Assembly: GCF_014490485.1 (NCBI RefSeq)
Contig: NZ_JACTVA010000021.1
Coordinates: forward strand, 1-64,000
Direction: 5' to 3'
Length of the DNA: 64,000 nucleotides
Source: Teichococcus aerophilus
Lineage (GTDB): Bacteria; Pseudomonadota; Alphaproteobacteria; Acetobacterales; Acetobacteraceae
Shown here: piece after piece, positions 1 to 64,000 of the stretch
Layout: each line of letters opens with the position of its first letter
Position numbering within the stretch: position 1 is the first letter of the stretch
The notes under the pieces: model-generated
The model's database searches: none
What the model was told of the DNA's origin: nothing
What the model saw: only the letters and a program-made list of their open reading frames with translations
Translations under genes and position numbers: made by a program

Positions 1-165
1 CGCAGCCAGCGCCGCCGCCTGGCCGCGCCGCGCCGCCACGCTGGCCATGCGCCAGCCTGCTTCCTCGCGCAGCACGGCACCGGGGGCGCCCGTCGCGACG
101 CCATGCCGGCCCGGCCGCAACAACCCGTCCAGCGGCGAGCGGGCAAGAAGAGCCAGGTCAGCCAT
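1..165 (-). CDS. soxG: Sarcosine oxidase gamma subunit SoxG (partial, 3' end outside window)
   Basis: This is the N-terminal 55 codons of the gamma subunit of heterotetrameric sarcosine oxidase, the small subunit that folds against the folate-handling half of alpha. The start MADLALLARSPLDGLL is typical of SoxG (an A-L-x-x-R-S-P-L-D pattern). Its ATG lies 8 bases inside the end of soxA (ATGGCTGA overlap), the usual sign of translational coupling. The gene runs off the left edge, so the C-terminal part and its stop cannot be judged. The call rests on this short motif and on the conserved soxB-D-A-G order. Confidence 0.8.
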   Translation of the reverse strand, partial: MADLALLARSPLDGLLRPGRHGVATGAPGAVLREEAGWRMASVAARRGQAAALAA

Positions 166-3145
166 GCAGGCGCACTCCTTCCGGATCGACGAAGACCGGC
201 GAGACGATCTCTACCTCGATATCGCCGCCGCGCACCGGGTCCCAGGCCCGCACCACCTCGCCCAGCCGTTGCGGTCCGTGCGCGATCAACCCCAGCCCGA
301 TCCAGTGCCCCAGCGTGGGGGAGAAGGCGACGGAAGTCATGTAGCCCTGGTCATGCGCGGCGGTCTTCTCCGCCGCCAGCGGCAGGAAATGCGCGCCCGC
401 CCGCAGCCGTGCCGCACGGTCCACCGGCCGGAAGCCCATCAGCACCGGCCGCGCCGGGTCCACCAGCCCCGGCCGCTGCGCCATCGCCCGGCCGAAGAAG
501 TCCTTCTTCTTGGACATCATGCGCCCGAGGCCGAGATCCCCCGCCGTGGTCTGGCCGTTCAGCTCGTTGCCGGCGGCATGTCCCTTCTCCACCCGCAACA
601 CGCCCAGCGCCTCGGTGCCATAGGGGATGATGCCGAAGGGTGCGCCCGCCTGCATCAGCCGCCGCGCCAACGCATCGCCATACCGCGCCGGCACCGCGAT
701 CTCGTAGGCACGCTCGCCGGAGAAGGAGAGCCGGAACAACCGACCCGGCACGCCGCCGCAGACCGTCAGCTCGGCGCAGGACATGTAGGGGAAGGCCGCG
801 TCCGAGACATCGAAGCCGGCATCGACGATCTTCTCCATCACCGCGCGGGACTGCGGCCCGGCCACCGCCAGCTGCGCCCATTGCTCGGTGACGGAGACGG
901 TCTGCACATCCAGCTCCGGCCACAGCCATTGCTGGCAGAACTCCAGATGCTGGGCCACCTTGGCGGCATTCACCGTCGTCGTCGTCATGACGAAGCGGTC
1001 CTCGGCCAGCCGGGCGGTGGTGCCGTCATCCATCACCATGCCGTCCTCGCGCAGCATCACCCCATAGCGGGCGCGGCCGACCGGCAGATTCTTCCAGCTA
1101 TTGATGTAGACGCGCTCCAGCAGCGTCGCCGCATCCGGCCCCTGGATGTCGATCTTGCCGAGGGTGGTGACATCGCAGATCCCCACCGCCTCGCGCACCG
1201 TGCGGGCCTCACGCGTCACCGTCTCCAGCCAGTCCGCCTCGCCCGCGCGGGGGAAGTACTGCGCCCGCAGCCAGTAACCGGTCTCGACGAAGACGGCGCC
1301 TTGCTCCTTCGCCCAGTCATGCGTCGGCGTCAGCCGGGTCGGCTTGAAGTCACGGCCGCGATGGTGCCCGGCCAGCGCCCCCAGCGCCACCGGCGTGAAG
1401 GGCGGGCGGAAGGTGGTGGTACCGGTGCGGGCGATGTCCTGGCCCGACAGCTCCGCCATCAGCGCCACGCCGTTGACGTTGGAGGTCTTGCCCTGGTCCG
1501 TCGCCATGCCCAGCGTGGTGTAGCGCTTCAGATGCTCGATGGAGCGGAAACCCTCGCGCTGCGCCAGGGCCACATCGGCATCGCCCACATCGTTCTGGTA
1601 GTCGACGAAGGCCTTGCCGCGACCACCGCGCACCCGCCACAGCGGCCGCACGGCCGTGCTCTCCTCCTCCGTCGCCGGCAGCGCCGGCAGGCTGGTCTGG
1701 AAGCCTGCATCCCCAGCCGCCTCGGCCCCCGCGCGGGCTCCCGCCGCCAGGCACTCGGCCAGCGAGAACGCGCCCGCCGCCGCGCCGGCCACGCCCATGC
1801 CGGGCGGCAGCCGCTCCGGCGGCAGGAAGGCGGCACGCGCCTCGTCCCATACCGGCTTGCCGCCGTGATGGGAGGTCAGGTGCACCGTCGGGCTCCAACC
1901 ACCGGACACTGCCAGCAGGTCGCAGTCCAGCGCATGCCGCCGCCCGGCCGCGTCCGTCACCTCGACGCCGCGCAGACCCAGCCTGCCCTGCACCCGCGTC
2001 ACCGCCCCGCCGGCGAACAGCGCCGCGCCCGCCGCTTCGGCCATGCGGCGCACCGCTTCCGATGGCTCGGCCCGCGCATCCACCAGCGCCACCACCGCCA
2101 CACCCGCGGCGTGCAGGTCGGCCACGGTTCCGGTGGCGTCGTCGTTGTTGGCGAAGACCACCGCCCGCCGCCCCGGCGCCACGCCATAACGGTTGATGTA
2201 GCTGCGCACCGCGCCCGCCAGCATCACCCCCGGCCGGTCATTATCGCCGAACACCAGCGGCCGCTCGATCGAGCCCGCCGCCAGCACCTGCCGCTTCGCC
2301 ACGATGCGCCACAGGCGCTGGCGCGGCTGGAACGGGTCCGGCACGGCCAGATGGTCCGCCACTCGCTCCACAGCGCCATAGGCGCCGTCGAACACCCCGA
2401 ACACGCTGGTGCGGGGCAGGATGCGGCAATCCGGCGTTGCTTCCAGCTCGGCCACCGCTTCGCGCACCCAGTCCAGCGCCGGGCGGCCGTCGATCATGCG
2501 CCGGTCGGACAGCAACCGTCCGCCAAGCAGCGCATCTTCCTCGCACAGCACCACCCGTGCGCCGGACCGTACCGCCGCCAGCGCCGCCATCAGCCCGGTG
2601 GGGCCGGCGCCGACCACCAGCACGTCGCAATGCGTGGTGCATTTCTCGTAATGGTCGGGATCGTGCACGCCCGCCGCCCGGCCCAGCCCGGCGGCGCGGC
2701 GGATCAGCGGCTCGTACACCTTTTCCCAGAACGCTGCCGGCCACATGAAGGTCTTGTAGTAGAAGCCCGCCGCCAGGATCGGCGCGAAGAGCTGATTCAC
2801 CCCCATCAGGTCGAAGCCCAGCGACGGCCAGCGGTTCTGGCTGACCGCTGCCATGCCCTCGAACAGCTCCGCCATGGTGGCGCGCGTATTCGGCTCCCGC
2901 CGTGCACCGCCGCGCAGTTCCACCAGCGCGTTCGGCTCCTCGGGCCCGGCGGAGAGGATGCCGCGCGGCCGGTGATACTTGAACGACCGCCCGACCAGCC
3001 GCACTCCGTTGGCCAGCAGCGCCGAGGCCAGCGTATCGCCGCGATAGCCGGTGTAGCCGCGGCCATCGAAGGTGAAGTGCAGCAGAGCGCCGCGATCCAC
3101 CGACCCGCCCGTGCCCAGGCGGAACAACTGGTTCGCGCCCATCAC
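158..3145 (-). CDS. soxA: Sarcosine oxidase alpha subunit SoxA
   Basis: A 995-residue alpha subunit, the normal length for the family. It carries the NAD+ site and passes the methyl carbon of sarcosine to tetrahydrofolate after oxidation by SoxB. Residues about 15-70 have the SoxA N-terminal signature (GYRGDTLASALLANGVRLVGRSFKYHRP region). A dinucleotide-binding VVGAGPTGLMAALAA lies near residue 175. The last 400 residues resemble the T-protein aminomethyltransferase of glycine cleavage (GTEALGVLRVEKGHAAGNELNGQTT region). The start overlaps the end of soxD by 4 bases (ATGA). The operon suggests growth on sarcosine, glycine betaine or creatine breakdown products. Confidence 0.95.
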   Translation of the reverse strand: MMGANQLFRLGTGGSVDRGALLHFTFDGRGYTGYRGDTLASALLANGVRLVGRSFKYHRPRGILSAGPEEPNALVELRGGARREPNTRATMAELFEGMAAVSQNRWPSLGFDLMGVNQLFAPILAAGFYYKTFMWPAAFWEKVYEPLIRRAAGLGRAAGVHDPDHYEKCTTHCDVLVVGAGPTGLMAALAAVRSGARVVLCEEDALLGGRLLSDRRMIDGRPALDWVREAVAELEATPDCRILPRTSVFGVFDGAYGAVERVADHLAVPDPFQPRQRLWRIVAKRQVLAAGSIERPLVFGDNDRPGVMLAGAVRSYINRYGVAPGRRAVVFANNDDATGTVADLHAAGVAVVALVDARAEPSEAVRRMAEAAGAALFAGGAVTRVQGRLGLRGVEVTDAAGRRHALDCDLLAVSGGWSPTVHLTSHHGGKPVWDEARAAFLPPERLPPGMGVAGAAAGAFSLAECLAAGARAGAEAAGDAGFQTSLPALPATEEESTAVRPLWRVRGGRGKAFVDYQNDVGDADVALAQREGFRSIEHLKRYTTLGMATDQGKTSNVNGVALMAELSGQDIARTGTTTFRPPFTPVALGALAGHHRGRDFKPTRLTPTHDWAKEQGAVFVETGYWLRAQYFPRAGEADWLETVTREARTVREAVGICDVTTLGKIDIQGPDAATLLERVYINSWKNLPVGRARYGVMLREDGMVMDDGTTARLAEDRFVMTTTTVNAAKVAQHLEFCQQWLWPELDVQTVSVTEQWAQLAVAGPQSRAVMEKIVDAGFDVSDAAFPYMSCAELTVCGGVPGRLFRLSFSGERAYEIAVPARYGDALARRLMQAGAPFGIIPYGTEALGVLRVEKGHAAGNELNGQTTAGDLGLGRMMSKKKDFFGRAMAQRPGLVDPARPVLMGFRPVDRAARLRAGAHFLPLAAEKTAAHDQGYMTSVAFSPTLGHWIGLGLIAHGPQRLGEVVRAWDPVRGGDIEVEIVSPVFVDPEGVRLHG

Positions 3146-3423
3146 GCCACGTCCCCGCCGCCGGCCAGCGCGACATCGCGCGCCGGCGTCACGGAAAAGA
3201 TCTCATGTGTCCTCGTGTCGCGCTCCATCACCAGCCAGGCATGGCAGCCGGCGGCGTGGTACCACAGCTCCCGCTGCCGTCCGGCCGGGTTATCGCGCAG
3301 ATAGACGTAATCGGCCCAGGCCTCCGGCGCCGCATCCGCCGCCGGCCGCCGCAACGTGGCATCGCCGTGATAGGCGAATTCCTCGGCGCCGCGCACGCCG
3401 CAATGAGGACAGTTGATCCGCAT
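3142..3423 (-). CDS. soxD: Sarcosine oxidase delta subunit SoxD
   Basis: A 93-residue protein starting MRINCPHCGVRG. The CPHCG pair with the later H-x-x-G-C-H cluster (residues about 56-61) matches the single zinc site of the delta subunit, which packs on the alpha subunit. It lies between soxB (12-base gap) and soxA (4-base ATGA overlap), as expected for this operon. Nothing unusual is seen. Confidence 0.93.
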   Translation of the reverse strand: MRINCPHCGVRGAEEFAYHGDATLRRPAADAAPEAWADYVYLRDNPAGRQRELWYHAAGCHAWLVMERDTRTHEIFSVTPARDVALAGGGDVA

Positions 3424-3435
3424 CGGCTCAGCTCC

Positions 3436-4695
3436 TCAATGCAGGTTCGGCTGCGCGCCGACACCCTTCTCGTCGATGACATGCCCGCTGGCGAACCGAT
3501 CGAGCCTTAACGCCCGCGCCACCTCATGCGGCTCGTCCCGCGCCAGCAGATGCGCGAAGCACCAGCCGGAGGCCGGCGTCGCCTTGAAGCCGCCGTAGCA
3601 CCAGCCGGCATTGAGATAGAGGCCCTCCACCGGCGTGCGGTCGATGATGGGCGAGCCGTCCATCGACATGTCCATCACGCCGCCCCATTGCCGCAGCAGC
3701 CGCAGCCGGCCCAGGCCCGGCATCAGCGCCATGCCGCCTTCGGCCACATCCTCCACCACCGGCAGGTTGCCGCGCTGAGCGTAGGAATTGTAGCCGTCGA
3801 TATCGCCGCCAAACACCAACCCGCCTTTATCCGACTGGCTGACATAGAAATGCCCGGCACCGAAGGTGACGACGCCATCGACCAGCGGCTTGATCCCTTC
3901 CGAGACAAAGGCCTGCAGCACATGGCTCTCGATCGGCAGCCGCAACCCCGCCATGGCGGCGACGCGGGAGGAATTGCCGGCGCAGGCCAGCCCGATCTTC
4001 TTCGCTCGGATGAAGCCGCGCCCCGTCTCCACGCCGACAGCCCGCCCGGCCTCGACGCGAATGCCGGTGACCTCGCAATTCTGGATCATGTCGACGCCGC
4101 GCCGGTCCGCGGCGCGGGCATAGCCCCAGGCCACCGCGTCATGCCGCACCGTGCCGCCGCGCGGCTGCAGCAGCCCGCCCTGGATGGGGAAGCGGGCATT
4201 GTCGTAGTCGAAATGCGGGTACATGCGCCGCACCGCCGCCTGGTCCAGCAACTCGGCATCCACGCCGTGCAGCCGCATGGCATTGCCGCGCCGCGCATAG
4301 GCGTCGCGCTGGCCATCCGAATGGAACAGGTTCAGCACGCCGCGCTGGCTGACCATGGCGTTGTAGTTGATGTCCTGCTCCAACCCCTCCCACAGCTTCA
4401 ACGAATGCTCATAGAAGGGGATGTTGCCCGGCAGCAGGTAGTTGGAACGGACGATGGTGGTGTTGCGGCCGACATTGCCGCTGCCCAGGTAGCCCTTCTC
4501 CACCACCGCCACGTTGGTGATGCCGTGCTGGCTGGCCAGGTACCACGCCGTCGCTAGCCCATGCCCACCACCGCCGACGATGACCACGTCGTACTCGGCC
4601 TTCGGCTCCGGCTCCCGCCACACCGGCTTCCAGCCCTGCTGGCCCCGCAGCGCCTGTGCCAGCACGGACACGATGGAATAGCGATCAGCCCACAT
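3436..4695 (-). CDS. soxB: Sarcosine oxidase beta subunit SoxB
   Basis: A 419-residue flavoprotein subunit that oxidises sarcosine and holds FAD and the covalent FMN at the alpha-beta interface. The FAD-binding VVIVGGGGHGLATAWYLA is near residues 36-53, and the C-terminal GWCYGGFKATPASGWCFAHL block is the conserved end of the DAO-type fold in SoxB. It is the first gene of the operon. The 102-base gap to the divergent LysR gene contains a palindrome likely to control both directions. Confidence 0.95.
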   Translation of the reverse strand: MWADRYSIVSVLAQALRGQQGWKPVWREPEPKAEYDVVIVGGGGHGLATAWYLASQHGITNVAVVEKGYLGSGNVGRNTTIVRSNYLLPGNIPFYEHSLKLWEGLEQDINYNAMVSQRGVLNLFHSDGQRDAYARRGNAMRLHGVDAELLDQAAVRRMYPHFDYDNARFPIQGGLLQPRGGTVRHDAVAWGYARAADRRGVDMIQNCEVTGIRVEAGRAVGVETGRGFIRAKKIGLACAGNSSRVAAMAGLRLPIESHVLQAFVSEGIKPLVDGVVTFGAGHFYVSQSDKGGLVFGGDIDGYNSYAQRGNLPVVEDVAEGGMALMPGLGRLRLLRQWGGVMDMSMDGSPIIDRTPVEGLYLNAGWCYGGFKATPASGWCFAHLLARDEPHEVARALRLDRFASGHVIDEKGVGAQPNLH

Positions 4696-4767
4696 CCCGA
4701 GACCCCACCTGCCCTGGCGTCCTCACCAGGTCCGGCTCAGCCTAGGCAGCGCGCCGGCCAAGGCCCA

Positions 4768-4784
4768 TATAGGATTTTCCTATA
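4768..4784. promoter_or_regulatory. Palindromic LysR-type operator between soxB and lysR
   Basis: The 17-mer TATAGGATTTTCCTATA is a perfect 7-bp inverted repeat around a 3-base TTT centre. It is an AT-rich island in GC-rich DNA, midway between the divergent soxB and LysR starts. LysR-type regulators usually bind such dyads (T-N11-A class) next to their own gene. It ends 13 bases before the LysR start codon, so occupancy would be expected to repress lysR and activate soxB. Binding is inferred. Confidence 0.65.
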
Positions 4785-4797
4785 CTCCGGCCGTCCC

Positions 4798-5730
4798 ATG
4801 TCCGACCTCGCCGCCCTGCCCTTCGACCTGCGCGCCCTGGAAGTGTTCCTGGCCATCAGCGAGGCCGGCAGCATGGTCGCCGCCGCCCGCCGCCTCGGCA
4901 TCACCCAGCCCTCCGTCTCCCAGACCGTCACGGAGATGGAAGCGCGCATCGGCGTGAAGCTGTTCGACCGGCAGATCCGCCCCATCGGCCTGACCGCGGC
5001 CGGCGCCCTGCTGCGCCAGCGCGCCAGCATGCTGCTGGCCGAAGCCCGGCAGATCGGCCCCATGCTGCGCCGGGTCGGCGAAGGCCGTCTGCCCTTCCTG
5101 CGCGTCGGCCTGGTCGACTCGCTCAGCCGCGCCCTTACCCCCACCCTCGCCGGCTTCCTGGCCGAAGTCGCTGAGCAATCCTCCCTGCTCTCCGGCCTCA
5201 CCGCCAACCACACCGCCGGCCTCATCACCCGCCAGCTCGACCTCTTCCTCGGTGCCGAGGAGGTCGAAGACGCCGAAGGGCTGGAACGCCACTTGCTGCT
5301 GCAGGAAGCCTACATCCTGCTCGCTCCCGCCACCCTGCCGCCCCCCACCAGCGTGGAAGACCTCGCCACCCTCGCCGCCCGCCTGCCCCTGGTCCGCTTC
5401 AGCGCCCGCTCCCGCACCGGGCTGGAAATCGAACGCCACCTCCGCCGCCTGCGGCTGGACATCCCCCGTCACCAGGAATTTGACACTCCCCTCGGCGTCG
5501 CCGCCGCCGTCGCCGCCGGGCTCGGCTGGGCCATCACCACCCCCCTCTGCATGGCCGAAGCCGCCCTGCCGGAGGATGGCACCACCCACTGCCACCCCCT
5601 CCCCGGCCCCACCCTCAGCCGCAAGCTGGTCCTCATCGCCCGGCAACGGGAGATGGGAGACCTGCCGCGCCGGCTGGCGGGGCTTTGCCGGGACGCGCTG
5701 GGGGGTGTGGGGGAGGCAGGAGACAGGTGA
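4798..5730 (+). CDS. LysR-family transcriptional regulator, divergent from sox operon
   Basis: A 310-residue LysR-type regulator. The winged helix-turn-helix covers residues about 9-67 (FLAISEAGSMVAAARRLGIT then QPSVSQTVTEMEARIGVKLF), followed by an effector-binding domain with a periplasmic-binding-protein fold to the C-terminus. The ATG at 4798 gives a standard LysR length. An upstream in-frame ATG at 4561 would run through soxB in antisense and is rejected. Divergent placement and the palindrome at 4768-4784 make it the likely regulator of the sarcosine oxidase genes. The inducer is unknown. Confidence 0.9.
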   Translation: MSDLAALPFDLRALEVFLAISEAGSMVAAARRLGITQPSVSQTVTEMEARIGVKLFDRQIRPIGLTAAGALLRQRASMLLAEARQIGPMLRRVGEGRLPFLRVGLVDSLSRALTPTLAGFLAEVAEQSSLLSGLTANHTAGLITRQLDLFLGAEEVEDAEGLERHLLLQEAYILLAPATLPPPTSVEDLATLAARLPLVRFSARSRTGLEIERHLRRLRLDIPRHQEFDTPLGVAAAVAAGLGWAITTPLCMAEAALPEDGTTHCHPLPGPTLSRKLVLIARQREMGDLPRRLAGLCRDALGGVGEAGDR

Positions 5731-5992
5731 AGGCTGGGGAAGGAATTCCCCATCAAACCTACAGGTTTGATCCTTCTTTTCTTTTTTCGAGTTTTTCGGG
5801 CGTGGCTGCTGGAGGGCGCAGTCTTGGGAGACGGCTGGGTGCGCCGGAGGTCCTGGACCTCCGGCGACTGACGGCTCAGCCCGCGTGACCCATTATTAAA
5901 ATCATCAGGCAGCGCGCGCCCTCAGTCCTGAAGCGCTTCGCAAAACTCGCGGAAGAAAGATGGGGTCCGGGGAATTCCTTCCCCGGCCTTTC
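5730..5992. repeat. Dispersed hairpin-ended element, copy A (convergent spacer)
   Basis: A 263-base element filling the gap between the ends of lysR (+) and repA (-). Its left end (5730-5751) and right end (5955-5992) are inverted repeats built around GGGGAA..GAATTCCCC hairpins, each followed by a T-rich run on its outgoing strand. The middle has a perfect 12-bp dyad (5842-5853 with 5855-5866, CGCCGGAGGTCC). The interior matches copy B at 41224-41480 in opposite orientation over most of its length. The TGA of lysR touches the left end. No coding capacity is seen. Confidence 0.8.
5752..5787 (+). terminator. Intrinsic terminator after lysR, inside repeat copy A
   Basis: ATCAAACCT-AC-AGGTTTGAT (5752-5771) is a perfect 9-bp stem followed by CCTTCTTTTCTTTTTT, a rho-independent terminator for lysR. 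The hairpin is absent at this place in copies B and C of the repeat, so it is a local insertion. Confidence 0.75.
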
Positions 5993-6009
5993 TTGTCACC
6001 ATCCCGACC

Positions 6010-6978
6010 TTAAGCGGCCGGCAGCAGCGAAGGCTCGGTCTCCGGCAGTTCCAGATCGTCTTCTTCCAGCACTGGCATGGTTTCGAGCGGCGCCAGGGTG
6101 GTGACGTTGCTGGTGGGGTAGAAGGCGACCATCCAGGCCTTCAGGGGCGTCTGGCCGGCCGGCTTAGGGAAACCTTTGTCGAGCGAGCGGCGCAGGCGCG
6201 GGTCGATCAGCGCGATGCCGAAATCCGGCAGGCTGCGCTTGTGGGTGGAGTAGGCGGCGAGTTCCGCCTTGAATCGGCGCAGGTCCTGCGTGGTGCCGAC
6301 GCGGTTGCGCAGCTTGGACAGGTTCATGCGGAAGCCGCCGGGCGGGCCGCTGCGGGCGATCTCGTACAGGCGCTTGGCGACCGGCGGCAGCTCGAAATAT
6401 TTCGGGCTGTAGGTCAGGAAGTGCTTGTCCAGCACCATGGCGCGAAACAGCCAGGCACAGAGCGTCAGCTCGACGGCGCGCATCTGCTTCTGGCCGTCTT
6501 TGCCGCGGCGGTAGAGGATCTTGTATTCGTCCAGCCAGCCGAAGCCACGATCCTCGCCTTCGCCACCCGTCTCGATATTGGTGCGAATGAAGGTCGATTT
6601 CAGCCGGGCGAGGGATTCTTCCAGCCGCTCGTAGGCGGAGCCGCCGGGGGTGGTGCCGGTGGTGATGAAGAAGTCATGCGCGGTGAAGGTGATGCGCGGC
6701 TGTGGGCGCTCACCACGGTTCAGCTTGTCGGCGATCAGGGATGCCGAATAGACCAGCAATTCCTTGTCCCAGATCGAGGCGACGCCGTGCTTGGTGCCGA
6801 CCACTTCGATCCAGGCCTTGCCGTCGTCGTAGCGCGGCAGCTCCGTCTCCTTCTCCCGGCGGAGGGAGAAGAAGTTGTACCGCATGGTGTTACGGTCGCC
6901 CTTGACCTTGCCCACCAGGGGGCTGTCGGTCGGGCCGAACTCGAAGGTCTGCTGCTGATCGTCCATCGATTCGCGCAT
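6010..6978 (-). CDS. repA: Plasmid replication initiator RepA (RPA family)
   Basis: A 322-residue replication initiator of the RPA/RepA type found on alphaproteobacterial plasmids. Recognisable blocks are DSPLVGKVKGDRNTMRYNFF (about residues 17-36), WIEVVGTKHGVASIWDKELLVYSAS, ITFTAHDFFITTGT and SPKYFELPPVAKRLYEIARS, the winged-helix halves that bind iterons and melt the origin. I chose ATG 6978; ATG 6966, four codons later and better spaced from AGGA, is the alternative. The open frame continues upstream to 7260 but runs through the iterons and is not coding. It is transcribed away from the origin, with no parA/parB next to it. Confidence 0.88.
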   Translation of the reverse strand: MRESMDDQQQTFEFGPTDSPLVGKVKGDRNTMRYNFFSLRREKETELPRYDDGKAWIEVVGTKHGVASIWDKELLVYSASLIADKLNRGERPQPRITFTAHDFFITTGTTPGGSAYERLEESLARLKSTFIRTNIETGGEGEDRGFGWLDEYKILYRRGKDGQKQMRAVELTLCAWLFRAMVLDKHFLTYSPKYFELPPVAKRLYEIARSGPPGGFRMNLSKLRNRVGTTQDLRRFKAELAAYSTHKRSLPDFGIALIDPRLRRSLDKGFPKPAGQTPLKAWMVAFYPTSNVTTLAPLETMPVLEEDDLELPETEPSLLPAA

Positions 6979-7054
6979 CCTGTCTTCACGCGGCTGCCTG
7001 CTGCGGGACGGTTTTGGCGAAGCCGGCAGCCGGATACCAGCGTGACGGACAGGT

Positions 7055-7319
7055 TGTCGGCGTGGCGACGAGTTTTTATGGCTTTGGACTCGTCGTGACG
7101 CCGACATAACTTCGTCGCGACGCCGACAGCCCCAGTGTGGCGCAGGAGAATCGGCGAACCGCCAAGTTATCCACAGGCGCTGGCTCGTCGTGACGCCGAC
7201 ACCCTGCCAGGCCGTCGTCGCCACGCCGACAGAGACTCGATGTTTGGCCGACGCAGACACGGCGCCACGGCGACGCGATCTCGTCGCCCCGCCGACGCAG
7301 ACTCGTCGCGAGGCCGACG
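7055..7319 (+). repeat. Iteron array of the replication origin (oriV)
   Basis: At least eight copies of an 18-mer, consensus CTCGTCGTGACGCCGACA, lie upstream of repA. Plus-strand copies start at 7089, 7111, 7184, 7214, 7236, 7258 (degenerate), 7280 and 7302; one inverted copy is at 7055-7072. Copies at 7089/7111 and 7214/7236/7258/7280/7302 are exactly 22 bases apart, two helical turns, as in initiator-binding arrays. The copies at 7089 and 7184 are identical. Together with the DnaA box and the AT-rich octamers this is a full iteron-type origin. Confidence 0.88.
7167..7175 (+). promoter_or_regulatory. DnaA box within oriV
   Basis: TTATCCACA is a perfect match to the strong consensus DnaA box. 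It lies between the two iteron groups, where host DnaA would cooperate with RepA. Confidence 0.8.
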
Positions 7320-7368
7320 GGAAAAGGGGTTATCGCGCTGAAATCAAACGGGAATTCAGGCACTATAA

Positions 7369-7400
7369 CTCTGTGACTCTATGACCTTGTGATTCTTTGA
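7369..7400 (+). repeat. Tandem octamers in AT-rich DNA, likely DNA-unwinding element
   Basis: Four tandem octamers, CTCTGTGA, CTCTATGA, CCTTGTGA and TTCTTTGA, lie 50 bases past the last iteron in the most AT-rich part of this region (about 7340-7420). Repeated AT-rich short units beside iterons are typical of the duplex-unwinding element. The role is inferred. Confidence 0.65.
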
Positions 7401-7420
7401 CTCAGATTCAAAAGGCCAAG

Positions 7421-7867
7421 GGACGTTACGAGAGACCGGTCCCGCAAGCCCCATCCAGGGACGCCCTTGGCGCGGAAACGCCCTGAAAAGCCATGTCGGC
7501 AAAAAGACGAGCCGAGTCAGCGGGATATCGGGCGATTTTATCAACGTATGGTTGATAGACATGGGCTGCGCGAGGGAAAGATTTCGCGTTTGGCAGCTTC
7601 GCCCCCAGACTCGTCTTTACGGCGACACCCTTGGCTGAAGAGCCCTCCTCGATACCGCTCATGGACAGGGATTTCTCAAGTCGATACAGCCTCGTAGAGG
7701 CATTGAGAGAAACATGCTGGAGGCCCCGCTTAGGCTTAGCCAGACGAGCCACCGCAAAATACCATGGGAAATTAGCGGTTCTGAAACCCTCGTTTTCTAT
7801 GATCCAGCTGTCGGCCTGAAAGGCTGAAGGTTCCGCTTCCGCGGCCAGATCCATACGGGAGAATCCC
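7421..7867. other. Origin-flanking stretch without a confident gene
   Basis: About 450 bases of lower GC than the neighbours. A minus-strand frame (7426-7854, 142 codons from an internal ATG) and a short plus-strand frame exist, but neither shows a recognisable domain, convincing ribosome-binding site or alphaproteobacterial codon bias. It may be a decayed gene or origin-associated spacer. Confidence 0.4.
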
Positions 7868-8134
7868 ATGACCCCTGCGCGCCTCCTCGGCCCACTCACC
7901 ATGCTGGCCGGCGTCCTGTTCTACGGCTCCTCCTACAGCATCGAGGGTCAGGTCGACCCCTTCGCCATCCAGGCCGCGCTCGCCCTGTTCGCCGCCGGGG
8001 CCATCCTGGCGTTGGCGGCCCGGCATGAGCTTGTCATGTCCTGGCTGCGTAGCGTCCTCCCGCAGAAGGAGGGCGATTTCTCCACCGCCCCCCCTGCCCG
8101 CCGGGTCACAATCCGCATACGTTGCCACCGCTGA
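7868..8134 (+). CDS. Small two-helix membrane protein, unknown function
   Basis: An 88-residue protein preceded by GGGAGAATCCC before the ATG. Two hydrophobic segments, residues about 8-24 (GPLTMLAGVLFYGSSYS) and 32-52 (AIQAALALFAAGAILALAARH), predict an inner-membrane hairpin with a basic C-terminal tail. No family is recognised. It lies 74 bases upstream of the DUF4170 gene on the same strand. The sequence looks coding, but with so short a gene this is a moderate call. Confidence 0.5.
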   Translation: MTPARLLGPLTMLAGVLFYGSSYSIEGQVDPFAIQAALALFAAGAILALAARHELVMSWLRSVLPQKEGDFSTAPPARRVTIRIRCHR

Positions 8135-8208
8135 GAAAACCCCAGCAGCAAGACCCATCGGCATGACCGCGCCAGCCCCTTGGCCCGCCTTGCAGGAAGA
8201 GGACGACA

Positions 8209-8433
8209 ATGAGCAATTCCACGAACAACCGCGAGATCTGGGTGGTCTGGGGAGGCATCTTCCGCGACACCAGCTTCCAGGAGCTCGAGGCAGGGACAGA
8301 GGAATTGCTCGGTCCGTTCCATTCCGCCGAAGCCGCCGAGAAGGCGTGGCTGGAGCGGATGCGCCGCATGGTGGACATCGCCTCCCACCGCCTGTTCGTC
8401 ATGAAGGCGACGTCCGAGAGCAAGGCCGGCTGA
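8209..8433 (+). CDS. DUF4170-type small protein
   Basis: A 74-residue protein with the pattern of DUF4170: I-W-V-V-W-G-G-x-F-x-D-T-S-F near the start, then GTEELLGPF and a WLERMRRMVDIASHRLFV core. The AGGAAGAGG upstream is a good ribosome-binding site. The family is common and uncharacterised in alphaproteobacteria, so no function is proposed. Confidence 0.72.
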   Translation: MSNSTNNREIWVVWGGIFRDTSFQELEAGTEELLGPFHSAEAAEKAWLERMRRMVDIASHRLFVMKATSESKAG

Positions 8434-8741
8434 AGCGCGGGCGGGGTGGCGGCCGGCTGGCGGCCATCCTCGCCGCCGGGCGGACCCTGCTCGCGCGTTT
8501 TCAGCCTCGTCGTTACGCCGACTCCTCCGCCCGGGCCGCCGCGCTCGAGCATGTGCTGGAGGAGATGACGGATCGCGTCGCCCGGGCCGAACTGGCCGCC
8601 GAGCGCGAGACCCGCCGCGCCAGCCAGGAAGCCGGACGCGCCCAGGCCGCCGAAGCCGCGCTTATCCGCCTGCAGGATACGCTGGACCACCTGCGGGCGC
8701 GGGACCGGCAAGCCTCCGAAGAAGCCCGCCAGCCCCTGGTA
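8434..8741 (+). other. Coding-like coiled-coil stretch with no good start (possible gene fragment)
   Basis: One plus-strand frame reads as a plausible charged helix from about 8457: alanine-rich, then EHVLEEMTDRVARAELAAER and further Glu/Arg/Ala heptads to about 8735. It has no ATG, GTG or TTG before GTG 8553 or ATG 8565 and stays open into the antisense of putA. It may be the tail of a lost gene, a short unrecognised gene starting at 8553, or chance in GC-rich DNA. It contains the iteron-like site at 8506. Confidence 0.35.
8506..8523 (+). repeat. Iteron-like site 1.2 kb from oriV
   Basis: CTCGTCGTTACGCCGACT matches the oriV iteron at 16 of 18 positions, in the same orientation, well outside the array. 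It could titrate or loop RepA. It falls in the coiled-coil-like stretch, where it encodes P-R-R-Y-A-D. Confidence 0.5.
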
Positions 8742-11700
8742 TCAGCCGATCGACATCAGGCTCGCATTGCCGCCCGCCGCCGCCGTGTTGGTGCTGACCG
8801 AACGCTCGCTGAGCAGCAAGTCGAGCGGATAATCCTCCATACCGGCCGCGAGACCGGCGGGACTGGCACCGAAGACCGGAAGGATCGCACCCTCCTGCCG
8901 GGCCAGCCGCACCGAGAGGTCGCGTAGCGCGTCGCTATCGCCCTCGAACAACGCGGCATCGGCGCTGCTGCCGTCAGGGCCTGACAGCAGCGTCACCATC
9001 TCGGCCAAGGCAGCGGGCAAGCCGGCCAGCAACTCACGCACCGGTGGCTCGGCCCAGACCAGCGCCTTGTTGCCGGTGGCCAGCGCCGCACCGACCTGCG
9101 CATAGGCACCGAAGGCCGAGCATGGCAGGCACAGCAACGATCCCTTCGGTTCCAGCCGGTACAGATTTGTCTCGCCAACCGGCCCGGGCAGTTCCAGCCG
9201 CAAGCCAAGCCGGCTGTCGCGGGCGTAGTCGACACACCGCGCGGCCGCCGCCTGCTCGCCACGCCCTTCCAACCAGCTCCGCCAGCTCTCCAGCGCCGCC
9301 AAAGGCGTGGGCGCCGGCGGCAGGCCGGTATCGGCCGGGCGCAGGGCCAGTAGGCGGCGCAGATACAGCGGCCCGCCCGCCTTGGGCCCGGTGCCGGACA
9401 GGCCGTGGCCCCCGAAGGGCTGCACGCCGACCACGGCGCCGATCAGGTTGCGGTTGACGTAGACATTGCCCGCCTGCACCCGGGCGGTCAGCCGGGCGAT
9501 GGTCTCGTCGATGCGCGAATGCACGCCGAAGGTCAGGCCGTAGCCGGTCGCGTTCACCGCCTCCAGCAACGCGTCCATCCGGTCCCGGCGGAAGCGCAAC
9601 ACATGCAGCACCGGGCCGAACACCTCCCGCTCCAGGTCGGACAACGCACCGATCTCGATCAACGTGGGGGCGGCGAAGGTGCCGTGGCGGCAGGCATCCG
9701 GCAGCTCCAGCGCATGCACCGCATGGCCGCGCTCCCGCATGGCGGCGATATGCCCCTCCAGGTTCCGCTGCGCCTCGGCGGTGATGACCGGGCCGATATC
9801 GGTGGAGAGCCGGTCGGGGTTGCCGACCGCCAGCTCCGCCATGGCGCCCTTCAGCATGGTCAGCACCCGGTCGGCCACATCCTCCTGCACGCAGAGCACA
9901 CGAAGCGCGGAACAACGCTGGCCGGCGCTGTCGAAGGCCGAGGCCAACACATCGCCCACCACCTGTTCGGCCAGGGCGGAGCTGTCGACGATCAATGCGT
10001 TTTGCCCGCCGGTCTCGGCGATCAGCGGAATGGAACGCCCCTCCGGGCTCAGCCGCTCCGCCAGCTGCCGCTGGATCAGCCGCGCCACTTCGGTGGAACC
10101 GGTGAACATGACGCCACGGGTCCGCGCATCCCCCACCAGCGCCGCGCCGATCTCGCCGGCGCCTGGCAGTAATTGCAGCACGGCACGCGGGATGCCGGCC
10201 TCGTGCAGTAGCCGGACGGCCGTGGCGGCGATCAGCGGCACTTCCTCCGCCGGCTTGGCCAGCACTGGGTTGCCCGCCGCCAGCGCCGCGGCCAGCTGCC
10301 CGGTGAAGATCGCCAGCGGGAAGTTCCACGGGCTGATGCACACCACCGGGCCGAGCGGCCGATGCGTGTCGTTGTCGAATTTCTGCCGGATCTCGGCACC
10401 GTAGTAGCGCAGGAAGTCGACGGCCTCGCGCACCTCGGCGATGGCGTTGGGCAACGACTTGCCGGCCTCCCGGACGATGATGCCGAGCAGCGACGGCATG
10501 CGCGCTTCCATCAGGTCGGCGGCACGCGCCAGGCAGGCGGCGCGCTCCTCCGGCGGCGTCGCCTGCCAGATGGGGGCAGCATCCACCGCCTGGGCCATGG
10601 CGGCATCGACCAGCTGCGGCGTCGCCAGCACCACCCGGCCGACGATGTCGCGATGGTCGGCGGGGTTGCGGACCTCGGCGGCGGCACCATCCCGCTCGCC
10701 ATCGCCCAGGATCGGCGCGGCGCTCCAGGACGCATCCGCGCCGGCCAGCAAGGCGGCAGAGAGCGAGGCCAGCCGCTGTTCGTTCGACAGGTCGAGCCCG
10801 GCCGAGTTGCGCCGCTCCGCTCCCAGCAGGTCCCGCGGCAGGGCGATGCGCGGATGCGGCGCTCCGACCGGCACGATGGCCGCGGCCTCCTCCACCGGGT
10901 CGCGGATCAGCGCCTCCACCGGCACATTGGCGTCGCCGATGCGGTTGACGAAGGAGGAGTTGGCGCCGTTCTCCAACAGGCGGCGCACCAGATAGGCCAG
11001 CAGCGTCTCATGCGTGCCGACCGGCGCGTAGATGCGGCAGGGCCGGTTCAGCCTGACGCGGCCGACGACCTCCTCATAGAGCGGCTCGCCCATGCCGTGG
11101 AGGCACTGGAACTCGTACTGGCCGACATAGAAATTCTCGCCCGCCATGGCATGGATGGTGGCCAGCGTCCGCGCGTTGTGCGTGGCGAATTGCGGGAAGA
11201 TCGCGTCCGGCGCCGCCAGCAGCTTGCGGGCGCAGGCGATGTAGGACACATCCGTGTGGATCTTGCGGGTGAAGACCGGGAAGCCCTCCAGCCCGTCCAC
11301 CTGGGCGCGCTTGATCTCGCTGTCCCAGTACGCGCCCTTCACCAGCCGCACCATCACCCGGCGGCCGCTGCGGCGGGCGAGGTCGATGATGAAGTCCAGC
11401 ACATGCGGCGCGCGCTTCTGGTAGGCCTGCACCACGAAGCCGACGCCGTTCCAACCCGCCAGGCGCGGGTCGAAGCACAGCGCTTCCAGCAGGTCGAGCG
11501 ACAACTCCAGCCGGTCGGCTTCCTCGGCATCGATGTTCAGGCCGATATCGTATTGCCGCGCCAGCAGCGCCAGGGTGGTGACGCGCGGTAGCAGCTCGGC
11601 CATCACCCGGTCCCGCTGCGCGCGGGCATAGCGCGGATGCAGGGCGGAAAGCTTAATGGAAATACCGGGGCCTTCGTAGATTCCGCGCTTGCCGGCGGCC

Positions 11701-12617
11701 TTGCCGATGGCATGGATCGCCTGCTCGTAATCCGCGTGGTAGCGGTCGGCATCGGCGGCGGTGGTCGCCGCCTCGCCCAGCATGTCGTAGGAATAGCGGA
11801 AGCCCTTGGCCTCCATCTTGCGGCTATTGGCCAGCGCTTCCGCGATGGTCTGGCCGGTGACGAACTGCTCGCCCATCATCCGCATCGCCATGTCGACGCC
11901 CTTGCGGATCACCGGCTCGCCACCCCGGCCGATCAACTTGGTCAGGGCGGAGGACAGCCCGGCCTCGCTGCTGGTCCCGGTCAGCTTGCCGGTGACGACC
12001 AGGCCCCAGGTGGCGGCATTGACGAACAGCGAGGGCGAGTGGCCGACATGGCTGCGCCAGTCCCCCGTGCTGATCTTGTCGCGGATCAGCGCATCGCGCG
12101 TCGCCCGGTCCGGAATGCGCAGCAGCGCTTCCGCCAGGCACATCAGCGCCACCCCCTCCTGGCTGGACAGCGAGAATTCCTGCACCAGTCCTTCGACGCC
12201 GCCGCGCCGTGGCTTGGCCCGCAGCGCCTCCACCAACCGGCGGGCCAGATCCTGCGACTGCGCCGCCTGGGCCGCCGGCAAGGTGGCATTGCTGATCAGC
12301 AAGGGCAGGCACTCTTCTTCCGGCCGACGATAGGCGCTGGTGATGCGGGCGCGCAGCACGGTCTGCGGCTGAACCCCCTGGGCGAAGTCCAGGAAGGGCT
12401 GCGGCGAGACGTCGGTTGCACCCTCCTCCTCCAGCTGAAACACCGGGCCGCCATCATCGGCATGGCCGAGGCTCGCGCCCCGATCCAGCCGGTCCAGCGC
12501 CAGCAGAAGCGCTTGCTTCACAATCCAATGCGGCGTCCGCCCCTGGGCCTCGGCCGCGGCCTTGAGGCGGGCGCGCAGTGCGTCATCCACCTTGAGGCCG
12601 ATTGTCGTGCTCGCCAT
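8742..12617 (-). CDS. putA: Trifunctional PutA: RHH repressor, proline dehydrogenase, P5C dehydrogenase
   Basis: A 1291-residue PutA that oxidises proline to glutamate and represses its own gene. An N-terminal ribbon-helix-helix (residues 1-45, [20 protein letters not shown]) marks the DNA-binding class. The FAD-dependent proline dehydrogenase barrel follows ([25 protein letters not shown] and [17 protein letters not shown] blocks). The aldehyde dehydrogenase domain has the [16 protein letters not shown] region, a TGS-T-E-V motif and the catalytic cysteine in [10 protein letters not shown] further C-terminal domain completes the long form. The ATG at 12617 has GGAG nine bases before it; the open frame upstream to 13022 is not conserved-looking. 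Two inverted GTTGCA motifs lie 55-88 bases upstream. Confidence 0.94.
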
Positions 12618-12671
12618 GGCCAGGGTCTCCTGCTCTCTCGCCCAGGCAGCATGGTTAACCCAAATTTGAAT

Positions 12672-12705
12672 AGGTGCAACCGGTTCGATGGTGTGGGTTG
12701 CACCT
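12672..12705 (-). promoter_or_regulatory. Predicted PutA operator: inverted GTTGCA pair
   Basis: AGGTGCAACC (12672-12681) and GGTTGCACCT (12696-12705) form a perfect 10-bp inverted repeat with a 14-base spacer, 55 bases upstream of putA. Each arm contains GTTGCA, the motif known to be bound by the PutA ribbon-helix-helix domain in enterobacteria. Autorepression relieved by proline is therefore likely here. Confidence 0.78.
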
Positions 12706-12726
12706 TTGTGCGTTCGCTTCTGGAGG

Positions 12727-12773
12727 AAGGCCAGGGGAGAAGGAATTCTCCCCCCGACCACCTCTCCTTTTCG
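12727..12773. repeat. Solo terminus of the dispersed hairpin element, decayed copy D
   Basis: AAGGCCAGGGGAGAAGGAAT followed by TCTCCCCCC and a pyrimidine run resembles one end of repeats A, B and C, but no second end or central dyad is seen nearby. The rest of the gap to 13086 holds no convincing gene. Confidence 0.5.
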
Positions 12774-13086
12774 TCTGTCAGCCTGAGAGGCGCGGGGGGC
12801 GAGGTGGGGGCTGGGCGAGAGAGGGCGTGGCCGGCCTGAAACCGAAACTCGGCAGCACGACCGTCCCGATTCAGCGCGCGGCGCGATGCGCGCGATCACA
12901 GCAAGGCCCGCAGAATACTCCATGAGCGCGCCCTGACTGTCCGCAGCCAGGGGTCCGCGACGTATAAGCTGGAGCACCAAGCCTCCAGCCTTCCCAGGAA
13001 CGCCGGGAACCACAGCGGCCACGCACCTCCAGGTTCGGGGCCGCTTCGTCGTTCTGGCACAAGCTGCATCAGGCGTCGGCTGCGCG

Positions 13087-13120
13087 GTGGAGCGGCGGCG
13101 GAAACCCGCCGCCGCTCCAC
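13087..13120 (-). terminator. Strong hairpin ending the min-XRE operon
   Basis: A perfect 15-bp stem (GTGGAGCGGCGGCGG at 13087-13101 pairing with 13106-13120) with a 4-base loop begins at the stop codon of the XRE gene. It lacks a clear U-run, so it may act with Rho or as an mRNA-stabilising hairpin. Confidence 0.65.
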
Positions 13121-13353
13121 TATCCGGCCACCCCTACCGACCCATCCCGCCGGAACACGGCACCGCGCCCGGCCAGGATGCCCTGCACCTTCACCAACGT
13201 GCGGCTGGTGACATTGCCCTCGCTCTCGATCCGGCTGAGGGTGTTGACCGATATCCCGGCAATGGCGGCGAGTTCCCGCAGGGTCATTCCCAGGGCCGCG
13301 CGCGCCATCCGGCACTGCGAGGCCGTCATCAGCATGGCGGCCACTTTGTTCAA
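13120..13353 (-). CDS. XRE-family helix-turn-helix regulator co-transcribed with minCDE
   Basis: A 77-residue single-domain regulator. The Cro/CI-type helix-turn-helix covers residues about 11-62: QCRMARAALGMTLRELAAIA then GISVNTLSRIESEGN. Its start overlaps the minE stop by 4 bases (ATGA), so it is the last gene of a min operon. An alternative ATG at residue 9 would start at MTASQ. A regulator tied to minCDE is not a usual arrangement and may give autoregulation of the min genes; its target is unknown. Confidence 0.82.
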   Translation of the reverse strand: MNKVAAMLMTASQCRMARAALGMTLRELAAIAGISVNTLSRIESEGNVTSRTLVKVQGILAGRGAVFRRDGSVGVAG

Positions 13354-13601
13354 CGCCCCGGCGTCAGGTCGATTTCGATCTCCCGCACCTCCAGGCGTGG
13401 CGAGGTGCCGATCCGCACCCGGACCTGCCCTCCCCTGGCCAGGCGGCGGATCTCGCGCAGGCAGGCATCCTGGATGCGCTGGGTGATATCCTCACCAAAA
13501 TTCGCAAGACGGTCGCGACCGATCTGGGCGCGCAGCCGCGCGGCGGCGAGGCTGGCCGACTTGCGGCGATGGTGGATCAGGCTGATCAGAGCGGCGGCCA
13601 T
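13350..13601 (-). CDS. minE: Cell division topological specificity factor MinE
   Basis: An 83-residue MinE, close to the normal length of about 88. The N-terminal stretch with SASLAAARLRAQIGRDR corresponds to the MinD-binding helix, and residues 40-80 form the dimerising topological domain (VRVRIGTSPRLEVREIEIDL). MinE stimulates MinD ATPase and drives pole-to-pole oscillation. It lies 16 bases after minD and overlaps the XRE gene. Confidence 0.88.
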   Translation of the reverse strand: MAAALISLIHHRRKSASLAAARLRAQIGRDRLANFGEDITQRIQDACLREIRRLARGGQVRVRIGTSPRLEVREIEIDLTPGR

Positions 13602-13617
13602 ATGAGGGTTCCTGGGG

Positions 13618-14484
13618 TCAGGCGTGGCGGAACAGCCGGCGCAGCAAACCGCGCTGCGCCGTTTCCGTCAGGGCGGAAAGGAATCCGGCACCCGCCATCT
13701 GCGGGGCACGGTAGGACTGGGCGATGCCGTGGCGGGTCTCGGCCAGGAAGCTCCTGGCGGCGGCCCGGTAGGCGCGGCCGGCATCGGTCTTGCCGTCCAG
13801 GCTCGCCGGGCGGCCGGCATTGGAGGATCGCAGCACGCTGTCGCTCTCCGGCACCACCGCCAGCAGCGGCATCACCAGAATGTCCTGGATGGTCTCCAGG
13901 GACAGCATCTCCCCCTTCCTCACCCGCTCCTCGCTGTAGCGGGTGACGACCAGGTGCTCCCGCACCGGGGACAGGCCCGCCTGCGCGCGGCGGGAACGGG
14001 CGGCGATATAGCCCATGATGCGGTCGGCATCGCGGACCGAGGTCATCTCGGGGTTGCAGACGACGATGGCATGGTCGGCATGATGCAGCGCCATCATCGC
14101 GCCGTGCTCGATGCCGGCGGGGCTGTCGCACAGGATGTAGTCGAACTCGCCGCGCAGCAGGTTCATCACATGGTCGATGGCCTCATGCGTCAGTTCCTCC
14201 TTGTCCGCGGTCTGCGACGTGGCGAGCAGGAACAGGTTCGGCACCCGCTTGTCGCGCACCAGCGCCTGGGAAAGGTTGGCGGTGCCATGCGCCACATGCA
14301 GGAAGTCGTACACCACCCGCTTCTCCACCCCCATGACGAGGTCGAGGTTGCGCAGGCCCATATCGAAATCCACCACGCAGACGCGGTGGCCTTCCAGCGC
14401 CAACGCGGCGCCGAACGCGGCGGTGGTGGTGGTCTTGCCCACACCCCCTTTGCCGGAGGTAACGGTGATGACGGTCGCGGACAT
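13618..14484 (-). CDS. minD: Septum site-determining ATPase MinD
   Basis: A 288-residue MinD/ParA-family ATPase. The deviant Walker A motif SGKGGVGKTTTTAAFG is at residues 10-25, DFDMGLRNLDLVMG is the switch-I block, and YILCDSPAGIEHGA is Walker B. The C-terminal RGLLRRLFRHA is an amphipathic membrane-targeting helix, which separates MinD from ParA. It would recruit MinC to the membrane and oscillate with MinE. Confidence 0.95.
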   Translation of the reverse strand: MSATVITVTSGKGGVGKTTTTAAFGAALALEGHRVCVVDFDMGLRNLDLVMGVEKRVVYDFLHVAHGTANLSQALVRDKRVPNLFLLATSQTADKEELTHEAIDHVMNLLRGEFDYILCDSPAGIEHGAMMALHHADHAIVVCNPEMTSVRDADRIMGYIAARSRRAQAGLSPVREHLVVTRYSEERVRKGEMLSLETIQDILVMPLLAVVPESDSVLRSSNAGRPASLDGKTDAGRAYRAAARSFLAETRHGIAQSYRAPQMAGAGFLSALTETAQRGLLRRLFRHA

Positions 14485-14522
14485 CGGGATTCTCCCTGAG
14501 GTCGGTTGCGGGTGGAAGCGGG

Positions 14523-15224
14523 TCAGGGCAGCGGGCCGAAGCGTAATGCGCCATCGGCCAGGCTGATCTGGGCCGGGCGCTTGGCCCAGCCGGCGGGGAA
14601 GTCGTCGGCGCCGAGATACAGCCCGGCGATCGACACCAGCTCCGCATCGAAGATTTTCGCAAAGATGCGGGCAGAGGCATCGTCGCCCAGCCCGGCGCTG
14701 GCCGAGCCCCGCAGCGTGCCATAGACGTGGATGCAGCCATCGGCGAGCAACTGTGCCCCGGGCGAGACCGAATGCAGTACGATCAGGTCAGCCTCCGCCG
14801 CATAGATCCGCTGGCCGGAGCGCACCGGCTCGGAGACGATCACCGGCGGCCGGCGGATGCGCTCCGCGGACAGGTTCTGTCGCGGCTCGGCCTCCATCAC
14901 CCGGCCCAGGCCGCTGGCCAGCGCGGCCTGCTCCACCTCGGCGGAATGTGCCTTGAAGGCGGCGGGCACCAGGCCGCGCTGGCGCAGCAGCGCCACGGCA
15001 TCCGCCACCCGGGGGGCGGAGCTGGCGGGCAGCGCGGTCAGGTCCAGGATCGCCGGCGTGTGCCGGAACAGCCCGGCGGTCGAAGCCAGCCGCGCCGTCA
15101 GCGCCTTGTCCAGCTCCTGCACCGCGACATCGGCGATCTCGACGGTCAGGAAGGGGTGCACCTTGCCGCGCAGGCGCAGCGGAGTGTCGGTGGAGGCTGC
15201 CGGTCGCGGCATGGAGATCGTCAT
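14523..15224 (-). CDS. minC: Septum site-determining inhibitor MinC
   Basis: A 233-residue FtsZ-assembly inhibitor. The N-terminal domain is about residues 15-105. The C-terminal beta-helix begins near RPPVIVSEPVRSGQRIYA and contains the conserved LLADGCIHVYGTLRGSASAG and FDAELVSIAGLY motifs that bind MinD. I chose ATG 15224; the frame is open much further upstream but the family begins here. First gene of minC-minD-minE-XRE. Two TTTTTCGC motifs lie 100-130 bases upstream. Confidence 0.92.
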   Translation of the reverse strand: MTISMPRPAASTDTPLRLRGKVHPFLTVEIADVAVQELDKALTARLASTAGLFRHTPAILDLTALPASSAPRVADAVALLRQRGLVPAAFKAHSAEVEQAALASGLGRVMEAEPRQNLSAERIRRPPVIVSEPVRSGQRIYAAEADLIVLHSVSPGAQLLADGCIHVYGTLRGSASAGLGDDASARIFAKIFDAELVSIAGLYLGADDFPAGWAKRPAQISLADGALRFGPLP

Positions 15225-15324
15225 GGTCAGGCCCGCCTTCTGTCGGAATCCGCCGGTGGAAGCACTGCGCCACCGGTTCCAGACGCCCGCGTTTCGCGGA
15301 CCACACCGGGATACGCGGGCTTGG

Positions 15325-15355
15325 ATTTTTTCGCAAGACTTTTCATTTTTCGCCC
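15325..15355. promoter_or_regulatory. TTTTTCGCA motif pair upstream of minC
   Basis: TTTTTTCGCA at 15325-15334 and TTTTTCGCCC at 15346-15355 are two direct copies, about 21 bases apart, of the motif found at flagellar operon boundaries. They lie between the stop of the gene at 15370 and the minC start. Confidence 0.5.
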
Positions 15356-15369
15356 AACAAACGGATCGC

Positions 15370-16062
15370 TCAGGCGGCACGGAGGGTGAGCGGCGGCGCG
15401 GCGGTCCCCAGCCCGTCCAGTTGCCACAACGCCCGCGCCATCCACAGCCGGAACATGCCCTGCCGCTCGCCGAACGGCCCATCCAGCCGCGCCTGCGCCA
15501 CGGGCAGGCAGCGCCCTTCCACCTGCGCCAGGGCAGCCCGCCGCAGCGCGGCACGCAGGATTCCGGGCGCTTCCCCCCAACCGGGAAGCCCGGCGGCGGC
15601 GGCGAAGGATTCCAGGCTGCAACGGGGCGCCAACGGCGGCTCGGCCGCGCCCTCCGGCAACGGTCGCAGCCGGGTGCCGTCCCACACCAGAAGCTGCAGG
15701 TCATGGCGCGGCGCGCCGGCCGGCACGACGAAGCCCGGCACCTCACCGGCTTCCAGCCGCAGGATGCTACCGAGCCAGCTCAGCCCCGCGGCCAGCAGCA
15801 CTGGGCATGGCGGCAGGCTGCTGGAGACCAGCAGGCGCACCGCGCCATCCTCCTGCACGATGCGGGCGCCGCTGGTCGCGTGGTCCAGGCTCTCCCCGGT
15901 CAGCAGCTGTGTCGCCTCGGGGTGACGGAACAGCGCGTGGTCCGGCGTCCGGCGCGGCGCCCTGCCAGACAGCAGGGCGACCAGCGCTTCGGCATCCTCC
16001 AGCGGCAAGGGATGGCGCAGCGTCGCGGCCAGCTCCAGCCGGGCATCCCGGCGGCGGATCAT
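15370..16062 (-). CDS. Hypothetical protein, second gene of an unknown pair
   Basis: A 230-residue protein with no recognised domain. It is leucine/alanine rich, without a signal peptide or membrane segment. Its start overlaps the previous gene's stop by 4 bases (ATGA), so the two are translationally coupled. The pair lies between the min and chemotaxis/flagellar genes, and the TTTTTCGCAT motif is upstream of the pair, which hints at co-regulation with flagella. Function unknown. Confidence 0.7.
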   Translation of the reverse strand: MIRRRDARLELAATLRHPLPLEDAEALVALLSGRAPRRTPDHALFRHPEATQLLTGESLDHATSGARIVQEDGAVRLLVSSSLPPCPVLLAAGLSWLGSILRLEAGEVPGFVVPAGAPRHDLQLLVWDGTRLRPLPEGAAEPPLAPRCSLESFAAAAGLPGWGEAPGILRAALRRAALAQVEGRCLPVAQARLDGPFGERQGMFRLWMARALWQLDGLGTAAPPLTLRAA

Positions 16063-16418
16063 GCCGCGCCCCGCCCGGCCAGGCGCAGCCGGCGCTCGGC
16101 GGCGGCCAGCGCGGCATCCACCGCAGCCGGGTCCGCCGCCACCTGCTGGCGTTGCAGGCTCAGCGGCGGCTCGTCATGCGGGTCATCCTCGATCAGCACG
16201 GCCTGCAGCGGCCGGTCGGCCCGCAGTTCGGCGAACAATCCTTCCCTGTAGTGCACGACCACGCGTGGCAGATGGCCGGCCGGGCTCAGCAGCCCCTCCA
16301 GCGCGTCCAGCGCCTGCTCGAATTCCTCCTCGCTGGCTTCGGCCTGCACGAGGTCGAGGATGTCACGGCCATCGAGGACAAGGCAGGCCTCCCCGGGGGC
16401 ACGACGGCTGATCTCCAT
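16059..16418 (-). CDS. Hypothetical acidic protein, first gene of an unknown pair
   Basis: A 119-residue protein from ATG 16418, which has AGGAGA eight bases upstream; longer starts to 16535 cross the regulatory gap and are rejected. The sequence is acidic and helical (DLVQAEASEEEFEQALDALE) with a C-terminal alanine-rich helix. No family is recognised. Coupled by ATGA overlap to the gene ending at 15370. Confidence 0.68.
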   Translation of the reverse strand: MEISRRAPGEACLVLDGRDILDLVQAEASEEEFEQALDALEGLLSPAGHLPRVVVHYREGLFAELRADRPLQAVLIEDDPHDEPPLSLQRQQVAADPAAVDAALAAAERRLRLAGRGAA

Positions 16419-16485
16419 CCGGCTTCTCCTGATCTGGTTCCAACCGCTGCCGGTGGTGCCACGCTCAGGCCAGGGCACACAATAG

Positions 16486-16497
16486 TTTTTCGCATAA
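16486..16497 (+). promoter_or_regulatory. TTTTTCGCAT motif between divergent unknown genes
   Basis: TTTTTCGCATAA lies 68 bases upstream of the minus-strand gene (start 16418) and 73 bases upstream of the plus-strand gene (start 16570). A weaker TTTTCGTG follows about 20 bases on. It is one of nine exact copies of the 10-mer in the window. Confidence 0.6.
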
Positions 16498-16569
16498 GTA
16501 TGCTCTCGTTTTCGTGATTGACGCCGCCGCGCCACGGTTCGATACGGCAGGAACGCTGGAGGCCCCCGT

Positions 16570-17823
16570 ATGCCGCACTTGCCCCATCAGGACGGACCGC
16601 TGGCCCGGGTTGCCAGCTACGACCTGGCTTCTCCCGCCGGGCTCGCGCTGCTGCGGCGCTTTGACGCCCAGTTCCATCGTTTGCCCGTAGCGGCACGGGA
16701 CGCGGCGGTGCGCGGCCTGCAACTGGCCCTGCCGCTGGCGGCCCGGGCCCAGGGACTGCTGGTGTTGCCGGGCGGCGCCCTGGCATGGCGGGACGGCGAA
16801 TCGGTGCTGGTCGGAGACCCCGCATCAAGTGTCGGCGTCACGACGAGCCGGGAGGCCTTGCAGAAGGCCGTATCCGACCAGTCCGGCACATTCTTCATCC
16901 AGCATGGCAAGAATGGCCTTCAATTGGGTCACGATTCGGTATTTTTCGGCCAATCCGCCACCTGGGCCCCTCAAGCGTCCCTTTACGCCGACATCTTGCC
17001 CGCACTGGCCGAGTGGCGGGGCCCGGCGATGATTCACTGGCACGACACCGGCGCCGCGGTGTGGGAAATGGTGCCCGCCCCGCCGCCGCTGGCCCTGGCC
17101 GTCAGCCTGGTGGGCGAGGCGCTGGAAGCCGGGCCGCCGCTACCGCGCTTCGTCTGGTCGGTCGCCGGCAGCGACGAGTGCTTCCAGCACCTCTCCTCCG
17201 GCCTTGCTGCGCATCTGGACGAATGGCTGGCACCCGAAGTCAGCGATGCATTGCGCTTCGCCCTGATCGCCCATTGGACCGATGGCGAGGACAGTGTCGC
17301 CAGCCGGTTGGCCGATGGCCTCGGCTGGCTGCCGCGCGCCTTCGCCGCCGACCCCGGCCGCCCCGCCAGCCTGGACATGCTCACCCACTGGCCCCGCGCC
17401 GCCGCCGCCTTGCCGCCGCACGCCGCCCTGCTCGGGCTCGCCGTCGCCGAGGCGGGCGAGGCCTGGAGCCCGCAGCTGCGGCGCGACTTCCTCGCCGCCC
17501 TCCGCGCTGAATGGCCCGCCGCCGCCCTTCTGGCCGAATCAGGCAGCGCGGCCCCGACGCCGCTGGATACGCTGGCGGCCGATCGCATGGTCCGCGCCGG
17601 CACCCCTGCCCTGGCGGCGCTAGCCCCCCTCGATGTCATCGACACGCCCCAGGGATTGTTGCGCCGGGCCGACTCCGTGGCGCTGCGCCTGGGCGCCCCC
17701 GTGTTGCTGGCGGTGCCGGCCTGGGGTCTGTGCCACCAGCTGGACCCGGCCGGGCTGCGTGTGCTGGGCAATGGCGCCGCCTACGGGCTTGGCGCCGGGC
17801 TGGAGGCGTTCGAGGCCGAATAG
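16570..17823 (+). CDS. Hypothetical protein carrying an internal iteron
   Basis: A 417-residue cytoplasmic-looking protein of unknown function. It has no recognised motif, signal peptide or membrane span. The N-terminal 80 residues are alanine/leucine-rich helices; the middle (HGKNGLQLGHDSVFFGQSAT) has lower GC. Codons 88-93 lie on a perfect inverted copy of the origin iteron. It is divergent from the 16059-16418 pair and ends upstream of cheY. Confidence 0.72.
   Translation: MPHLPHQDGPLARVASYDLASPAGLALLRRFDAQFHRLPVAARDAAVRGLQLALPLAARAQGLLVLPGGALAWRDGESVLVGDPASSVGVTTSREALQKAVSDQSGTFFIQHGKNGLQLGHDSVFFGQSATWAPQASLYADILPALAEWRGPAMIHWHDTGAAVWEMVPAPPPLALAVSLVGEALEAGPPLPRFVWSVAGSDECFQHLSSGLAAHLDEWLAPEVSDALRFALIAHWTDGEDSVASRLADGLGWLPRAFAADPGRPASLDMLTHWPRAAAALPPHAALLGLAVAEAGEAWSPQLRRDFLAALRAEWPAAALLAESGSAAPTPLDTLAADRMVRAGTPALAALAPLDVIDTPQGLLRRADSVALRLGAPVLLAVPAWGLCHQLDPAGLRVLGNGAAYGLGAGLEAFEAE
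16830..16847 (-). repeat. Perfect oriV iteron copy inside a coding sequence
   Basis: On the minus strand this is CTCGTCGTGACGCCGACA, 18 of 18 identical to the iterons at 7089 and 7184. It lies 9.5 kb from the origin and in inverted orientation, inside the gene 16570-17823, where it encodes S-V-G-V-T-T-S. An exact 18-mer match is not expected by chance in 64 kb. Confidence 0.8.
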
Positions 17824-17837
17824 CTGCCATTCATTAA

Positions 17838-17872
17838 TTTTCGCATGAGGCTCAGGAAGCGCTTGCGAAAAA
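17838..17872. promoter_or_regulatory. Inverted TTTTCGCA dyad upstream of cheY
   Basis: TTTTCGCA (17838-17845) and TGCGAAAA (17864-17871) form an 8-bp inverted pair with an 18-base spacer, ending 51 bases before the chosen cheY start. It is the same motif as at the other flagellar boundaries, arranged as a dyad. Confidence 0.6.
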
Positions 17873-17922
17873 AAACGGGATCGGGAATGTTGGCCACGCC
17901 CGCATCAGAAGGGGACCGTGGC

Positions 17923-18285
17923 GTGAAGATTTTGGTGGTGGATGACTACCCGACGATGCGTCGGATCGTGCGAAACCTGTTGGACCAGATTGGCTTCAAG
18001 GATGTCGAGGAGGCCGGCAACGGCGCCGAGGCGTTCGAGAAGATCAAGGTGTCTCGCTACGATATGGTGATCTCGGACTGGAACATGGAGCCCATGACGG
18101 GGCTTGAGCTGCTGAAGCATGTCCGTGCCGATGCCGCGCTGTCGAAGACGCCGTTCATTATGGTGACGGCGGAAAGCAAGACGGAGAACGTCATCGCGGC
18201 CAAGCAGGCCGGCGCCTCGCAGTACATCGTCAAGCCGTTCACGGCTGAGACGCTGAAGGCGAAAATCGCCTCTGTCGTGGGCTGA
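17923..18285 (+). CDS. cheY: Chemotaxis response regulator CheY
   Basis: A 120-residue single receiver domain that, when phosphorylated, binds FliM and changes motor output. Key residues from the GTG start are the acidic pair D7-D8, phospho-acceptor D52 in [13 protein letters not shown]82 in MVTAES and K104 in YIVKPF. GTG 17923 gives [14 protein letters not shown], the family's usual start; ATG 17887 would add 12 residues. Followed by cheZ after 12 bases. No cheA, cheW or receptor is in the window, so the kinase must be encoded elsewhere. Confidence 0.92.
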
Positions 18286-18297
18286 GAGGGGCGCGCG

Positions 18298-18930
18298 GTG
18301 ACCGTGGCCCCCCAAGCCCAGCCGGCGCCCGAGAAGGGCCTGGCGCGTATCGCCGGTCATGTCGCCGCGATTTCAGGCGAGGTGGACCGGCTGCTCGGAA
18401 TGCCCATGGGCACCGCGGAGGATGGTGACCGCCTTAGCCAGGTGATGGCGGAGATGCAGGGGATGTCGAAGCTGCTCGCGGATACGCGGGCCGAGATCGT
18501 GCATCTCTCGCCGCCGCCCACCGGGCTGGGCGACACGCTGGATGCCGTGGTGGACGAGACCGAGCAAGCCGCCATGGAGATCATGAAGCAGGCCGAGCGT
18601 GCGCAGGCGGCGTCCGGCCGGCTGACCAGCGGCGCCTCCACCGACACCAAGGCCGACCTGGCCGAGGTGGACGATGCGGCGACCTGCATCCTGATGGCCT
18701 GTGCCTTCCAGGACATTACCGGCCAGCGCATCCGCAAGGTGCTGTCGGCGATGCGCTCCGTCGAGGAACGCATCGCCACGCTGGTGGCACTGATGGGCAT
18801 CCGCCAGGAAGACCTGCCCCAAGATGCTGGCGGCGCGCCGGCCGGCTCCGATGCCGCCTTGCTGAACGGCCCTAGTTCCTCCGCCGAGGGCGGGCTGGGC
18901 CAGAATGCGGTCGACGATCTGTTCAACTGA
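18298..18930 (+). CDS. cheZ: CheY-P phosphatase CheZ
   Basis: A 210-residue CheZ starting at GTG 18298. The catalytic helix is recognisable at ACAFQDITGQRIRKV: D139 and Q143 correspond to the conserved Asp and Gln of CheZ. The C-terminal QNAVDDLFN matches the CheY-binding tail, joined by a flexible Gly/Pro/Ser linker. It terminates the signal by dephosphorylating CheY-P. Confidence 0.87.
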   Translation: MTVAPQAQPAPEKGLARIAGHVAAISGEVDRLLGMPMGTAEDGDRLSQVMAEMQGMSKLLADTRAEIVHLSPPPTGLGDTLDAVVDETEQAAMEIMKQAERAQAASGRLTSGASTDTKADLAEVDDAATCILMACAFQDITGQRIRKVLSAMRSVEERIATLVALMGIRQEDLPQDAGGAPAGSDAALLNGPSSSAEGGLGQNAVDDLFN

Positions 18931-18989
18931 GACCATGCCCGCCGCCGATCCCGGCGGCGGCCTTGCATCACGAAGCCAGGAAGAATGTC

Positions 18990-20519
18990 ATGGCGCTTTC
19001 GGTCGGCACTGAACTGGCCGCCCTGCTGTTGGGCGCCAATGGCGCGGAGGCCGGCCCGCGCCGTGCCCCCGGCGGCCCCACTGCCGCCCTACCGGGCGCG
19101 GATGTCCTGCCCGGCTTCGCCGACCTCCTGGCCGCCGCGACGGCGGGCGAGGCTGGGGTAGCAACCGCGCCTGCCGTCATGCCCCAGCCCGGGGCCGAGG
19201 CGCCAGCGCCGCCCACCGCCATTCGCCCCAAGCCCGCCATGCCCGCGGCCATGCCATGGGACGCCCTGGCCGCTGCCGCCGAGGCGGCGGATGGCCTGGC
19301 GGCGCCGTTCCAGTGGCCCGGCAATGCCCAGCCCGCCCCTGCCCTTGTGCCCGAATCCCTGGCCAGCGTGGCCGAGGACGCTGAACTGCCGACAGAGCCG
19401 GCGATGCCTGAGGTGGCGCAGGATGTGCCGCTGCCGCTCGCCATTCCCGTCGCGCCTGCCATGCCTGTTCAGGCTGCCCGGCCTCCTGCGAAAACGCAGC
19501 AAAGCGCGACGCTTCCACTGTCGCTCACAACCGAAGCGCCGCTTGAGCCGCAAACGCCTGAGGCCAAGTCCGCATCATTCGCGCTTCCCTCGTCTCCGGA
19601 ACAGAAGCCTGGGCTGGAGACGCTGGCCACAGCCGACCTGCGCCCCAGCCTTCAGCCGTCCGCGGCGACCCCTGAAACCCCCGCCGCAGGCCAATCCATC
19701 GCGACGCCGCAGCCTGCTGACGCCTCGCCCGCGGCGCCGGTGCAGGACGGGAACCAAATCGTTGCGGCCATGGCCACCTCCGTCGCGCCGCGCCCGATCG
19801 AGGCCAGGCGCGGCGATACCGCCGCGGCGCCCACACGGCGCGCCGAGACCTCGGCCGAGAAGGCGGTGCCCATCCCGCTGCAGCCCGTCGAGGCCTCCGA
19901 TCCGGTCCTGGCCGCCACGGCGTGGAAGGAGATGCCGGCAACGCCGCGCGAGTCCGACGCCAAGGGCGCCACATCCTCCGCCCTTGCCCCAGCCGTCGAG
20001 CCGGAGCTTCCGGCCGCGGCCCCGCCCGCCATCAGCTTCGAGGCGCAGCGCCCCGCCGAATCCGCCCGCCCGGTAGCCGCAGCGGCCGTGCCTCTGGTGC
20101 TGCGGCCCCACCAGGTGGCGGAGGCCGGCCAGCAGATCGTGCTGCGGACCAGCCAGGCGGCAACGGAAGGCGTGGAGACCATCTCGGTCGATCTGCGCCC
20201 GCCGGAACTGGGGCGCGTCGAGGTGCGGCTGACTTTCCGCGAGGGCACCGTGCAGGTTTCCATGACCGCCGAGCGGGTGGAAACCTACGAGGCCTTCCGC
20301 CACGACCGGGCCAGCCTGGAACAGCAGATGCAGCAGGCCGGCCTGCAACTCGGCAGCGGCGGACTGGATCTCCAGCATGGCCGCCTGCCGCCGCGCGAGG
20401 GCGGCGAGCCGGAGCGTCGCACGGCGCAGGCCGCCGAACTGGCGGCCGATGATGCCGCCGATGACACGCTGGCCCCCCTCCGTCCCCGCTCGGACAGCCT
20501 GATCGACCTGATCGCCTGA
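18990..20519 (+). CDS. fliK: Flagellar hook-length control protein FliK
   Basis: A 509-residue secreted ruler that measures the hook and switches export specificity through FlhB. A long Ala/Pro-rich low-complexity region (residues about 40-360) is followed by the conserved C-terminal hook-length domain, with ISVDLRPPELGRVEVRL and VSMTAERVETYEAFRHDRAS. ATG 18990 follows AGGAAGA and replaces the longer frame from 18963. Followed by flgD after 56 bases, the usual pairing. Confidence 0.88.
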   Translation: MALSVGTELAALLLGANGAEAGPRRAPGGPTAALPGADVLPGFADLLAAATAGEAGVATAPAVMPQPGAEAPAPPTAIRPKPAMPAAMPWDALAAAAEAADGLAAPFQWPGNAQPAPALVPESLASVAEDAELPTEPAMPEVAQDVPLPLAIPVAPAMPVQAARPPAKTQQSATLPLSLTTEAPLEPQTPEAKSASFALPSSPEQKPGLETLATADLRPSLQPSAATPETPAAGQSIATPQPADASPAAPVQDGNQIVAAMATSVAPRPIEARRGDTAAAPTRRAETSAEKAVPIPLQPVEASDPVLAATAWKEMPATPRESDAKGATSSALAPAVEPELPAAAPPAISFEAQRPAESARPVAAAAVPLVLRPHQVAEAGQQIVLRTSQAATEGVETISVDLRPPELGRVEVRLTFREGTVQVSMTAERVETYEAFRHDRASLEQQMQQAGLQLGSGGLDLQHGRLPPREGGEPERRTAQAAELAADDAADDTLAPLRPRSDSLIDLIA

Positions 20520-20575
20520 TTCAGGGTCTGGATGCCTGACCCTGCCCCGACGCCCCTCTTGCAGGATTTCTTGCC

Positions 20576-21262
20576 ATGGCCACGACCGGCATTGCCGCCA
20601 CCAGCAGCGTCACCGGCGCCAACACCGCGGCGCCGACGACCAGCCTCAGCAGCTCCAGCCAGGATTTCGACCGGTTCCTGAAGCTGCTGACGGCGCAGAT
20701 GAAGTACCAGGACCCGATGCAGCCGACGGACCCGACGCAGTTCGTGGCGCAGCTCGCCCAGTTTTCCCAGGTGGAGCAGCAGACCAAGAGCAACACGTTG
20801 TTGAATTCCATCCTGGAACAGGTCAGCGGCGCCGGCAGCCTGTCGCAGAATGCAGCACTGATCGGCAAGAGCGTGCAGACCGCCGTCAGTGGCCTGACCC
20901 TGCCCGCCAGCGGCAATGCCGCGCCGGTGACGGTGACGGTGCCCAGTACCAGCAGCCTGAAGAACCTGCGGATCGAAGTGCTCGACAGCAACAACAACGT
21001 GGCCCGCACGGTCGCCGCCGCCAAGGGCGAGACCACCTTTACCTTCGATGGCAAGGACGCCAACGGCAACCGCATGGCGGCCGGCAGCTACGCGGTGCGC
21101 GTGGTTGGCGAAGACGCCAGCAATGTCCGCCAGAGTGCCGGCAGTGTCAGCAGCGCCGGCAAGATCTCTGAAGTCCGGCGCGATACCAGCGGCCAGTTCG
21201 TCCTGGCGCTGGAGAACGGCAACACCGTCAGCATCGACAATGTCGCACGGCTGACGCAGTAG
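20576..21262 (+). CDS. flgD: Hook assembly scaffold FlgD
   Basis: A 228-residue hook-capping protein. The signature FLKLLTAQMKYQDPMQPTDP then TQFVAQLAQFSQVEQQ spans residues about 32-68. The rest forms the FlgD Ig-like and tudor-like part (FTFDGKDANGNRMAAGSYAVRV). It caps the growing hook during FlgE polymerisation. Confidence 0.95.
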   Translation: MATTGIAATSSVTGANTAAPTTSLSSSSQDFDRFLKLLTAQMKYQDPMQPTDPTQFVAQLAQFSQVEQQTKSNTLLNSILEQVSGAGSLSQNAALIGKSVQTAVSGLTLPASGNAAPVTVTVPSTSSLKNLRIEVLDSNNNVARTVAAAKGETTFTFDGKDANGNRMAAGSYAVRVVGEDASNVRQSAGSVSSAGKISEVRRDTSGQFVLALENGNTVSIDNVARLTQ

Positions 21263-21407
21263 CACGCCGCGTCGGCGGTCTCCGGGGCGCAGGGTCTCTT
21301 CGCGGCACGGGTTCGGCACGAAGCGCCGGGCACCCGCCGCACCGGGCCAGACCGCCGACGAGCCAGCGCAGATGCGCCGCCAGGACCGGCCTGCAAGCGC
21401 AGCCGTC

Positions 21408-21431
21408 GGGGGCCGCCGGAGCGCGGCCCCC
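21408..21431. terminator. Bidirectional hairpin between flgD and the second fliL
   Basis: GGGGGCCGC (21408-21416) pairs with GCGGCCCCC (21423-21431) around a 6-base loop, in the 181-base gap between convergent genes. There is no T-run on either side, so the efficiency is uncertain. Confidence 0.55.
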
Positions 21432-21443
21432 GCGCGCTTCGTC

Positions 21444-21872
21444 TCAGCTGTGCAGCAGCCGCGTGATGACCACGTCGCGCAGGCCTTCCTCGCGGATCTG
21501 GGCGAGGCTGTCATACAGGCTGTCCCGCAACAGGCTGGGATCGGTCTGCCCCGGGCGCAGCTGGTTCCGCTCCGACATCGCCATCAGCCGCCGCAGCACC
21601 GCCTGCCGCAGCAAGGGCGAGACTTCCTTGAAGCCCTGGGTCTCCTCGCTGCGCGTCTCCAGCGTCACGGAGACGACGACATAGGCCATGCGCCGGCCGG
21701 AGCTCGGCAGGTTCACGGTGAAGTCGCCCAGCGGGACGAATTCGAACTCCTTTTTCGCGGCTTCCGCCGCCTGGGCGCCGGCAAGCGGCGCCAGCACCGA
21801 AGCGGCCGTGGCAGCCAGCGCGACCTGGCGCAGGCGAAGGAGAGAGGCGCGGCGCGAGTACAAAGTCGGCAT
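21444..21872 (-). CDS. Secreted FliL-like protein (second FliL paralogue)
   Basis: A 142-residue protein with an N-terminal signal peptide (hydrophobic residues 15-33, predicted cleavage after AGAQA). A FliL-like periplasmic domain follows: FEFVPLGDFTVNLPSSGRRM, VVVSVTLETRS, LLRDSLYDSLAQI and LRDVVITRLL. Unlike classical FliL it appears to lack a retained membrane anchor and cytoplasmic tail. It lies 98 bases after flhB. The SRRASLL start resembles a twin-arginine motif only weakly. A stator- or basal-body-associated role is likely by family. Confidence 0.7.
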   Translation of the reverse strand: MPTLYSRRASLLRLRQVALAATAASVLAPLAGAQAAEAAKKEFEFVPLGDFTVNLPSSGRRMAYVVVSVTLETRSEETQGFKEVSPLLRQAVLRRLMAMSERNQLRPGQTDPSLLRDSLYDSLAQIREEGLRDVVITRLLHS

Positions 21873-21970
21873 GGGGGATCACTCCGGGTTGTGGGCGCGT
21901 GCTGAATTTCGCAGCGCACCATGCCGGCGTCAATCAGTTTGTCTCTTTTTCTGCGACACAGCGCGGATTT

Positions 21971-23047
21971 CTATCCGCCGTGCTTCAGACCCTTCTGCGC
22001 CCAGACGACGCCGATCACCTTGGCCACCGCCTCGAAATGCTGCGGCGGGATAATGTCGCCAACCTCGACGGAGGCGTGCAGCGCCCGCGCCAGCGGCCGG
22101 TCCTCAATCACCATGACGCCGGAGGATTGCGCCAGCTCACGGATGCGCTTGGCCAGCGCATCGACGCCCTTGGCCACGCAGACCGGCGCATCGTCCTGCC
22201 CGCGCTCGTAGCGCAGGGCGACGGCGTAGTGGGTCGGGTTGGTCAGCACCACCGTGGCGGTCGGCACGTCGGCCATCATGCGCGCGCGGGACGCCTGGCG
22301 CTGCCGCTTGCGGCGCGCCGCCTTCACATGCGGGTCGCCCTCGGTGGAGCGGTTCTCCTCCCGCATCTCCTGCACCGTCATCCGCTGCCGGCGGGCGTAT
22401 TCGAAGCGCTGGAAGCTGATGTCGATCGCCGCAATCACCGCTGCCACCAGGGTGACGGCGAACAGCACCGCCACGATCATCCGCGTCAGGATGCCCGGAA
22501 AGGCCGCCGGGTCCAGCGCGGTCATGCCGATGCTCTCGTCGAACAACGGCCGGCCGACCACCCAGCAGGCCAGGGCCACGGTCATGGCCTTCAGCGTGTT
22601 CTTGCCGAATTCGAACAGCGCTTTCAGCCCGAACATCCGCTTCAGTCCGGCCATGGGCGAGACGTGGGACCATTTCGGCGCCAGCCGCTCCGTGGTCATC
22701 ACCAGCGTATTCTGCATCAGGTGCGGCAACAGCGCTCCCACCACCAGCAGGCCGAACACCGGCAGCAGGGCCACCGCCATCGCCTCGATCGCCGCATGGG
22801 CCGCGGCGCGGTAGCCCTGCCCGGTCAGTTCCAGGAACGCATCAGGCTGCTCGATCAACGGCAGCAGGATCTCCCCCACACGCCGCGCCGCCAGCCCGCC
22901 GGCGAGGCCGACGGACAGCAGCATCGCCGCATACAACCCGACATTGGAGCCTTCCTTCGAGGCGGGGACGTCACCCTTACTGCGCGCCTGCTCCAGCTTG
23001 CGGTGGGAGGCGTCGAGGGTTTTTTCCTGGCCGCTATCCTCGGCCAT
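21971..23047 (-). CDS. flhB: Flagellar export switch protein FlhB
   Basis: A 358-residue export-gate protein with four membrane spans in the first 215 residues and a cytoplasmic autocleaving domain. The cleavage motif N270-P-T-H is present in VVLTNPTHYAVALRY. It switches export from rod/hook to filament substrates on a FliK signal. The start overlaps the fliR stop by one base. Last gene of flgB-flgC-fliE-fliQ-flhA-fliR-flhB. Confidence 0.95.
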   Translation of the reverse strand: MAEDSGQEKTLDASHRKLEQARSKGDVPASKEGSNVGLYAAMLLSVGLAGGLAARRVGEILLPLIEQPDAFLELTGQGYRAAAHAAIEAMAVALLPVFGLLVVGALLPHLMQNTLVMTTERLAPKWSHVSPMAGLKRMFGLKALFEFGKNTLKAMTVALACWVVGRPLFDESIGMTALDPAAFPGILTRMIVAVLFAVTLVAAVIAAIDISFQRFEYARRQRMTVQEMREENRSTEGDPHVKAARRKRQRQASRARMMADVPTATVVLTNPTHYAVALRYERGQDDAPVCVAKGVDALAKRIRELAQSSGVMVIEDRPLARALHASVEVGDIIPPQHFEAVAKVIGVVWAQKGLKHGG

Positions 23048-23808
23048 CAGCGCGCCAGCACGAAGACATCGGCATAGGCGCCGAGCAGTTCCGAGACGAT
23101 GCCGGGCGCCGTCAGTGCCATCAGCTGCAGCCCGGCCAGCAACAGCGCCGGCGCGCCGATCATGAAGACCGGCATGGCCGGCATGGCGCGGTTGATGCCG
23201 GCCATGCCCAGATTGAACAGCATCGCCAACGCCAGGAATGGCATGGAGAACTGTATGGCCAGGCGGAAGGATTGTGCCGCCATGGCCGTGATCGCCTCGG
23301 CCGAGCCCGCCAGCGGCGGCGGGGCGCCGAGCGGCACCATGGCATAGCTCTCCGCCAGGGCGCGCAGGCCGGTATGGTGGCCCTCCACCGTGAACAGCAC
23401 CGCCAGCCCGCCGGCATAGAGCGCGGCGCCGAGGATGGCCGAGCTGTCATTGCCCATGCCGAAGATGAAGGCGTTGCCGAGGCCGATGCTCTGGCCGATC
23501 ACCTGCCCCGCTGTCTGGATGGCGGAGAGCAGCAGGCGGGAGAGTGTGCCCAGCAGCGTGCCGGTCGTCACCTCCATTCCCACGGCGAAGACGATGCTCC
23601 AGATGCCGGGCACCGGCACCGCCGGGCCCGCCAGCGGGGCGATGCACAGCGCCGCCGCCATCCCAGCGAGCACGCGGATGCGCACCGGCACCGCGTGCTC
23701 GCCGAAGCCCGGCAGCAGCATCAGCGCCGCCGAGATACGGCAGAACACCAGGGCCAGCCGGTAGATCTCGGCCGGCAGCCAGGTGGCCAGGGGAAGCGCG
23801 GTCTCCAA
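23047..23808 (-). CDS. fliR: Flagellar export gate protein FliR
   Basis: A 253-residue membrane protein with about six hydrophobic segments. Characteristic pieces are LVFCRISAALMLLPGFGE near residue 20, IGQSIGLGNAFIFGMGN in the middle and PFLALAMLFNLGMAGINRAMP. Part of the FliP5-FliQ4-FliR1 gate. Between flhA (3-base gap) and flhB. Confidence 0.94.
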   Translation of the reverse strand: METALPLATWLPAEIYRLALVFCRISAALMLLPGFGEHAVPVRIRVLAGMAAALCIAPLAGPAVPVPGIWSIVFAVGMEVTTGTLLGTLSRLLLSAIQTAGQVIGQSIGLGNAFIFGMGNDSSAILGAALYAGGLAVLFTVEGHHTGLRALAESYAMVPLGAPPPLAGSAEAITAMAAQSFRLAIQFSMPFLALAMLFNLGMAGINRAMPAMPVFMIGAPALLLAGLQLMALTAPGIVSELLGAYADVFVLAR

Positions 23809-23811
23809 GCG

Positions 23812-25875
23812 TCAGATCTGCCCGACGGTGCGCAGCTTGGCGCGCTGGTGCACCTCGGCATGCGAGATCACGGCGATGGTCGGGTTGATGCGCTCCACCA
23901 GGTGCCGCACGAACGGCCGCACCTGCGCCGAGGTCAGCACCGCCGGCCAGTCGCCCTTGGCGGCGGCCTCGGCGATGCGGGTGCGCGTCAGCCCCACCAG
24001 GTCCTGGATCTTGCTCGGCGCCATGGCGAAGCTGCGGTGGTCGCCTTCCTCATGGATGGCGGTGCCGACCTCCTGCTCCCATTCGGGGGACAACAGGATG
24101 GCGGTGATGTAGCCATCCTCCTGCGCCAGGCCGCGGCAGATCTGCAGGGACAGCCGCTGCCGCACATGCTCGGTCAGCATGGAGACGTTGCGGGTGAAGC
24201 CGGCGGCCTCGTGCAGTGCTTCCAGGATCAGCGGCAGGTTGCGGATGGAAACCCGCTCCGCCAGCAGCGTCGCCAGCACCTTCTGCACCGTTGCCAGCGG
24301 CAGGATGGCGGGGATGAGGTCGGAGACCAGCTTCTGCTGGTCCTTCTCCAGCCCATCCAGCAGCTTCTGCGTCGCCGCATAGCCCTGCAGCTGGGACATG
24401 TAGCCCTTCAGCACTTCGGAGAGATGCGTGGTCAGCACCGTCTCCGCATCCACCACGGTCAGGCCCTGCGCCAGGGCGCCCTCGCGCAGATGCGGCTCGA
24501 TCCAGCGGGCGCGGATCTTAAAGCTGGGCTCCTGCGTGTCGATGCCGGGCACGCCGATCTCCTGCCCGCCCGGCGCGAAGGCCAGCAACTTGCCGAGCAT
24601 CAGCGCCTCCCGCGCGATCTCGACGCCCTGGACCTGCACCGAATACTCGCCGGAGCCGAGATCCATGTTGTCCTTGATTCGCACGGCGGGAAGGATGAAG
24701 CCGAACTCCAGGCCGAAGGCGCGGCGCAGCTTCTTGATCTTCTCCGTCAGACTGCCCTGCCGGCCAGACGTCAGCGACACCAGCCCCATGCCGAGTTCCA
24801 GCCGCACGTCATCCACACGGATCAGCTCGGCCATGGATTCCTCGCGCGGCGCAGCATCAGGCGTCGCGTCCTCGGCCGCTGCGGCGACGGCGCGGCGCTG
24901 CACGGCGCGATGCGCGAACCAGCCACCCCCGGCCGACAGCGCCGCCAGGGCGATGAAGGGCAGGAACGGCAGCCCCGGCAGCACCGCGAACAGCGTGGAC
25001 AGCCCCGCCGCCAGATAGAGAGGCTTCGGCTGCGCCCCGAGCTGGCTGATGAACGCCTTGTCGGTGGAGCCGCGCACGCTGCCCTTGGAGACCAGCATGC
25101 CGGCGCCGACCGAGACGATCAGCCCGGGGATCTGCGAGACGATGCCATCGCCGATGGCCAGGGTGACGTAGTTGCCGGCCGCTGCTTCCAGGTTCATCCC
25201 ATGCCGCAGCGTGCCGACGACGATGCCGCCCAGCACGTTGACGACGGTGACGATGATGGAGGCGATGGCATCGCCGCGGACGAATTTGGAGGCGCCGTCC
25301 ATGGCGCCGAAGAAGCCGTTCTCGTCCTCCAGCTCCCGCCGGCGGCGCTTCGATTCGGCATCGTCGATGACACCGGCGGCAAGGTCGGCGTCGATCGCCA
25401 TCTGCTTGCCCGGCATGGCGTCCAGGCTGAAACGCGCCGCCACTTCGGCGATGCGGCTGGCGCCCTTGGTGACGACGATGAAGTTCACCACAATCAGGAT
25501 GGCGAAGACGATGACGCCGATGATGAAGTCACCGCCGACGACGAAGCTCGCGAAGCCGTGGATGACGCTGCCGGCGGCGTCCAGCCCCTGGTGGCCATGC
25601 GCCAGGATCAGGCGGGTGGTGGCCAGGTTCAGCGCCAGCCGCAACAGCGTCGCCACCAGCAGCACGGTGGGGAAGACGGAGAAATCCAGCGGCCGCTCGA
25701 TCCAGATGGCGACCATCAGGATCAGCACGGAGAGAGTGATGGAGGTAGCCAGGCCGAGATCGACCAGCCAGCTCGGCATCGGCAGCACCAGCACGGCCAA
25801 CAGCAGCACCATGGCGGCGGCGAAGACCAGATCCTGGTGGCCGATGGCCCGGCGCAGGCGCGTGAGGAAGCTCAT
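23812..25875 (-). CDS. flhA: Flagellar export protein FlhA
   Basis: A 687-residue protein of normal FlhA length. Eight hydrophobic spans cover residues about 20-310, with the cytoplasmic FHIPEP loop region (GASRIAEVAARFSLDAMPGK then QMAIDADLAAG) conserved. The C-terminal half is the nonameric cytoplasmic ring that docks chaperone-substrate complexes. Downstream of fliQ by 4 bases. Confidence 0.95.
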   Translation of the reverse strand: MSFLTRLRRAIGHQDLVFAAAMVLLLAVLVLPMPSWLVDLGLATSITLSVLILMVAIWIERPLDFSVFPTVLLVATLLRLALNLATTRLILAHGHQGLDAAGSVIHGFASFVVGGDFIIGVIVFAILIVVNFIVVTKGASRIAEVAARFSLDAMPGKQMAIDADLAAGVIDDAESKRRRRELEDENGFFGAMDGASKFVRGDAIASIIVTVVNVLGGIVVGTLRHGMNLEAAAGNYVTLAIGDGIVSQIPGLIVSVGAGMLVSKGSVRGSTDKAFISQLGAQPKPLYLAAGLSTLFAVLPGLPFLPFIALAALSAGGGWFAHRAVQRRAVAAAAEDATPDAAPREESMAELIRVDDVRLELGMGLVSLTSGRQGSLTEKIKKLRRAFGLEFGFILPAVRIKDNMDLGSGEYSVQVQGVEIAREALMLGKLLAFAPGGQEIGVPGIDTQEPSFKIRARWIEPHLREGALAQGLTVVDAETVLTTHLSEVLKGYMSQLQGYAATQKLLDGLEKDQQKLVSDLIPAILPLATVQKVLATLLAERVSIRNLPLILEALHEAAGFTRNVSMLTEHVRQRLSLQICRGLAQEDGYITAILLSPEWEQEVGTAIHEEGDHRSFAMAPSKIQDLVGLTRTRIAEAAAKGDWPAVLTSAQVRPFVRHLVERINPTIAVISHAEVHQRAKLRTVGQI

Positions 25876-25879
25876 CGGC

Positions 25880-26143
25880 TCAGAGCCCCACGATCAGTTG
25901 CGCGATCTCTTCGGTGTAGGATTTCAGCGCGGCGAAGCCGAGCGGCAGCGACAGCATCGCCGCCACCATCGTCACCACGATCTTCGGCACGTAGGAGAGG
26001 GTGACTTCCTGGATTTGCGTCAGCGCCTGCAGGAAGGAGACGGCGACGCCGGTGATCAGCGCGGCCAGCAGGGGCGGGCCGGCCACGACCATGGTGGCGA
26101 AGAAGCCGTTGCGCAGAACCTCAATGACGTCGCCTTCGTTCAT
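25880..26143 (-). CDS. fliQ: Flagellar export gate protein FliQ
   Basis: An 87-residue protein with two membrane helices and the conserved core LITGVAVSFLQALTQIQEVT followed by LSYVPKI. ATG 26143 (MNEGDVIEVLRNGF) gives the family length; the longer frame to 26185 runs into fliE. Part of the FliPQR gate. Confidence 0.95.
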   Translation of the reverse strand: MNEGDVIEVLRNGFFATMVVAGPPLLAALITGVAVSFLQALTQIQEVTLSYVPKIVVTMVAAMLSLPLGFAALKSYTEEIAQLIVGL

Positions 26144-26150
26144 GGCTGCC

Positions 26151-26444
26151 TCACACTGCCATGCGCAGCACGTCGGTATAGGCACCGACCACCTTGTCGC
26201 GCAGTTGCGTCATGGTTTGCACGGTCAGCTCGGCGGCGGTGGCCGCCTGCACCACTTCCTGCACGTCGGCGGTGCCGGCGACGCCGCGGGCGCTGACCAA
26301 CTCCGCCCGCCGCAGGGTGGCCAGCGAACTGCGGGCGGCATCGCCCACCATGGCGCCGAAATCGCCAGTGTTGGCGGCCGAGGACGCGCCATAGGCGCGC
26401 AGCGCGGCGGAGACCGGCGCGATGGCCGGGATGGGGCTGGACAT
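26151..26444 (-). CDS. fliE: MS-ring/rod junction protein FliE
   Basis: A 97-residue FliE, with the C-terminal EVVQAATAAELTVQTMTQLR and DKVVGAYTDVLRM block typical of the family. It joins the MS-ring to the proximal rod. Between flgC (4-base gap) and fliQ. Confidence 0.9.
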   Translation of the reverse strand: MSSPIPAIAPVSAALRAYGASSAANTGDFGAMVGDAARSSLATLRRAELVSARGVAGTADVQEVVQAATAAELTVQTMTQLRDKVVGAYTDVLRMAV

Positions 26445-26448
26445 GTGT

Positions 26449-26889
26449 TTACGACCTCAGGATATCGAGGGTTTTGCCGTAGAGGGCACGGGCCTGCTGC
26501 ATCACCGCGATGCCGGCCTCGTAGCTGCGCTGCGCGGTGCGGAGGTCCGCCTGCTCGATCAGCGTGTCCACGTTCGGCATGCGGACATAGCCCTGGGCGT
26601 CGGCGGCGGGGTGCGCCGGGTCGTATTGCGTGCGGAAGTCCCGCTGATCGTTGGTGATGGAATCGGTCCGCACCAACTGGGCGCCGGTGGCCCGGTCCAC
26701 GCTCTGCCGGAAGGACATCAGCTTGCGCCGGTAAGGGTCGCCCCCCGGCGTCGCGGCGGTGGAGGAGGCGTTGGCGATGTTCTCGGCCGCCACGCGCATG
26801 CGCACCGCCTGGGTGCTCATGCCGGAGGCCGCGGTGGCCATCGCCTGGGTCAGCGGCCCGGTGCCGCCGATGGGCTCGATGCGGATCAT
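26449..26889 (-). CDS. flgC: Flagellar basal-body rod protein FlgC
   Basis: A 146-residue proximal rod protein. The N-terminal rod motif (ASGMSTQAVRMRVAAENIAN, residues about 21-40) and a C-terminal FlgC block (VRMPNVDTLIEQADLRTAQR, SYEAGIAVMQQARALYGKTL) are both present. Starts at the flgB stop with a one-base overlap. Confidence 0.95.
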   Translation of the reverse strand: MIRIEPIGGTGPLTQAMATAASGMSTQAVRMRVAAENIANASSTAATPGGDPYRRKLMSFRQSVDRATGAQLVRTDSITNDQRDFRTQYDPAHPAADAQGYVRMPNVDTLIEQADLRTAQRSYEAGIAVMQQARALYGKTLDILRS

Positions 26890-27293
26890 CAGCGGCTACT
26901 CACGGCGCTGCGCATCAGGGCCGCGCTGCGCTTGTAGACGAGCGCCGCGAGATCGTAATTTTTCGCAACGTCGGATTGCTTCACCATCTGCTCCTCCAGG
27001 TCCACCGTATTGCCGGTGGGGTCCTCGCTATAGGAATTGGCACGGTCGGTCGTGACGTCCGCGCCGCCCCGGCTGCCGGTGATGTGCCCGGACTGGGCGC
27101 CGGCCAGCCGCAGCGGCGCCACGCCGCCCTGGGTCCGCAGCAAGGCGCTGTCGAACTGGAAGGGCTTCACGTCCCTGGCACGGTAATGCGGCGTGTCCGC
27201 ATTGGCGATGTTCTGCGCCAGCACGTTCTGGCGCTCGGAGAGCTGGCGCATGCGGGCGCCGGTGATGCGGAAGACGTCGATGCCGTCGAGCAT
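26889..27293 (-). CDS. flgB: Flagellar basal-body rod protein FlgB
   Basis: A 134-residue proximal rod protein. LSERQNVLAQNIANADTPHY is the conserved N-terminal rod motif and TVDLEEQMVKQSDVAKNYDL the C-terminal one. First gene of the export-gate operon. A TTTTTCGCA copy lies inside its coding sequence at 26959-26967, besides the two copies upstream. Confidence 0.95.
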   Translation of the reverse strand: MLDGIDVFRITGARMRQLSERQNVLAQNIANADTPHYRARDVKPFQFDSALLRTQGGVAPLRLAGAQSGHITGSRGGADVTTDRANSYSEDPTGNTVDLEEQMVKQSDVAKNYDLAALVYKRSAALMRSAVSSR

Positions 27294-27332
27294 GGTCGAT
27301 CTGCTCCTGGGTCAGATGCAGGCAGGAATAGC

Positions 27333-27367
27333 TTTTTCGCATTCTGCCTGTCGAGTGTTTTTCGCAT
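27333..27367. promoter_or_regulatory. Two direct TTTTTCGCAT motifs between flgB and fliI
   Basis: Exact TTTTTCGCAT copies at 27333-27342 and 27358-27367, 25 bases apart, lie in the 134-base gap between two divergent flagellar operons. The best-placed pair for controlling both. Confidence 0.7.
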
Positions 27368-27427
27368 AGACGTCCGAGAACGAAGGCGCGATGATGGCGC
27401 CAAGAACGCTTCGCGAACGGGACGATC

Positions 27428-28807
27428 ATGGATTACTTTCGCACGATTGGCACGCCGACGCCCGGCACCCGCCCGGCCGCCGCCCTGGCCGATGCGCCGG
27501 TACTGTTGCAGGATCTGCCGCGCGCCAGCCGCTGGGGCCGCCTGGCCGCCGTGCGCGGCGCGGCGCTCTCCATCGAGGGCCTCGGCGGTGGCCTCGCCAT
27601 CGGAGACCGGATGATGGTGCGGCGCCCCGGGCATCCGCCGGTCCAGGGCGAATTCGTGGCCTTCGAGGGTGACATCGCCGTCGCGGTGCCCGAGGGCCAT
27701 ACCGAGGGCCTGGCACCCGGCGCCCGCGTCTGGCTGGACGAGCCGCTGGCCCTCTCGCCGTCCGATGCCTGGCTGGGCCGGGTGATCGACGGCCAGGGGC
27801 AGCCACTGGATGGCAAGGGCCCGCTGCCCGCCGGCCGCCGTGCGGTGCCGCTGCGCCGCCGGGCGCCGGATGCGTTGACCCGCCGGCTGGTCGGCCCGCG
27901 GCTGGAGACCGGGCTGCGGGCGCTGGATGTCTTCACCCCCATCTGCCGCGGCCAGCGCATGGGCATCTTCGCCGCCTCCGGCGTCGGCAAGTCGACGCTG
28001 ATGGGCATGCTGGCGCGCTTCGTGGAGGCCGACGTGATCGTCGTCGGCCTGGTGGGCGAACGCGGGCGCGAGGTGCGCGAGTTCCTTGACCAGACGCTGG
28101 GCGAGGAAGGGCGCGCGCGCTCGGTCGTCGTCGTCTCCACCTCGGACCAACCGGCGCTGGCCCGCCGCCGTGCCGCGCAAGCGACGCTGGCGGTGGCCGA
28201 ACATTTCCGTGCCGAGGGCAAGCAGGTCTTCCTGCTGCTGGATTCCGTGACCCGCCTGGCCCACGCGCAGCGCGAGATCGGCCTGGCGGCCGGCGAGCCG
28301 GCGACGGCGCGGTCCTACACCCCCTCGGTGTTCAACGAGTTACCCGCCTTGCTGGAGCGCGCCGGGCCGGGCCCGGAGGGCGAGGGGGATATCACCGCCG
28401 TCTTCACCGTGCTGGTGGATGGCGACGACCACGACGAGCCGATCGCCGATGCGGTGCGCGGCATCCTGGATGGCCATATCGTGCTGGACCGGCGCATCGG
28501 TGAGCGCGGCCGCTGGCCGGCGATCGACGTGCTGCGTTCCGTCAGCCGTGCCCTGCCGCGCTGCCACTCGGCCGACGAGAACGCTCAGTTGGCCGAGGCG
28601 CGGCGCTTACTAGGCGCTTACGCCGACATGGCGGAGATGATCCGCCTCGGCGCGTACCGGGCTGGCAGTGACCCGCTGGTGGACAGCGCCATCCGCCATC
28701 AGCCGGCGCTGGAAGCCTTCCTGGGCCAGCAGGTGGACGAGCGCGTCGCGGCGCCGGAGGCGTTTGCCCGCCTCGGCGCCGTGCTGCGGGAGGAAGGCGG
28801 GCCGTGA
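27428..28807 (+). CDS. fliI: Flagellum-specific ATPase FliI
   Basis: A 459-residue F1-beta-like ATPase. Walker A is ASGVGKST at residues about 183-190, VGLVGERGREVREF is conserved in FliI, and Walker B is FLLLDSVTRLAHAQREIG. It unfolds and delivers export substrates with FliH and FliJ, which here are encoded in other operons. Its stop lies 13 bases from the end of the convergent DUF1217 gene. Confidence 0.96.
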   Translation: MDYFRTIGTPTPGTRPAAALADAPVLLQDLPRASRWGRLAAVRGAALSIEGLGGGLAIGDRMMVRRPGHPPVQGEFVAFEGDIAVAVPEGHTEGLAPGARVWLDEPLALSPSDAWLGRVIDGQGQPLDGKGPLPAGRRAVPLRRRAPDALTRRLVGPRLETGLRALDVFTPICRGQRMGIFAASGVGKSTLMGMLARFVEADVIVVGLVGERGREVREFLDQTLGEEGRARSVVVVSTSDQPALARRRAAQATLAVAEHFRAEGKQVFLLLDSVTRLAHAQREIGLAAGEPATARSYTPSVFNELPALLERAGPGPEGEGDITAVFTVLVDGDDHDEPIADAVRGILDGHIVLDRRIGERGRWPAIDVLRSVSRALPRCHSADENAQLAEARRLLGAYADMAEMIRLGAYRAGSDPLVDSAIRHQPALEAFLGQQVDERVAAPEAFARLGAVLREEGGP

Positions 28808-28820
28808 GGCCCGTTTCCAT

Positions 28821-29993
28821 CTACTGGTAGATGATGCCGAGCAGGGCGGAGGCGCTGGCACCGGTAAAGGCATCCCCGCCCCAGGCCACCGGCTGCATCA
28901 GGCTGGCGACGCCGGTGCTGCTGGCCATCGCCTGCGCTTCCGCCGTGCTGGACTTGGCGACATAGCGGTCCAGCAGCTTGCCGAGCTTGGCGCTGTCCTG
29001 GAAGTCGCTCAGGCTCATGCGCCGCTCGAACATCGCCTTCTGCTGGTCGACATCCAGCCGGCCGAAACTGTCAGGTAGCCCCAGCACCTCCTGCACCACG
29101 CCGGCCAGGTTGCGGTCGGCTATGATGCTGTACCAGCTGGTGATGCCGGGCAGGGTCCGCTTGGCATAGATGGCCTTGCGCAGCGTCTCCGACGTCTCGC
29201 CGAGCGATTCCTCGAACCGCGCCTGGGTGTAGAGCGACACGATCTGCTCGACCGTCGAGGCATCTCCCACCTTGGCGCCGCCCTGCTGCGCCACCACGGT
29301 GCTGCCCTTGGTGTTGCTGGCCAGGCTGGCGCGCGCCGTGCTCTCAGGATCGGCGACGAAGCTGAAATCCACCGCCTCCCCCCGCCCCTTGGCATCGCTG
29401 AAGATCAGCTTGCCGCCAAGCGCGGTGACGCTGATATCGCTGTTCTTGCCATCGGCCTTGCGGAAGGCCGCCTGCAACGTCGCCGCGAGATCGATGCGGT
29501 TGCCGACATTCTCCAACGCCAGGTTGCTGACCTTGATGCCGCCGAAGGTGCCGCTGAAGCTGGTGAAGCTCTGCCCGCTGCGGATGCCCTCCACCTGCAA
29601 GGTGGCGGTGGAGGGGACCGCCGGGATCTCCGGCACCGTCAGGCCGCCATAGTTCAGCGCGGCGGCGAGCTTCTTGTACTTCGCATCGGTCATGCGCGCG
29701 GCGACGGAGTTGCTGTCGGACGGGTTGCTCTCCAGCACCTTCTGCATCAGCGCGTTCATGCCGACCTGCGAATCCAGCCCGTAGGCCTTCAGCACCATCT
29801 CCTGCAGCCGGCGGTCGGCCAGCAGGTCCTTGGCTGTGGCCTTGGTGGGCAGCGTGTCGCGCAGATAGGCCAGGTCGCGCTGCAGGATCGGGTCCTTGGT
29901 GAAGGCCTTGAAGTCCGATACGCTCTTGTTCTGCAGCAGCTTCCAGCCGGCGACGCCGGTCGGTAGGCCGACGCTGATGGCATTGACGGTCAT
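28821..29993 (-). CDS. DUF1217 flagellar-associated protein
   Basis: A 390-residue protein that starts TVNAISVGLPTGVAGWKLLQ and contains repeats of the pattern DFKAFTKDPILQRDLAYLRD ... LLADRRLQEMVLKAYGLD, characteristic of DUF1217. The family is found in alphaproteobacterial flagellar clusters and has weak similarity to rod/hook-associated proteins; the exact role is unknown. ATGA overlap with the upstream 104-residue gene, so co-translated. Confidence 0.75.
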   Translation of the reverse strand: MTVNAISVGLPTGVAGWKLLQNKSVSDFKAFTKDPILQRDLAYLRDTLPTKATAKDLLADRRLQEMVLKAYGLDSQVGMNALMQKVLESNPSDSNSVAARMTDAKYKKLAAALNYGGLTVPEIPAVPSTATLQVEGIRSGQSFTSFSGTFGGIKVSNLALENVGNRIDLAATLQAAFRKADGKNSDISVTALGGKLIFSDAKGRGEAVDFSFVADPESTARASLASNTKGSTVVAQQGGAKVGDASTVEQIVSLYTQARFEESLGETSETLRKAIYAKRTLPGITSWYSIIADRNLAGVVQEVLGLPDSFGRLDVDQQKAMFERRMSLSDFQDSAKLGKLLDRYVAKSSTAEAQAMASSTGVASLMQPVAWGGDAFTGASASALLGIIYQ

Positions 29994-30304
29994 GCTTCGA
30001 ACGACGTCCCTGGTGAGGGCGGGTTCTTCCGCGCGTCATCCTGGTAGACGGCGGGCAGCCGCATCAGCACGCGATCCGTCTCCGGGTCGCGCAGCTCGGT
30101 ATAGAGCCGCATGGTTTCTCCATCGAGGTGGACTTCCAGCACCGGGTCCTGCGGCGGCACCGGTTTCGGCCGCTCGGTGGCCGCCGCTTCGGGCTCCACG
30201 ACGCCGGCTGCCTCGCGGTCCCGCGCGATCTCGGGGCGGGGTGGCGGAAGGGCGTTCGGGTCGCCCGCTTGCCGCTTGCTGATACCTTGGGTGGGATCGA
30301 TCAT
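29990..30304 (-). CDS. Small hypothetical protein of the flagellin operon (FlaG-like?)
   Basis: A 104-residue protein with a Pro/Glu-rich N-terminal half and a compact C-terminal half (VLEVHLDGETMRLYTELRDP then ETDRVLMRLP). The second half recalls FlaG, whose core also carries an E-T-x-x-V-x-x-x-x-P pattern, but the match is too short to be sure. It lies between flbT and the DUF1217 gene. Confidence 0.55.
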   Translation of the reverse strand: MIDPTQGISKRQAGDPNALPPPRPEIARDREAAGVVEPEAAATERPKPVPPQDPVLEVHLDGETMRLYTELRDPETDRVLMRLPAVYQDDARKNPPSPGTSFEA

Positions 30305-30376
30305 CTCGCTAACTCCGGGGCTTTGCCATGGTGTGCGGCGAGACGATCTCGCCAGGAAAGGGGCCGCTTCCTGGCG

Positions 30377-30880
30377 CTAGAGGGCGCTAGGAAGTGACAG
30401 GGATGCACTGCCCGGGCGCGGGGGGATGGGCCGCCGGGGCGGCGCATCCTCGGCCTTGGCGCTGTCGCGCCGGAACCGCTCCGGCGGGTGCAGGCCCAGC
30501 AGCGCGGCCTCGTACAGGACCAGCTCGCGCAAGGCGGACAGCGCGCGGTAGGTGTTGCCCTCCCGCATGTGCGCTTCGGCTTCGTCCAGCAGGTTCAGGT
30601 GCTCCGGCTTCAGGAACACGCCGCGCAGCCGCGCCACCTGTTCGGTGAAGGCGCCGCTGGAGCCCAGAACCGGCTGTGCGTTCAACAGCACGCCCTGCGC
30701 GGCAAAATAGGCACGCCGCACCGGGGTGGAGGCATCCTCCAGCAGCAGCACGTCCTTCTCGCGCACGATCTGCGCCTTGGTCTCCACCATCAGGTAGGCG
30801 CGCCGGTCACCATTGGTGACGACGGCGCCGTTGATGAACAGCCTTTCGCCCGGGGCGAGCTTCAGAATCAGCGACATCAC
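30377..30880 (-). CDS. flbT: Flagellin biosynthesis regulator FlbT
   Basis: A 167-residue FlbT, the alphaproteobacterial post-transcriptional regulator that binds flagellin mRNA and represses translation when the hook is incomplete. Conserved: LKLAPGERLFINGAVVTNGD, LLLEDASTPVRRAYFAAQ and EGNTYRALSALRELVLYE. Its start overlaps flaF by 4 bases. ATG 30877, one codon in, is an equal alternative. The tail beyond residue 145 is basic/proline rich and not conserved. Confidence 0.9.
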   Translation of the reverse strand: MMSLILKLAPGERLFINGAVVTNGDRRAYLMVETKAQIVREKDVLLLEDASTPVRRAYFAAQGVLLNAQPVLGSSGAFTEQVARLRGVFLKPEHLNLLDEAEAHMREGNTYRALSALRELVLYEAALLGLHPPERFRRDSAKAEDAPPRRPIPPRPGSASLSLPSAL

Positions 30881-31302
30881 ACGGGGTCCGGCTGAGCGGT
30901 GGTGGCGGGCTGCAGGCCCAGCATCACCGCGCGGTTGACATCGATCAGGGCCTGGGGGCTTTTCTTCTCACGCAGCACCCGGTCGCTTTCCGCGAAGACC
31001 CAGCGGGCCAGGGAGAGCAGGCGGGCCCGCAGGGTCATGTCCCAGGCATTGCCGTCCTCCGCCAGGTCGGCGGCGAAGGCGGTCCAGACCATGCGGTTCT
31101 CATGGATGGCCGTCGGCATGGCGGCGGGGCCGGCGGAGGGCGCGGTCGCGCGCTCCAGCATCGCGCTCATGCGGGCCAGGAGGCGGTACTCGATCGTCCG
31201 CGGAGTCTCAGTGCTGCGGATGACGTCGCCATAGGCCGCCAATGCGCCGCTGGGGCGTTGCGGCGGGGCGTGCAGGATGTTGTCGGTGGTCGCGCTCAAC
31301 AT
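30877..31302 (-). CDS. flaF: Flagellin assembly regulator FlaF
   Basis: A 141-residue FlaF, the partner of FlbT that promotes flagellin production and secretion. Diagnostic: AAYGDVIRSTETPRTIEYRL near the start, AIHENRMVWTAFAADLAEDG in the middle and ALIDVNRAVMLGL near the end. It lies directly downstream of the flagellin gene, as in Caulobacter and Rhodospirillales. Confidence 0.88.
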   Translation of the reverse strand: MLSATTDNILHAPPQRPSGALAAYGDVIRSTETPRTIEYRLLARMSAMLERATAPSAGPAAMPTAIHENRMVWTAFAADLAEDGNAWDMTLRARLLSLARWVFAESDRVLREKKSPQALIDVNRAVMLGLQPATTAQPDPV

Positions 31303-31410
31303 CGGATTCTTCCTTGGTCATTCGCAGGCTATTGCCACCTGGCGGGACCTGGGCCCGAGGTGGAAAGAGCCGGGAAACGCAAGCGGCCTGCCGCCGGCGT
31401 TTCCCGGTGC

Positions 31411-31434
31411 GGGGCGCGGCCGAAGCCGCGCCCC
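31411..31434 (-). terminator. GC-rich hairpin after fliC
   Basis: GGGGCGCGGC (31411-31420) pairs with GCCGCGCCCC (31425-31434) around a CGAA loop, 7 bases after the fliC stop. With no U-run it may attenuate rather than stop transcription into flaF-flbT, or stabilise flagellin mRNA. Confidence 0.6.
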
Positions 31435-31440
31435 AGGGGC

Positions 31441-33180
31441 TTAGCGGAACAGCGACAGGATGCTCTGCGGCGCCTGGTTGGCGATGGAGAGCGCCTGCGT
31501 GCCCAGCTGCTCCTGCACCTGCAAGGCCTGCAGTCGGGCGGCTTCCTCGGACATGTCGGCATCGACCAGGGCGCCAAGGCCCGTGGTCAGCGTGTCAACC
31601 AGCTTGTCCAGGAAGTCCTTCTGCAGATCGATACGGGTGGCAGCCGTACCGAAGGAAGCCGCCGCGTTCGCGACATTGGCCGTGGCGGAGTCCAGCTTGC
31701 TCAGCAGCACGTCATAGTCGGTCTTGGAGGAGCTGAAGCCCACCAGGCTGTCCGTCGCGTCCGCGCTGGTCAGGCGCAGCGTGCCGGTCGCCGTATCGAC
31801 CTCGACACCGTAGTTGGTGCCGGCCGAAGCGGCGGCGCCGAGGAAGTTACCACCGGCCAGCGTCGTCGGCGTGGTGATGGCGGCGATGTTCCACTTGGTG
31901 GCGCCGGTGCCGGTGACCAGCGCGTCCTTCAGCTTGTTGGCGATGTCCTTGCCGGTGACGTTGGCGCCGGTCACGTCGGCGGCGGCAACGGCGATGACGA
32001 AGACGCGGTCAACAGGGCTGCTGCCGTCGAAGATCTGGTCGCCGGTCTTGTAGTCACCGCCGACCACCTTCAGCTTGTAGGTGATGTCGCCCTTGTCCGT
32101 CGTGACGGTACCCGGGGTCATGTCGAGCTTGATGGAGAACTCGTCACCCATCACCAGCGGCTTGTCGCCGAAGGTCATTTCCAGCACCGAGGCGGCGCCG
32201 GCGACGGCGGCGGTCGCGGTGCCGAGCACGTTGGAGGTGACGGCGACGCCGTTGTCACCAGCCACGGCCTTCAGCACGTCGGTCAGCGCGATCGCGGTGG
32301 TGCCGCTGTTGCTGCCGAGGCGAACCGTCGAGTCACGGTCCTTGGTGCTCAGCATGATCTTGGTGTTGGCGGTCACGCCGTTGACGATGCTCTGGTCTGC
32401 CTGGAACTTACCGGCGAAGCCAGCGTCCTTGTTCAGGTAGTCGACCAGGCCCTTGGTGGTGGTGATGTTCTCGGTCACCTTCACCGTCAGGGTGCGATCG
32501 GTGCCGGTCTCGTCGATATACTTGACTTCCAGCTTGTTGCCGGCCTTCAGGTCCACCGCGCCGCCCGCGATGGCGACTTCCAGCTTCTGCACGCCGTCAT
32601 TCTGCTTGGCCAGAGTCTGGTCGGCGCGGGACAGCACCGTCAGGTTCTTCAGGTCGGACAGCATGGAGCCGTCTTCGACCTTCAGGTTCTGCTTGGCGAT
32701 GTTGGCATAGGCGCCGGTGGACACGCCGTTGACCGAGTTGACGGAGGTCAGCACGTTCTGCGTGCCATCGCCGTTGATGAGGTTCACGCCCTTGAAGGAC
32801 GCGGCATCGACGATGGAGGAGATCTGCGCCAGGTAGCCGTCGATATCGGCCTGCACCTGCTTCTTGTCGACCGCGGGATTCTGCGCGGACGTCACCTTGG
32901 TGCGGACCTGCTTCACCAGGTCGGCAATGGTCTCGGCCGCCGTCTCCGCCGTCGCGACGATGGAGGAGGAGACCGACAGGTTCTCGCTGACCTGCTTGGT
33001 GTTGGCGATGTCAGAGCGCATCGAGGTCGCCACGGCCCAGGTCGCGGCGTTGTCCTTGGCGGTGGCCACCTTCAGGCCGGTGGAGATGCGGTTCTGCGTG
33101 TTCAGCAGGCTCTTCTGCGTCGCCTTCAGCGACTGCAGAGCAGTGAGTGCACCGTTGTTGGTGAGAATCGAGCTGACCAT
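31441..33180 (-). CDS. fliC: Flagellin FliC
   Basis: A 579-residue flagellin. The N-terminal D0/D1 helices (SSILTNNGALTALQSLKATQ to about residue 140) and the C-terminal D1/D0 helices (EEAARLQALQVQEQLGTQAL ending SILSLFR) are conserved. The central part (about 170-480) is a long Val/Thr-rich surface domain, making it longer than many alphaproteobacterial flagellins. ATG 33180 (MVSSIL) follows AAGGGCG and is preferred over 33195. The neighbouring glycosyltransferase suggests that the surface domain is modified. Confidence 0.95.
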   Translation of the reverse strand: MVSSILTNNGALTALQSLKATQKSLLNTQNRISTGLKVATAKDNAATWAVATSMRSDIANTKQVSENLSVSSSIVATAETAAETIADLVKQVRTKVTSAQNPAVDKKQVQADIDGYLAQISSIVDAASFKGVNLINGDGTQNVLTSVNSVNGVSTGAYANIAKQNLKVEDGSMLSDLKNLTVLSRADQTLAKQNDGVQKLEVAIAGGAVDLKAGNKLEVKYIDETGTDRTLTVKVTENITTTKGLVDYLNKDAGFAGKFQADQSIVNGVTANTKIMLSTKDRDSTVRLGSNSGTTAIALTDVLKAVAGDNGVAVTSNVLGTATAAVAGAASVLEMTFGDKPLVMGDEFSIKLDMTPGTVTTDKGDITYKLKVVGGDYKTGDQIFDGSSPVDRVFVIAVAAADVTGANVTGKDIANKLKDALVTGTGATKWNIAAITTPTTLAGGNFLGAAASAGTNYGVEVDTATGTLRLTSADATDSLVGFSSSKTDYDVLLSKLDSATANVANAAASFGTAATRIDLQKDFLDKLVDTLTTGLGALVDADMSEEAARLQALQVQEQLGTQALSIANQAPQSILSLFR

Positions 33181-33291
33181 GATTGCGCCCTTCAAGGGTT
33201 CCGGTTCGGGGAGCGCCTTCTGACGCGGTCATCGCATTCATCAGCCTGTGTTCCAGGCCAATCGCGATGGGGTTTTTCTATCAGAGGCGAA

Positions 33292-35289
33292 TTATTTTTC
33301 GCAAGCGCTGCGTGTGCCGAAGCGAAGTTTTTTCGCATGATTCTGCAGCCGGGGTGCCACGCGCGCCGAAAATTCCCGCCAGGATTCGCCGCGCCGCTGA
33401 CGCGACAGGTGCAGGCTGGGGTACCAGGGCGAATCCGCGCGCCCCACCATCCAGCGCCATTCCGCGACGGCTGGCAGCATCACATGGCACGCCACGCCCA
33501 GGGCCCCGGCGAAGTGCACGGTGGAATTATCGATGCTGACAACACAGTCCATGCAGGCGACCTGCGCCAGCGCATCCTCGGCGCTGCTCAATGCATCCAC
33601 CTGCGGGTCGACCAGCAGGGGGAGGCCGGCCGCTTCCGCGGCGATCTGCGCCGCGTCGCCATATTGCAGGCTTACGAAGCGGAAGCGCTGGTCCGCCAGC
33701 AGGGGCATCGCGTCCGCCAGCGTCATGGAGCGCGGGGTGGCCGATGCGGCGTTCAGGCTCCGCCAAGCCAAGCCCACCAGGGGGCGGCCATCGTCGTAAC
33801 GCTGGCGCAGCGCCGCGCGGAGCTGCGCATCCGCGCGCAGATAAGGTTGCGTGGCCTGGGCGAAGGCGGCTTCGTCCCGCCTCAGCAGGCGCGGCAGGTC
33901 GCCCATCGGGATCTGCGCCCGCAGGTCACCCAGCGGGGCGCCGGAAGCGTGGAAGGCGAGCGTGGGGAATGCGCGCGCGAAGACGCTGCGCAGCCGGGGG
34001 TCGCAGAGCAGACTGAGCCGGTGCCCGGCCGCCAGCAACTCCGGCAGCAGGCTGGCGAACATGATTTCGTCGCCGATGCCCTGCTCCCGCCAGATCAGGA
34101 TGCGGCCTTCCGGCAAGGGCTGGCCGTCCCATAGGGGCAGGCCTTCATCGTAGAGCTGGTCCTCAGGCCGCCAGCGGCCGCTGGTGAGGTCCCAGCCCGC
34201 GCCCAGCCGGCCCAGCATCAGCCGTTGCCGCGCGCAGCCGATCCGCGCCGCTTCGTCCTCCGGTGCCACGGCGACGGCGCGCTCATAGCAATCGAGCGCC
34301 CGTTCCGGCATCCCGGTCGCCGTCAGCAGGTTGCCGAGCTGCGTCAGGGCCTGTGCCTCCTCCGGCGCCAGGGCGCAGGCGCGCAGTGCGGCGGCCTCGG
34401 CCTCTTCGAAATGGTGCCGCTCGCCCGCCAGGCGTGCCAGGTGGTACTGCGCTTCCCATCCGTCGGGCCGCAGGTGGGCGGCAAGTGTGAAAGCGTCATG
34501 AGCCTCCTCCAGCAGGCCTTGCGCCTGCCGGGCCAGGCCCAGGCCCAGCCATGCCTCCGCCTTGTCGGCGGCGGCGCCGGTGGCCACCGAGAACGCCTCG
34601 CCGGCGCCCCGCCAATCCTCCATCCGGATCAGGCAATGGCCGAGATGCAGCGCGCTTTCGATCTGGAACCCGCCCAGTCCCAGCGCCGCCCGGAATGCCG
34701 CGATGGCGTCCGGCCAGCGCCGCAACTGCTCCAGCGCCAGGCCCAGATTATGCAGGGATTTGGGCTGCCCGGGCTCGCGCTCCAGCCCGGTCCGCAGGGC
34801 CTCGACCGCCTCCCCCGGCCGCCCGGCGGCGATCAGCGCGGCGCCGAGATTGTGCCAGCTGCCACCATGCGTGGGCCTCAGGCGCAACGCGGCGCGGAAG
34901 GCCAGGATGGCCTCCTCCGGCCGCCGCATCTGCGCCAGCAGGTTGCCGGTATTGAAATGCGTCTCCGGCGCCTCCGGCTCGCTGGCCAGGGCCCGCCGGT
35001 AGGCGGCCAGCGCCTCTTCCAGCTTGCCCTCGGCCCGCAAGGCCATGCCCAGGTTGCGGCAGTATTCCGCAGCGGGGTGCAGCGCCACCGCGCGCCGCAG
35101 CGCGGCGGTTGCGGCGGCGTGGTCGTGCCGCTGGTAGCAGCACAGGCCAAATAGGTTATGCGTGGCGCTATCCCGTGGCCGTTGCCGCAACGCCGCGCGG
35201 TAAAGCCGTTCCGCCGCCGCCAGGTCGCCGGCCCGGTGGTGTCGGAGGGCGGTCTCCAGCGGCGAGGAAATCGTGGCGTCCTGCCGCAT
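33292..35289 (-). CDS. TPR-repeat glycosyltransferase, probable flagellin modification enzyme
   Basis: A 665-residue protein. Residues about 10-340 are a run of tetratricopeptide repeats (about nine; for example AEYCRNLGMALRAEGKLEEA and ETHFNTGNLLAQMRRPEEAI). The C-terminal 300 residues resemble the TPR-linked GT9/GT41-like glycosyltransferases: ILIWREQGIGDEIMFASLLP, VGLAWRSLNA, FVSLQYGD and VVSIDNSTVHFAGALGVACH. Such proteins add sugars to flagellin in several bacteria; position next to fliC supports that. Its last codons overlap a TTTTTCGCA motif. 3 bases after flgN. Confidence 0.8.
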   Translation of the reverse strand: MRQDATISSPLETALRHHRAGDLAAAERLYRAALRQRPRDSATHNLFGLCCYQRHDHAAATAALRRAVALHPAAEYCRNLGMALRAEGKLEEALAAYRRALASEPEAPETHFNTGNLLAQMRRPEEAILAFRAALRLRPTHGGSWHNLGAALIAAGRPGEAVEALRTGLEREPGQPKSLHNLGLALEQLRRWPDAIAAFRAALGLGGFQIESALHLGHCLIRMEDWRGAGEAFSVATGAAADKAEAWLGLGLARQAQGLLEEAHDAFTLAAHLRPDGWEAQYHLARLAGERHHFEEAEAAALRACALAPEEAQALTQLGNLLTATGMPERALDCYERAVAVAPEDEAARIGCARQRLMLGRLGAGWDLTSGRWRPEDQLYDEGLPLWDGQPLPEGRILIWREQGIGDEIMFASLLPELLAAGHRLSLLCDPRLRSVFARAFPTLAFHASGAPLGDLRAQIPMGDLPRLLRRDEAAFAQATQPYLRADAQLRAALRQRYDDGRPLVGLAWRSLNAASATPRSMTLADAMPLLADQRFRFVSLQYGDAAQIAAEAAGLPLLVDPQVDALSSAEDALAQVACMDCVVSIDNSTVHFAGALGVACHVMLPAVAEWRWMVGRADSPWYPSLHLSRQRRGESWREFSARVAPRLQNHAKKLRFGTRSACEK
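33295..33338. promoter_or_regulatory. TTTTTCGCA motif pair upstream of fliC
   Basis: TTTTTCGCA at 33295-33303 and exact TTTTTCGCAT at 33329-33338, 34 bases apart, 115-158 bases before the fliC start. Both fall in the last codons of the upstream glycosyltransferase gene, showing that the motif is kept even where it constrains protein sequence. Confidence 0.6.
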
Positions 35290-35292
35290 CCC

Positions 35293-35676
35293 TCAGGCCT
35301 TGCTGTCCAGACTGGCCGCGAGGGTGTGGCGGAGCGGCTTGCGGCGCGGCCCGGGGAAAGGGCTGCCCTGCGGGCCATAGGTGCCTGGGTTGGCGGCGTC
35401 GGCCAGGTCGGTCCGCAGCCGCTCCCGCACCATGTCCAGCGCATCGGTCACGGCGCCGAGGACGAGGGCGTTCTCCTCCGCCGCCGCCATCATCGCGCGC
35501 AGGGCGGCGCGCTCGGCCGGGTTGCCGGGCGGGCCGGCCAGGGTCAGGCCGGACAGCGCCTCCCGCTTCTCATCCATCAGGGCTTGCAGCATCGGCAGCG
35601 CGGCGGTGCCGGCGGCCTCGGTCTCGCGCCACAGCACGGCCTGCAGGCGGGCGGCGGCTTCGATCAGCGCGCTCAC
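35293..35676 (-). CDS. flgN: Hook-filament junction chaperone FlgN
   Basis: A 127-residue helical protein from GTG 35676, which overlaps the flgJ stop by 4 bases (GTGA). It fits the FlgN pattern: a helical bundle with VLWRETEAAG near residue 14, LMDEKREALSGLTLA at about 36 and LRAMMAAAEENALVLGAVTD at about 60. It is the export chaperone for FlgK and FlgL. The longer frame from 36009 overlaps flgJ and is rejected. Confidence 0.75.
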   Translation of the reverse strand: MSALIEAAARLQAVLWRETEAAGTAALPMLQALMDEKREALSGLTLAGPPGNPAERAALRAMMAAAEENALVLGAVTDALDMVRERLRTDLADAANPGTYGPQGSPFPGPRRKPLRHTLAASLDSKA

Positions 35677-35960
35677 CGGCCAGTCCCCCGGCTGGCGCGG
35701 CCGGTGATCAGCGATTCGATCGTCGAGGTCAGGCCCAGGCCGCCACGCTGCACCATCGCATCCCCCATCGCATTGTCCATGAAGCTGTCGAAGGCGCCGG
35801 CGCCGGTGCCGCCATCGAACATCCCTTCCCGCTTCTGCGGCCGCGCGGCGCGCAGCATCTCCGAGGCGAAGGTCGATTCGAGCTGGCGCGCCACGCGGCG
35901 CTCCGGCGTCGGGTGCGCGGCCGACCGGCTGGGGCCGGTGGCGGTCACGGAATCCATCAT
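35673..35960 (-). CDS. flgJ: Rod-binding protein FlgJ (short form without muramidase)
   Basis: A 95-residue protein matching only the N-terminal rod-binding half of enteric FlgJ: RVARQLESTFASEMLRAARP ... FDSFMDNAMGDAMVQRGGLG. The peptidoglycan-hydrolase half is absent, as in other alphaproteobacteria; the separate lytic transglycosylase at 61305 may supply that activity. ATG-ATG at 35960/35957 follows GGAGG. Confidence 0.85.
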   Translation of the reverse strand: MMDSVTATGPSRSAAHPTPERRVARQLESTFASEMLRAARPQKREGMFDGGTGAGAFDSFMDNAMGDAMVQRGGLGLTSTIESLITGRASRGTGR

Positions 35961-36029
35961 CGGGGGTCCTCCAAAAAAATGTGCGCCGGGGCGCCGACAC
36001 GGCCCGCATCTTAGCGAGCTGTCAGGAAA

Positions 36030-36040
36030 TTTTCGCATAA
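36030..36040 (+). promoter_or_regulatory. TTTTCGCAT motif between flgJ and a putative regulator
   Basis: TTTTCGCATAA in the 182-base gap between the divergent flgJ operon and the gene at 36143. One of the flagellar-boundary motif copies, a T short of the exact 10-mer. Confidence 0.5.
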
Positions 36041-36142
36041 TGACATTCCACAACCCGCCACCAGAACGGATGGCTCCCCCGATCTCCAGAAGGAGCCACA
36101 CCGGCCACGGCGAAACGCCGTGGCGAAGCAGGACTGGCCGCC

Positions 36143-36619
36143 ATGGGCGAGGCAAACGGCGAGATGTGGAACGACGACATCGACGATATGGAGGAGGCGG
36201 ACCACGCCCCGGGCCGCCGCCGGCAGCAGGTCCGGCGCCGTGCTCTGGCGGCGGAGCTGCGCGGCGAATTCGATGCGCGCCTGCTGGCCGGGGAGGACAT
36301 CCTGACCCTCTCCCGCGCCTTCGACATCGAACCCTGGTACGCGCAGCGCCGTGCCAAGCGGGTACTGAGCCGTGCCAGCCAGGACCGGCAGATGTCCCCG
36401 TTCCTCTCCCCGCTGTCGGAGATGGAGGAGGACATGACGCCGTTGCAGTATGCCTGCGGCCTGCTGGGGCCGCGGGTGCGGCCGCTGCGGAACGGCTACT
36501 ACGTCCTGGATGGTCACGAGGCCGGGCCGAAGGAAGTCACCCGCGCCGCCAACCGCGTTCTGCGGGAGCGCGGCCAGAGTGAGATCCCCTATCCGGGCCT
36601 GAACCCGCTGTATCGCTGA
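36143..36619 (+). CDS. Uncharacterised protein with HTH-like region in flagellar cluster
   Basis: A 158-residue protein with a very acidic start (residues 8-22), then a basic stretch RRRQQVRRR. Next comes a segment, GEDILTLSRAFDIEPWYAQR then RAKRVLSRA, that has the spacing of a helix-turn-helix. The C-terminal half (MTPLQYACGLLGPRVRPLRN) is compact and tyrosine/proline rich. No family is recognised. It is a candidate DNA-binding flagellar regulator, by inference only. Confidence 0.65.
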   Translation: MGEANGEMWNDDIDDMEEADHAPGRRRQQVRRRALAAELRGEFDARLLAGEDILTLSRAFDIEPWYAQRRAKRVLSRASQDRQMSPFLSPLSEMEEDMTPLQYACGLLGPRVRPLRNGYYVLDGHEAGPKEVTRAANRVLRERGQSEIPYPGLNPLYR

Positions 36620-36623
36620 CCGG

Positions 36624-36652
36624 GGCCGGGGAGGCTTCTGCCATCCCCGGCC
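36624..36652. terminator. Hairpin after the 36143 gene
   Basis: GGCCGGGGA (36624-36632) pairs with TCCCCGGCC (36644-36652) around an 11-base loop, 5 bases after the stop. It also faces the end of the convergent bactofilin gene. Confidence 0.55.
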
Positions 36653-36776
36653 GCCGGCTTCCCGATGGTTGGATGCTCCGCCCAAGGCCTGTCCGCCGCA
36701 GATCGATGCGGTGGGCGGACCCTGGCCTTCATGCCTGCACACGCCTGCCGCCGATGCGACCTGCGACGATCACGCT

Positions 36777-37514
36777 CTAGCGGGCGCCTTCGGCCATTGG
36801 CAGGCGGGCGGCGGTGTCCCGCAGCTCGTCCTCCAGCGCCACCAGGCTGGCCACGCCGTCCTGCGCCAGTTCGGCGGAGGCGCCGGCGGCGGCCTGGGCG
36901 ACTTCGGCCAGCTCCTGCAAGGCGGCCTCGGCGGCGGCCACCAGCGCTGCGGTCTGTGCCGTGGCTTCGGCCTCGATGGCTGAGGTCACGGAGACGGAGA
37001 GCGCCTCGGGCTCCGGCTGGGGCTCCGGCTCCCGGCGGCGGTGCAGGCCACGCACGCGGGCGCCACGCTCGATGCCGATTTCCTCATAGACCAGCTCGGC
37101 CTCGACCAGCGCGGTGCGGGCGATCTCGATATCTTTCGCAACGACGCTGCCGCGCAGCGTGCCGTTCAGCTGGGCATGCTCGACGGTGACGAGACCCTCG
37201 ATCAGCCCGCCGGGCTCCAGGATCAGGGAGGCCGCGTGCAGTTCACCGCGCAGCACGCCCTCGACCCGGACGGCGCCGCGGCTGCGGAGGCGGCCTTCCA
37301 TCTCGCTATCGGCGGCGATCAGCATTGGCGGCTGCTCGGCGCCCTTGGCGCGCACCACCGGAGTGCTGGCCGGCGGCGCGGCGCGCAGCACGGGCGGCTG
37401 GCGGATCGTGGGCTCCGGCCGGCTCGGCGGCAGGACGGCGCCATCGGCCGTGAGGTCGATGCGCTCATAAGTGATGCGGGGCTCCCCGCCGGTGGGCTTG
37501 CCGAAGAAGCTCAT
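36777..37514 (-). CDS. Bactofilin-family cytoskeletal protein
   Basis: A 245-residue bactofilin. The central beta-helix (about residues 60-155) shows the periodic pattern MLIAADSEMEGRLRSRGAVR, VEGVLRGELHAASLILEPGG and LIEGLVTVEHAQLNGTLRGS. It is flanked by a Pro-rich N-terminus and a long Ala/Glu-rich helical C-terminal tail of about 75 residues, unusual in length. ATG 37514 (MSFFGKP) has GGGA eight bases upstream and is preferred to 37526. Bactofilins polymerise and position envelope machines; here a link to flagellum placement is plausible. Confidence 0.88.
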   Translation of the reverse strand: MSFFGKPTGGEPRITYERIDLTADGAVLPPSRPEPTIRQPPVLRAAPPASTPVVRAKGAEQPPMLIAADSEMEGRLRSRGAVRVEGVLRGELHAASLILEPGGLIEGLVTVEHAQLNGTLRGSVVAKDIEIARTALVEAELVYEEIGIERGARVRGLHRRREPEPQPEPEALSVSVTSAIEAEATAQTAALVAAAEAALQELAEVAQAAAGASAELAQDGVASLVALEDELRDTAARLPMAEGAR

Positions 37515-37587
37515 GGTGCATCCCATTCTAGGAGGACGGGCCGGCCCGGCAGTCAGGCCGGCAAACGCCGGTTCCCCCTTCTACAAA

Positions 37588-37617
37588 TTTCGCATAAGCG
37601 TTGCAACAGTTTCGCAC
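37588..37617. promoter_or_regulatory. TTTCGCAT motif pair upstream of the bactofilin gene
   Basis: TTTCGCATAAGCG at 37588-37600 and TTTCGCACG starting at 37610 are direct copies 22 bases apart. TTTCGCATAAGCGTT recurs exactly at 56625 between fliF and fliL. Confidence 0.5.
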
Positions 37618-37657
37618 GCTATGGCGCGCAAAATCCTTTGCATGGTGATTTTGTCTC

Positions 37658-38551
37658 TCAGGCGGTGGGATCGGCCCGGTGCAGCCCGGCCAGGGCGAGG
37701 GCTTCGTCCAGGTGGCGTCCATCGCGCAGCGCCACGCGCAGCCCGGCCAGCCAGAGACCCGGCAGGCTCAACCCGCCGCCGATTCGCAGCACCGCCGGCG
37801 CCAGGGACGCGGTGGTCAGCTCGCCCAGCAGCGCCGAATCGGCGGAGCCGTCCGGCGTGGCGAGGCCTCCGGGCCAGGCCAGTTCCAGACCCTGGGCCCG
37901 CAGGCACTGCGTCCGCGCATTCCAATCGCTGGTCCGGCATGCCAGCAACACCGAGGGCGCGATACCAGTCGTCAGGACCAGCCCGACCGCGCGGCCCAGC
38001 ACCGCATCCTGTGCCAGGGTATGGGAGATCACGGCGGCACAGCCGGCATCATCCGGCAGCAGCAGCCCGTCAGGCGCCTGGCGGTGAAAAGGCTGTTCCA
38101 GGCTAGGAAGATGCAGCGACGCGAGGTCATCGATCGCCGCGGCGAGTGCTGCCTGCTCGACCAGCATGGCCGCCGGGTCGCCAAGGACCGCGAGGCGGCG
38201 CGCGCGCAGGCTGGCCAGATCCTCCGGCGCCAGCGCCGCCAGCGGCAGGGCGCAGGCCGGATCGTCCATCAGCGGTTGCAGGCGGGCCAGCGGTGCCAGG
38301 TGGGTGCCGCCTTCGGCACGGGGCAGCGTGCCCTGGTCGATGGCCCAGCGGCGCAACGCCTCGGCCCCGGTGCCGACGATGCGCTTCGGGCCGATGCGAA
38401 TCGTGGAGACTTTCAACGCGGCGCTGGCCATCTCGGCCCACTCCGAGGCTGCTTCGGCGGTGGGGAAGCCGTCGCGGCCGAAGGCGGCGGCGCCCTTGCC
38501 GAGCTCGACCGACCAGCCGCCTTGTGGCCTCGGCTGCGGGCGCGTTGTCAT
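37658..38551 (-). CDS. Degenerate tyrosine-recombinase-like protein
   Basis: A 297-residue protein with the layout of a phage-type integrase. It has an N-terminal FPTAEAASEWA region, a core-binding helical domain (LARLQPLMDDPACALPLAAL then APEDLASLRARRLA) and a catalytic-domain-like VGLVLTTGIAPSVLLACRTS. The catalytic arginine expected in T-G-x-R-x-x-E is replaced (T-T-G-I-A-P-S), and no H-x-x-R or terminal tyrosine motif is visible. It is likely catalytically dead: a relic, or recruited as a DNA-binding protein. The reading frame is intact. Confidence 0.5.
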   Translation of the reverse strand: MTTRPQPRPQGGWSVELGKGAAAFGRDGFPTAEAASEWAEMASAALKVSTIRIGPKRIVGTGAEALRRWAIDQGTLPRAEGGTHLAPLARLQPLMDDPACALPLAALAPEDLASLRARRLAVLGDPAAMLVEQAALAAAIDDLASLHLPSLEQPFHRQAPDGLLLPDDAGCAAVISHTLAQDAVLGRAVGLVLTTGIAPSVLLACRTSDWNARTQCLRAQGLELAWPGGLATPDGSADSALLGELTTASLAPAVLRIGGGLSLPGLWLAGLRVALRDGRHLDEALALAGLHRADPTA

Positions 38552-38662
38552 GGCCGGGGGTTCCCTCGCGCTGCGCCGCCAAAAAAGCCGGTGGGCAGCC
38601 CGAAAGCAAGGCGGGTCAGGCCCGCCTTGCTCCTATCATATTTCGCTGGTTAGTGGCGCGGC

Positions 38663-38980
38663 TCAGACGAGCGCGGGCTCGGCCTGCGCGGGCGCCGGCG
38701 GGCCATAAACGGTGGCCGGGCTGGGCCACGCATTGCCCTGCCGCAGCAGCGGCGCGAACTCTTCCGGCAGCCGCGCCTCGATGGCGACGGCGGCGCTGTC
38801 GATCTCGACACTGCCGCTGGCCTGCAGGCGGGTTTCCAGTTCCACGCTGCGGGCCGAGGGGTCGGCCAGGCGCAGCGTCTCCCGCACCTGCGCCAGGGCG
38901 GCGCTGCGCAGGGCTTCCAGCACCTCGGCGCGGCTGAGGCGGATGGTGTGGCTGATGAAGAAGGGGGAAGGACGGGTCAT
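38663..38980 (-). CDS. Hypothetical protein
   Basis: A 105-residue protein from ATG 38980, MTRPSPFFISHTIRLSRAEV, with alternating helix and strand character and a Pro/Ala-rich tail. No family is recognised. The longer frame to 39592 crosses the divergent promoter region and is rejected. It lies 111 bases upstream of the integrase-like gene on the same strand. Confidence 0.58.
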   Translation of the reverse strand: MTRPSPFFISHTIRLSRAEVLEALRSAALAQVRETLRLADPSARSVELETRLQASGSVEIDSAAVAIEARLPEEFAPLLRQGNAWPSPATVYGPPAPAQAEPALV

Positions 38981-39362
38981 GAGGCTTCTCCTGATGCCTG
39001 GTCGGTTTTCGCGGAGCCGCCCGCGAGGCGCGGCCTGCCGGATTTGGCGGCACCGCCTTCCTAGCATCGTTTCGCAGAAACTGCCATATTTCGCTTCGAG
39101 ACAATGATGAACCCATTCCGACTTTCTGCGGCGCCCTGGGCTGCCCCTGACCTCGCCCGGCCGCCGCGCTGCCGGCAAGGCGTGCGCGGCCCCGTGCGGA
39201 AAACTTTCGCGAAGGGCCGGAGTTGGGTCGGGATGTCGTCGATTTTTGCGTCTATGCGGAAAAGCGAAAAAAGGGTAAACGAACGCCACGCCCCCGGATG
39301 CACGATGTCGGTGGGCGATTCGAGGCCCGGTCACCGGGCCGGACGATGGGAGAAGGCATTCG
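38981..39362. promoter_or_regulatory. Divergent promoter region with TTTCGC motifs
   Basis: A 382-base gap between the minus-strand gene starting at 38980 and the plus-strand ParB-like gene. It holds TTTCGCA near 39070, ATTTCGC near 39088 and GCGAAAAAA near 39264, all related to the flagellar-boundary motif, with AT-rich patches near 39240-39280. No small gene is convincing here. Confidence 0.4.
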
Positions 39363-41147
39363 ATGGCACGCGCGAAAGCAGCCGCCGCCCCGGCGGGCCG
39401 CAAGACAAGCGGCAAGGCCCCGGCAACGCCGGGCCTCTCGCAAGGATTGCTGCAAGGCGGCCGGATCGTGCAGATCCAGGGCGGCGACCCTGACGTGCCC
39501 GCCTTCTCGATCGAATTGGTGACGCCGGAGAGCGCGACCGAGCTGCTGCAGCGCAAGCGCCCCAGCGCCGCCGAGAACCCCGCCGCCATCAACGCCTATG
39601 CCGAGGCGATGCGCGAAGGCCGCTGGGTTCTCAACGGCATGCCGCTGATCCTCTCCCGCGCCGGCGTGTTGCTGGATGGCGTGCAGCGGCTGCGTGCCTG
39701 CATCAAGGCCGGCGTGCCGTTCCTTACCGTGCTGGCGCAGAACATCCCGGACGACGTGCTGCACACGATCGACCAGCAGCGCCGCCGCTCCTTCGCCGGT
39801 GTGCTGGAAACGCGGGGCATCCCGCACGCCCATGCCTTGCAGTCGGCCCTGGTCAAGCTGATTCGCTACGACGACGGCAAGATGTTGCGCGGTGCCGGCA
39901 CTGCTTCCTGGTCCCGCATGGACCGAGTGCTGCGCGCCAACCCGGACCTGGAGCTGGCGGTGAAGATGTCGCTGGAAAGCGATGCCAGCGTGTTGTCGGA
40001 AGCCGTGCGGACGCCACTGTTGTTCATGGGCTTCCGGGTCGACAAGGCCGCGACCCGCCGCTTCCTGGACGCCGTAGCGAACCCCGAGAAATACACCCCG
40101 ATGGAGCCGGGCGCGCGGGTGCGCGACCTGATCGACATCACCCGCGGCGACCCGACGACGCGGTTGAAGCCGGTCACGCTCTTCGCCGTCTGCATCAAGG
40201 CCCTGAACGCGACCTTCAGCGGCGAGCACCTGCGCAGCTACGCCTGGCTGGACAAGAGCGTGAACCCGACCAAGGGCGAGGACTTCCCCGCCCTCGACGG
40301 CTATGGCGGGCTGAACGACCCCGGCCATGCGGACGAGACGGAAGAGACCGCCCACCAGCTGCGCGAGGCGGTGGAGCGGCTGGCCGCCGAGGAAGGCGTC
40401 TACCCTCTGGCCATCGAGACGGTGACGCCGGAGATGGCGGAGGACTACCTCACCCACAACACGCGCAACCGTAAGATCGTCGCCGCGCATGTGGATGCCA
40501 TTGCCCGCGACATCCGTGCCGGCAACTGGATGATGAACGCGCAGCCCATCTGCTTCGCTCGCGACGGCCGGCTGCTCAACGGCCAGCACCGGCTCTCTGC
40601 CGTGCTGCAGGCCGGCGAGGCGATCGAGGTGCCGGTGATGCGCGGCCTGCCGGAGGAGGCCTATGCCACCTACGACATCCACGCCAAGAAGGGCCCGCAG
40701 CTGGGCGCCGCGCTGGACAATTTCGGCGACAAGCCGCTGGTGGCCGCCGCCGCCGTCCTCCTCTGGAAGCGCGAACTGAAGCCCAGCGGCATCCGCAACG
40801 CCAAGCCCACCCCTTCCGAAGTGATGAAGATCGTCGAGCAGCACCCGCGCCTGCTGGAACTGCGGACCTTCGGCCGCAAGATGATCGAGTTCGGCCGTGG
40901 TTCCGTCCTGACCTATGCCGCCTATTGCATCGAGCGCGACGATCCCGAACTCGGCCGCGTGTTCCTGGAGCGCTTCGAAACCGGCGCCGACCTGCCGCGC
41001 GGCCACCTGATCCTGGAACTGCGCAAGCGCATGCAGATCATGCGGCGCGAACGCACCAGCCAGGATGAGCAACTCAAGGAGCTGCTTGCCGCCTGGGAGC
41101 GCTTCAAGGAAAAGCCCGATCTGGAACGGCTGGCCCGCGCGTCTTGA
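39363..41147 (+). CDS. ParB-like domain protein with internal tandem duplication
   Basis: A 594-residue protein built from two copies of a ParB/Srx-like module seen in phage and plasmid proteins of unknown role. Copy 1 has VTPE at 53, LLDGVQR at 103-109 and IPDD near 128. Copy 2 has VTPE at 354, LLNGQHR at 404-410 and LPEE near 429. The offset is 301 residues at every landmark, so this is a fused tandem duplication. Copy 2 keeps the D/N-G-Q-H-R core; copy 1 has G-V-Q-R, losing the histidine. GAGAAGG precedes the ATG. It ends at repeat copy B. A plasmid maintenance or nucleic-acid function is possible but unproven. Confidence 0.7.
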   Translation: MARAKAAAAPAGRKTSGKAPATPGLSQGLLQGGRIVQIQGGDPDVPAFSIELVTPESATELLQRKRPSAAENPAAINAYAEAMREGRWVLNGMPLILSRAGVLLDGVQRLRACIKAGVPFLTVLAQNIPDDVLHTIDQQRRRSFAGVLETRGIPHAHALQSALVKLIRYDDGKMLRGAGTASWSRMDRVLRANPDLELAVKMSLESDASVLSEAVRTPLLFMGFRVDKAATRRFLDAVANPEKYTPMEPGARVRDLIDITRGDPTTRLKPVTLFAVCIKALNATFSGEHLRSYAWLDKSVNPTKGEDFPALDGYGGLNDPGHADETEETAHQLREAVERLAAEEGVYPLAIETVTPEMAEDYLTHNTRNRKIVAAHVDAIARDIRAGNWMMNAQPICFARDGRLLNGQHRLSAVLQAGEAIEVPVMRGLPEEAYATYDIHAKKGPQLGAALDNFGDKPLVAAAAVLLWKRELKPSGIRNAKPTPSEVMKIVEQHPRLLELRTFGRKMIEFGRGSVLTYAAYCIERDDPELGRVFLERFETGADLPRGHLILELRKRMQIMRRERTSQDEQLKELLAAWERFKEKPDLERLARAS

Positions 41148-41223
41148 TACGGTACTGCCCGGATGGGTGCGCTCTCGTCCTGGTATGTCGTGTTGGAGCT
41201 GTTCGAGGGGCGGAGGTTTAGAT

Positions 41224-41480
41224 GAAGGCAAGGCCGGGGAATGAATTCCCCGGACCTCTTCTTTTTTCTACAAGTTTGGCGTCAGGCTTCAGGACTGAGA
41301 GCGGACGCCTTTGAAGATTTCGATCATGGGCCACGCGGGGCTGAACTGTCAGTCGCCGGAGGTCTGAGACCTCCGGCGCACCCAGCCGTATCCCAGACCA
41401 GACCCTTCAACAGCCACGCCCGAAGAACTCGAGCAAAGAAAAGATGGAGTCCGGGGAATTCTTTCCCCGGCCTTCCCTTC
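41224..41480. repeat. Dispersed hairpin-ended element, copy B (convergent spacer)
   Basis: A 257-base element between the ends of the ParB-like gene (+) and fliJ (-). Left end CCGGGGAATGAATTCCCCGG plus T-rich run (41234-41268) and right end CCGGGGAATTCTTTCCCCGG (41451-41470) are inverted copies of one terminator-like hairpin. Central dyad CGCCGGAGGTCT/AGACCTCCGGCG at 41354-41378. Compared with copy A the two arms differ by a matched C-to-T and G-to-A change, which keeps the pairing. The interior is copy A in reverse orientation. Confidence 0.8.
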
Positions 41481-41488
41481 CGCTCCCC

Positions 41489-41902
41489 TCAAGCGTGCTG
41501 GCGTGGCCGGCGAAGCTCGGTGTCCTCGGCTTCCTGCTCCTTCCTCCGTTGCACTTTGCGCTTTGCCGTGGCTTCGGCGGCCTCCAGGGCGATTTCCAGG
41601 CGCTTGATCTCGGCGAAATTTTCTCGCAGCGCGTCCCGCGCCACGGCTTCCTGCTGCTGCAATTGGCCGGCGGCCCAGGCGAGTTGACGGCGTTGACGGG
41701 TGTGGATGTGGGCCCAGGTGGTCCAGAGCGCCATGTCTTCGGCCTGGCCGCGGGCGTGCTCGGTTTCCTGCCGGGCCTTGGCGTCGTGCTTGGCCAGGGC
41801 TTCGGCGCCAAGCAGGGTCTGACGCTCGGCTTCCGCCAGCGCGACGCGCTTGTCGTCGGCCTGGCGGCGGGAAAGGCGGATCAGGGTGGCAAGGCCGCGC
41901 AT
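41489..41902 (-). CDS. fliJ: Flagellar export chaperone FliJ
   Basis: A 137-residue coiled-coil protein. LATLIRLSRRQADDKRVALA at the start is the FliJ N-terminal pattern, followed by continuous charged heptads to the C-terminus (RLEIALEAAEATAKRKVQRR). It is the central stalk of the FliH-FliI-FliJ ATPase. It stands alone rather than after fliI. Confidence 0.75.
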   Translation of the reverse strand: MRGLATLIRLSRRQADDKRVALAEAERQTLLGAEALAKHDAKARQETEHARGQAEDMALWTTWAHIHTRQRRQLAWAAGQLQQQEAVARDALRENFAEIKRLEIALEAAEATAKRKVQRRKEQEAEDTELRRPRQHA

Positions 41903-41959
41903 GGATGGGTTCCATCGATCTCTGGCCCTGCAGAGCGGGCCGTGTTACATCAATATCCG

Positions 41960-41971
41960 TTTTTCGCATAA
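41960..41971 (+). promoter_or_regulatory. TTTTTCGCAT motif between fliJ and the protease gene
   Basis: Exact TTTTTCGCATAA in the 84-base gap between divergent fliJ (start 41902) and the protease gene (start 41987). Only 15 bases before the latter's ATG, so binding there would block its translation-start region. Confidence 0.6.
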
Positions 41972-41986
41972 AGATCGAGAGCGCGG

Positions 41987-42805
41987 ATGCAGCGATGGAT
42001 GCGGGGCCTGCTGGCGGCCGGGGTGGTGATGATCGGGGTAGGTGCCGCGGCATCCGCCTGGCCGTCGCGGCCGGCGCCCGCTTCGGTCATGCAGGGGGTG
42101 TCTGGCACAGCGTTCGGCGTGGCGCCCGGGGTGTTGGTGACGAATGCGCATGTGGCGCTGCGGTGCCAGGCGCAGGGGCGGGCGCTGCATCTCATGGGCC
42201 ATGGTGGCGGCTGGGCGGTGCTTTTGCTGGACGCGGATGCCGACCTGGCCTTGCTGCGTGGGCCGGTGACGGGCGAAGCGGTGCTGCCGCTCTCCACCGC
42301 CGCGCGGCTGCCACGGGGCGCGCCGGTGCTGGCGATGGGCTACCCAACGGAAGGTGTGGACAGCCGCGCCGCCGGCTTGCTGCGCAGCGCGCGCGGCGAT
42401 GTGCTGCGCGCCACCCTGACGGTGCATGACCCGGAGGGCGGCCGTGCCGCCAGCTTCGTCATGACCGACCGGCAGGGGCGTGAGGTCGAGCCCGGCTGGG
42501 AGGATGGCCTGCGCTATTTTGGTGCCGACAAGGCGGCGCGGCTGCGCTGGCGGGTGGAGATCGGTGCGCCGGCCGGTGGCGGCAGCTCCGGCGGGCCGGT
42601 GCTGGATGCGGCGGGGCATGTGGTCGGGGTGGTCTATGCCGGCGGGCGCGGGCTGACGGCGGCGATACCGCTGGAGGATCTGCGCGGCCTGCTGGCCCGT
42701 GCCGGTATCGTGCCGGTGTTACGCGCCGCCTCGCTACGCCTGGACCCGGATTGGGCTGGCGTGGAGGCTGATGCGGCGCGGGCTTTGTACCGGATTACCT
42801 GCTGA
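41987..42805 (+). CDS. Secreted trypsin-like serine protease
   Basis: A 272-residue protease with an N-terminal signal or anchor (residues 8-24) and a chymotrypsin fold. Catalytic residues read as H55 (VLVTNAHVAL), D86 (DADADLALL) and S201 (GGGSSGGPV). There is no PDZ domain, so it is not a standard DegP/HtrA. Periplasmic, substrate unknown. Its placement in the flagellar island and the motif upstream suggest co-regulation with flagella. Confidence 0.83.
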   Translation: MQRWMRGLLAAGVVMIGVGAAASAWPSRPAPASVMQGVSGTAFGVAPGVLVTNAHVALRCQAQGRALHLMGHGGGWAVLLLDADADLALLRGPVTGEAVLPLSTAARLPRGAPVLAMGYPTEGVDSRAAGLLRSARGDVLRATLTVHDPEGGRAASFVMTDRQGREVEPGWEDGLRYFGADKAARLRWRVEIGAPAGGGSSGGPVLDAAGHVVGVVYAGGRGLTAAIPLEDLRGLLARAGIVPVLRAASLRLDPDWAGVEADAARALYRITC

Positions 42806-43501
42806 TCAGGCGGCGACGGGCGTCTGGTCAGTGCGGCTCTGTTGCGCCGGCGCATCCGGCAGCGGGGTGGCGTGGCCGAGCTGGGCCACCTGGAGTGCTA
42901 GCGCATCGGCGCCGGCGTCCCGCAATTGGCCGAGCAGGTCCAGCATCGCGGCGGTGAGGGAGAGGCTGTCCGGCGCGTTGTCGCTGGTCAGCAGCGGCGC
43001 TTCGGCTGGCCATGTGCGGCCGTCGGCGGCGGGGTGGCCGGCCGGCAGGCACCAGAGCTGTTCGTTGAAGGTGCGCATGGCATGCGGGGCGTGCCGGGCG
43101 GGCGCGCCGGGCTGGCTGGCCAGCAGATAGACATGGCCACCCGCACCGCTGCGGCGGTGGATTTCCCCGCCACCGGGCAGGCGGGCGGTGGAGGTCCATG
43201 GCCCTGCCCCGGCCAGCGCCAGCAGCGCGGTTTGGCGACGGCCCTGCATGTCCTGGTCGAGGATCGCCTGGGTGGCGGCCACTGGCCCGGCGGCCTGGAA
43301 TTGCCGCACCACTTGAGCGAGCGTCTGGCGGGATGCGGCCTCCCCATCACATGCGGCGCCTTCCAGGGTCAGACACAGCGAGGGGTCCAGATACTCTGGC
43401 GTGAGGACCCCGAGATCCCGTTGCATGCGGGACAGGCAGAGCTGGTCCAGGGCCGTGGCGGCGGTGGTCAACAGCAGTGTCAGTCCCAGCATGCGGCACA
43501 T
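42806..43501 (-). CDS. Hypothetical secreted protein
   Basis: A 231-residue protein with a short hydrophobic N-terminus (MLGLTLLLTTAATALDQLCL) that may be a signal peptide, and several cysteines in the first 60 residues. The rest is unlike any family I know. Its stop abuts the stop of the convergent protease gene. An alternative start is at 43492. Confidence 0.6.
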   Translation of the reverse strand: MCRMLGLTLLLTTAATALDQLCLSRMQRDLGVLTPEYLDPSLCLTLEGAACDGEAASRQTLAQVVRQFQAAGPVAATQAILDQDMQGRRQTALLALAGAGPWTSTARLPGGGEIHRRSGAGGHVYLLASQPGAPARHAPHAMRTFNEQLWCLPAGHPAADGRTWPAEAPLLTSDNAPDSLSLTAAMLDLLGQLRDAGADALALQVAQLGHATPLPDAPAQQSRTDQTPVAA

Positions 43502-43779
43502 TCCTGTTGCAGGGCGAAGGGGCTACTCGCGTTTTGCGAGTGTCAGACTTCGCGTAATGCGTGTGTTGAAGTGGTATTACTCTCTTTTTTGACGATGTCA
43601 CGCGCTGATGAAGATACTTCAAATTCGGTTAAAACCGTTGTTTTCTAGTAATTTAAAGAAGAATCTCGGCAATTTATCGCCGCCGATATCGCGTAGTGGT
43701 TGAATTTTCTCGTGTCTCTATCGAGATTATCGGAAGAAAAAGATATAAAATGAGACAAAGTCACGATTGTGAGGACGAT
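43502..43779. promoter_or_regulatory. AT-rich gap upstream of a small secreted protein
   Basis: About 280 bases, much more AT-rich than the rest of the window (especially 43560-43770), between divergent genes. It contains several A/T tracts that could be promoters or sites for a nucleoid-associated silencer, but no TTTTTCGCAT copy and no gene. Confidence 0.45.
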
Positions 43780-44073
43780 ATGCGCCTGTTCCCTGCCACT
43801 CTTGCCGTCCTGCTATCCGTCTCAACCGTCGCGTCCGCCCAGGGGTGGCAGGGGCGGCCTGAGCCGGGACGCCGCTCTGGCGCGCTGAATAGTTCGAACC
43901 CCCACCGCCCGGCCAATGCCTTCGACGGTGTACAGATCGATGCCAGCGCGCTGCTGGCCGAGCCCGCCCCGCCCAGCGCGGCGGAACGGGAGCCCGCACC
44001 GGTCAACCGGCCGATGTTCAGCAATGGCTGGACGCGGGACGGCTTCGGGGGCCGGCCGGGTGGCTGGCGTTGA
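43780..44073 (+). CDS. Small secreted protein, unknown
   Basis: A 97-residue protein from ATG 43780 after GAGGA, with a signal peptide (MRLFPATLAVLLSVSTVASA, cleavage likely after ASA) and a short Gly/Pro/Arg-rich mature part. No family is recognised. The frame opens at 43696, but the signal peptide sets the start. Twelve bases before the next gene. Confidence 0.6.
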   Translation: MRLFPATLAVLLSVSTVASAQGWQGRPEPGRRSGALNSSNPHRPANAFDGVQIDASALLAEPAPPSAAEREPAPVNRPMFSNGWTRDGFGGRPGGWR

Positions 44074-44084
44074 GGAACTGTCGC

Positions 44085-44420
44085 ATGAGCCTGCATGCCA
44101 AGGGCTTCGTCGTCATCCACCGGGACCTGGGCGTCTATGTCGGCCGGGCGCCGAACCTGTCCTGTTGGTCCAAGCTGAATGCGGCCGGGCGGGTCGCGGT
44201 GGCGACCTTCCCGACCGAGGCGAAGGCGCGCTGGCATGTTGATCTATGGGAGGGCGGCTGGCCGGACGACCAGGGAGCGGTCGGGCTGAGCCTGCACGCG
44301 GTGGAGGTGGATTTGCCGGATGGCTGGGCCAGCATCGCCGCGCTGCGCGCGGCCGGGCTGGAAGAGCATCTGGGGGAGCTGGCCCATGCCGGTTGGGACA
44401 ACCGGCATGGGCGCTGTTAG
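44085..44420 (+). CDS. Hypothetical protein
   Basis: A 111-residue cytoplasmic protein (MSLHAKGFVVIHRDLGVYVG) with several tryptophans and no recognised domain. It probably forms an operon with the small secreted protein. It faces the end of flgI. Confidence 0.55.
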   Translation: MSLHAKGFVVIHRDLGVYVGRAPNLSCWSKLNAAGRVAVATFPTEAKARWHVDLWEGGWPDDQGAVGLSLHAVEVDLPDGWASIAALRAAGLEEHLGELAHAGWDNRHGRC

Positions 44421-44453
44421 CTAAGCTTAGAGAGCGTCCCGTTCGATCACGCC

Positions 44454-45563
44454 CTAGATGAATTGCAGGTCGGCATGCAGGGCGCCGCTGGCCTTCAGGG
44501 CATTGAGGACCGAGATCAGGTCTCGCGGCGCCAGCCCCAGCGCGTTCAGGCCATTGACCAGGTTCTGCAGCGTGTTGGCGCGTGGCAGCACGGCGAGGCG
44601 GCGGCCACGCTGGTCATCCACCTCCACCTGCGTCCGTGGCAGCACCACCGTCTCCCCGTTGGAGAAGGGTCCGGGCTGGCTGGCAATCGGGCTCTCCGTA
44701 ACGCGGATGACCAGGTTGCCGTGGGTAATGGCCACCGGCTCCACCCGCACATCGGCGCCGACGACGATGGTACCGGTCCGTTCGTCCACCACCACGCGGG
44801 CGGTGGTTTCGGGCCGCACCTGCAGCGCCTCCATCTGCGCCACCAGGGCCGGCAGGCGGTCCCGCAGGCCGAAGGGTACCTTTACCTCCACCGTGCCGAG
44901 ATCCAGCGCGGTGGCGGTGGCGGGGCCGAAGCGCGCGTTCAGCACTTCCTCGATCCGGATGGCGGTGGTGAAGTCGGGCGATCGCAGCGCCAGGCGGATG
45001 GTGTCCGCATTGCGCAGGTTCACCGGCACCTCGCGTTCCACCAGCCCGCCGCCGGGCACGCGGCCCTGGGTGGTGACGCCGCTGGAAATGGTCTGCGCCT
45101 GCCCGCCGGCCTGGAAGCCGCCGACGACGACAGGGCCCTGCGCGACGGCATAGACCTCGCCATCCGCGCCGAGCAGCGGCGTGACGATCAGCGTGCCGCC
45201 GTTCAGGCTGCGGCTGTCACCCAGGGAGGAGACCTGGACGTCGATCGGCGTTCCCTGCCGCGCGAAAGGCGGCAGGGTGGCGGTGACGATGACCGCCGCC
45301 GTATTTCGCGTCTGCACCCGTGAATCGGCGACGTTGATGCCCATCCGCTCCAGCATCGCGGCCAGGCTCTGCTGGGTGAAGGGCGTGTTGCGCAGCTGGT
45401 CCCCGGTGCCTTGCAGGCCGATGACGAGGCCGTAGCCGACCAGCTGGTTTCCGCGCACCCCTTCGATGGTGACGATATCCTTCAGGCGCACCTGCGCCAT
45501 CGCCGGCACGGCGGTGAAACAGGCGCAGGCGAGCATGAAGGCCCGGAGGAAGCGGCGCGGCAT
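44454..45563 (-). CDS. flgI: Flagellar P-ring protein FlgI
   Basis: A 369-residue periplasmic P-ring subunit with a signal peptide (RRFLRAFMLACACFTAVPAM, cleaved near AMA-Q). Conserved blocks: VRLKDIVTIEGVRGNQLVGY, GLVIGLQGTGDQLRNTPFTQ and VVDERTGTIVVGADVRVEPV. Last gene of flgE-flgK-flgL-orf-flgI. The L-ring gene flgH and chaperone flgA are not in the window. Confidence 0.95.
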   Translation of the reverse strand: MPRRFLRAFMLACACFTAVPAMAQVRLKDIVTIEGVRGNQLVGYGLVIGLQGTGDQLRNTPFTQQSLAAMLERMGINVADSRVQTRNTAAVIVTATLPPFARQGTPIDVQVSSLGDSRSLNGGTLIVTPLLGADGEVYAVAQGPVVVGGFQAGGQAQTISSGVTTQGRVPGGGLVEREVPVNLRNADTIRLALRSPDFTTAIRIEEVLNARFGPATATALDLGTVEVKVPFGLRDRLPALVAQMEALQVRPETTARVVVDERTGTIVVGADVRVEPVAITHGNLVIRVTESPIASQPGPFSNGETVVLPRTQVEVDDQRGRRLAVLPRANTLQNLVNGLNALGLAPRDLISVLNALKASGALHADLQFI

Positions 45564-45584
45564 GGCAGCCTTCCCTTTCCGGCT

Positions 45585-45914
45585 TCAGACAGCGTAGCGC
45601 AGGCCGGCCTCGGCCAGCGCCGCATGCGGCATCAGGCGCGGGTCCAGGCCCAGCAGCGCCCGCAGCGTGCCCAGCGCATCCTGCAGGCGCAGGCTGCCGG
45701 CGGCACCGCTGACCGGCATCAGCGCCACGGCGCCGCGCCACAGCAGCACGGCGGCATCGCGCGCCAGCGGCGTCGCCAGCATGAAGCCCTCGCCACATTC
45801 CTCGGGCGTGCAGCCCAGGGCGTCGGCGATGGCGGCGTAGGTGGCGATGTCCTCTTCCTCCAGCGCCAGCGGGATGAAGGCGTTGGCGGTCATGGGAGCG
45901 GTGATGGCGTTCAC
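45585..45914 (-). CDS. Hypothetical protein between flgL and flgI
   Basis: A 109-residue protein, acidic N-terminal third (FIPLALEEEDIATYAAIADA), then leucine/alanine helices. No signal peptide or recognised family. Conserved-looking position in the hook operon suggests a flagellar accessory role, for example a chaperone; this is inference. Confidence 0.62.
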   Translation of the reverse strand: MNAITAPMTANAFIPLALEEEDIATYAAIADALGCTPEECGEGFMLATPLARDAAVLLWRGAVALMPVSGAAGSLRLQDALGTLRALLGLDPRLMPHAALAEAGLRYAV

Positions 45915-45942
45915 GTCGGATTCTCCGTTGTCCAGCTGGGGA

Positions 45943-46983
45943 TCAGAGGTAGTTAACGAGGCTCAGCGTCTGCAGCTGCGCCGTGATGGAATAGGTTGCC
46001 TGCAACTGGATCTTCAGCATGCCGACCCGGTCGGACAGAGTGTAGTAGTCGGCACCTTCCAGAGTATTGATCTGCGCGGTCGCGGCGCTCACCGTGCGCT
46101 CCTGGATGGTCGAGACATGCTCCAGCCTGGCTTCCTTGGTGCCGAGCGTGCCGGCCAGGGTCGTCAGGTTGCTTTGCGCGCCGCGCATCAGTTCGCCGGC
46201 GCGGCTGGCCAGGGCCGTCTTGGCCTCCTCGGTCAGCTTGCTGTTGTCGCCGCCGAGCAGCGAGGTCAGCGCCAGCGCGTGCATGGCATCCTTGAACGCC
46301 GCGTTGTCGCCGCGCACGTCATAGGCCAGGGTCTGGCCTTCGCCGATGCGGACCAGGTTGGGCGTGCCGTCGCCGGTCTTGCTGGCCGAGGTGTAGTAGT
46401 CGGCATAGAAGCCGGCGCCGCCGAAGACGTCGTCGATCTGGTCCATGACGTCCTGCACCGCCGCCGCGTCCAGCGCCGTGCCGGCATTGGCGGCCACGGC
46501 GGCATCCAGGATGGCCTTCATCTTGGTCGGCATGTCAGCGATATTACTGATCGGCCGTGCCGCGCTGTCCGTGCCGCCGAATACCTTCTGACCCTGGAAG
46601 TCGATGTTCAGCAGGTCGGCGATGGAGGCGAGGATATCCGGCGTGTCGGCGCCCAGCGTGTTGTAGCTCTGCTGCTTCAGCGCATCCGATTGCAGGATCT
46701 GCGCCGAGGTATCCTCGAGGATCTTGCCAATCGAGGTCATGGCGGTCTGCATGGTCTTCATGCGCTCGCCAGCCAGGGCGGTGGTGTTCTTGATCGCGTC
46801 GCCCTGCTGGATATCGTCGTAGAGTCGATACAGCAGCGAGGCGCCAACGCCCATCTCGCGCGCCGGGTCGCTTTTGCGGCCGGAGGCGATCTCGGCGGTC
46901 GACTGGGCGATCTGGCTTTGCAGCGACTGCAGGCTGGCCTGGCGGCCAATGGTGATGCCGGCGCCTGATACGCGGTCCATCAT
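45943..46983 (-). CDS. flgL: Hook-filament junction protein FlgL
   Basis: A 346-residue flagellin-like junction protein. The N-terminal D0/D1 pattern (SLQSLQSQIAQSTAEIASGR, then LLYRLYDDI) and the C-terminal helix ending in SVTAQLQTL-like sequence support FlgL over flagellin, as does its position directly after flgK. Confidence 0.88.
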   Translation of the reverse strand: MMDRVSGAGITIGRQASLQSLQSQIAQSTAEIASGRKSDPAREMGVGASLLYRLYDDIQQGDAIKNTTALAGERMKTMQTAMTSIGKILEDTSAQILQSDALKQQSYNTLGADTPDILASIADLLNIDFQGQKVFGGTDSAARPISNIADMPTKMKAILDAAVAANAGTALDAAAVQDVMDQIDDVFGGAGFYADYYTSASKTGDGTPNLVRIGEGQTLAYDVRGDNAAFKDAMHALALTSLLGGDNSKLTEEAKTALASRAGELMRGAQSNLTTLAGTLGTKEARLEHVSTIQERTVSAATAQINTLEGADYYTLSDRVGMLKIQLQATYSITAQLQTLSLVNYL

Positions 46984-46996
46984 CTCGAACTCTCCT

Positions 46997-48460
46997 TCAA
47001 CGGATGGTGCCCAGTTCCTCGAGCATCTTCGACGCGGCCTGGATGATCTGCACGGAGGCGGAGTAGGTCTGCTGCACCATCATCAACCGGGTCAGCTCCT
47101 CGTCCACGTTCACCGCCGTCTTGTTGGTGAGGTCGGCGCGGGCCTGCAGCGCGATGCTGGAGCGGGTGGTGGCGCGGTCCGTCCAGGTCGCGCGCTCGCC
47201 CTGCATCAGGCCGATGGCCTGGGCGGTGGCCTGGGACAGGCTCATCGAACCCGGCAGGCCGGTGCTGGTGTCGTAGCCACGGTTCTTGTCCATCGCATCC
47301 AGCCAGGACAGGATGCCGGTATTGTCGGAGGCGTTGCCCTCCACCGTCGCCCTCATGCCATCCCGCATGCGCCAGATGTCGCCGCCGGCGTCGGGGTCGA
47401 CCCTGGCATTGATGCCGATGGTGCGCGCCATGCCGACGAAGGGCTGGGTGGCATCGAAGGTCGCGGCGCCATCCCGGGTGAACAGGCCGGCCTGGTTGCC
47501 GGTGACGGAGAGGTCGCCCTTCTGGAAGCTCTCGGCCACGCGGCCGGCGACCTGGTCCAGCATATCGGCGAAGCGGGGCATGGTCTCGTCGCGCATCTTC
47601 AGCCCGGCGGCGATGCTGCCACTGTCCGAGATACGGATGACGCGGCCATCGACCGTGACGTCGGACAGGCCATCGGTGTACGGCGTGCTGCCGCCATGCC
47701 GGACATCGGACGGGATCTCCGGCACATGGGTGAAGACCAGCTTGTGCACCGTGCCGCTGTCGAACAGCGTCGTGCCGCCATCGGTCATCACCAGCAGCTT
47801 GCCGGGGCCGTTGTCGTAGATGCGCAGCGGCAGCGTCTGCGACAGGCCGGCCAGGATGCTCTCGCGCTGGTCCTCGTACTCGGCGGTGGAGGCACCGCGT
47901 GCCGAGGCCTGGGCCAGCTTCTGCTCGACCTCCTTCAGGCTGTCGAGCGCCGTGTTGACCGACTTCACGTCCTGCGCGACGCCGAGATCCGCCTGGGTGC
48001 GGATGTTGGAGACGGCGGCGTCCATATCGTGGAAGCCGGCCACCAGGTCCTGCGCGGCCGAGAGCGCCTGGCTCTGCGCGACCGCGTTGTTGGGTGCTGA
48101 AGACAGCGTGGTCAGCGCATCCTTCAGCGAACCCATGAGGGAGGAGAGCGAGCGCTCATCCGCCGGCTGGCCGATGGCGCTGGTATAGGCCTCCAGCAGC
48201 GCCTGCATGCGGTCCGCATAGGCCTCGGCCCCATCGGCGCCGCGCGAGGCCGCGGCCAGCACGGCATCGCCCGCCCGCTGCGTGACGCCGGTTGCGACGC
48301 CGGCACCGGTGCCGGCCACCAGGTTCTCGCTGCGCGGCAGGTCCCGCCGCACATAGCCCGGCGTCTGGGCATTGGCGACGTTGTTGGAGATGAGCGCCGC
48401 CGCCCGCTGTTCCGCCGCGAGTGAGCTGAGCGCGTTGAGCATGGCGCCTTGGATGGACAT
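46997..48460 (-). CDS. flgK: Hook-filament junction protein FlgK
   Basis: A 487-residue FlgK, N-terminal ALSSLAAEQRAAALISNNVA then NAQTPGYVRRD, and C-terminal VNVDEELTRLMMVQQTYSAS then VQIIQAASKMLEELGTI. First junction zone between hook and filament; exported with FlgN. Confidence 0.95.
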   Translation of the reverse strand: MSIQGAMLNALSSLAAEQRAAALISNNVANAQTPGYVRRDLPRSENLVAGTGAGVATGVTQRAGDAVLAAASRGADGAEAYADRMQALLEAYTSAIGQPADERSLSSLMGSLKDALTTLSSAPNNAVAQSQALSAAQDLVAGFHDMDAAVSNIRTQADLGVAQDVKSVNTALDSLKEVEQKLAQASARGASTAEYEDQRESILAGLSQTLPLRIYDNGPGKLLVMTDGGTTLFDSGTVHKLVFTHVPEIPSDVRHGGSTPYTDGLSDVTVDGRVIRISDSGSIAAGLKMRDETMPRFADMLDQVAGRVAESFQKGDLSVTGNQAGLFTRDGAATFDATQPFVGMARTIGINARVDPDAGGDIWRMRDGMRATVEGNASDNTGILSWLDAMDKNRGYDTSTGLPGSMSLSQATAQAIGLMQGERATWTDRATTRSSIALQARADLTNKTAVNVDEELTRLMMVQQTYSASVQIIQAASKMLEELGTIR

Positions 48461-48543
48461 GATTCAGATTCCGCTTTTTCTCTCGCCCGGTGATCGTGTT
48501 TCGCAGCTTGCGGGGCGCGCCTCGGCGGCCCCGCCTCACCGGC

Positions 48544-50016
48544 TCAGCGCTTCAGGTTGGTAGCCTCTTCCAACATCTGGTCGGCCGTGCGGACGACCGA
48601 GGCGTTGGAGCTGTAGGCGCGCTGCGTCTCGATCAGGTTGGTCAGCTCCGTGCCGATATCGACGTTGGAGGCTTCCAGCGCACCGCCCGAGGTGGTGCCG
48701 GCCGAGCCCTCGCCCGCCGTCAGCAGGCGCGGGGCGCCGGCGGCGCGGGACATCTCGTAGGCATCGCCGCTGACCGGGTTCAGCCCGTCCGCATTCGGGA
48801 ACACCGCCAGCTTCAACTGGTAGATCGGCCGGGACTGGCCGTTGGAGAAGGTGGCGATGACCTTGCCGTCATCCTCGATCGACACGCGCTCCAGCAGGCC
48901 GAAGGAGGAGCCGTTCTTCTCGATCTTGGTGGCGACATAGTTGCCGCTGAGCTGCGTCACGCCCTCGAAGCTGTCGAGGTTGCCCATCTTGATCGGCAGG
49001 CTGGCGGTGCCGTTGCCGAGGGAGAGGGTCAGCGTGCCATAGGTCCTGTCGTAGGAACCGATGCCTGCGACGACATCCGGCGTGCCGTTGGCGTCGCCGT
49101 CCCGGCCATAGACGGCGGGGTCCGGCACCTTCGCCGTGGCATCCACCGGGGCGCCGGTGACGAACTTGCCCGAGGCATCGGTGATGGACTTGATAGTGCC
49201 GGCATTCGGGCCGGTGCTCCAGAACTCCATCGCGATACGGCCGACCAGGCGGTCCGGGCTGGTCGCTTCCTTGCCCGGGTTGACCGGCGCGGCCACGCCC
49301 TTGTCCGTGGCGCTGTCGAAGATCTCGACGGTCCAGGTGTTGCTGTTGGTGGCGGAGGCGTTGTCCGGCACCATCGGCACGAAGCGGTAGGTCAGCGTCT
49401 GGGTGCCGCCCAGCGCATCATAGTAATCCACGCTGCTGATGAAGCTGTCCTGGTCCGGTGGCGGCGAGGCATAGGCGGTCTGGCCGCTGGGCAGGTTGGC
49501 CCAGAAGGTCATCTCCGTGGTGGGGGCGGAGGCGACGCTGATATTGTTGACGTTCACCGTGGTCAGGCTGTCCACGTTGTTGTCGCCCGCAGTGCCGACC
49601 GGCTGGCCGTCGGCGCCGAGCTTGACGCCCTGCAGGTAGTAGCCGGCGGCATTGACCAGGTTGCCATTGGCGTCCGGGCGGAAGGAGCCGGCGCGGGTGG
49701 CCAGGTACTTGCCGCTGCTGCCCGCGGTCTCGTTCACCACCAGGAAGCCGTTGCCATTGACGGCGACATCGGTGTCGATGCCGGTCTTTTGCACCTGGCC
49801 GACCGAGCTGATCTCCACGCGGTTGGTGGCGGCGGTACCGGCGAGGGCGGAGCCGCCGCTGCTGGAACCTTCCAGCACCAAGCTGGAGAATTGCGTATCA
49901 ACCCGCTTGTAGCCCACGGTGGAGCTGTTGGCGATGTTGTTGGAGATGCCGGAGAGCTTGGTGGCCTGGGCATTGAGGCCCGAGACGCTGGTCCGGAGTG
50001 CGTTGATGGCCGTCAT
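48544..50016 (-). CDS. flgE: Flagellar hook protein FlgE
   Basis: A 490-residue hook subunit. N-terminal SGLNAQATKLSGISNNIANS and C-terminal ASNVDIGTELTNLIETQRAY with NASVVRTADQMLEEATNLKR are the rod/hook signatures. The middle carries FlgE D1/D2 domains with ISSVDYYDALGGTQTLTYRF. A hairpin (GGCAGGC..GCCTGCC near 50053-50071) lies between motB and flgE. Confidence 0.95.
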   Translation of the reverse strand: MTAINALRTSVSGLNAQATKLSGISNNIANSSTVGYKRVDTQFSSLVLEGSSSGGSALAGTAATNRVEISSVGQVQKTGIDTDVAVNGNGFLVVNETAGSSGKYLATRAGSFRPDANGNLVNAAGYYLQGVKLGADGQPVGTAGDNNVDSLTTVNVNNISVASAPTTEMTFWANLPSGQTAYASPPPDQDSFISSVDYYDALGGTQTLTYRFVPMVPDNASATNSNTWTVEIFDSATDKGVAAPVNPGKEATSPDRLVGRIAMEFWSTGPNAGTIKSITDASGKFVTGAPVDATAKVPDPAVYGRDGDANGTPDVVAGIGSYDRTYGTLTLSLGNGTASLPIKMGNLDSFEGVTQLSGNYVATKIEKNGSSFGLLERVSIEDDGKVIATFSNGQSRPIYQLKLAVFPNADGLNPVSGDAYEMSRAAGAPRLLTAGEGSAGTTSGGALEASNVDIGTELTNLIETQRAYSSNASVVRTADQMLEEATNLKR

Positions 50017-50158
50017 CGGCGGTCCCTGCTATGGCTATGGGTCTTGGGGGATGGCAGGCACGGGGCCTGCCGTTTGCAGTCAGGCTGCGGGCAGCCTGGC
50101 CCGTTTTGGGCGGGACCGGTGCCGGCTTCTGCCGGTTGACCGGTGAAGGCTGGCGGTT

Positions 50159-51097
50159 TCACCGCCGGGGTTCCTGCGCGGTGCTGCGGGTGGCCTGTGC
50201 CGCGCGGGCGGCGGCCACCACATCGGCGCGCATGACGGTAATGGCGATGCGGCGGTTGCGCGGATCGTTCGGCGCTTCCTGCATCAACGGCTCGACCGAG
50301 GCCTTGCCCTCGACCCGGTACATCCGCGCCGGCGGCACGCCGTTCTGCTCCAGCACCCGGCGGGTGCTGTTGGCACGGTCCGAGGACAGCTCCCAGTTGC
50401 CGTAGCTGTTGCGGTTGAAAGCCTGCGCATCGGTATGGCCGGCGACGACCACGGCGTTCGGCACGGTGGCCAGGATGTTGCCCAGCACCTGCAGGATCTT
50501 GTTCAGGCGCGGCGTCGGTTCCGTACCGCCGGGCGCGAACATCGGCGTGCCGTCACGGTCGAAGATCTGCAACCGCAGGCCTTCTGGCGTCATCTCCACC
50601 TGGATGTTCTGGGCGAAGTCCCGCAAGGCACCGTCGGCGGTGCCGAGCTGGCGCTCGATCTCCGCCTTCATCGCCTCGAAGCGCTGGCGCTCGATCGGGT
50701 CGCGCAGGCCGCTGGACTGGCCGGCGGCGGACGCGGCCTGGGCTGCCTCGCCCTGGTTCGCCGTCTCGCCGCCCTCGCTATCCTCGCGCAGGCCGCCATC
50801 GCTGACGGTGGTCAGCGAATCCTCGCGGGAATCACCGGCCACGAGCATGGAGCGGCCGCCATCCAGCGCCCCGTTGCCGGAGGGCATGTTGAGGATCGAG
50901 GAGGCGTTGAAGAACTGCGCGATGCCGTCCTTCTGCGCCTCGGTGGTGGAGGACAGCAGCCACATCACCAGGAAGAACGCCATCATCGCCGTCACGAAGT
51001 CGGCGTAGGCGATCTTCCACTGCCCACCATGGTCGTCATCATGCGGCGCATGATGCTTCTTGATGATGATGGGCCGCTTGTTGGGGTCGGTGCTCAT
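50159..51097 (-). CDS. motB: Flagellar stator protein MotB
   Basis: A 312-residue stator subunit: single N-terminal membrane helix (residues about 30-50) with the proton-accepting D33 in KIAYADFVTAMMAFFLVMWL, then a plug/linker and a C-terminal OmpA peptidoglycan-binding domain (VVAGHTDAQAFNRNSYGNWE). Its partner motA is 11 kb away. An exact TTTTTCGCAT lies 49 bases upstream. Confidence 0.95.
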   Translation of the reverse strand: MSTDPNKRPIIIKKHHAPHDDDHGGQWKIAYADFVTAMMAFFLVMWLLSSTTEAQKDGIAQFFNASSILNMPSGNGALDGGRSMLVAGDSREDSLTTVSDGGLREDSEGGETANQGEAAQAASAAGQSSGLRDPIERQRFEAMKAEIERQLGTADGALRDFAQNIQVEMTPEGLRLQIFDRDGTPMFAPGGTEPTPRLNKILQVLGNILATVPNAVVVAGHTDAQAFNRNSYGNWELSSDRANSTRRVLEQNGVPPARMYRVEGKASVEPLMQEAPNDPRNRRIAITVMRADVVAAARAAQATRSTAQEPRR

Positions 51098-51145
51098 GCG
51101 GTGGGGAAACCCGATCTCATGCTCGCCAAGACATTATCCTGAGCA

Positions 51146-51157
51146 TTTTTCGCATTC
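51146..51157 (+). promoter_or_regulatory. TTTTTCGCAT motif upstream of motB
   Basis: Exact TTTTTCGCAT in the 58-base gap between the preceding gene and motB, touching the stop codon of the former. It suggests that motB has its own control even though it follows the fliF operon. Confidence 0.55.
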
Positions 51158-51863
51158 AAGTGCGGCGGTCCTGTTCCGTGTGCCTCATGGTGAGGCTGCC
51201 GGCGAGGTTGAGGCGGTACAGCACGGCATCGAAGGCCTCCGCCACCTCGGCGGCGACGGGGCGCGGCAGGGCCTGGGCGGTCTCCATCACCGCATCCAGC
51301 CTGGCATCTTCCAGCCGTCCGCGCAGCTCGATGCGCCCGGTGGCCGGCAGGGCCAGCCGGATGGCGAAGGCACCGCGGGCGGCCTGCGCCGCCGGCGTGG
51401 ACTGTGCCGGGTGGTCCCGGTCCGGCCGCCAGAACAACTCGATCCAGCTCATATCGTCTGAATTTCGCAAAGGCACGCGCTGGCCGGACCAGAGCGAGGC
51501 TTCCCCCAGCGAAGCCGGTGGCTGCGGCGCGGCGCCCAGCAGGGCCAGCAGCGCCTTCTCCGCCAACCCCACCCCCGCCGCCATGCGCGCCAGCCGCTCG
51601 TCGCCCAGCCAGCGGCGGATGTCGGGGCGCAGCGCGGCCAGGGCCAGCGGCAGAGCCAGGCCGGCCTCGCCGCCCGGCATCAGCGCCTCCAGCCCGGTGA
51701 TGGCGGGTGGCGGGTCCGGCACGGGTGGCTCCTCCGGCCGGCTGCCGCGCGCGGGCACCGGCCCGACGATGCGCGCGGCGGCGGCGTAGCCGGCCTCCGC
51801 CTCCCACCCCGCCGTGCCGTGACGGGGTGGCGTGGCCGGGTCGATGGGCTCGGCTTCCGGCAT
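51156..51863 (-). CDS. Hypothetical flagellar-cluster protein between fliG and motB
   Basis: A 235-residue protein: Pro-rich first 55 residues, helical middle (LALPLALAALRPDIRRWLGD), then a beta-rich C-terminal part ending IELRGRLEDARLDAVMETAQ and AFDAVLYRLNLAGSLTMRH. No membrane span. Starts one base within the fliG stop. The C-terminal third is faintly like the domain at the end of FliK-type proteins, not enough to name. Confidence 0.65.
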   Translation of the reverse strand: MPEAEPIDPATPPRHGTAGWEAEAGYAAAARIVGPVPARGSRPEEPPVPDPPPAITGLEALMPGGEAGLALPLALAALRPDIRRWLGDERLARMAAGVGLAEKALLALLGAAPQPPASLGEASLWSGQRVPLRNSDDMSWIELFWRPDRDHPAQSTPAAQAARGAFAIRLALPATGRIELRGRLEDARLDAVMETAQALPRPVAAEVAEAFDAVLYRLNLAGSLTMRHTEQDRRT

Positions 51864-52912
51864 CAGGCGGCGTCGCTGTTGCCGACCTCATCCTCGTCGA
51901 GGATGAAGATGCGGCCCTCATCCGCCAGCCGCTTGGCGATGGTGATGATGTCGGTCTGCGCTTCCTCGATGGCCTTCTTGCGCTGGGCGGGCATGTTCTC
52001 GATCTCGTCGCGCATGATGGTCGCGGCGCGTTCGGACATGCTGCCGAGGAACAGCTCGCGCAGCTCCACGCTGGCGGCGGTGAGCGCGACCTGCAACCGG
52101 TCCGCCGGGCATTCGGCTACCAGGGTGGCGAAGGTCGTGCGGTCGACGCGGATCAGGTCGTCGAAGGTGAACATGATGCGCTTGATGCGGCTGGCCGCAT
52201 GCGGCTCGCGCGCCTCGATATGTTTCATCAGGTGCTCGACCAGGCCCTTGTCGGCGCGGTTCATGATCTCGGCGACGATCTGCGAGCTGTCGCGCTCGTA
52301 GCTGCGGCTGAGATTGGTGATGAATTCCTTCTGCAGCGTCTGCTCGATATCCTGCAGCACGCCCTTCTGGATGCTGTCCATCCGCACCATGCGCAGCACG
52401 ATCTCGTCCACCGAGGTGTTGGGCAGCAGCGCCAGCACGCGCGCCGCGTGCATCGCCGGCAGCTTGGCCAGGATGACGGCGGCGGTCTGCGCCAGCTCGG
52501 TGCGCAGGTAGGTGGCGAGCACCTCGGGCGAGATATTCGCCAGCTTTTCCCACATGGTCTTGCCTTCGGGACCACGGATCTCGTCCATGATCTCGCTGAC
52601 CTTCTCGTTGGGCAGCAGGCGCTTCAGCAGGCGCTCGGTCGTCTCGGCGGTGCCGATGACGCTGCCGGTGCGGCCGACCTCGGCGCGGAAGCGCATGATG
52701 ACGCGCTCCACCGTGTCGATATCGACCTTGCCGAGATTGGCCATGGCACGGCTGACGCGGCGGATTTCCTGCTCCTCCAGCCGGCCGAACAGGTTCTGGA
52801 TCCGCTCCTCGTCGAGCGTCATGAACAGGACGGCGACGTCGGAGAGAGGGTCGGCCTTGGCGTTGCTCGCTTCGACGGGGCGGATGGCGCGGCGCGCCTC
52901 GGGGGCTCTCAT
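51863..52912 (-). CDS. fliG: Motor switch protein FliG
   Basis: A 349-residue C-ring protein. N-domain DVAVLFMTLDEERIQNLFGR binds FliF. The middle ARM repeat has ISPEVLATYLRTELAQTAAV in place of the usual E-H-P-Q motif. The C-terminal torque helix LRELFLGSMSERAATIMRDE with the charged residues facing the stator and the hinge FTFDDLIRVD are intact. Overlaps the gene before it by 4 bases (ATGA). Confidence 0.94.
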   Translation of the reverse strand: MRAPEARRAIRPVEASNAKADPLSDVAVLFMTLDEERIQNLFGRLEEQEIRRVSRAMANLGKVDIDTVERVIMRFRAEVGRTGSVIGTAETTERLLKRLLPNEKVSEIMDEIRGPEGKTMWEKLANISPEVLATYLRTELAQTAAVILAKLPAMHAARVLALLPNTSVDEIVLRMVRMDSIQKGVLQDIEQTLQKEFITNLSRSYERDSSQIVAEIMNRADKGLVEHLMKHIEAREPHAASRIKRIMFTFDDLIRVDRTTFATLVAECPADRLQVALTAASVELRELFLGSMSERAATIMRDEIENMPAQRKKAIEEAQTDIITIAKRLADEGRIFILDEDEVGNSDAA

Positions 52913-53196
52913 CGTTCGGTGCTCCGGGCAAGCAGGGTTTGCAGGGGTGTCAGGATGGCGGCGAGCATCGCCACCACTTCCGGTGGCATGGCGCCGCCGT
53001 GGTCGAGCCGCGCGAGGCGCTCGGGTAGGTCGGCGCCGGTGGAGGGCGGGCGGTCCTGGCTGGCGGCGATGGCGTCCAGGCGCTCCTCCAGCGGTGCCAG
53101 CGCCGCCCTGGGGCGGGGGGCTTCCTGCGCTACCGCCCAGCGCAAGGCGGCGGCCAGGCGGCGGCGGCGGCGGATGCGCAACAGCGTGCCGCTCAT
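52909..53196 (-). CDS. Small hypothetical protein between fliP and fliG
   Basis: A 95-residue protein from ATG 53196 with 4-base ATGA overlaps on both sides (fliP upstream, fliG downstream), so tightly co-translated. N-terminal basic stretch (LRIRRRRRLAAAL), then helices with a C-terminal leucine-rich segment. No family is recognised; too short for FliH or FliO and no membrane span. Confidence 0.65.
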   Translation of the reverse strand: MSGTLLRIRRRRRLAAALRWAVAQEAPRPRAALAPLEERLDAIAASQDRPPSTGADLPERLARLDHGGAMPPEVVAMLAAILTPLQTLLARSTER

Positions 53197-53981
53197 GTCG
53201 AGAAGCCCCGCACCAGCGCGCCGGCCACCAGCGACCAGCCGTCGATCAGCACGAAGAAGATCAGCTTGAACGGCAGGCTGACCACCACGGGCGGCAACAT
53301 CATCATGCCCATGCCCATCAGGACGGAGCTGATGGCCATGTCGATCGCCAGAAAGGGCAGGAACAGCAGGAAGCCGATCTGGAAAGCCTTGGTCAGTTCC
53401 GACACCAGGAAGGCGGCGGCGAGGATGTGCAGCGGGACTTCGGCGCGCTGGGCACGGGAGAGGGCGCTGGGCTGCGTGCCGCCGGGCGGCTGCCACTTGG
53501 CGATGTCGATGAACAGCGCCAGCTCGCGCTCCCGCACATTCAGTTCCATGAAGTCACGGAACGGACGGATGGCGCGCTCGGCGGCCTGTTCCTCGGTGAT
53601 GCTGCCCTCGATCAGCGGACGGCCGGCATCGTTCCAGGTCTTTTCCAGAACGGGCGCCATGACGAAGGCGGAGAGGAACAGCGCCAGGCTGACGATGACG
53701 GTGTTGGGCGGCGATTGCTGCAGGCCCAGCGCCGTCCGCAGCAGGGAGAGCACGACGACGATGCGGGTGAAGGCCGTCGCCACCACCAGGATGCCGGGCG
53801 CGATGGCCAGCAGCGTGGTGATGACGATCAGGCCGACCACATTGGTCGTCAGGCTCTGTCCGCCGCTGGCGACGGCGTTGGCCCCCTGCGGCCCCAGGTT
53901 GAGCGAGACGCTCTGCGCCAGGGCCGGGGATGCCGCGAACGACAATGCGAGCACCGCCAGGGCGATTCGAAGACGCGGCAT
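53193..53981 (-). CDS. fliP: Flagellar export gate protein FliP
   Basis: A 262-residue export-gate protein with a cleavable signal peptide (residues 1-22, ASPALAQ) and four further hydrophobic spans. Conserved: LVVATAFTRIVVVLSLLRTA, LGLQQSPPNTVIVSLALFLS, LVSELTKAFQIGFLLFLPFL and MGMMMLPPVVVSLPFKLIFF. FliO is not recognised beside it. Confidence 0.95.
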   Translation of the reverse strand: MPRLRIALAVLALSFAASPALAQSVSLNLGPQGANAVASGGQSLTTNVVGLIVITTLLAIAPGILVVATAFTRIVVVLSLLRTALGLQQSPPNTVIVSLALFLSAFVMAPVLEKTWNDAGRPLIEGSITEEQAAERAIRPFRDFMELNVRERELALFIDIAKWQPPGGTQPSALSRAQRAEVPLHILAAAFLVSELTKAFQIGFLLFLPFLAIDMAISSVLMGMGMMMLPPVVVSLPFKLIFFVLIDGWSLVAGALVRGFST

Positions 53982-54008
53982 TCTGCCTGCTATTCCGTGA
54001 AGTTGCTG

Positions 54009-54302
54009 TCAGGCGGCCGAGGAGACGATCTCGGTGATCGAGATCGAGAGGCGGCCGTCATCGGTGATCTGGATCTCGCCGCGCGCGATCAGCCGCTCAT
54101 TCGCCAGCAGGTCGATCGGCTCGCCGACCTTCTTGTCGAACTCGATGACGGAGCCGCGGCTGAGATTGAACAGCGCCGCCATCGGCAGGCGCTTGTTGCC
54201 CAGCACAACCTGCACATTCACGGGGATGTCCATGATGCGCGGCTTGCGGTCGGTCAGGAAAGGATTGTCGTGGCCGGGGGTGACGTTGGTATCGCCGGTC
54301 AT
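54009..54302 (-). CDS. fliN: Motor switch protein FliN
   Basis: A 97-residue C-ring subunit with the SpoA-type domain: DIPVNVQVVLGNKRLPMAAL then FNLSRGSVIEFDKKVGEPID and LLANERLIARGEIQITDDGR. Its start overlaps fliH by 4 bases. Confidence 0.95.
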   Translation of the reverse strand: MTGDTNVTPGHDNPFLTDRKPRIMDIPVNVQVVLGNKRLPMAALFNLSRGSVIEFDKKVGEPIDLLANERLIARGEIQITDDGRLSISITEIVSSAA

Positions 54303-54988
54303 GGCGCGATCTCCTGCAAGGTCTCGGACGGGGCGGGCGTGGCCCGGTTGGCGTCGAGGATGGCGAGCACCCGTGCCAGCAAGGCATCGGGGCGATGGAC
54401 GAGGCCACCGCTGACCCAGGACGCCTCGGCGCTCCCGGGTGGCATGGTGGGTTCGGGCAGCAGGCGCAGCCGGGACGGCGCCTCCTGCGGTTGCGGGAAG
54501 CCTTCCTGCCTCATGGCTTCCAGCGTCTCGGGATGCGCGGTGAGCAGGATGATGTCCTCACCGCGCTCGGTCAGCGCCTCGGCCGCCAGGGCGGCGATCT
54601 CGGCGCCGGCGGCGCGGGCCAGCAGGGTGGGCACCACCGTCTCCAACGCCGCGACCAGGCTGGCGCGGGTATCGGCATCCAGTATGCGGCGATCCTCGGC
54701 ACGGCGGGCGAGCAGGCTGTCCAGCGCCTGGGCGGCCAGGGTGGCGCCCTGGCTGGCCCGTTGCGCCACCTCGGCCTCCAACCTCGCATGGGCTGCGGCC
54801 TCGGCCTGGGCGGCGCCCTCGGCGCGGCCCTGGGCCAGGCCGTCCTCCAGGCCACGCCGGCGGCCGGCATCAAAGGCGGCGTTGCGCATCCGCTCTTCCT
54901 CCTGCAGGCGGAAGGTGGTCGAGCCATCCTCGCCGGCCAGGAGCATGTTCAGCGACGGCGGCAGATAGGGGCGGGAGCTGGTCCTCAT
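54299..54988 (-). CDS. fliH: Flagellar export ATPase regulator FliH
   Basis: A 229-residue protein with a long charged coiled coil containing small-residue repeats (GRRRGLEDGLAQGRAEGAAQ near residues 43-62, the FliH GxxxG-type region). The C-terminal FliI-binding domain is divergent and has an extended tail. Placement fliF-fliH-fliN with ATGA overlaps on both sides supports the call. Confidence 0.82.
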   Translation of the reverse strand: MRTSSRPYLPPSLNMLLAGEDGSTTFRLQEEERMRNAAFDAGRRRGLEDGLAQGRAEGAAQAEAAAHARLEAEVAQRASQGATLAAQALDSLLARRAEDRRILDADTRASLVAALETVVPTLLARAAGAEIAALAAEALTERGEDIILLTAHPETLEAMRQEGFPQPQEAPSRLRLLPEPTMPPGSAEASWVSGGLVHRPDALLARVLAILDANRATPAPSETLQEIAP

Positions 54989-56592
54989 GCCGGGGCGCCT
55001 TCCTGGATCCAGTGCCGCACCACCGCCAGCGCCTCCTCCGGCCGCTGGTCGATGATCTCGTTCAGCGCGTTCAGCGAGGAGACGCGGATCTGGATGTCCT
55101 GGCCGACGGTGGCGATGGCTTCCTCCATCGGGTCCAGCGCCATGGCGGCTTCGGCGGCGGCGGCAGCCTCAGCGGCGGCCAGGTCCTCGGCCAGGCGGCG
55201 CAGACGGGTGCGGCGGCGGCGCATCAGCAGGCCGGCGGTTCCCAGGCTGCCCACCAGCAGCAGGGCCAGCAAAGCGAGTTGGGTGGTGCTGAGATTGAGG
55301 CCACCCTGCGCGTCGGCCGAGGCCAGGCTGCCGGCGCCCTCATCCGGGATGAAGCGCAGCGTATCGACCGTCACGCGGTCCCCCCGCCGTTCGTCGAAGC
55401 CTACCGCCGAGCGCACCAGCGCGCTCAGGCGGTCCAGCTCCTCCTTCGGGCGCACCTGCTCGGTGCCGTCGGGGGCGGTGATGCCATCGACCACCACGGC
55501 GACGCTGACGCGGCGCACGGCGCCGGGCTCGCGCGTCGTTTCCTCGACCTTCGAGGAGATCTCGTAGTTGATGGTCTCGTTGTTGCGCTGGGCGCTGGTG
55601 GCGCTGCGGGTGGCGTTGCTGTTGCCGGCCTGCTGGTTCGGCAGGTTCTGCCCCACCGTCACCGGCTGCTGGCCACGGCCGTCCTCGCTGCTCTCGGCCT
55701 CGGTCTGGCTCTGCCGGCCGCGCTCCACCTGGCCCATCGGGTCGAAGGTCTCCTGCCGCGCCACGGTGCGCGCGCCCTCGATCTCGACGGAGGCGATGGC
55801 GCGCACGCGCCCACGGCCGACGATCGGCTCCAGCAGGTCCAGCACCGCCTTTTGCAGCGCATGTTCCTGTGCCACGCGCATCTCGCCGATCCGGCCGGCG
55901 GCGGCACCCATGCCGCCATCGGCGGCCAGCACGACGCCGGAGGGATCGACGACGGAGACATCCTCCTGCCGCAGCCGCGGCACCGCGCCGGCGACCAGCA
56001 GACGGATGGCCGAGGCCTGGGAGGAGCCGAGCCGCTGCCCGGCCGAGGTCGTCACCGTCACCGAGGCGGTGGGCGGCGGCGCGTCACGCGAAAAACTCTC
56101 ACGCTCCGGCAGCACGATATGGACGCGCGCGGTACGGACGCCCTGCATGGTGATGATGGTGCGCGCCAGTTCCCCCTCCAGCGCCCGCACCCGCTGGATG
56201 CGCTGCATGAATGAGGTCATCTGCATCGGGTTGGCCTGGTCGAGCAGCTCGTAACCGGCGCCGGTCTGGCGCGGCAGGCCCTCGCTGGCCATCTGCATCC
56301 GCAGCCGGGCCACCTGGTCGGCCGGCACCATGACGGTGCCGTCGCCCCTTGCCTCGACCGGGATCTTCAGTTCTTCCAGGCGGGCGACGATTCGCCCGGC
56401 CTCCGAAGGTTCCAGCGCTGCGTAGAGCAGGCCGTTGGTGGCCTGCGGCGCGCGCGCCACCAGGAACACCGCGAGAAGGGCGGCGGAGGCGACCACCGCG
56501 AGGGCGCCGAGTTTCGCCGGGCCCAGCCGGGCGAAGGCCGGGCCCAGGCTGCCCAGGTCGAAACCGGGTCGGAGGGTGCTTACCTGCTGCAT
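54985..56592 (-). CDS. fliF: Flagellar MS-ring protein FliF
   Basis: A 535-residue MS-ring protein. Membrane spans at about 28-46 and 437-455 enclose the periplasmic ring-building domains (LYAALEPSEAGRIVARLEEL, ARVHIVLPERESFSRDAPPP, ASVTVTTSAGQRLGSSQASA). The cytoplasmic C-terminal tail (about 495-535) binds FliG. ATG 56592 (MQQVSTLRP) gives the normal length; the open frame to 58362 is antisense to fliL-fliM. First gene of the fliF-fliH-fliN-fliP-orf-fliG-orf operon. Confidence 0.95.
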   Translation of the reverse strand: MQQVSTLRPGFDLGSLGPAFARLGPAKLGALAVVASAALLAVFLVARAPQATNGLLYAALEPSEAGRIVARLEELKIPVEARGDGTVMVPADQVARLRMQMASEGLPRQTGAGYELLDQANPMQMTSFMQRIQRVRALEGELARTIITMQGVRTARVHIVLPERESFSRDAPPPTASVTVTTSAGQRLGSSQASAIRLLVAGAVPRLRQEDVSVVDPSGVVLAADGGMGAAAGRIGEMRVAQEHALQKAVLDLLEPIVGRGRVRAIASVEIEGARTVARQETFDPMGQVERGRQSQTEAESSEDGRGQQPVTVGQNLPNQQAGNSNATRSATSAQRNNETINYEISSKVEETTREPGAVRRVSVAVVVDGITAPDGTEQVRPKEELDRLSALVRSAVGFDERRGDRVTVDTLRFIPDEGAGSLASADAQGGLNLSTTQLALLALLLVGSLGTAGLLMRRRRTRLRRLAEDLAAAEAAAAAEAAMALDPMEEAIATVGQDIQIRVSSLNALNEIIDQRPEEALAVVRHWIQEGAPA

Positions 56593-56624
56593 CGATACCT
56601 GTCGTCCCGTTCTGGCCGTCGATA

Positions 56625-56658
56625 TTTCGCATAAGCGTTTTTGGCGTGGCATGCGAAA
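56625..56658. promoter_or_regulatory. Inverted TTTCGCAT pair between fliF and fliL
   Basis: TTTCGCAT (56625-56632) and ATGCGAAA (56651-56658) form an 8-bp inverted pair with an 18-base spacer, the same geometry as upstream of cheY. The gap separates the divergent fliF and fliL operons. GCGAAAAATCGCAT follows at about 56697. Confidence 0.6.
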
Positions 56659-56730
56659 GCGCATCGGGTTATATCTGCCGCCGCTTCTCTTGTCGCGCGA
56701 AAAATCGCATTTGCCGGGAGTTCCCCCGCC

Positions 56731-57243
56731 ATGTCGGCCACCACCACTGAGATCACTGCGAAACCCCCGAAGAGAAAGGGCCGCCCTCTCCTCTTCAGTC
56801 TGGCGGCCCTGCTGCTGGTTGGCGGCGGCGGGGGCGCGGCCTGGATGTTCGTTCCTGGCGTGCAGGACGCTGTGCGAAAAATTACAGGAGGGCAGCCAAC
56901 GGAGGAAGAGGCCGCCAACGCCCTCTCCGCCCCCGCCGCCCGCCCGATCTTCGTCGAGCTGCCGGAGATGACGCTGACGCTGCCGAATGGCGGCCGCCCA
57001 CGCCAGCTGCGGCTGAAGCTGGCGATGGAGGTGAACGGCGACCCTGCGCAGCCGCCGCCGGAGCTGATGACCCCGCGCGTCTATGACAGCCTGGTGCTGT
57101 ATCTCCGCACGCTGCGGGATGGCGAGCTGGAGGGCGCCCTGGCCATGGACAGGCTGCGTGGCGACCTGCACCGCCGGCTGGACCTGCTGCTGGGCGGCGG
57201 CCGGGTGCGCGACGTGCTGATCACCGGCTTCGTGGTGGCCTGA
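56731..57243 (+). CDS. fliL: Flagellar basal-body-associated protein FliL
   Basis: A 170-residue classical FliL: short basic cytoplasmic N-terminus, one membrane helix (about residues 19-40), then a periplasmic domain (FVELPEMTLTLPNGGRPRQL, VYDSLVLYLRTL, VRDVLITGFVVA). It forms a ring around the stator. First gene of fliL-fliM-DUF6468-motE-like. A TGCGAAAAA motif lies inside it at 56873. Confidence 0.9.
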   Translation: MSATTTEITAKPPKRKGRPLLFSLAALLLVGGGGGAAWMFVPGVQDAVRKITGGQPTEEEAANALSAPAARPIFVELPEMTLTLPNGGRPRQLRLKLAMEVNGDPAQPPPELMTPRVYDSLVLYLRTLRDGELEGALAMDRLRGDLHRRLDLLLGGGRVRDVLITGFVVA

Positions 57244-57246
57244 GCG

Positions 57247-58344
57247 ATGAGCGGAACCGAAGAGACTCCGTTCGCGGAAACGCCGTTTGGCGAGGCACCG
57301 CCGCCGGTGGGCGACGCGGCCGGCGAAGCGGCGATGGATGACATGGCCGATTGGGGCGCCGCCGGCGTCGCCATGGGCCAGGGCGACATCGACGACCTGT
57401 TCGGCGGGCCGGAGACGGCGGAGCCGGAGATGGTCCGCAACGGCATGGAGGCGTTGGTCGGCGGCGCGGTGCGCTATGAAAAGCTGCCGATGCTGGACAT
57501 CGTGGTGGACCGCCTGGCCCGCCTGCTGACCACCAGCATCCGCAAGTTCACCGCCGACAACGCCGATGCCGTGATCGACCGGATGCGCCCGGTGCGCGTC
57601 GGGCCGTTCCTGGACACCATTACGCTGCCGGCGATGATCGGCATCATCCGCATCGAGGAGTGGGACGGCTATTGCCTCGCCGCGCTCGATTCGCAGCTGA
57701 TCGGCTCGATCGTCGACATCCTGCTGGGTGGGCGGCGCAACGCGGTGCAGCCAATCGAGGGCCGCCCCTACACGCCGATCGAGCGCGCCTTCGTCGAGAA
57801 GTTCGTCGGCCTGCTCACGCAGGATATGGGACGGGCCTTCGAGGCGGTGAGCCCCGCGACCTTCCGGCTGGAGCGGTTCGAGATCACGCCCGGCTATGCG
57901 CTGATCACCAAGCCGACTGCCGCCGCACTGACCTTCCGCGCCGAGATCACCATGGAAGGCCGCGGCGGGCATATCGATTTCCTGCTGCCCTATGCGTCGA
58001 TCGAGCCGGTGCGCGACCTGCTGAGCCAGGAAGTCCTCGGCAAGAAGGTCGGCGGCGACACGATCTGGCGCAGCCACCTGGCCGAGGAACTGCCGCGCGC
58101 GAGCGCCGACCTGATGGCGGTGATCGAGACGCGGACGATGTCCTTCTCCGAGGTGGCGCGCTGGCAGCCTGGCTCCGTGGTGGAGCTGGACCGGCGACAG
58201 GATGAGCCGCTGGACGTGTTCTGCCAGGGGCTGCTGGTCTGCCGCGCGCGGATGGCTGCGAAAGATGATCGCGTCGTCCTGCGGGTGGAGGAGTGCGTGA
58301 TCGAAAAGGACTGGCCGGGCGACACGCCCGCCCTGGATGGCTGA
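57247..58344 (+). CDS. fliM: Motor switch protein FliM
   Basis: A 365-residue C-ring protein. Near residues 45-55 GDIDDLFGGPE is the N-terminal CheY-P-binding segment (the family's Q-x-E-I-D-x-L-F region), here after a 40-residue extension. The middle CheC-like domain and C-terminal SpoA domain (VVELDRRQDEPLDVFCQGLL) are present. 3 bases after fliL. Confidence 0.95.
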   Translation: MSGTEETPFAETPFGEAPPPVGDAAGEAAMDDMADWGAAGVAMGQGDIDDLFGGPETAEPEMVRNGMEALVGGAVRYEKLPMLDIVVDRLARLLTTSIRKFTADNADAVIDRMRPVRVGPFLDTITLPAMIGIIRIEEWDGYCLAALDSQLIGSIVDILLGGRRNAVQPIEGRPYTPIERAFVEKFVGLLTQDMGRAFEAVSPATFRLERFEITPGYALITKPTAAALTFRAEITMEGRGGHIDFLLPYASIEPVRDLLSQEVLGKKVGGDTIWRSHLAEELPRASADLMAVIETRTMSFSEVARWQPGSVVELDRRQDEPLDVFCQGLLVCRARMAAKDDRVVLRVEECVIEKDWPGDTPALDG

Positions 58345-58355
58345 GGAGAATCCGC

Positions 58356-59015
58356 ATGACATTCGTACAGATCCTGGATGCCGCGGCGCTTGCGGTGCTG
58401 GCCGCGCAATCGGGGTGGATCGTGATGCTGTACCGGCGGATGGGCCGGTTGCGCGTCGCGCTCGATTCCGCCGGCGATGTGATCGGGCAGCTCGATGCCG
58501 CCTCGAAGCGCCTGGACGCTTCGGCGGGCGGCATCGTGCAGAAGGTGAAGGACGGCATTGGCGAGGTGGACGGCAAGATCACCGCCTGCCGCCGCGTGGC
58601 GCAGGAACTGACCGCCGCATCCCGCCAGGCCGAGGAAGTGGCGGCACGGCTGGACCAGGCGCTGCGGCAGAACCGCAAGCTGCAACATGCCCGCGCCGCC
58701 GCTCCGCCGCGTGAGTTGGCCGAGCCGCTGGGCCTGGCGGCGCGGCTGGCCGGGCGCCCCGGCCCGGTGCTGGACATGGCGCCTGCCGCCCTGCCCGCGC
58801 CGATGCCTGTGCTGGATATGCCCACCCTGGACCTGCGCACGCTGGACATGTCCACGCTCGACGTGCCGGCGCTGGACGCCGAGCGGTTGGCCGAGGTGGC
58901 GGTGGAGCAATTGCTGGCCCACGAACTGCTGCCGGCCGACACGAGGCTGGCCCCTGCCCCGGCCGTAGCGCCGCCGGTACCCGAGCGGCGGGTGTTCCGC
59001 CTGACGCTCGATTGA
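58356..59015 (+). CDS. DUF6468-type membrane protein of the fliL operon
   Basis: A 219-residue protein with one N-terminal membrane helix (residues about 5-25, VQILDAAALAVLAAQSGWIV) followed by a coiled coil (ASKRLDASAGGIVQKVKDGI to about residue 115) and a Pro/Leu-rich tail with repeated LDM/LDL units (TLDLRTLDMSTLDVPALD). It fits DUF6468, a family seen next to fliL/fliM in Rhodospirillales. Function unknown. GAGGAG precedes the ATG. Confidence 0.68.
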   Translation: MTFVQILDAAALAVLAAQSGWIVMLYRRMGRLRVALDSAGDVIGQLDAASKRLDASAGGIVQKVKDGIGEVDGKITACRRVAQELTAASRQAEEVAARLDQALRQNRKLQHARAAAPPRELAEPLGLAARLAGRPGPVLDMAPAALPAPMPVLDMPTLDLRTLDMSTLDVPALDAERLAEVAVEQLLAHELLPADTRLAPAPAVAPPVPERRVFRLTLD

Positions 59016-59034
59016 CGCCGAGGAGATCGCGATC

Positions 59035-59712
59035 ATGACCATCCAAGCCTCTCCGAACTGGCGCCGCCGTGTCCTCGGCCCGCGCGTGGGCCTGCCCTTG
59101 ATGGCACTGGGGCTCGCGGCCCTGGTGCCGGGACGGCTGGTGGGGCTGGCGGAGGTGCTGCCGTCCTGGCCCAGCGCCGTCGCCGCCCCGGCGGCCCCTG
59201 CCCTGCCTACCGGGCCCGTCTCGCTGCGGGAGGGCATCGTCGCCCTGCCGCGGGTATCCGAGACGCTGGCCGGGCCGGTGCGCAGCAATCCGGTGGGCGA
59301 GGAGCGGCCCGGCGATGGGCGGCTGCTGCTGGAAGTCGGCCGCCGCCAATCCGAGATCGACCGTCGGGAGCGCGCGGTGGAACTACGCGAGGCCCGCGTG
59401 CAGGCCGCTGAAGGCCTGGCGCGCACGCAGATCGCCGAGCTGACGCGGTTGCGGGAAGAGGTGGAGCGGCTGGTGGTGCGCGAGGGCTCGGCCGCCGAGG
59501 CCGATATCGACTCCCTCGTCTCGCTATACGTCAATATGCGGCCCCAGCAGGCGGCGAAGGTGCTGGACAAGCTGGAGCCACCACGCGCCGCCACCATCCT
59601 GCTGAAGATCCCCGAGCGGCAGGCCGGGCCGATCCTGGCCAACATGGATCCGAACTCGGCACTGGCCGTGACGCAGGAAATCGCCGGACGGCGGGACGCG
59701 TTCCGCCGCTGA
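59035..59712 (+). CDS. MotE-like periplasmic protein (MgtE N-domain type)
   Basis: A 225-residue protein: N-terminal membrane anchor or signal (about 18-36), a coiled coil (EIDRRERAVELREARVQAAE), then VSLYVNMRPQQAAKVLDKLE and ATILLKIPERQAGPILANMD, the MgtE-N-like motif of MotE. MotE is a rhizobial chaperone for the motor protein MotC; a stator-assembly role is likely here, though MotC was not seen. Confidence 0.8.
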   Translation: MTIQASPNWRRRVLGPRVGLPLMALGLAALVPGRLVGLAEVLPSWPSAVAAPAAPALPTGPVSLREGIVALPRVSETLAGPVRSNPVGEERPGDGRLLLEVGRRQSEIDRRERAVELREARVQAAEGLARTQIAELTRLREEVERLVVREGSAAEADIDSLVSLYVNMRPQQAAKVLDKLEPPRAATILLKIPERQAGPILANMDPNSALAVTQEIAGRRDAFRR

Positions 59713-59837
59713 GTTTCGCCAGGACCGTCGCGGCAATAGAGCTGGGGCCAGGGATCCTCGGATGCCTGGCCCTTCTTGTTGAGGTTGTCGCGGTGAAGGC
59801 GGGGAGCCATCGTCTCCATTCTGCTGGCGAGGGCAGT

Positions 59838-60120
59838 AAGGCAGGGGAATGAATTCCCCAGACCCCATCTTTTATTTTCGGGTTTTTTGGGAGCGCTGTG
59901 GGAGCGGCCGGTCTGGGTTGGCAGAGGCGTGCTCTGCCTGCTTCATCATTCGTGTGGCTGCGCGACACGTGTTCTCTGGCGCCGTGGCCAGCAATCATCA
60001 TCGTCCTGAATTTTGGAACTTGCCTGCAGCGCTGCTGTACGTGCTGACGCGTGTCGCCTAAAACCACGCCCAACTCGCAGAAAAAAGAAGGGGTTCGGGG
60101 AGTTCTTTCCCCGACCTTCC
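59838..60120. repeat. Dispersed hairpin-ended element, copy C (convergent spacer)
   Basis: A 283-base element between the ends of the MotE-like gene (+) and the gene at 60172 (-). The left end (GGGGAATGAATTCCCC at 59844-59859 then a T-rich run) and right end (around 60079-60120) match copies A and B in inverted fashion. The interior has diverged and carries its own 7-bp dyad GGCAGAG/CTCTGCC (59920-59938). Orientation as copy B. The flanking 59713-59837 and 60121-60171 hold no gene. Confidence 0.72.
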
Positions 60121-60171
60121 TTCCCCTTCCTCACGGTTGGAAAGGCGATTGCCGCTTCGGCAGCGGGTGCG

Positions 60172-60834
60172 TCAGCGCGGTTCGGCCGGGATGGCGTCGC
60201 TGCGGCAGAGCAGGCGCTCAGCGCGCTCGGGTGCCACGGCGAGGTAGCCATGGGCCACCTGTAGCGCGTAGCCGCCTTCGGCCAGGGCGGTCAGGAAATC
60301 CCCACCCTGGCGGGAGAAGCCGGTGATGGGGAAGGCCAGGTCGCAGTCCAGCAGGCCGGCTTCGCCGGCGCTGGTGGCCATGCCGGGCAGCAGGCCGCGT
60401 GCCAGCAGCAGCATGGCATCCATGGAGGCAGCGGTGGCGATGGGCCGCGGCGTCATGACCAGCCCGGCGGGTTGGATGCAGAGCTGCCAGGGCAGGTCGC
60501 TCTGCGGCGTGTGGCGGATGGAGATCTGCCAGCCATCGCGTCGGGCCTGCCATTCGCCGAGACCGGCGAGTTGGAAGGAGAGGAGCTGGTCGTTCATGGC
60601 GGCGGGTGGCACCGGCAGGGTGATGGCCAGGCGCAGGTTCCGCAGCCGGGAGGCGAGGCGGCGATCCCGCCGGTGATGCCACCAGCCGGCGACACCGGCC
60701 ACCGCCAGCGGTATCAGGCCGAGGGCGGTGGGGGTTTGCCCGGGCAGCCCGGCCAGGATGGCGCCGGCGCCGGCGGTGCCGAGCAGGGCGGCGGAGGTCA
60801 GGATGCTGGGGCCGTATTGGCGCCGTTGCGGCAT
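60172..60834 (-). CDS. Hypothetical inner-membrane protein
   Basis: A 220-residue protein with two hydrophobic segments near residues 12-30 and 35-50 (ILTSAALLGTAGAGAILAGL, LGLIPLAVAGVAGWW), then a soluble domain with several tryptophans (GLGEWQARRDGWQISIRHTP). No family is recognised. The ATG at 60834 excludes an upstream extension through the motif dyad. Confidence 0.65.
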   Translation of the reverse strand: MPQRRQYGPSILTSAALLGTAGAGAILAGLPGQTPTALGLIPLAVAGVAGWWHHRRDRRLASRLRNLRLAITLPVPPAAMNDQLLSFQLAGLGEWQARRDGWQISIRHTPQSDLPWQLCIQPAGLVMTPRPIATAASMDAMLLLARGLLPGMATSAGEAGLLDCDLAFPITGFSRQGGDFLTALAEGGYALQVAHGYLAVAPERAERLLCRSDAIPAEPR

Positions 60835-60889
60835 GGGAGTGCTCCGCGAGAGGGTTTTTCCGGAACTCACTCTCGGCGCAAATTGCAAA

Positions 60890-60931
60890 TTTTTCGCAAA
60901 GGAATGGAGGTCTGGAAAATTATGCGAAAAA
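60890..60931. promoter_or_regulatory. Inverted TTTTTCGCA dyad upstream of 60995 gene
   Basis: TTTTTCGCA (60890-60898) and TGCGAAAAA (60923-60931) are perfect 9-bp inverted copies, the latter part of an exact reverse-strand TTTTTCGCAT. They lie in the 160-base gap between divergent genes starting at 60834 and 60995. Confidence 0.6.
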
Positions 60932-60994
60932 TGGTTTGACGAGAGATGTGCGAATTGCGACGAAGAGTCGTACCCCCATGCTAGCGAGGCCACC

Positions 60995-61297
60995 ATGACC
61001 CCCACCCTGCCCGCCCCCGACCTGACCCTGTGGGGCGAAGCCGTGATGGCCAAGGCGGCCTCGCTCGGCCGCCGTGATGGCCTGGCGGGCCAGCCGCGCG
61101 ACTTCACCCTGGAAGATATCGGTGGCGAGGTGGGGATCGTCGAGACCATGCGGCAGGACCGCATCGGCGGTACGCTGCCGCTGCCGCAGTCCCGCCTGCT
61201 GCTGGCGGCGGTGAAGCAGTGCTACGTGGCCGGTTACCACCACGGCGGCGACGTGCGGCGGGAGAAGCAGCGCCGTTTCCCCGCTTCTCCCGCTTGA
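60995..61297 (+). CDS. Hypothetical protein
   Basis: A 100-residue cytoplasmic protein from ATG 60995, no recognised domain. The core LTLWGEAVMAKAASLGRRDG ... LLLAAVKQCYVAGYHHGGDV looks helical and metal-friendly (two histidines, one cysteine) but no motif is certain. It faces the lytic transglycosylase gene and is preceded by the motif dyad. Confidence 0.58.
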   Translation: MTPTLPAPDLTLWGEAVMAKAASLGRRDGLAGQPRDFTLEDIGGEVGIVETMRQDRIGGTLPLPQSRLLLAAVKQCYVAGYHHGGDVRREKQRRFPASPA

Positions 61298-61304
61298 TCC
61301 GACG

Positions 61305-62318
61305 TCAGATCGTGCCGCCGGCATAGGCGCGCCGGGCCTCGCTCACGCTGGCCGGCACGCCTTCCTGCCGCATGGCGCCGAGCAGGGCGGCGGGCAGTTC
61401 GGTCCGCTCGCCCGCCGCGCCGATTTCCTGCGCCGCCTGCCCCCGTCCCATGCGGTTGAACACCTCTACGAGTGCGGAGGTCATCATGCGCTCCGGCGCC
61501 TGGGCGACCCGGCTCGGCGAGCCGCTGCCCCACCAGAACGGCTCCGCGCTGGCGATGGCGGTGCCGGGCGCGGCGTTGGTGGCGACGGCATCGAAATCCA
61601 CCGGGCCGACCGGTGCCGCCAGGCCGAGCTGCGCATAGACCCGGCCGACCTTGCCACGGATATTGTCCAGAAACTGGCTGGCGGAAAGCGGCGCGCCGTC
61701 GCTGCCGCGGAACAGGTTGGCATTGGCGCGCGCGGCTTCCGGCAACAGGTCAGAGGCCGCCCGATTCGGCGCATCGGCTACCGCGCGCAGCAGCTTGCCG
61801 GCGCCGTTGGTGCCGAGGAAATGGCCGAGATACAACTCGCCGACATCCGGCCGCCGGCCCAGCGCCGGTGCCAGTGCATCCGACACATCCTTGAGATGCT
61901 CGGCGCCCAGGCGGGCGGAGATTTCCGGGTTGTCGCGCAGGGCGAGGATGCGGCTGCGCTCCGCCGCATCGGCGACCGTCAGGCGGCCGCTGGGGCTGCG
62001 GGTGATGAGGCTGGCTTCGTTGGCCAGGCCGTGGTCCGCGCCGTGCTGGCGCACCGTATCCAGCCAGGTCTGGTCGATGAACTGGAACAGGCCGCGCGCG
62101 GAGGAGGTCGGCGCCTGGGCATTGGCCTGGAAGCCGCTTTCGATGGCCGCCTTGGCGGCGAGCACGCCGAAGCCGACGCCCGTGCTCTCCGCCGCGCTGC
62201 GCAGCGCGCGCGTGACGTTGCTGGAGACATTGTAGCGGCCGAGGGTTTCCGTCTGCGCCGCGCCATCCTGGGCGGCGCGGGGGCGAAGCAGGTCCGGCAA
62301 GGCGACCGGGTTGGGCAT
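61305..62318 (-). CDS. Lytic transglycosylase (SLT-like), probable flagellar
   Basis: A 337-residue protein with a goose-lysozyme/SLT-like domain in residues about 30-180: catalytic-type glutamate in LAAKAAIESGFQANAQ and the ARGLFQFIDQTW motif (family G-L-M/F-Q). No signal peptide is obvious, so it may be secreted through the flagellar export system, as FlgJ or SltF are. It probably clears peptidoglycan for the rod because FlgJ here lacks its hydrolase half. ATG 62318 is preferred to 62390, which crosses the motif upstream. Confidence 0.78.
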   Translation of the reverse strand: MPNPVALPDLLRPRAAQDGAAQTETLGRYNVSSNVTRALRSAAESTGVGFGVLAAKAAIESGFQANAQAPTSSARGLFQFIDQTWLDTVRQHGADHGLANEASLITRSPSGRLTVADAAERSRILALRDNPEISARLGAEHLKDVSDALAPALGRRPDVGELYLGHFLGTNGAGKLLRAVADAPNRAASDLLPEAARANANLFRGSDGAPLSASQFLDNIRGKVGRVYAQLGLAAPVGPVDFDAVATNAAPGTAIASAEPFWWGSGSPSRVAQAPERMMTSALVEVFNRMGRGQAAQEIGAAGERTELPAALLGAMRQEGVPASVSEARRAYAGGTI

Positions 62319-62337
62319 GGTGGGGGTCTCCGCGGTT

Positions 62338-62372
62338 ATGCGAAAAATCGTGTAGCACGACGCGATGCGAAA
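62338..62372. promoter_or_regulatory. Paired ATGCGAAA motifs between transglycosylase and motA
   Basis: Exact reverse-strand TTTTTCGCAT (ATGCGAAAAA, 62338-62347) and ATGCGAAAT (62365-62373) are direct copies 27 bases apart in the 122-base gap between the divergent genes. Confidence 0.6.
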
Positions 62373-62440
62373 TGATATGAGCGAACGCATCGGCCCCCTC
62401 CGGTCCGAGCAGCATCGCCACAGTCAGGGCCCCTTCATCG

Positions 62441-63334
62441 ATGATCCAGATCGCCGGCATAATCGGAGTCTTCGTCGCCATCTTCGGCGGCTACCTCATC
62501 GCGGGCGGCCATCTGGCCGTGATCATCCACGCCGTCGGGCCGGAGATGATCATCATCGGCGGGTCGGGCGTCATGACCATGCTGATCTCCAGCGACGGCG
62601 CCGGCATGATGAAGGTGGGCAAGTCGCTCGGCCAGGTCTTCAAAGGCTCGCGCTGGAAGAAGGCCGATTACAGCGACATGCTGAGCCTGCTCTATCTGCT
62701 GCTGCGCACGCATCAGAAGGAAGGCGCGGCGAAGCTGGAGAAGCATATCGAGAAGCCGGACAGCTCGCCGATCTTCTCCCGCTATCCGCGCATCGCGCGG
62801 GACGCGGCGGTCAGTGGCCTGATCTGCGACACGATGCGCACCATCACGCTGAACAACAAGGACCCGCACCTGGTCGGCGAGATGATGGAGGCCACGATCG
62901 AGAAGCGCGCGGCCGAGGACATCAAGCCGGCCAAGGCATTGCAGACGGTGGCGGATGCGTTTCCGGCGCTCGGCATCGTCGCCGCGGTGCTTGGCATCAT
63001 CAAGGCGCTGGGGGCGATTTCGGAAAGTCCTGAGGTATTGGGCCGTATGATCGGTTCGGCGCTGGTCGGGACCTTCCTGGGCGTGTTCCTCTCCTACGGC
63101 CTGGTAGGGCCGATGGCGGCGCGGTTGAAGAGCATCTTCGAGGAAGAGCGCCGCATGTTGGATGTCGCCCGTGCCGTCATCACCAGCTACCTGCAGAACC
63201 TGTCGCCGCAGATCTGCGTCGAGGTGGGGCGGCAGTCGGTGCCGACGAAGTTGCAGCCCAGCTTCGACCAGATGGAGGAGCAACTGCGAGAGGCCGGCCG
63301 GATGAAGTCCGATGCCGAGGGTGGCGGGGAGTGA
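62441..63334 (+). CDS. motA: Flagellar stator protein MotA
   Basis: A 297-residue stator subunit with four membrane helices: MIQIAGIIGVFVAIFGGYLI, a second at about 25-45, then VADAFPALGIVAAVLGIIKA and IGSALVGTFLGVFLSYGLVG near 165-215. The cytoplasmic loop carries the charged residues that meet FliG. Its length and GGHLAVIIHAVGPEMIIIGG block are of the proton-driven type. motB is encoded elsewhere in the island. Stop overlaps the next ATG. Confidence 0.95.
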   Translation: MIQIAGIIGVFVAIFGGYLIAGGHLAVIIHAVGPEMIIIGGSGVMTMLISSDGAGMMKVGKSLGQVFKGSRWKKADYSDMLSLLYLLLRTHQKEGAAKLEKHIEKPDSSPIFSRYPRIARDAAVSGLICDTMRTITLNNKDPHLVGEMMEATIEKRAAEDIKPAKALQTVADAFPALGIVAAVLGIIKALGAISESPEVLGRMIGSALVGTFLGVFLSYGLVGPMAARLKSIFEEERRMLDVARAVITSYLQNLSPQICVEVGRQSVPTKLQPSFDQMEEQLREAGRMKSDAEGGGE

Positions 63335-64000
63335 TGCCGATGCGCCGCAGCCTGCTGCTGGCCAGCGTGGCCCTGTGGCCTTTGCTGGCATACCCAGCCG
63401 CCGCCCAGGCGACGGCGCCCGAGGGCACGGCGGTTCGCGTCCGCACCGGCCAGCATGCCGACAAGGGACGGGTGGTTCTGCATCTGGGTTCGCTGCCGGC
63501 CTACACGATGCGAAAAATATCCAATGGCTACGAGCTGCGCCTTCGCGGGCAGTTCCCGCTGGACCTTTCGACGACGCGTCGGCTGAGCGAGCTGGCCGGG
63601 ATCGAGAGCCGGCAGGAGAACGGCGAGACCGTGGTGGTGCTGCGGACCGAGGGCGAGCAGAACGCGGAAGCGGGCGCCTTCGACGGCATGTTGTATGTGG
63701 ATCTGCGCCCGGCGCAGCCGCCGCGCACGCCGGCGACGCTGGAGGCGGCGCAGCGCCGCCTGTTGGATGACGCGGTGCGCCTGGGATTGATGAAGCCCGA
63801 GCAGGCATCCGCGATGTTGCAGGCGGCCCGGCCCGGCCAGCCGGCGGCACGGGCGGCTGCCGCGGCACCTGCCGTGGCGAGCGTGCCCGCACTGGTGGCG
63901 CCTGCCACGGATGCGCAGGCTATGGCAGCCCAGCCGGTCTCACGTGTGCCGGTTTCCCCCGGCTCCCAGCCTCTCGCTCCCGCCACTGCGGCGCCTGTGG
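63334..64000 (+). CDS. Secreted protein downstream of motA (partial, 3' end outside window)
   Basis: The first 222 codons of a gene whose ATG overlaps the motA stop (TGATG); ATG 63340 is the alternative. A signal peptide (LLLASVALWPLLAYPAAAQA) is followed by a beta-rich domain (TAVRVRTGQHADKGRVVLHL) and then an Ala/Pro-rich linker at the window edge. Large TPR or LysM-like proteins often follow motA in Rhodospirillales, but the C-terminal part cannot be seen. An exact reverse TTTTTCGCAT lies inside it at 63508. Confidence 0.68.
   Translation, partial: MPMRRSLLLASVALWPLLAYPAAAQATAPEGTAVRVRTGQHADKGRVVLHLGSLPAYTMRKISNGYELRLRGQFPLDLSTTRRLSELAGIESRQENGETVVVLRTEGEQNAEAGAFDGMLYVDLRPAQPPRTPATLEAAQRRLLDDAVRLGLMKPEQASAMLQAARPGQPAARAAAAAPAVASVPALVAPATDAQAMAAQPVSRVPVSPGSQPLAPATAAPV

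Follow-up and report, generated by a model that had tools for sequence, protein, structure and literature searches.

A directional sequence word at promoters of a flagellar island in Acetobacteraceae and its candidate readers

We are interested in which DNA element and which protein govern the flagellar genes gathered in the 64-kb stretch of DNA analysed here (the window). The island in the window is a flagellar cluster of Acetobacteraceae (Roseomonas/Pseudoroseomonas), a plasmid- or chromid-type island of Roseomonas-type members of the family with its own min genes, cheY, and stator genes. The cluster is plasmid-borne in two closed relatives, R. marmotae (p1318-2) and P. cervicalis (pL11-D), and sits on a 3.78-Mb contig in genome G205. 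The replicon of the window is plasmid-like, as judged from the gene for replication initiator protein A (PF10134; 6010..6978, minus strand). The initial annotation had proposed that a recurrent 10-mer, TTTTTCGCAT, is the site of a regulator dedicated to the flagellar island. Confinement to the island, conservation at promoters, and near-absence from genomes without the cluster support this proposal, in which a regulator would bind the word.

Occurrence of the word inside and outside the island

When the other strand is read, TTTTTCGCAT corresponds to YWTGCGAAAAW, for which the fitted form WTGCGAAAAW was used in searches. All nine exact copies in the initial annotation were recovered with the correct coordinate and strand, and their rarity by chance was borne out by 100 dinucleotide shuffles of the window (mean 0.02 copies, maximum 1). 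The 5.66-Mb genome contains ten exact copies, nine of which lie in the window, and no copy of the reversed word. The fitted word occurs 19 times genome-wide, 17 times within the window, and the reversed control three times. We rejected the two extra-cluster copies (C48:41674 and C113:16033) as regulon members: no window-gene context was found around them, and they look like background because the reversed control also has three copies. The absence of the motif from the first 16 kb holds for the exact 10-mer only, since the fitted word is found at 14653 and 15327.

Among the matches listed, all 14 genus relatives with an orthologous FliI carry 4–11 exact copies each, and the two genus relatives lacking an orthologous FliI and the cluster have 0 and 2. 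Neither of the two refuting conditions named in the initial annotation was borne out. Away from the island the motif is not dense, and this extends to the second flagellar systems that some of these strains possess: among the matches listed, no exact copy was found near those of G204, G207, G208, and G210, nor near the sole flagellar system of G212.

Sites at island promoters and their orthologs

Eleven island promoters were chosen after the sites of the window had been seen, with seven other island genes as the comparison. The 8-mer TGCGAAAA facing the gene is present in 121 of 126 orthologous regions upstream of the 11 promoters, a tally that leaves out N-rich regions, Belnapia, and Rhodopila as well as the orthologs left out of the per-promoter counts (match start after residue 45, less than 36% identity, or position at a contig edge). 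The seven other genes have it in 9 of 85 upstream regions, and five control words gave nine matches in total in 211 regions. In close relatives, too, the word precedes the corresponding operons. Across 13 segments from 12 genomes, the part spanned by mapped genes has 151 sites versus no reversed-word site (the 13 whole segments contain 160).

In the min region, TTGCGAAAAT (14653..14662, minus strand) lies 5' of minD within the minC coding sequence, with TGCGAAAA in 11/11 orthologous upstream regions, and TTGCGAAAAA (15327..15336, minus) precedes minC (11/11 orthologs). The gene at 16059-16418 (minus), divergent with 16570-17823 (plus), is preceded by ATGCGAAAAA at 16486..16495 (minus; 10/11). 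Upstream of cheY, TTGCGAAAAA at 17863..17872 (plus; 12/12) is accompanied by a second, inverted copy, ATGCGAAAAT, at 17837..17846 (minus); the inverted pair was observed elsewhere only in G205 and G107. The flgB/fliI gap holds the flgB promoter site ATGCGAAAAA (27358..27367, minus), present in 14/14 orthologs and as an 8-mer match in Belnapia and Rhodopila too, together with an extra copy of ATGCGAAAAA in this genome (27333..27342, minus). Another site, TTGCGAAAAA (26959..26968, minus), is located within flgB and 5' of flgC; three flgC-assigned sites exist across the 13 segments. The flagellin gene follows TTGCGAAAAA (33295..33304, minus; 7/10 orthologs) and a second copy, ATGCGAAAAA (33329..33338, minus), seen in this genome only among the mapped ones.

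Further along, ATGCGAAAAT (36029..36038, minus; 9/10) occupies the gap between the flgJ-like gene (minus) and a helix-turn-helix (HTH) gene (36143-36619, plus). Two overlapping degenerate copies with one mismatch each (39254..39271, minus) lie between 38663-38980 (minus) and the gene of a ParB-like protein (plus). The gap between 41489-41902 (minus) and the protease gene 42089-42805 (plus) contains ATGCGAAAAA (41960..41969, minus; 12/12), as do the regions 5' of motB (51146..51155, minus; 13/13), 60995-61297 (60922..60931, plus; 10/10), and motA (62338..62347, plus; 12/12). An additional TTGCGAAAAA (60890..60899, minus) shares the gap between 60172-60834 (minus) and 60995-61297 (plus).

Some sites reported earlier required revision. 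The copy of ATGCGAAAAA at 63508..63517 (plus) is an exact match, but it lies within coding sequence after motA and is weakly conserved (exact TGCGAAAA in 4/11 orthologs). The shorter form placed in the fliF/fliL gap exists in this genome only as a one-mismatch copy (56623..56632, minus), and the one assigned to the bactofilin gene has no exact 8-mer directly upstream in this genome. Pairs of sites do exist in the window (17837/17863, 27333/27358, 33295/33329, and 60890/60922). Relatives mostly lack the first three of these, and we do not consider pairing a defining feature. The 60890/60922 gap has at least two copies in 6/10 mapped genomes with varied spacing.

The chance that the word arose as a by-product, whether from a dispersed repeat, from codon usage, or from some feature shared by promoters throughout this GC-rich genome, is negligible. 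In G059, from another genus, the same 10-mer does reside inside a dispersed repeat of about 105 bp, and MRK codons occasionally yield ATGCGAAAA. However, no repeated flanks surround the sites here, and the repeat origin, true in G059, was rejected for this genome. Moreover, just two copies lie elsewhere in the genome, 130 of the 151 sites are intergenic even though coding sequence makes up 65–86% of the stretch, and the orthologous-promoter test contradicts such an origin.

Orientation, promoter architecture, and known regulators

Where just one gene start is near, the orientation of the word is locked to transcription (73 versus 5). This fixed orientation is a feature absent from the initial annotation. 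The consensus in the pooled profile is asymmetric and has no second half, and the site does not show a palindrome of the parS/virS type. Hexamers resembling a -10 element were found downstream of the word, not upstream; they start 18–24 nt downstream at 6/10 promoters, where the word lies at approximately the position expected of a -35 element, and three of the ten promoters lack a convincing one. At the flgB and 60995-61297 promoters, the word is directly upstream of a TTGAC/TCGAC-like element. The word may thus occupy the promoter core of island genes at about the -35 position, although the loose spacing (18–24) is unlike that of a sigma -35 element or a class II activator. A directional element read by RNA polymerase together with a regulator is as likely as a simple operator.

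We consider it very improbable that a dedicated sigma factor uses the word as its -35 element. The orientation lock and the downstream hexamers would fit, as would a spacing of 17–19 at four promoters when positions -1 to 4 are counted as the -35 element. The spacing nevertheless extends from 18 to 24 and beyond, the pooled profile of sites contains no second block at a fixed distance, and the island genes that were scanned or annotated include none named as a sigma factor.

As the initial annotation had stated, CtrA, sigma-54, and sigma-28 do not explain the motif; the consensus searches were all negative. The CtrA dyad consensus is TTAA-N7-TTAA, of which the 64 kb contain two one-mismatch matches (12655 and 43618), neither at a marked promoter. 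The sigma-54 flagellar promoter consensus, TGGCACG-N5-TTGCW, gave 9 two-mismatch matches versus 13.4 expected. For sigma-28 (FliA), with the promoter consensus TAAA-N15-GCCGATAA, no match was found at two mismatches. Because the word is confined, promoter-conserved, orientation-locked, and near-absent without the cluster, because other flagellar systems are unmarked, and because these searches were negative, we regard it as very probably the cis-element of a dedicated flagellar regulon (probability of about 0.93). It allows at least 11 promoters of the genus to be mapped to one regulon, parts of which extend to other genera (Belnapia, g24, and Rhodopila), and the map predicts co-switched genes that include minC/minD and a protease-adjacent gene without a known flagellar role.

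Candidate readers of the word

The word would be read by an island-encoded regulator, and the island would therefore be switched as a unit, independently of the other flagellar circuits of the host. Activation seems somewhat more likely than repression (about 60:40). Two concrete regulator candidates can be offered, a ParB-like protein and an HTH protein. Our preferred reader is the ParB-like protein of 594 residues (39363..41147, plus strand; phrog_5931, E 2.7e-83), which may also control its own gene. Sequence comparison predicts a ParB-like N-terminal fold for it (phrog_1033 ParB-like, E 6.3e-7, at residues 366-445), and its P. cervicalis homolog is annotated as ParB/RepB/Spo0J family. We prefer it because it is found with sites in several genera, and because TTGCGAAAA and TGCGAAAAA are the commonest of 14,010 9-mers in 17 regions upstream of non-flagellar homologs. 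The gene co-occurs with sites in 12/15 genomes of the genus, the window genome counted, and also in Belnapia, G245, G305, and Rhodopila. The family survey sampled 397 genomes, with G201, G208, and G211 absent from the matches listed; G208 and G211 were examined as pieces, and these pieces lack the gene. In G212, a genome without the cluster, the ParB-like gene lies on a contig of 3.3 kb, and a site facing it is no more than about 110 bp away (among the matches listed).

The assignment remains tentative and, judged by sequence, somewhat doubtful. Confidence is lowered because in G207 (about 600 contigs), which has sites and the HTH gene, the ParB-like protein is represented, among the matches listed, by no more than a paralog of 45% identity. 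G210 keeps its sites with a frame-shifted copy, whether real or a sequencing error (among the matches listed). Of the 17 non-flagellar homologs, 5 have TTGCGAAAA facing them no more than 900 bp upstream; the other 12, including all but one of the ~42–45%-identical genus paralogs, have no facing site within that distance. The 8-mer TGCGAAAA is one of 27 words common to at least five of the 17 regions, the commonest of which are GC-rich. Sites 490–765 bp upstream of ParB-like genes are oddly distant for simple autoregulation, and the nearest one in G199 is separated by 1.7 kb and an intervening gene. The non-palindromic site, unlike parS or virS, also argues against a ParB-like reader. Neither Pfam nor NCBIfam detected an HTH or another sequence-specific DNA-binding domain in the protein, AlphaFold gave a model too poor to judge this (mean pLDDT 38.6), and a sequence search of solved structures gave no PDB relative.

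Dedicated non-sigma flagellar regulators of Rhizobiales (Alphaproteobacteria) are VisNR/Rem and FtcR. Control of the island would be dedicated and non-sigma alike, but the scanned island genes include no LuxR- or OmpR-type regulator. The TTAA-N7-TTAA dyad of CtrA regulons differs from the asymmetric word, which is confined to one island. CtrA regulons resemble the island in having one regulator at many flagellar promoters, as described for Rhodobacter sphaeroides fla2 (PMC6180460), among them those in the divergent gaps flgB-fliI and fliL-fliF. According to PMC10770331, VirB of the Shigella virulence plasmid is a plasmid-encoded ParB-like regulator of the secretion-system genes of that plasmid, acting via a short site, virS, a parS-like palindrome able to act from more than 1 kb. 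VirB is a functional analogy for 39363-41147; in contrast to the palindromic virS, the island has an asymmetric promoter-core site, the ParB-like protein has no detected HTH, and no silencer was identified here. Should the ParB-like protein prove to be the reader, VirB would have a counterpart, a further case in which a partition-type protein became the switch of a plasmid-borne secretion machine. Orphan ParB-CTPase-fold proteins carry a ParB-like domain outside parAB, are linked to mobile elements, and are fused to other domains (PMC12704722). Like them, homologs of the island protein exist as fusions, with GAF and HisKA_2 kinase domains; the main text of PMC12704722 gave no match to flagell-, GAF, or histidine kinase in a word search. 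Among the matches listed, a literature search returned no paper on flagellar control in Acetobacteraceae, and no paper printing the word concerned flagella by title and abstract start.

Taken as a whole, a dedicated-regulon element with an island-encoded ParB-like reader has odds just short of even. The more far-reaching version appears unlikely: a mobile flagellar island would have acquired as its master regulator a tandem ParB-like protein that is phage-related and has cousins carrying GAF-histidine kinase fusions, and this protein would license RNA polymerase at every island promoter via a non-palindromic site at the -35 position, in a switch that travels from host to host.

An unlinked, family-wide regulator encoded outside the island, for which the ParB-like gene would be an old target among others, is a possible but rather doubtful reader. 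It would account for sites in genomes without 36143-36619, for sites at ParB-like genes outside flagellar clusters, for the G207 sites, and for two extra-cluster sites upstream of chemoreceptor genes (G208 and G204), in the same direction as the genes. However, 17 of the 19 copies in this genome are on the island, which would leave a global regulator hardly any further targets here, and G016, with neither FliI nor the ParB-like gene, shows background counts only among the matches listed.

Apart from the preferred ParB-like protein, the island encodes a 158-residue protein without a Pfam or NCBIfam family (36143..36619, plus), which belongs to a family found with such islands and is an unlikely reader. 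In the AlphaFold prediction, residues 37-82 form a tri-helical HTH (pLDDT ~81–90), and the gene is present in 12/14 cluster-bearing genus relatives, G207 included (one miss is an N gap and the other a genome 71% complete), as well as in Belnapia moabensis and G245. It is probably autoregulated because its gene and flgJ diverge from a conserved site between them. Against its role, it was not found in G305 and Rhodopila (best E 0.27 and 0.44 among the matches listed) despite their site-bearing flagellar clusters, its recognition helix is altered in G245 where the site is unaltered, and it leaves the sites 5' of ParB-like genes outside flagellar clusters unexplained. Foldseek gave weak HTH/homeodomain-like matches only, none with E ≤ 0.001, and a sequence search of solved structures gave nothing useful.

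An HTH_13/DUF1612 gene beyond the window, 79% identical in L081, occurs in six genomes of the loci examined and is probably not general because it is absent from the stretches examined of P. coralli, P. rhizosphaerae, G204, and P. cervicalis. A weaker candidate is the XRE-type HTH protein after minC-minD (13120..13335, minus; HTH_3, E 2.4e-9); its gene, absent from the G245 stretch, is present in 11/11 genus clusters with the min region examined and in P. cervicalis.

Occurrence of the word and its confinement to one flagellar system

The flagellar cluster in the window comprises, by Pfam, fliI, flagellin, flaF, flbT, motA, motB, fliF, fliG, fliM and others, with flhA, fliR and flhB assigned through synteny with an annotated relative; the window also encodes minC, a MinD-type ATPase and the replication initiator RepA. 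Relatives of FliI place the cluster within the Acetobacteraceae. The same cluster resides on plasmids p1318-2 of Roseomonas marmotae and pL11-D of Pseudoroseomonas cervicalis, and a Rhodovastum plasmid carries part of a more distant one; in the relative G205 the cluster is on a 3.78-Mb contig.

The initial annotation had listed nine exact copies of the 10-mer TTTTTCGCAT in the window, and each was found in its place. The dinucleotide-shuffled window holds a mean of 0.02 copies. Across its 140 contigs (5.66 Mb) the genome contains ten, nine of them in the window, and none of the reversed word. The fitted form WTGCGAAAAW, written on the opposite strand of TTTTTCGCAT, has 19 genomic copies, 17 of which lie in the window from position 14653 onward, compared with three of its reversed form. 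An orthologous FliI (at least 76% identity; three matches partial) occurs in 14 of the 16 genus relatives, and all 14 carry 4–11 exact copies each. The relative G016, where FliI is absent, has none, and G212, with a FliI of only 59% identity, has two, neither on the contig of its sole flagellar system. Four of the 14 (G204, G207, G208 and G210) possess a second flagellar system (FliI 54–56%); exact copies are lacking on its contig in the first three and within 600 kb of it in G210. The reversed word gave 0–2 copies in each of the 16 relatives. We conclude that the word is real, conserved and specific, and that comparative genomics supports the earlier proposal of a site dedicated to the flagellar island.

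In other lineages, the cluster contig of Belnapia moabensis bears ten WTGCGAAAAW sites, two in the flgB-fliI region, and the genomes G245 and G305 show an arrangement of the same kind. Rhodopila globiformis has seven copies of the 8-mer TGCGAAAA in 52.5 kb (control words 0, 0 and 3). Five of these seven precede a gene and face it: two at cheY and one each at flagellin, flgB and the ortholog of 41489-41902(-). The single Rhodovastum site in 60 kb (controls 2, 0 and 1) lies in the gap beside the ParB-like gene, facing the neighbouring gene. Outside the clusters, one chemoreceptor gene each in G208 and G204 has a facing site 140–230 bp upstream, and at a third, in G206, the site seems to fall on the start codon itself. 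For most of the remaining copies outside clusters no gene context was evident. TTTTTCGCAT is also found 94 times in G059 (L223–L246), from another Acetobacteraceae genus; there, all 22 copies compared belong to a dispersed repeat, ~105 bp long and with hairpin-like arms, and some copies are separated by a spacing of 104 bp. These copies are unrelated to the flagellar element.

Orientation and position at promoters

We mapped orthologs in the relatives' clusters and inspected 260 bp upstream of each. TGCGAAAA faces the gene in 121 of 126 orthologous upstream regions of 11 promoters: minD 11/11, minC 11/11, 16059-16418(-) 10/11, cheY 12/12, flgB 14/14, flagellin 7/10, flgJ 9/10, 41489-41902(-) 12/12, motB 13/13, 60995-61297(+) 10/10 and motA 12/12. 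Seven other island genes have it in only 9 of 85 regions, and five other 8-mers, used as controls, gave 9 matches across all 211. Counted from the chosen starts and with extra copies left out, the site position is nearly constant among orthologs (for example, motB -48 to -58, cheY -20 to -25, flgB -65 to -79). A second TGCGAAAA, overlapping the first fliI codons and reading toward flgB, was seen in G200, G107, G162, G202, G211 and Belnapia.

The pooled sites yield the consensus YTWTGCGAAAAWT, with neither a palindrome nor a second block at a fixed distance. The mapped span (13 segments, 12 genomes) contains 151 WTGCGAAAAW sites, 130 of them intergenic, and no reversed-word sites. Where a single gene start lies within 260 bp, 73 sites point toward the gene and five away; the remainder have gene starts on both sides (57) or none (16) within that distance. 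Ten promoters were scanned for a TATAAT-like hexamer. For six of them it has its best score 18–24 nt downstream of the word (motB 18, 41489-41902 20, minC 22, cheY 22, flagellin 23, flgJ 24) and for motA at 33, while no convincing hexamer (0.4 or less) follows the word at flgB, 16059-16418 and 60995-61297. The same scan upstream of the word found nothing above 0.7. The word is thus placed in the -35 region, facing the gene; at flgB and 60995-61297 it directly precedes a TTGAC-like box. Such a position suggests contact with RNA polymerase, whereas the loose spacing to the hexamer suggests simple occlusion; we tentatively lean towards activation. New in this analysis are the orientation lock relative to the gene, the placement in the promoter core, the restriction to a single mobile flagellar system and two concrete regulator candidates.

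Searches of the window with consensus sequences found no CtrA, sigma-54 or sigma-28 sites, bearing out the earlier view that these do not explain the word. The system probably works like a dedicated flagellar regulon. R. sphaeroides fla2 is an example of one regulator serving the same divergent gaps via varied arrangements (PMC6180460).

The stretch 13120-15224, with the plasmid replication gene on one side and the flagellar genes on the other, holds minC and minD together with an XRE regulator and a gene of MinE size, and the flagellar word at minC and minD suggests that the Min system may be controlled together with the flagella. On the R. marmotae plasmid (L249:12234-12318), two further TGCGAAAA precede a pair of genes for a GNAT acetyltransferase and a methyltransferase close to the flagellar genes, perhaps with a role in flagellin modification.

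Candidate binding proteins

The ParB-like protein 39363-41147(+) is our preferred candidate binder of the word, with a probability of roughly 0.35, mainly because the site associates with ParB-like genes outside flagellar clusters. It is 82–93% identical within the genus. Counting homologs and paralogs, such a protein was found in 35 of the 397 genomes compared from the family; G305, Rhodopila and Rhodovastum are three of these. Seventeen homologs were classed as non-flagellar, with no matches to the window's flagellar proteins in flanks of about 2–20 kb. Five of these (G401, G377, G423, G005 and the second copy of G209) have a facing TTGCGAAAA 490–765 bp upstream, distances that depend on the chosen start codons; because a single genus supplies three of the five, they do not all count as independent events. 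Among 14,010 9-mers compared, TGCGAAAAA and TTGCGAAAA are the sole ones present in five of the 17 regions; 27 8-mers, TGCGAAAA included, reach that number. In G212, without an orthologous cluster, a 3.3-kb contig carries the ParB-like gene and, no more than about 110 bp upstream of it, a site. However, 12 of the 17 homologs have no site, the site itself is asymmetric, the protein has no recognised DNA-binding domain and the G210 copy is frame-shifted. Site-bearing G207 yielded only a paralog, which reduced our weight on the ParB-like candidate and slightly raised that of its rivals; for G208 and G211, the stretches examined do not include the gene.

The best match of the ParB-like protein is the phage family phrog_5931 (residues 350–583), the ParB-like phrog_1033 being weaker, and distant homologs contain GAF and HisKA_2 domains. 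In L175, L190 and L184, the ParB-like homolog combines with GAF and HisKA_2 histidine kinase domains in one polypeptide (L184 with only a weak GAF match), an unusual ParB-like sensor kinase architecture. By eye, an imperfect TTCAC...GTGAA dyad was seen a short distance upstream of TTGCGAAAA at the majority of the ParB-like gene promoters in L176, L184, L185, L175 and L180, possibly a second regulator's site. VirB is a plasmid ParB-like protein able to activate the plasmid's own secretion genes (PMC10770331), and a 2025 survey reports numerous orphan proteins of the ParB fold that carry additional domains and are associated with mobile elements (PMC12704722); the regulator of the present word is at most a possible member of the VirB type.

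The word may instead be read by the small HTH protein 36143-36619(+), a good structural candidate as modelled. Its family tracks the cluster in 12 of 14 genus relatives and also in Belnapia and G245, but it was not found in site-bearing G305 and Rhodopila; two further profile matches, in G129 and G342, are weak (20–22 bits). The family has a highly conserved C-terminal domain and no Pfam, NCBIfam or convincing PHROGs match. The single contig G245:C555 (L149, L152) carries two copies, 99.9% identical, of a 950-bp stretch that includes the HTH gene, the result of either a duplication or an assembly join.
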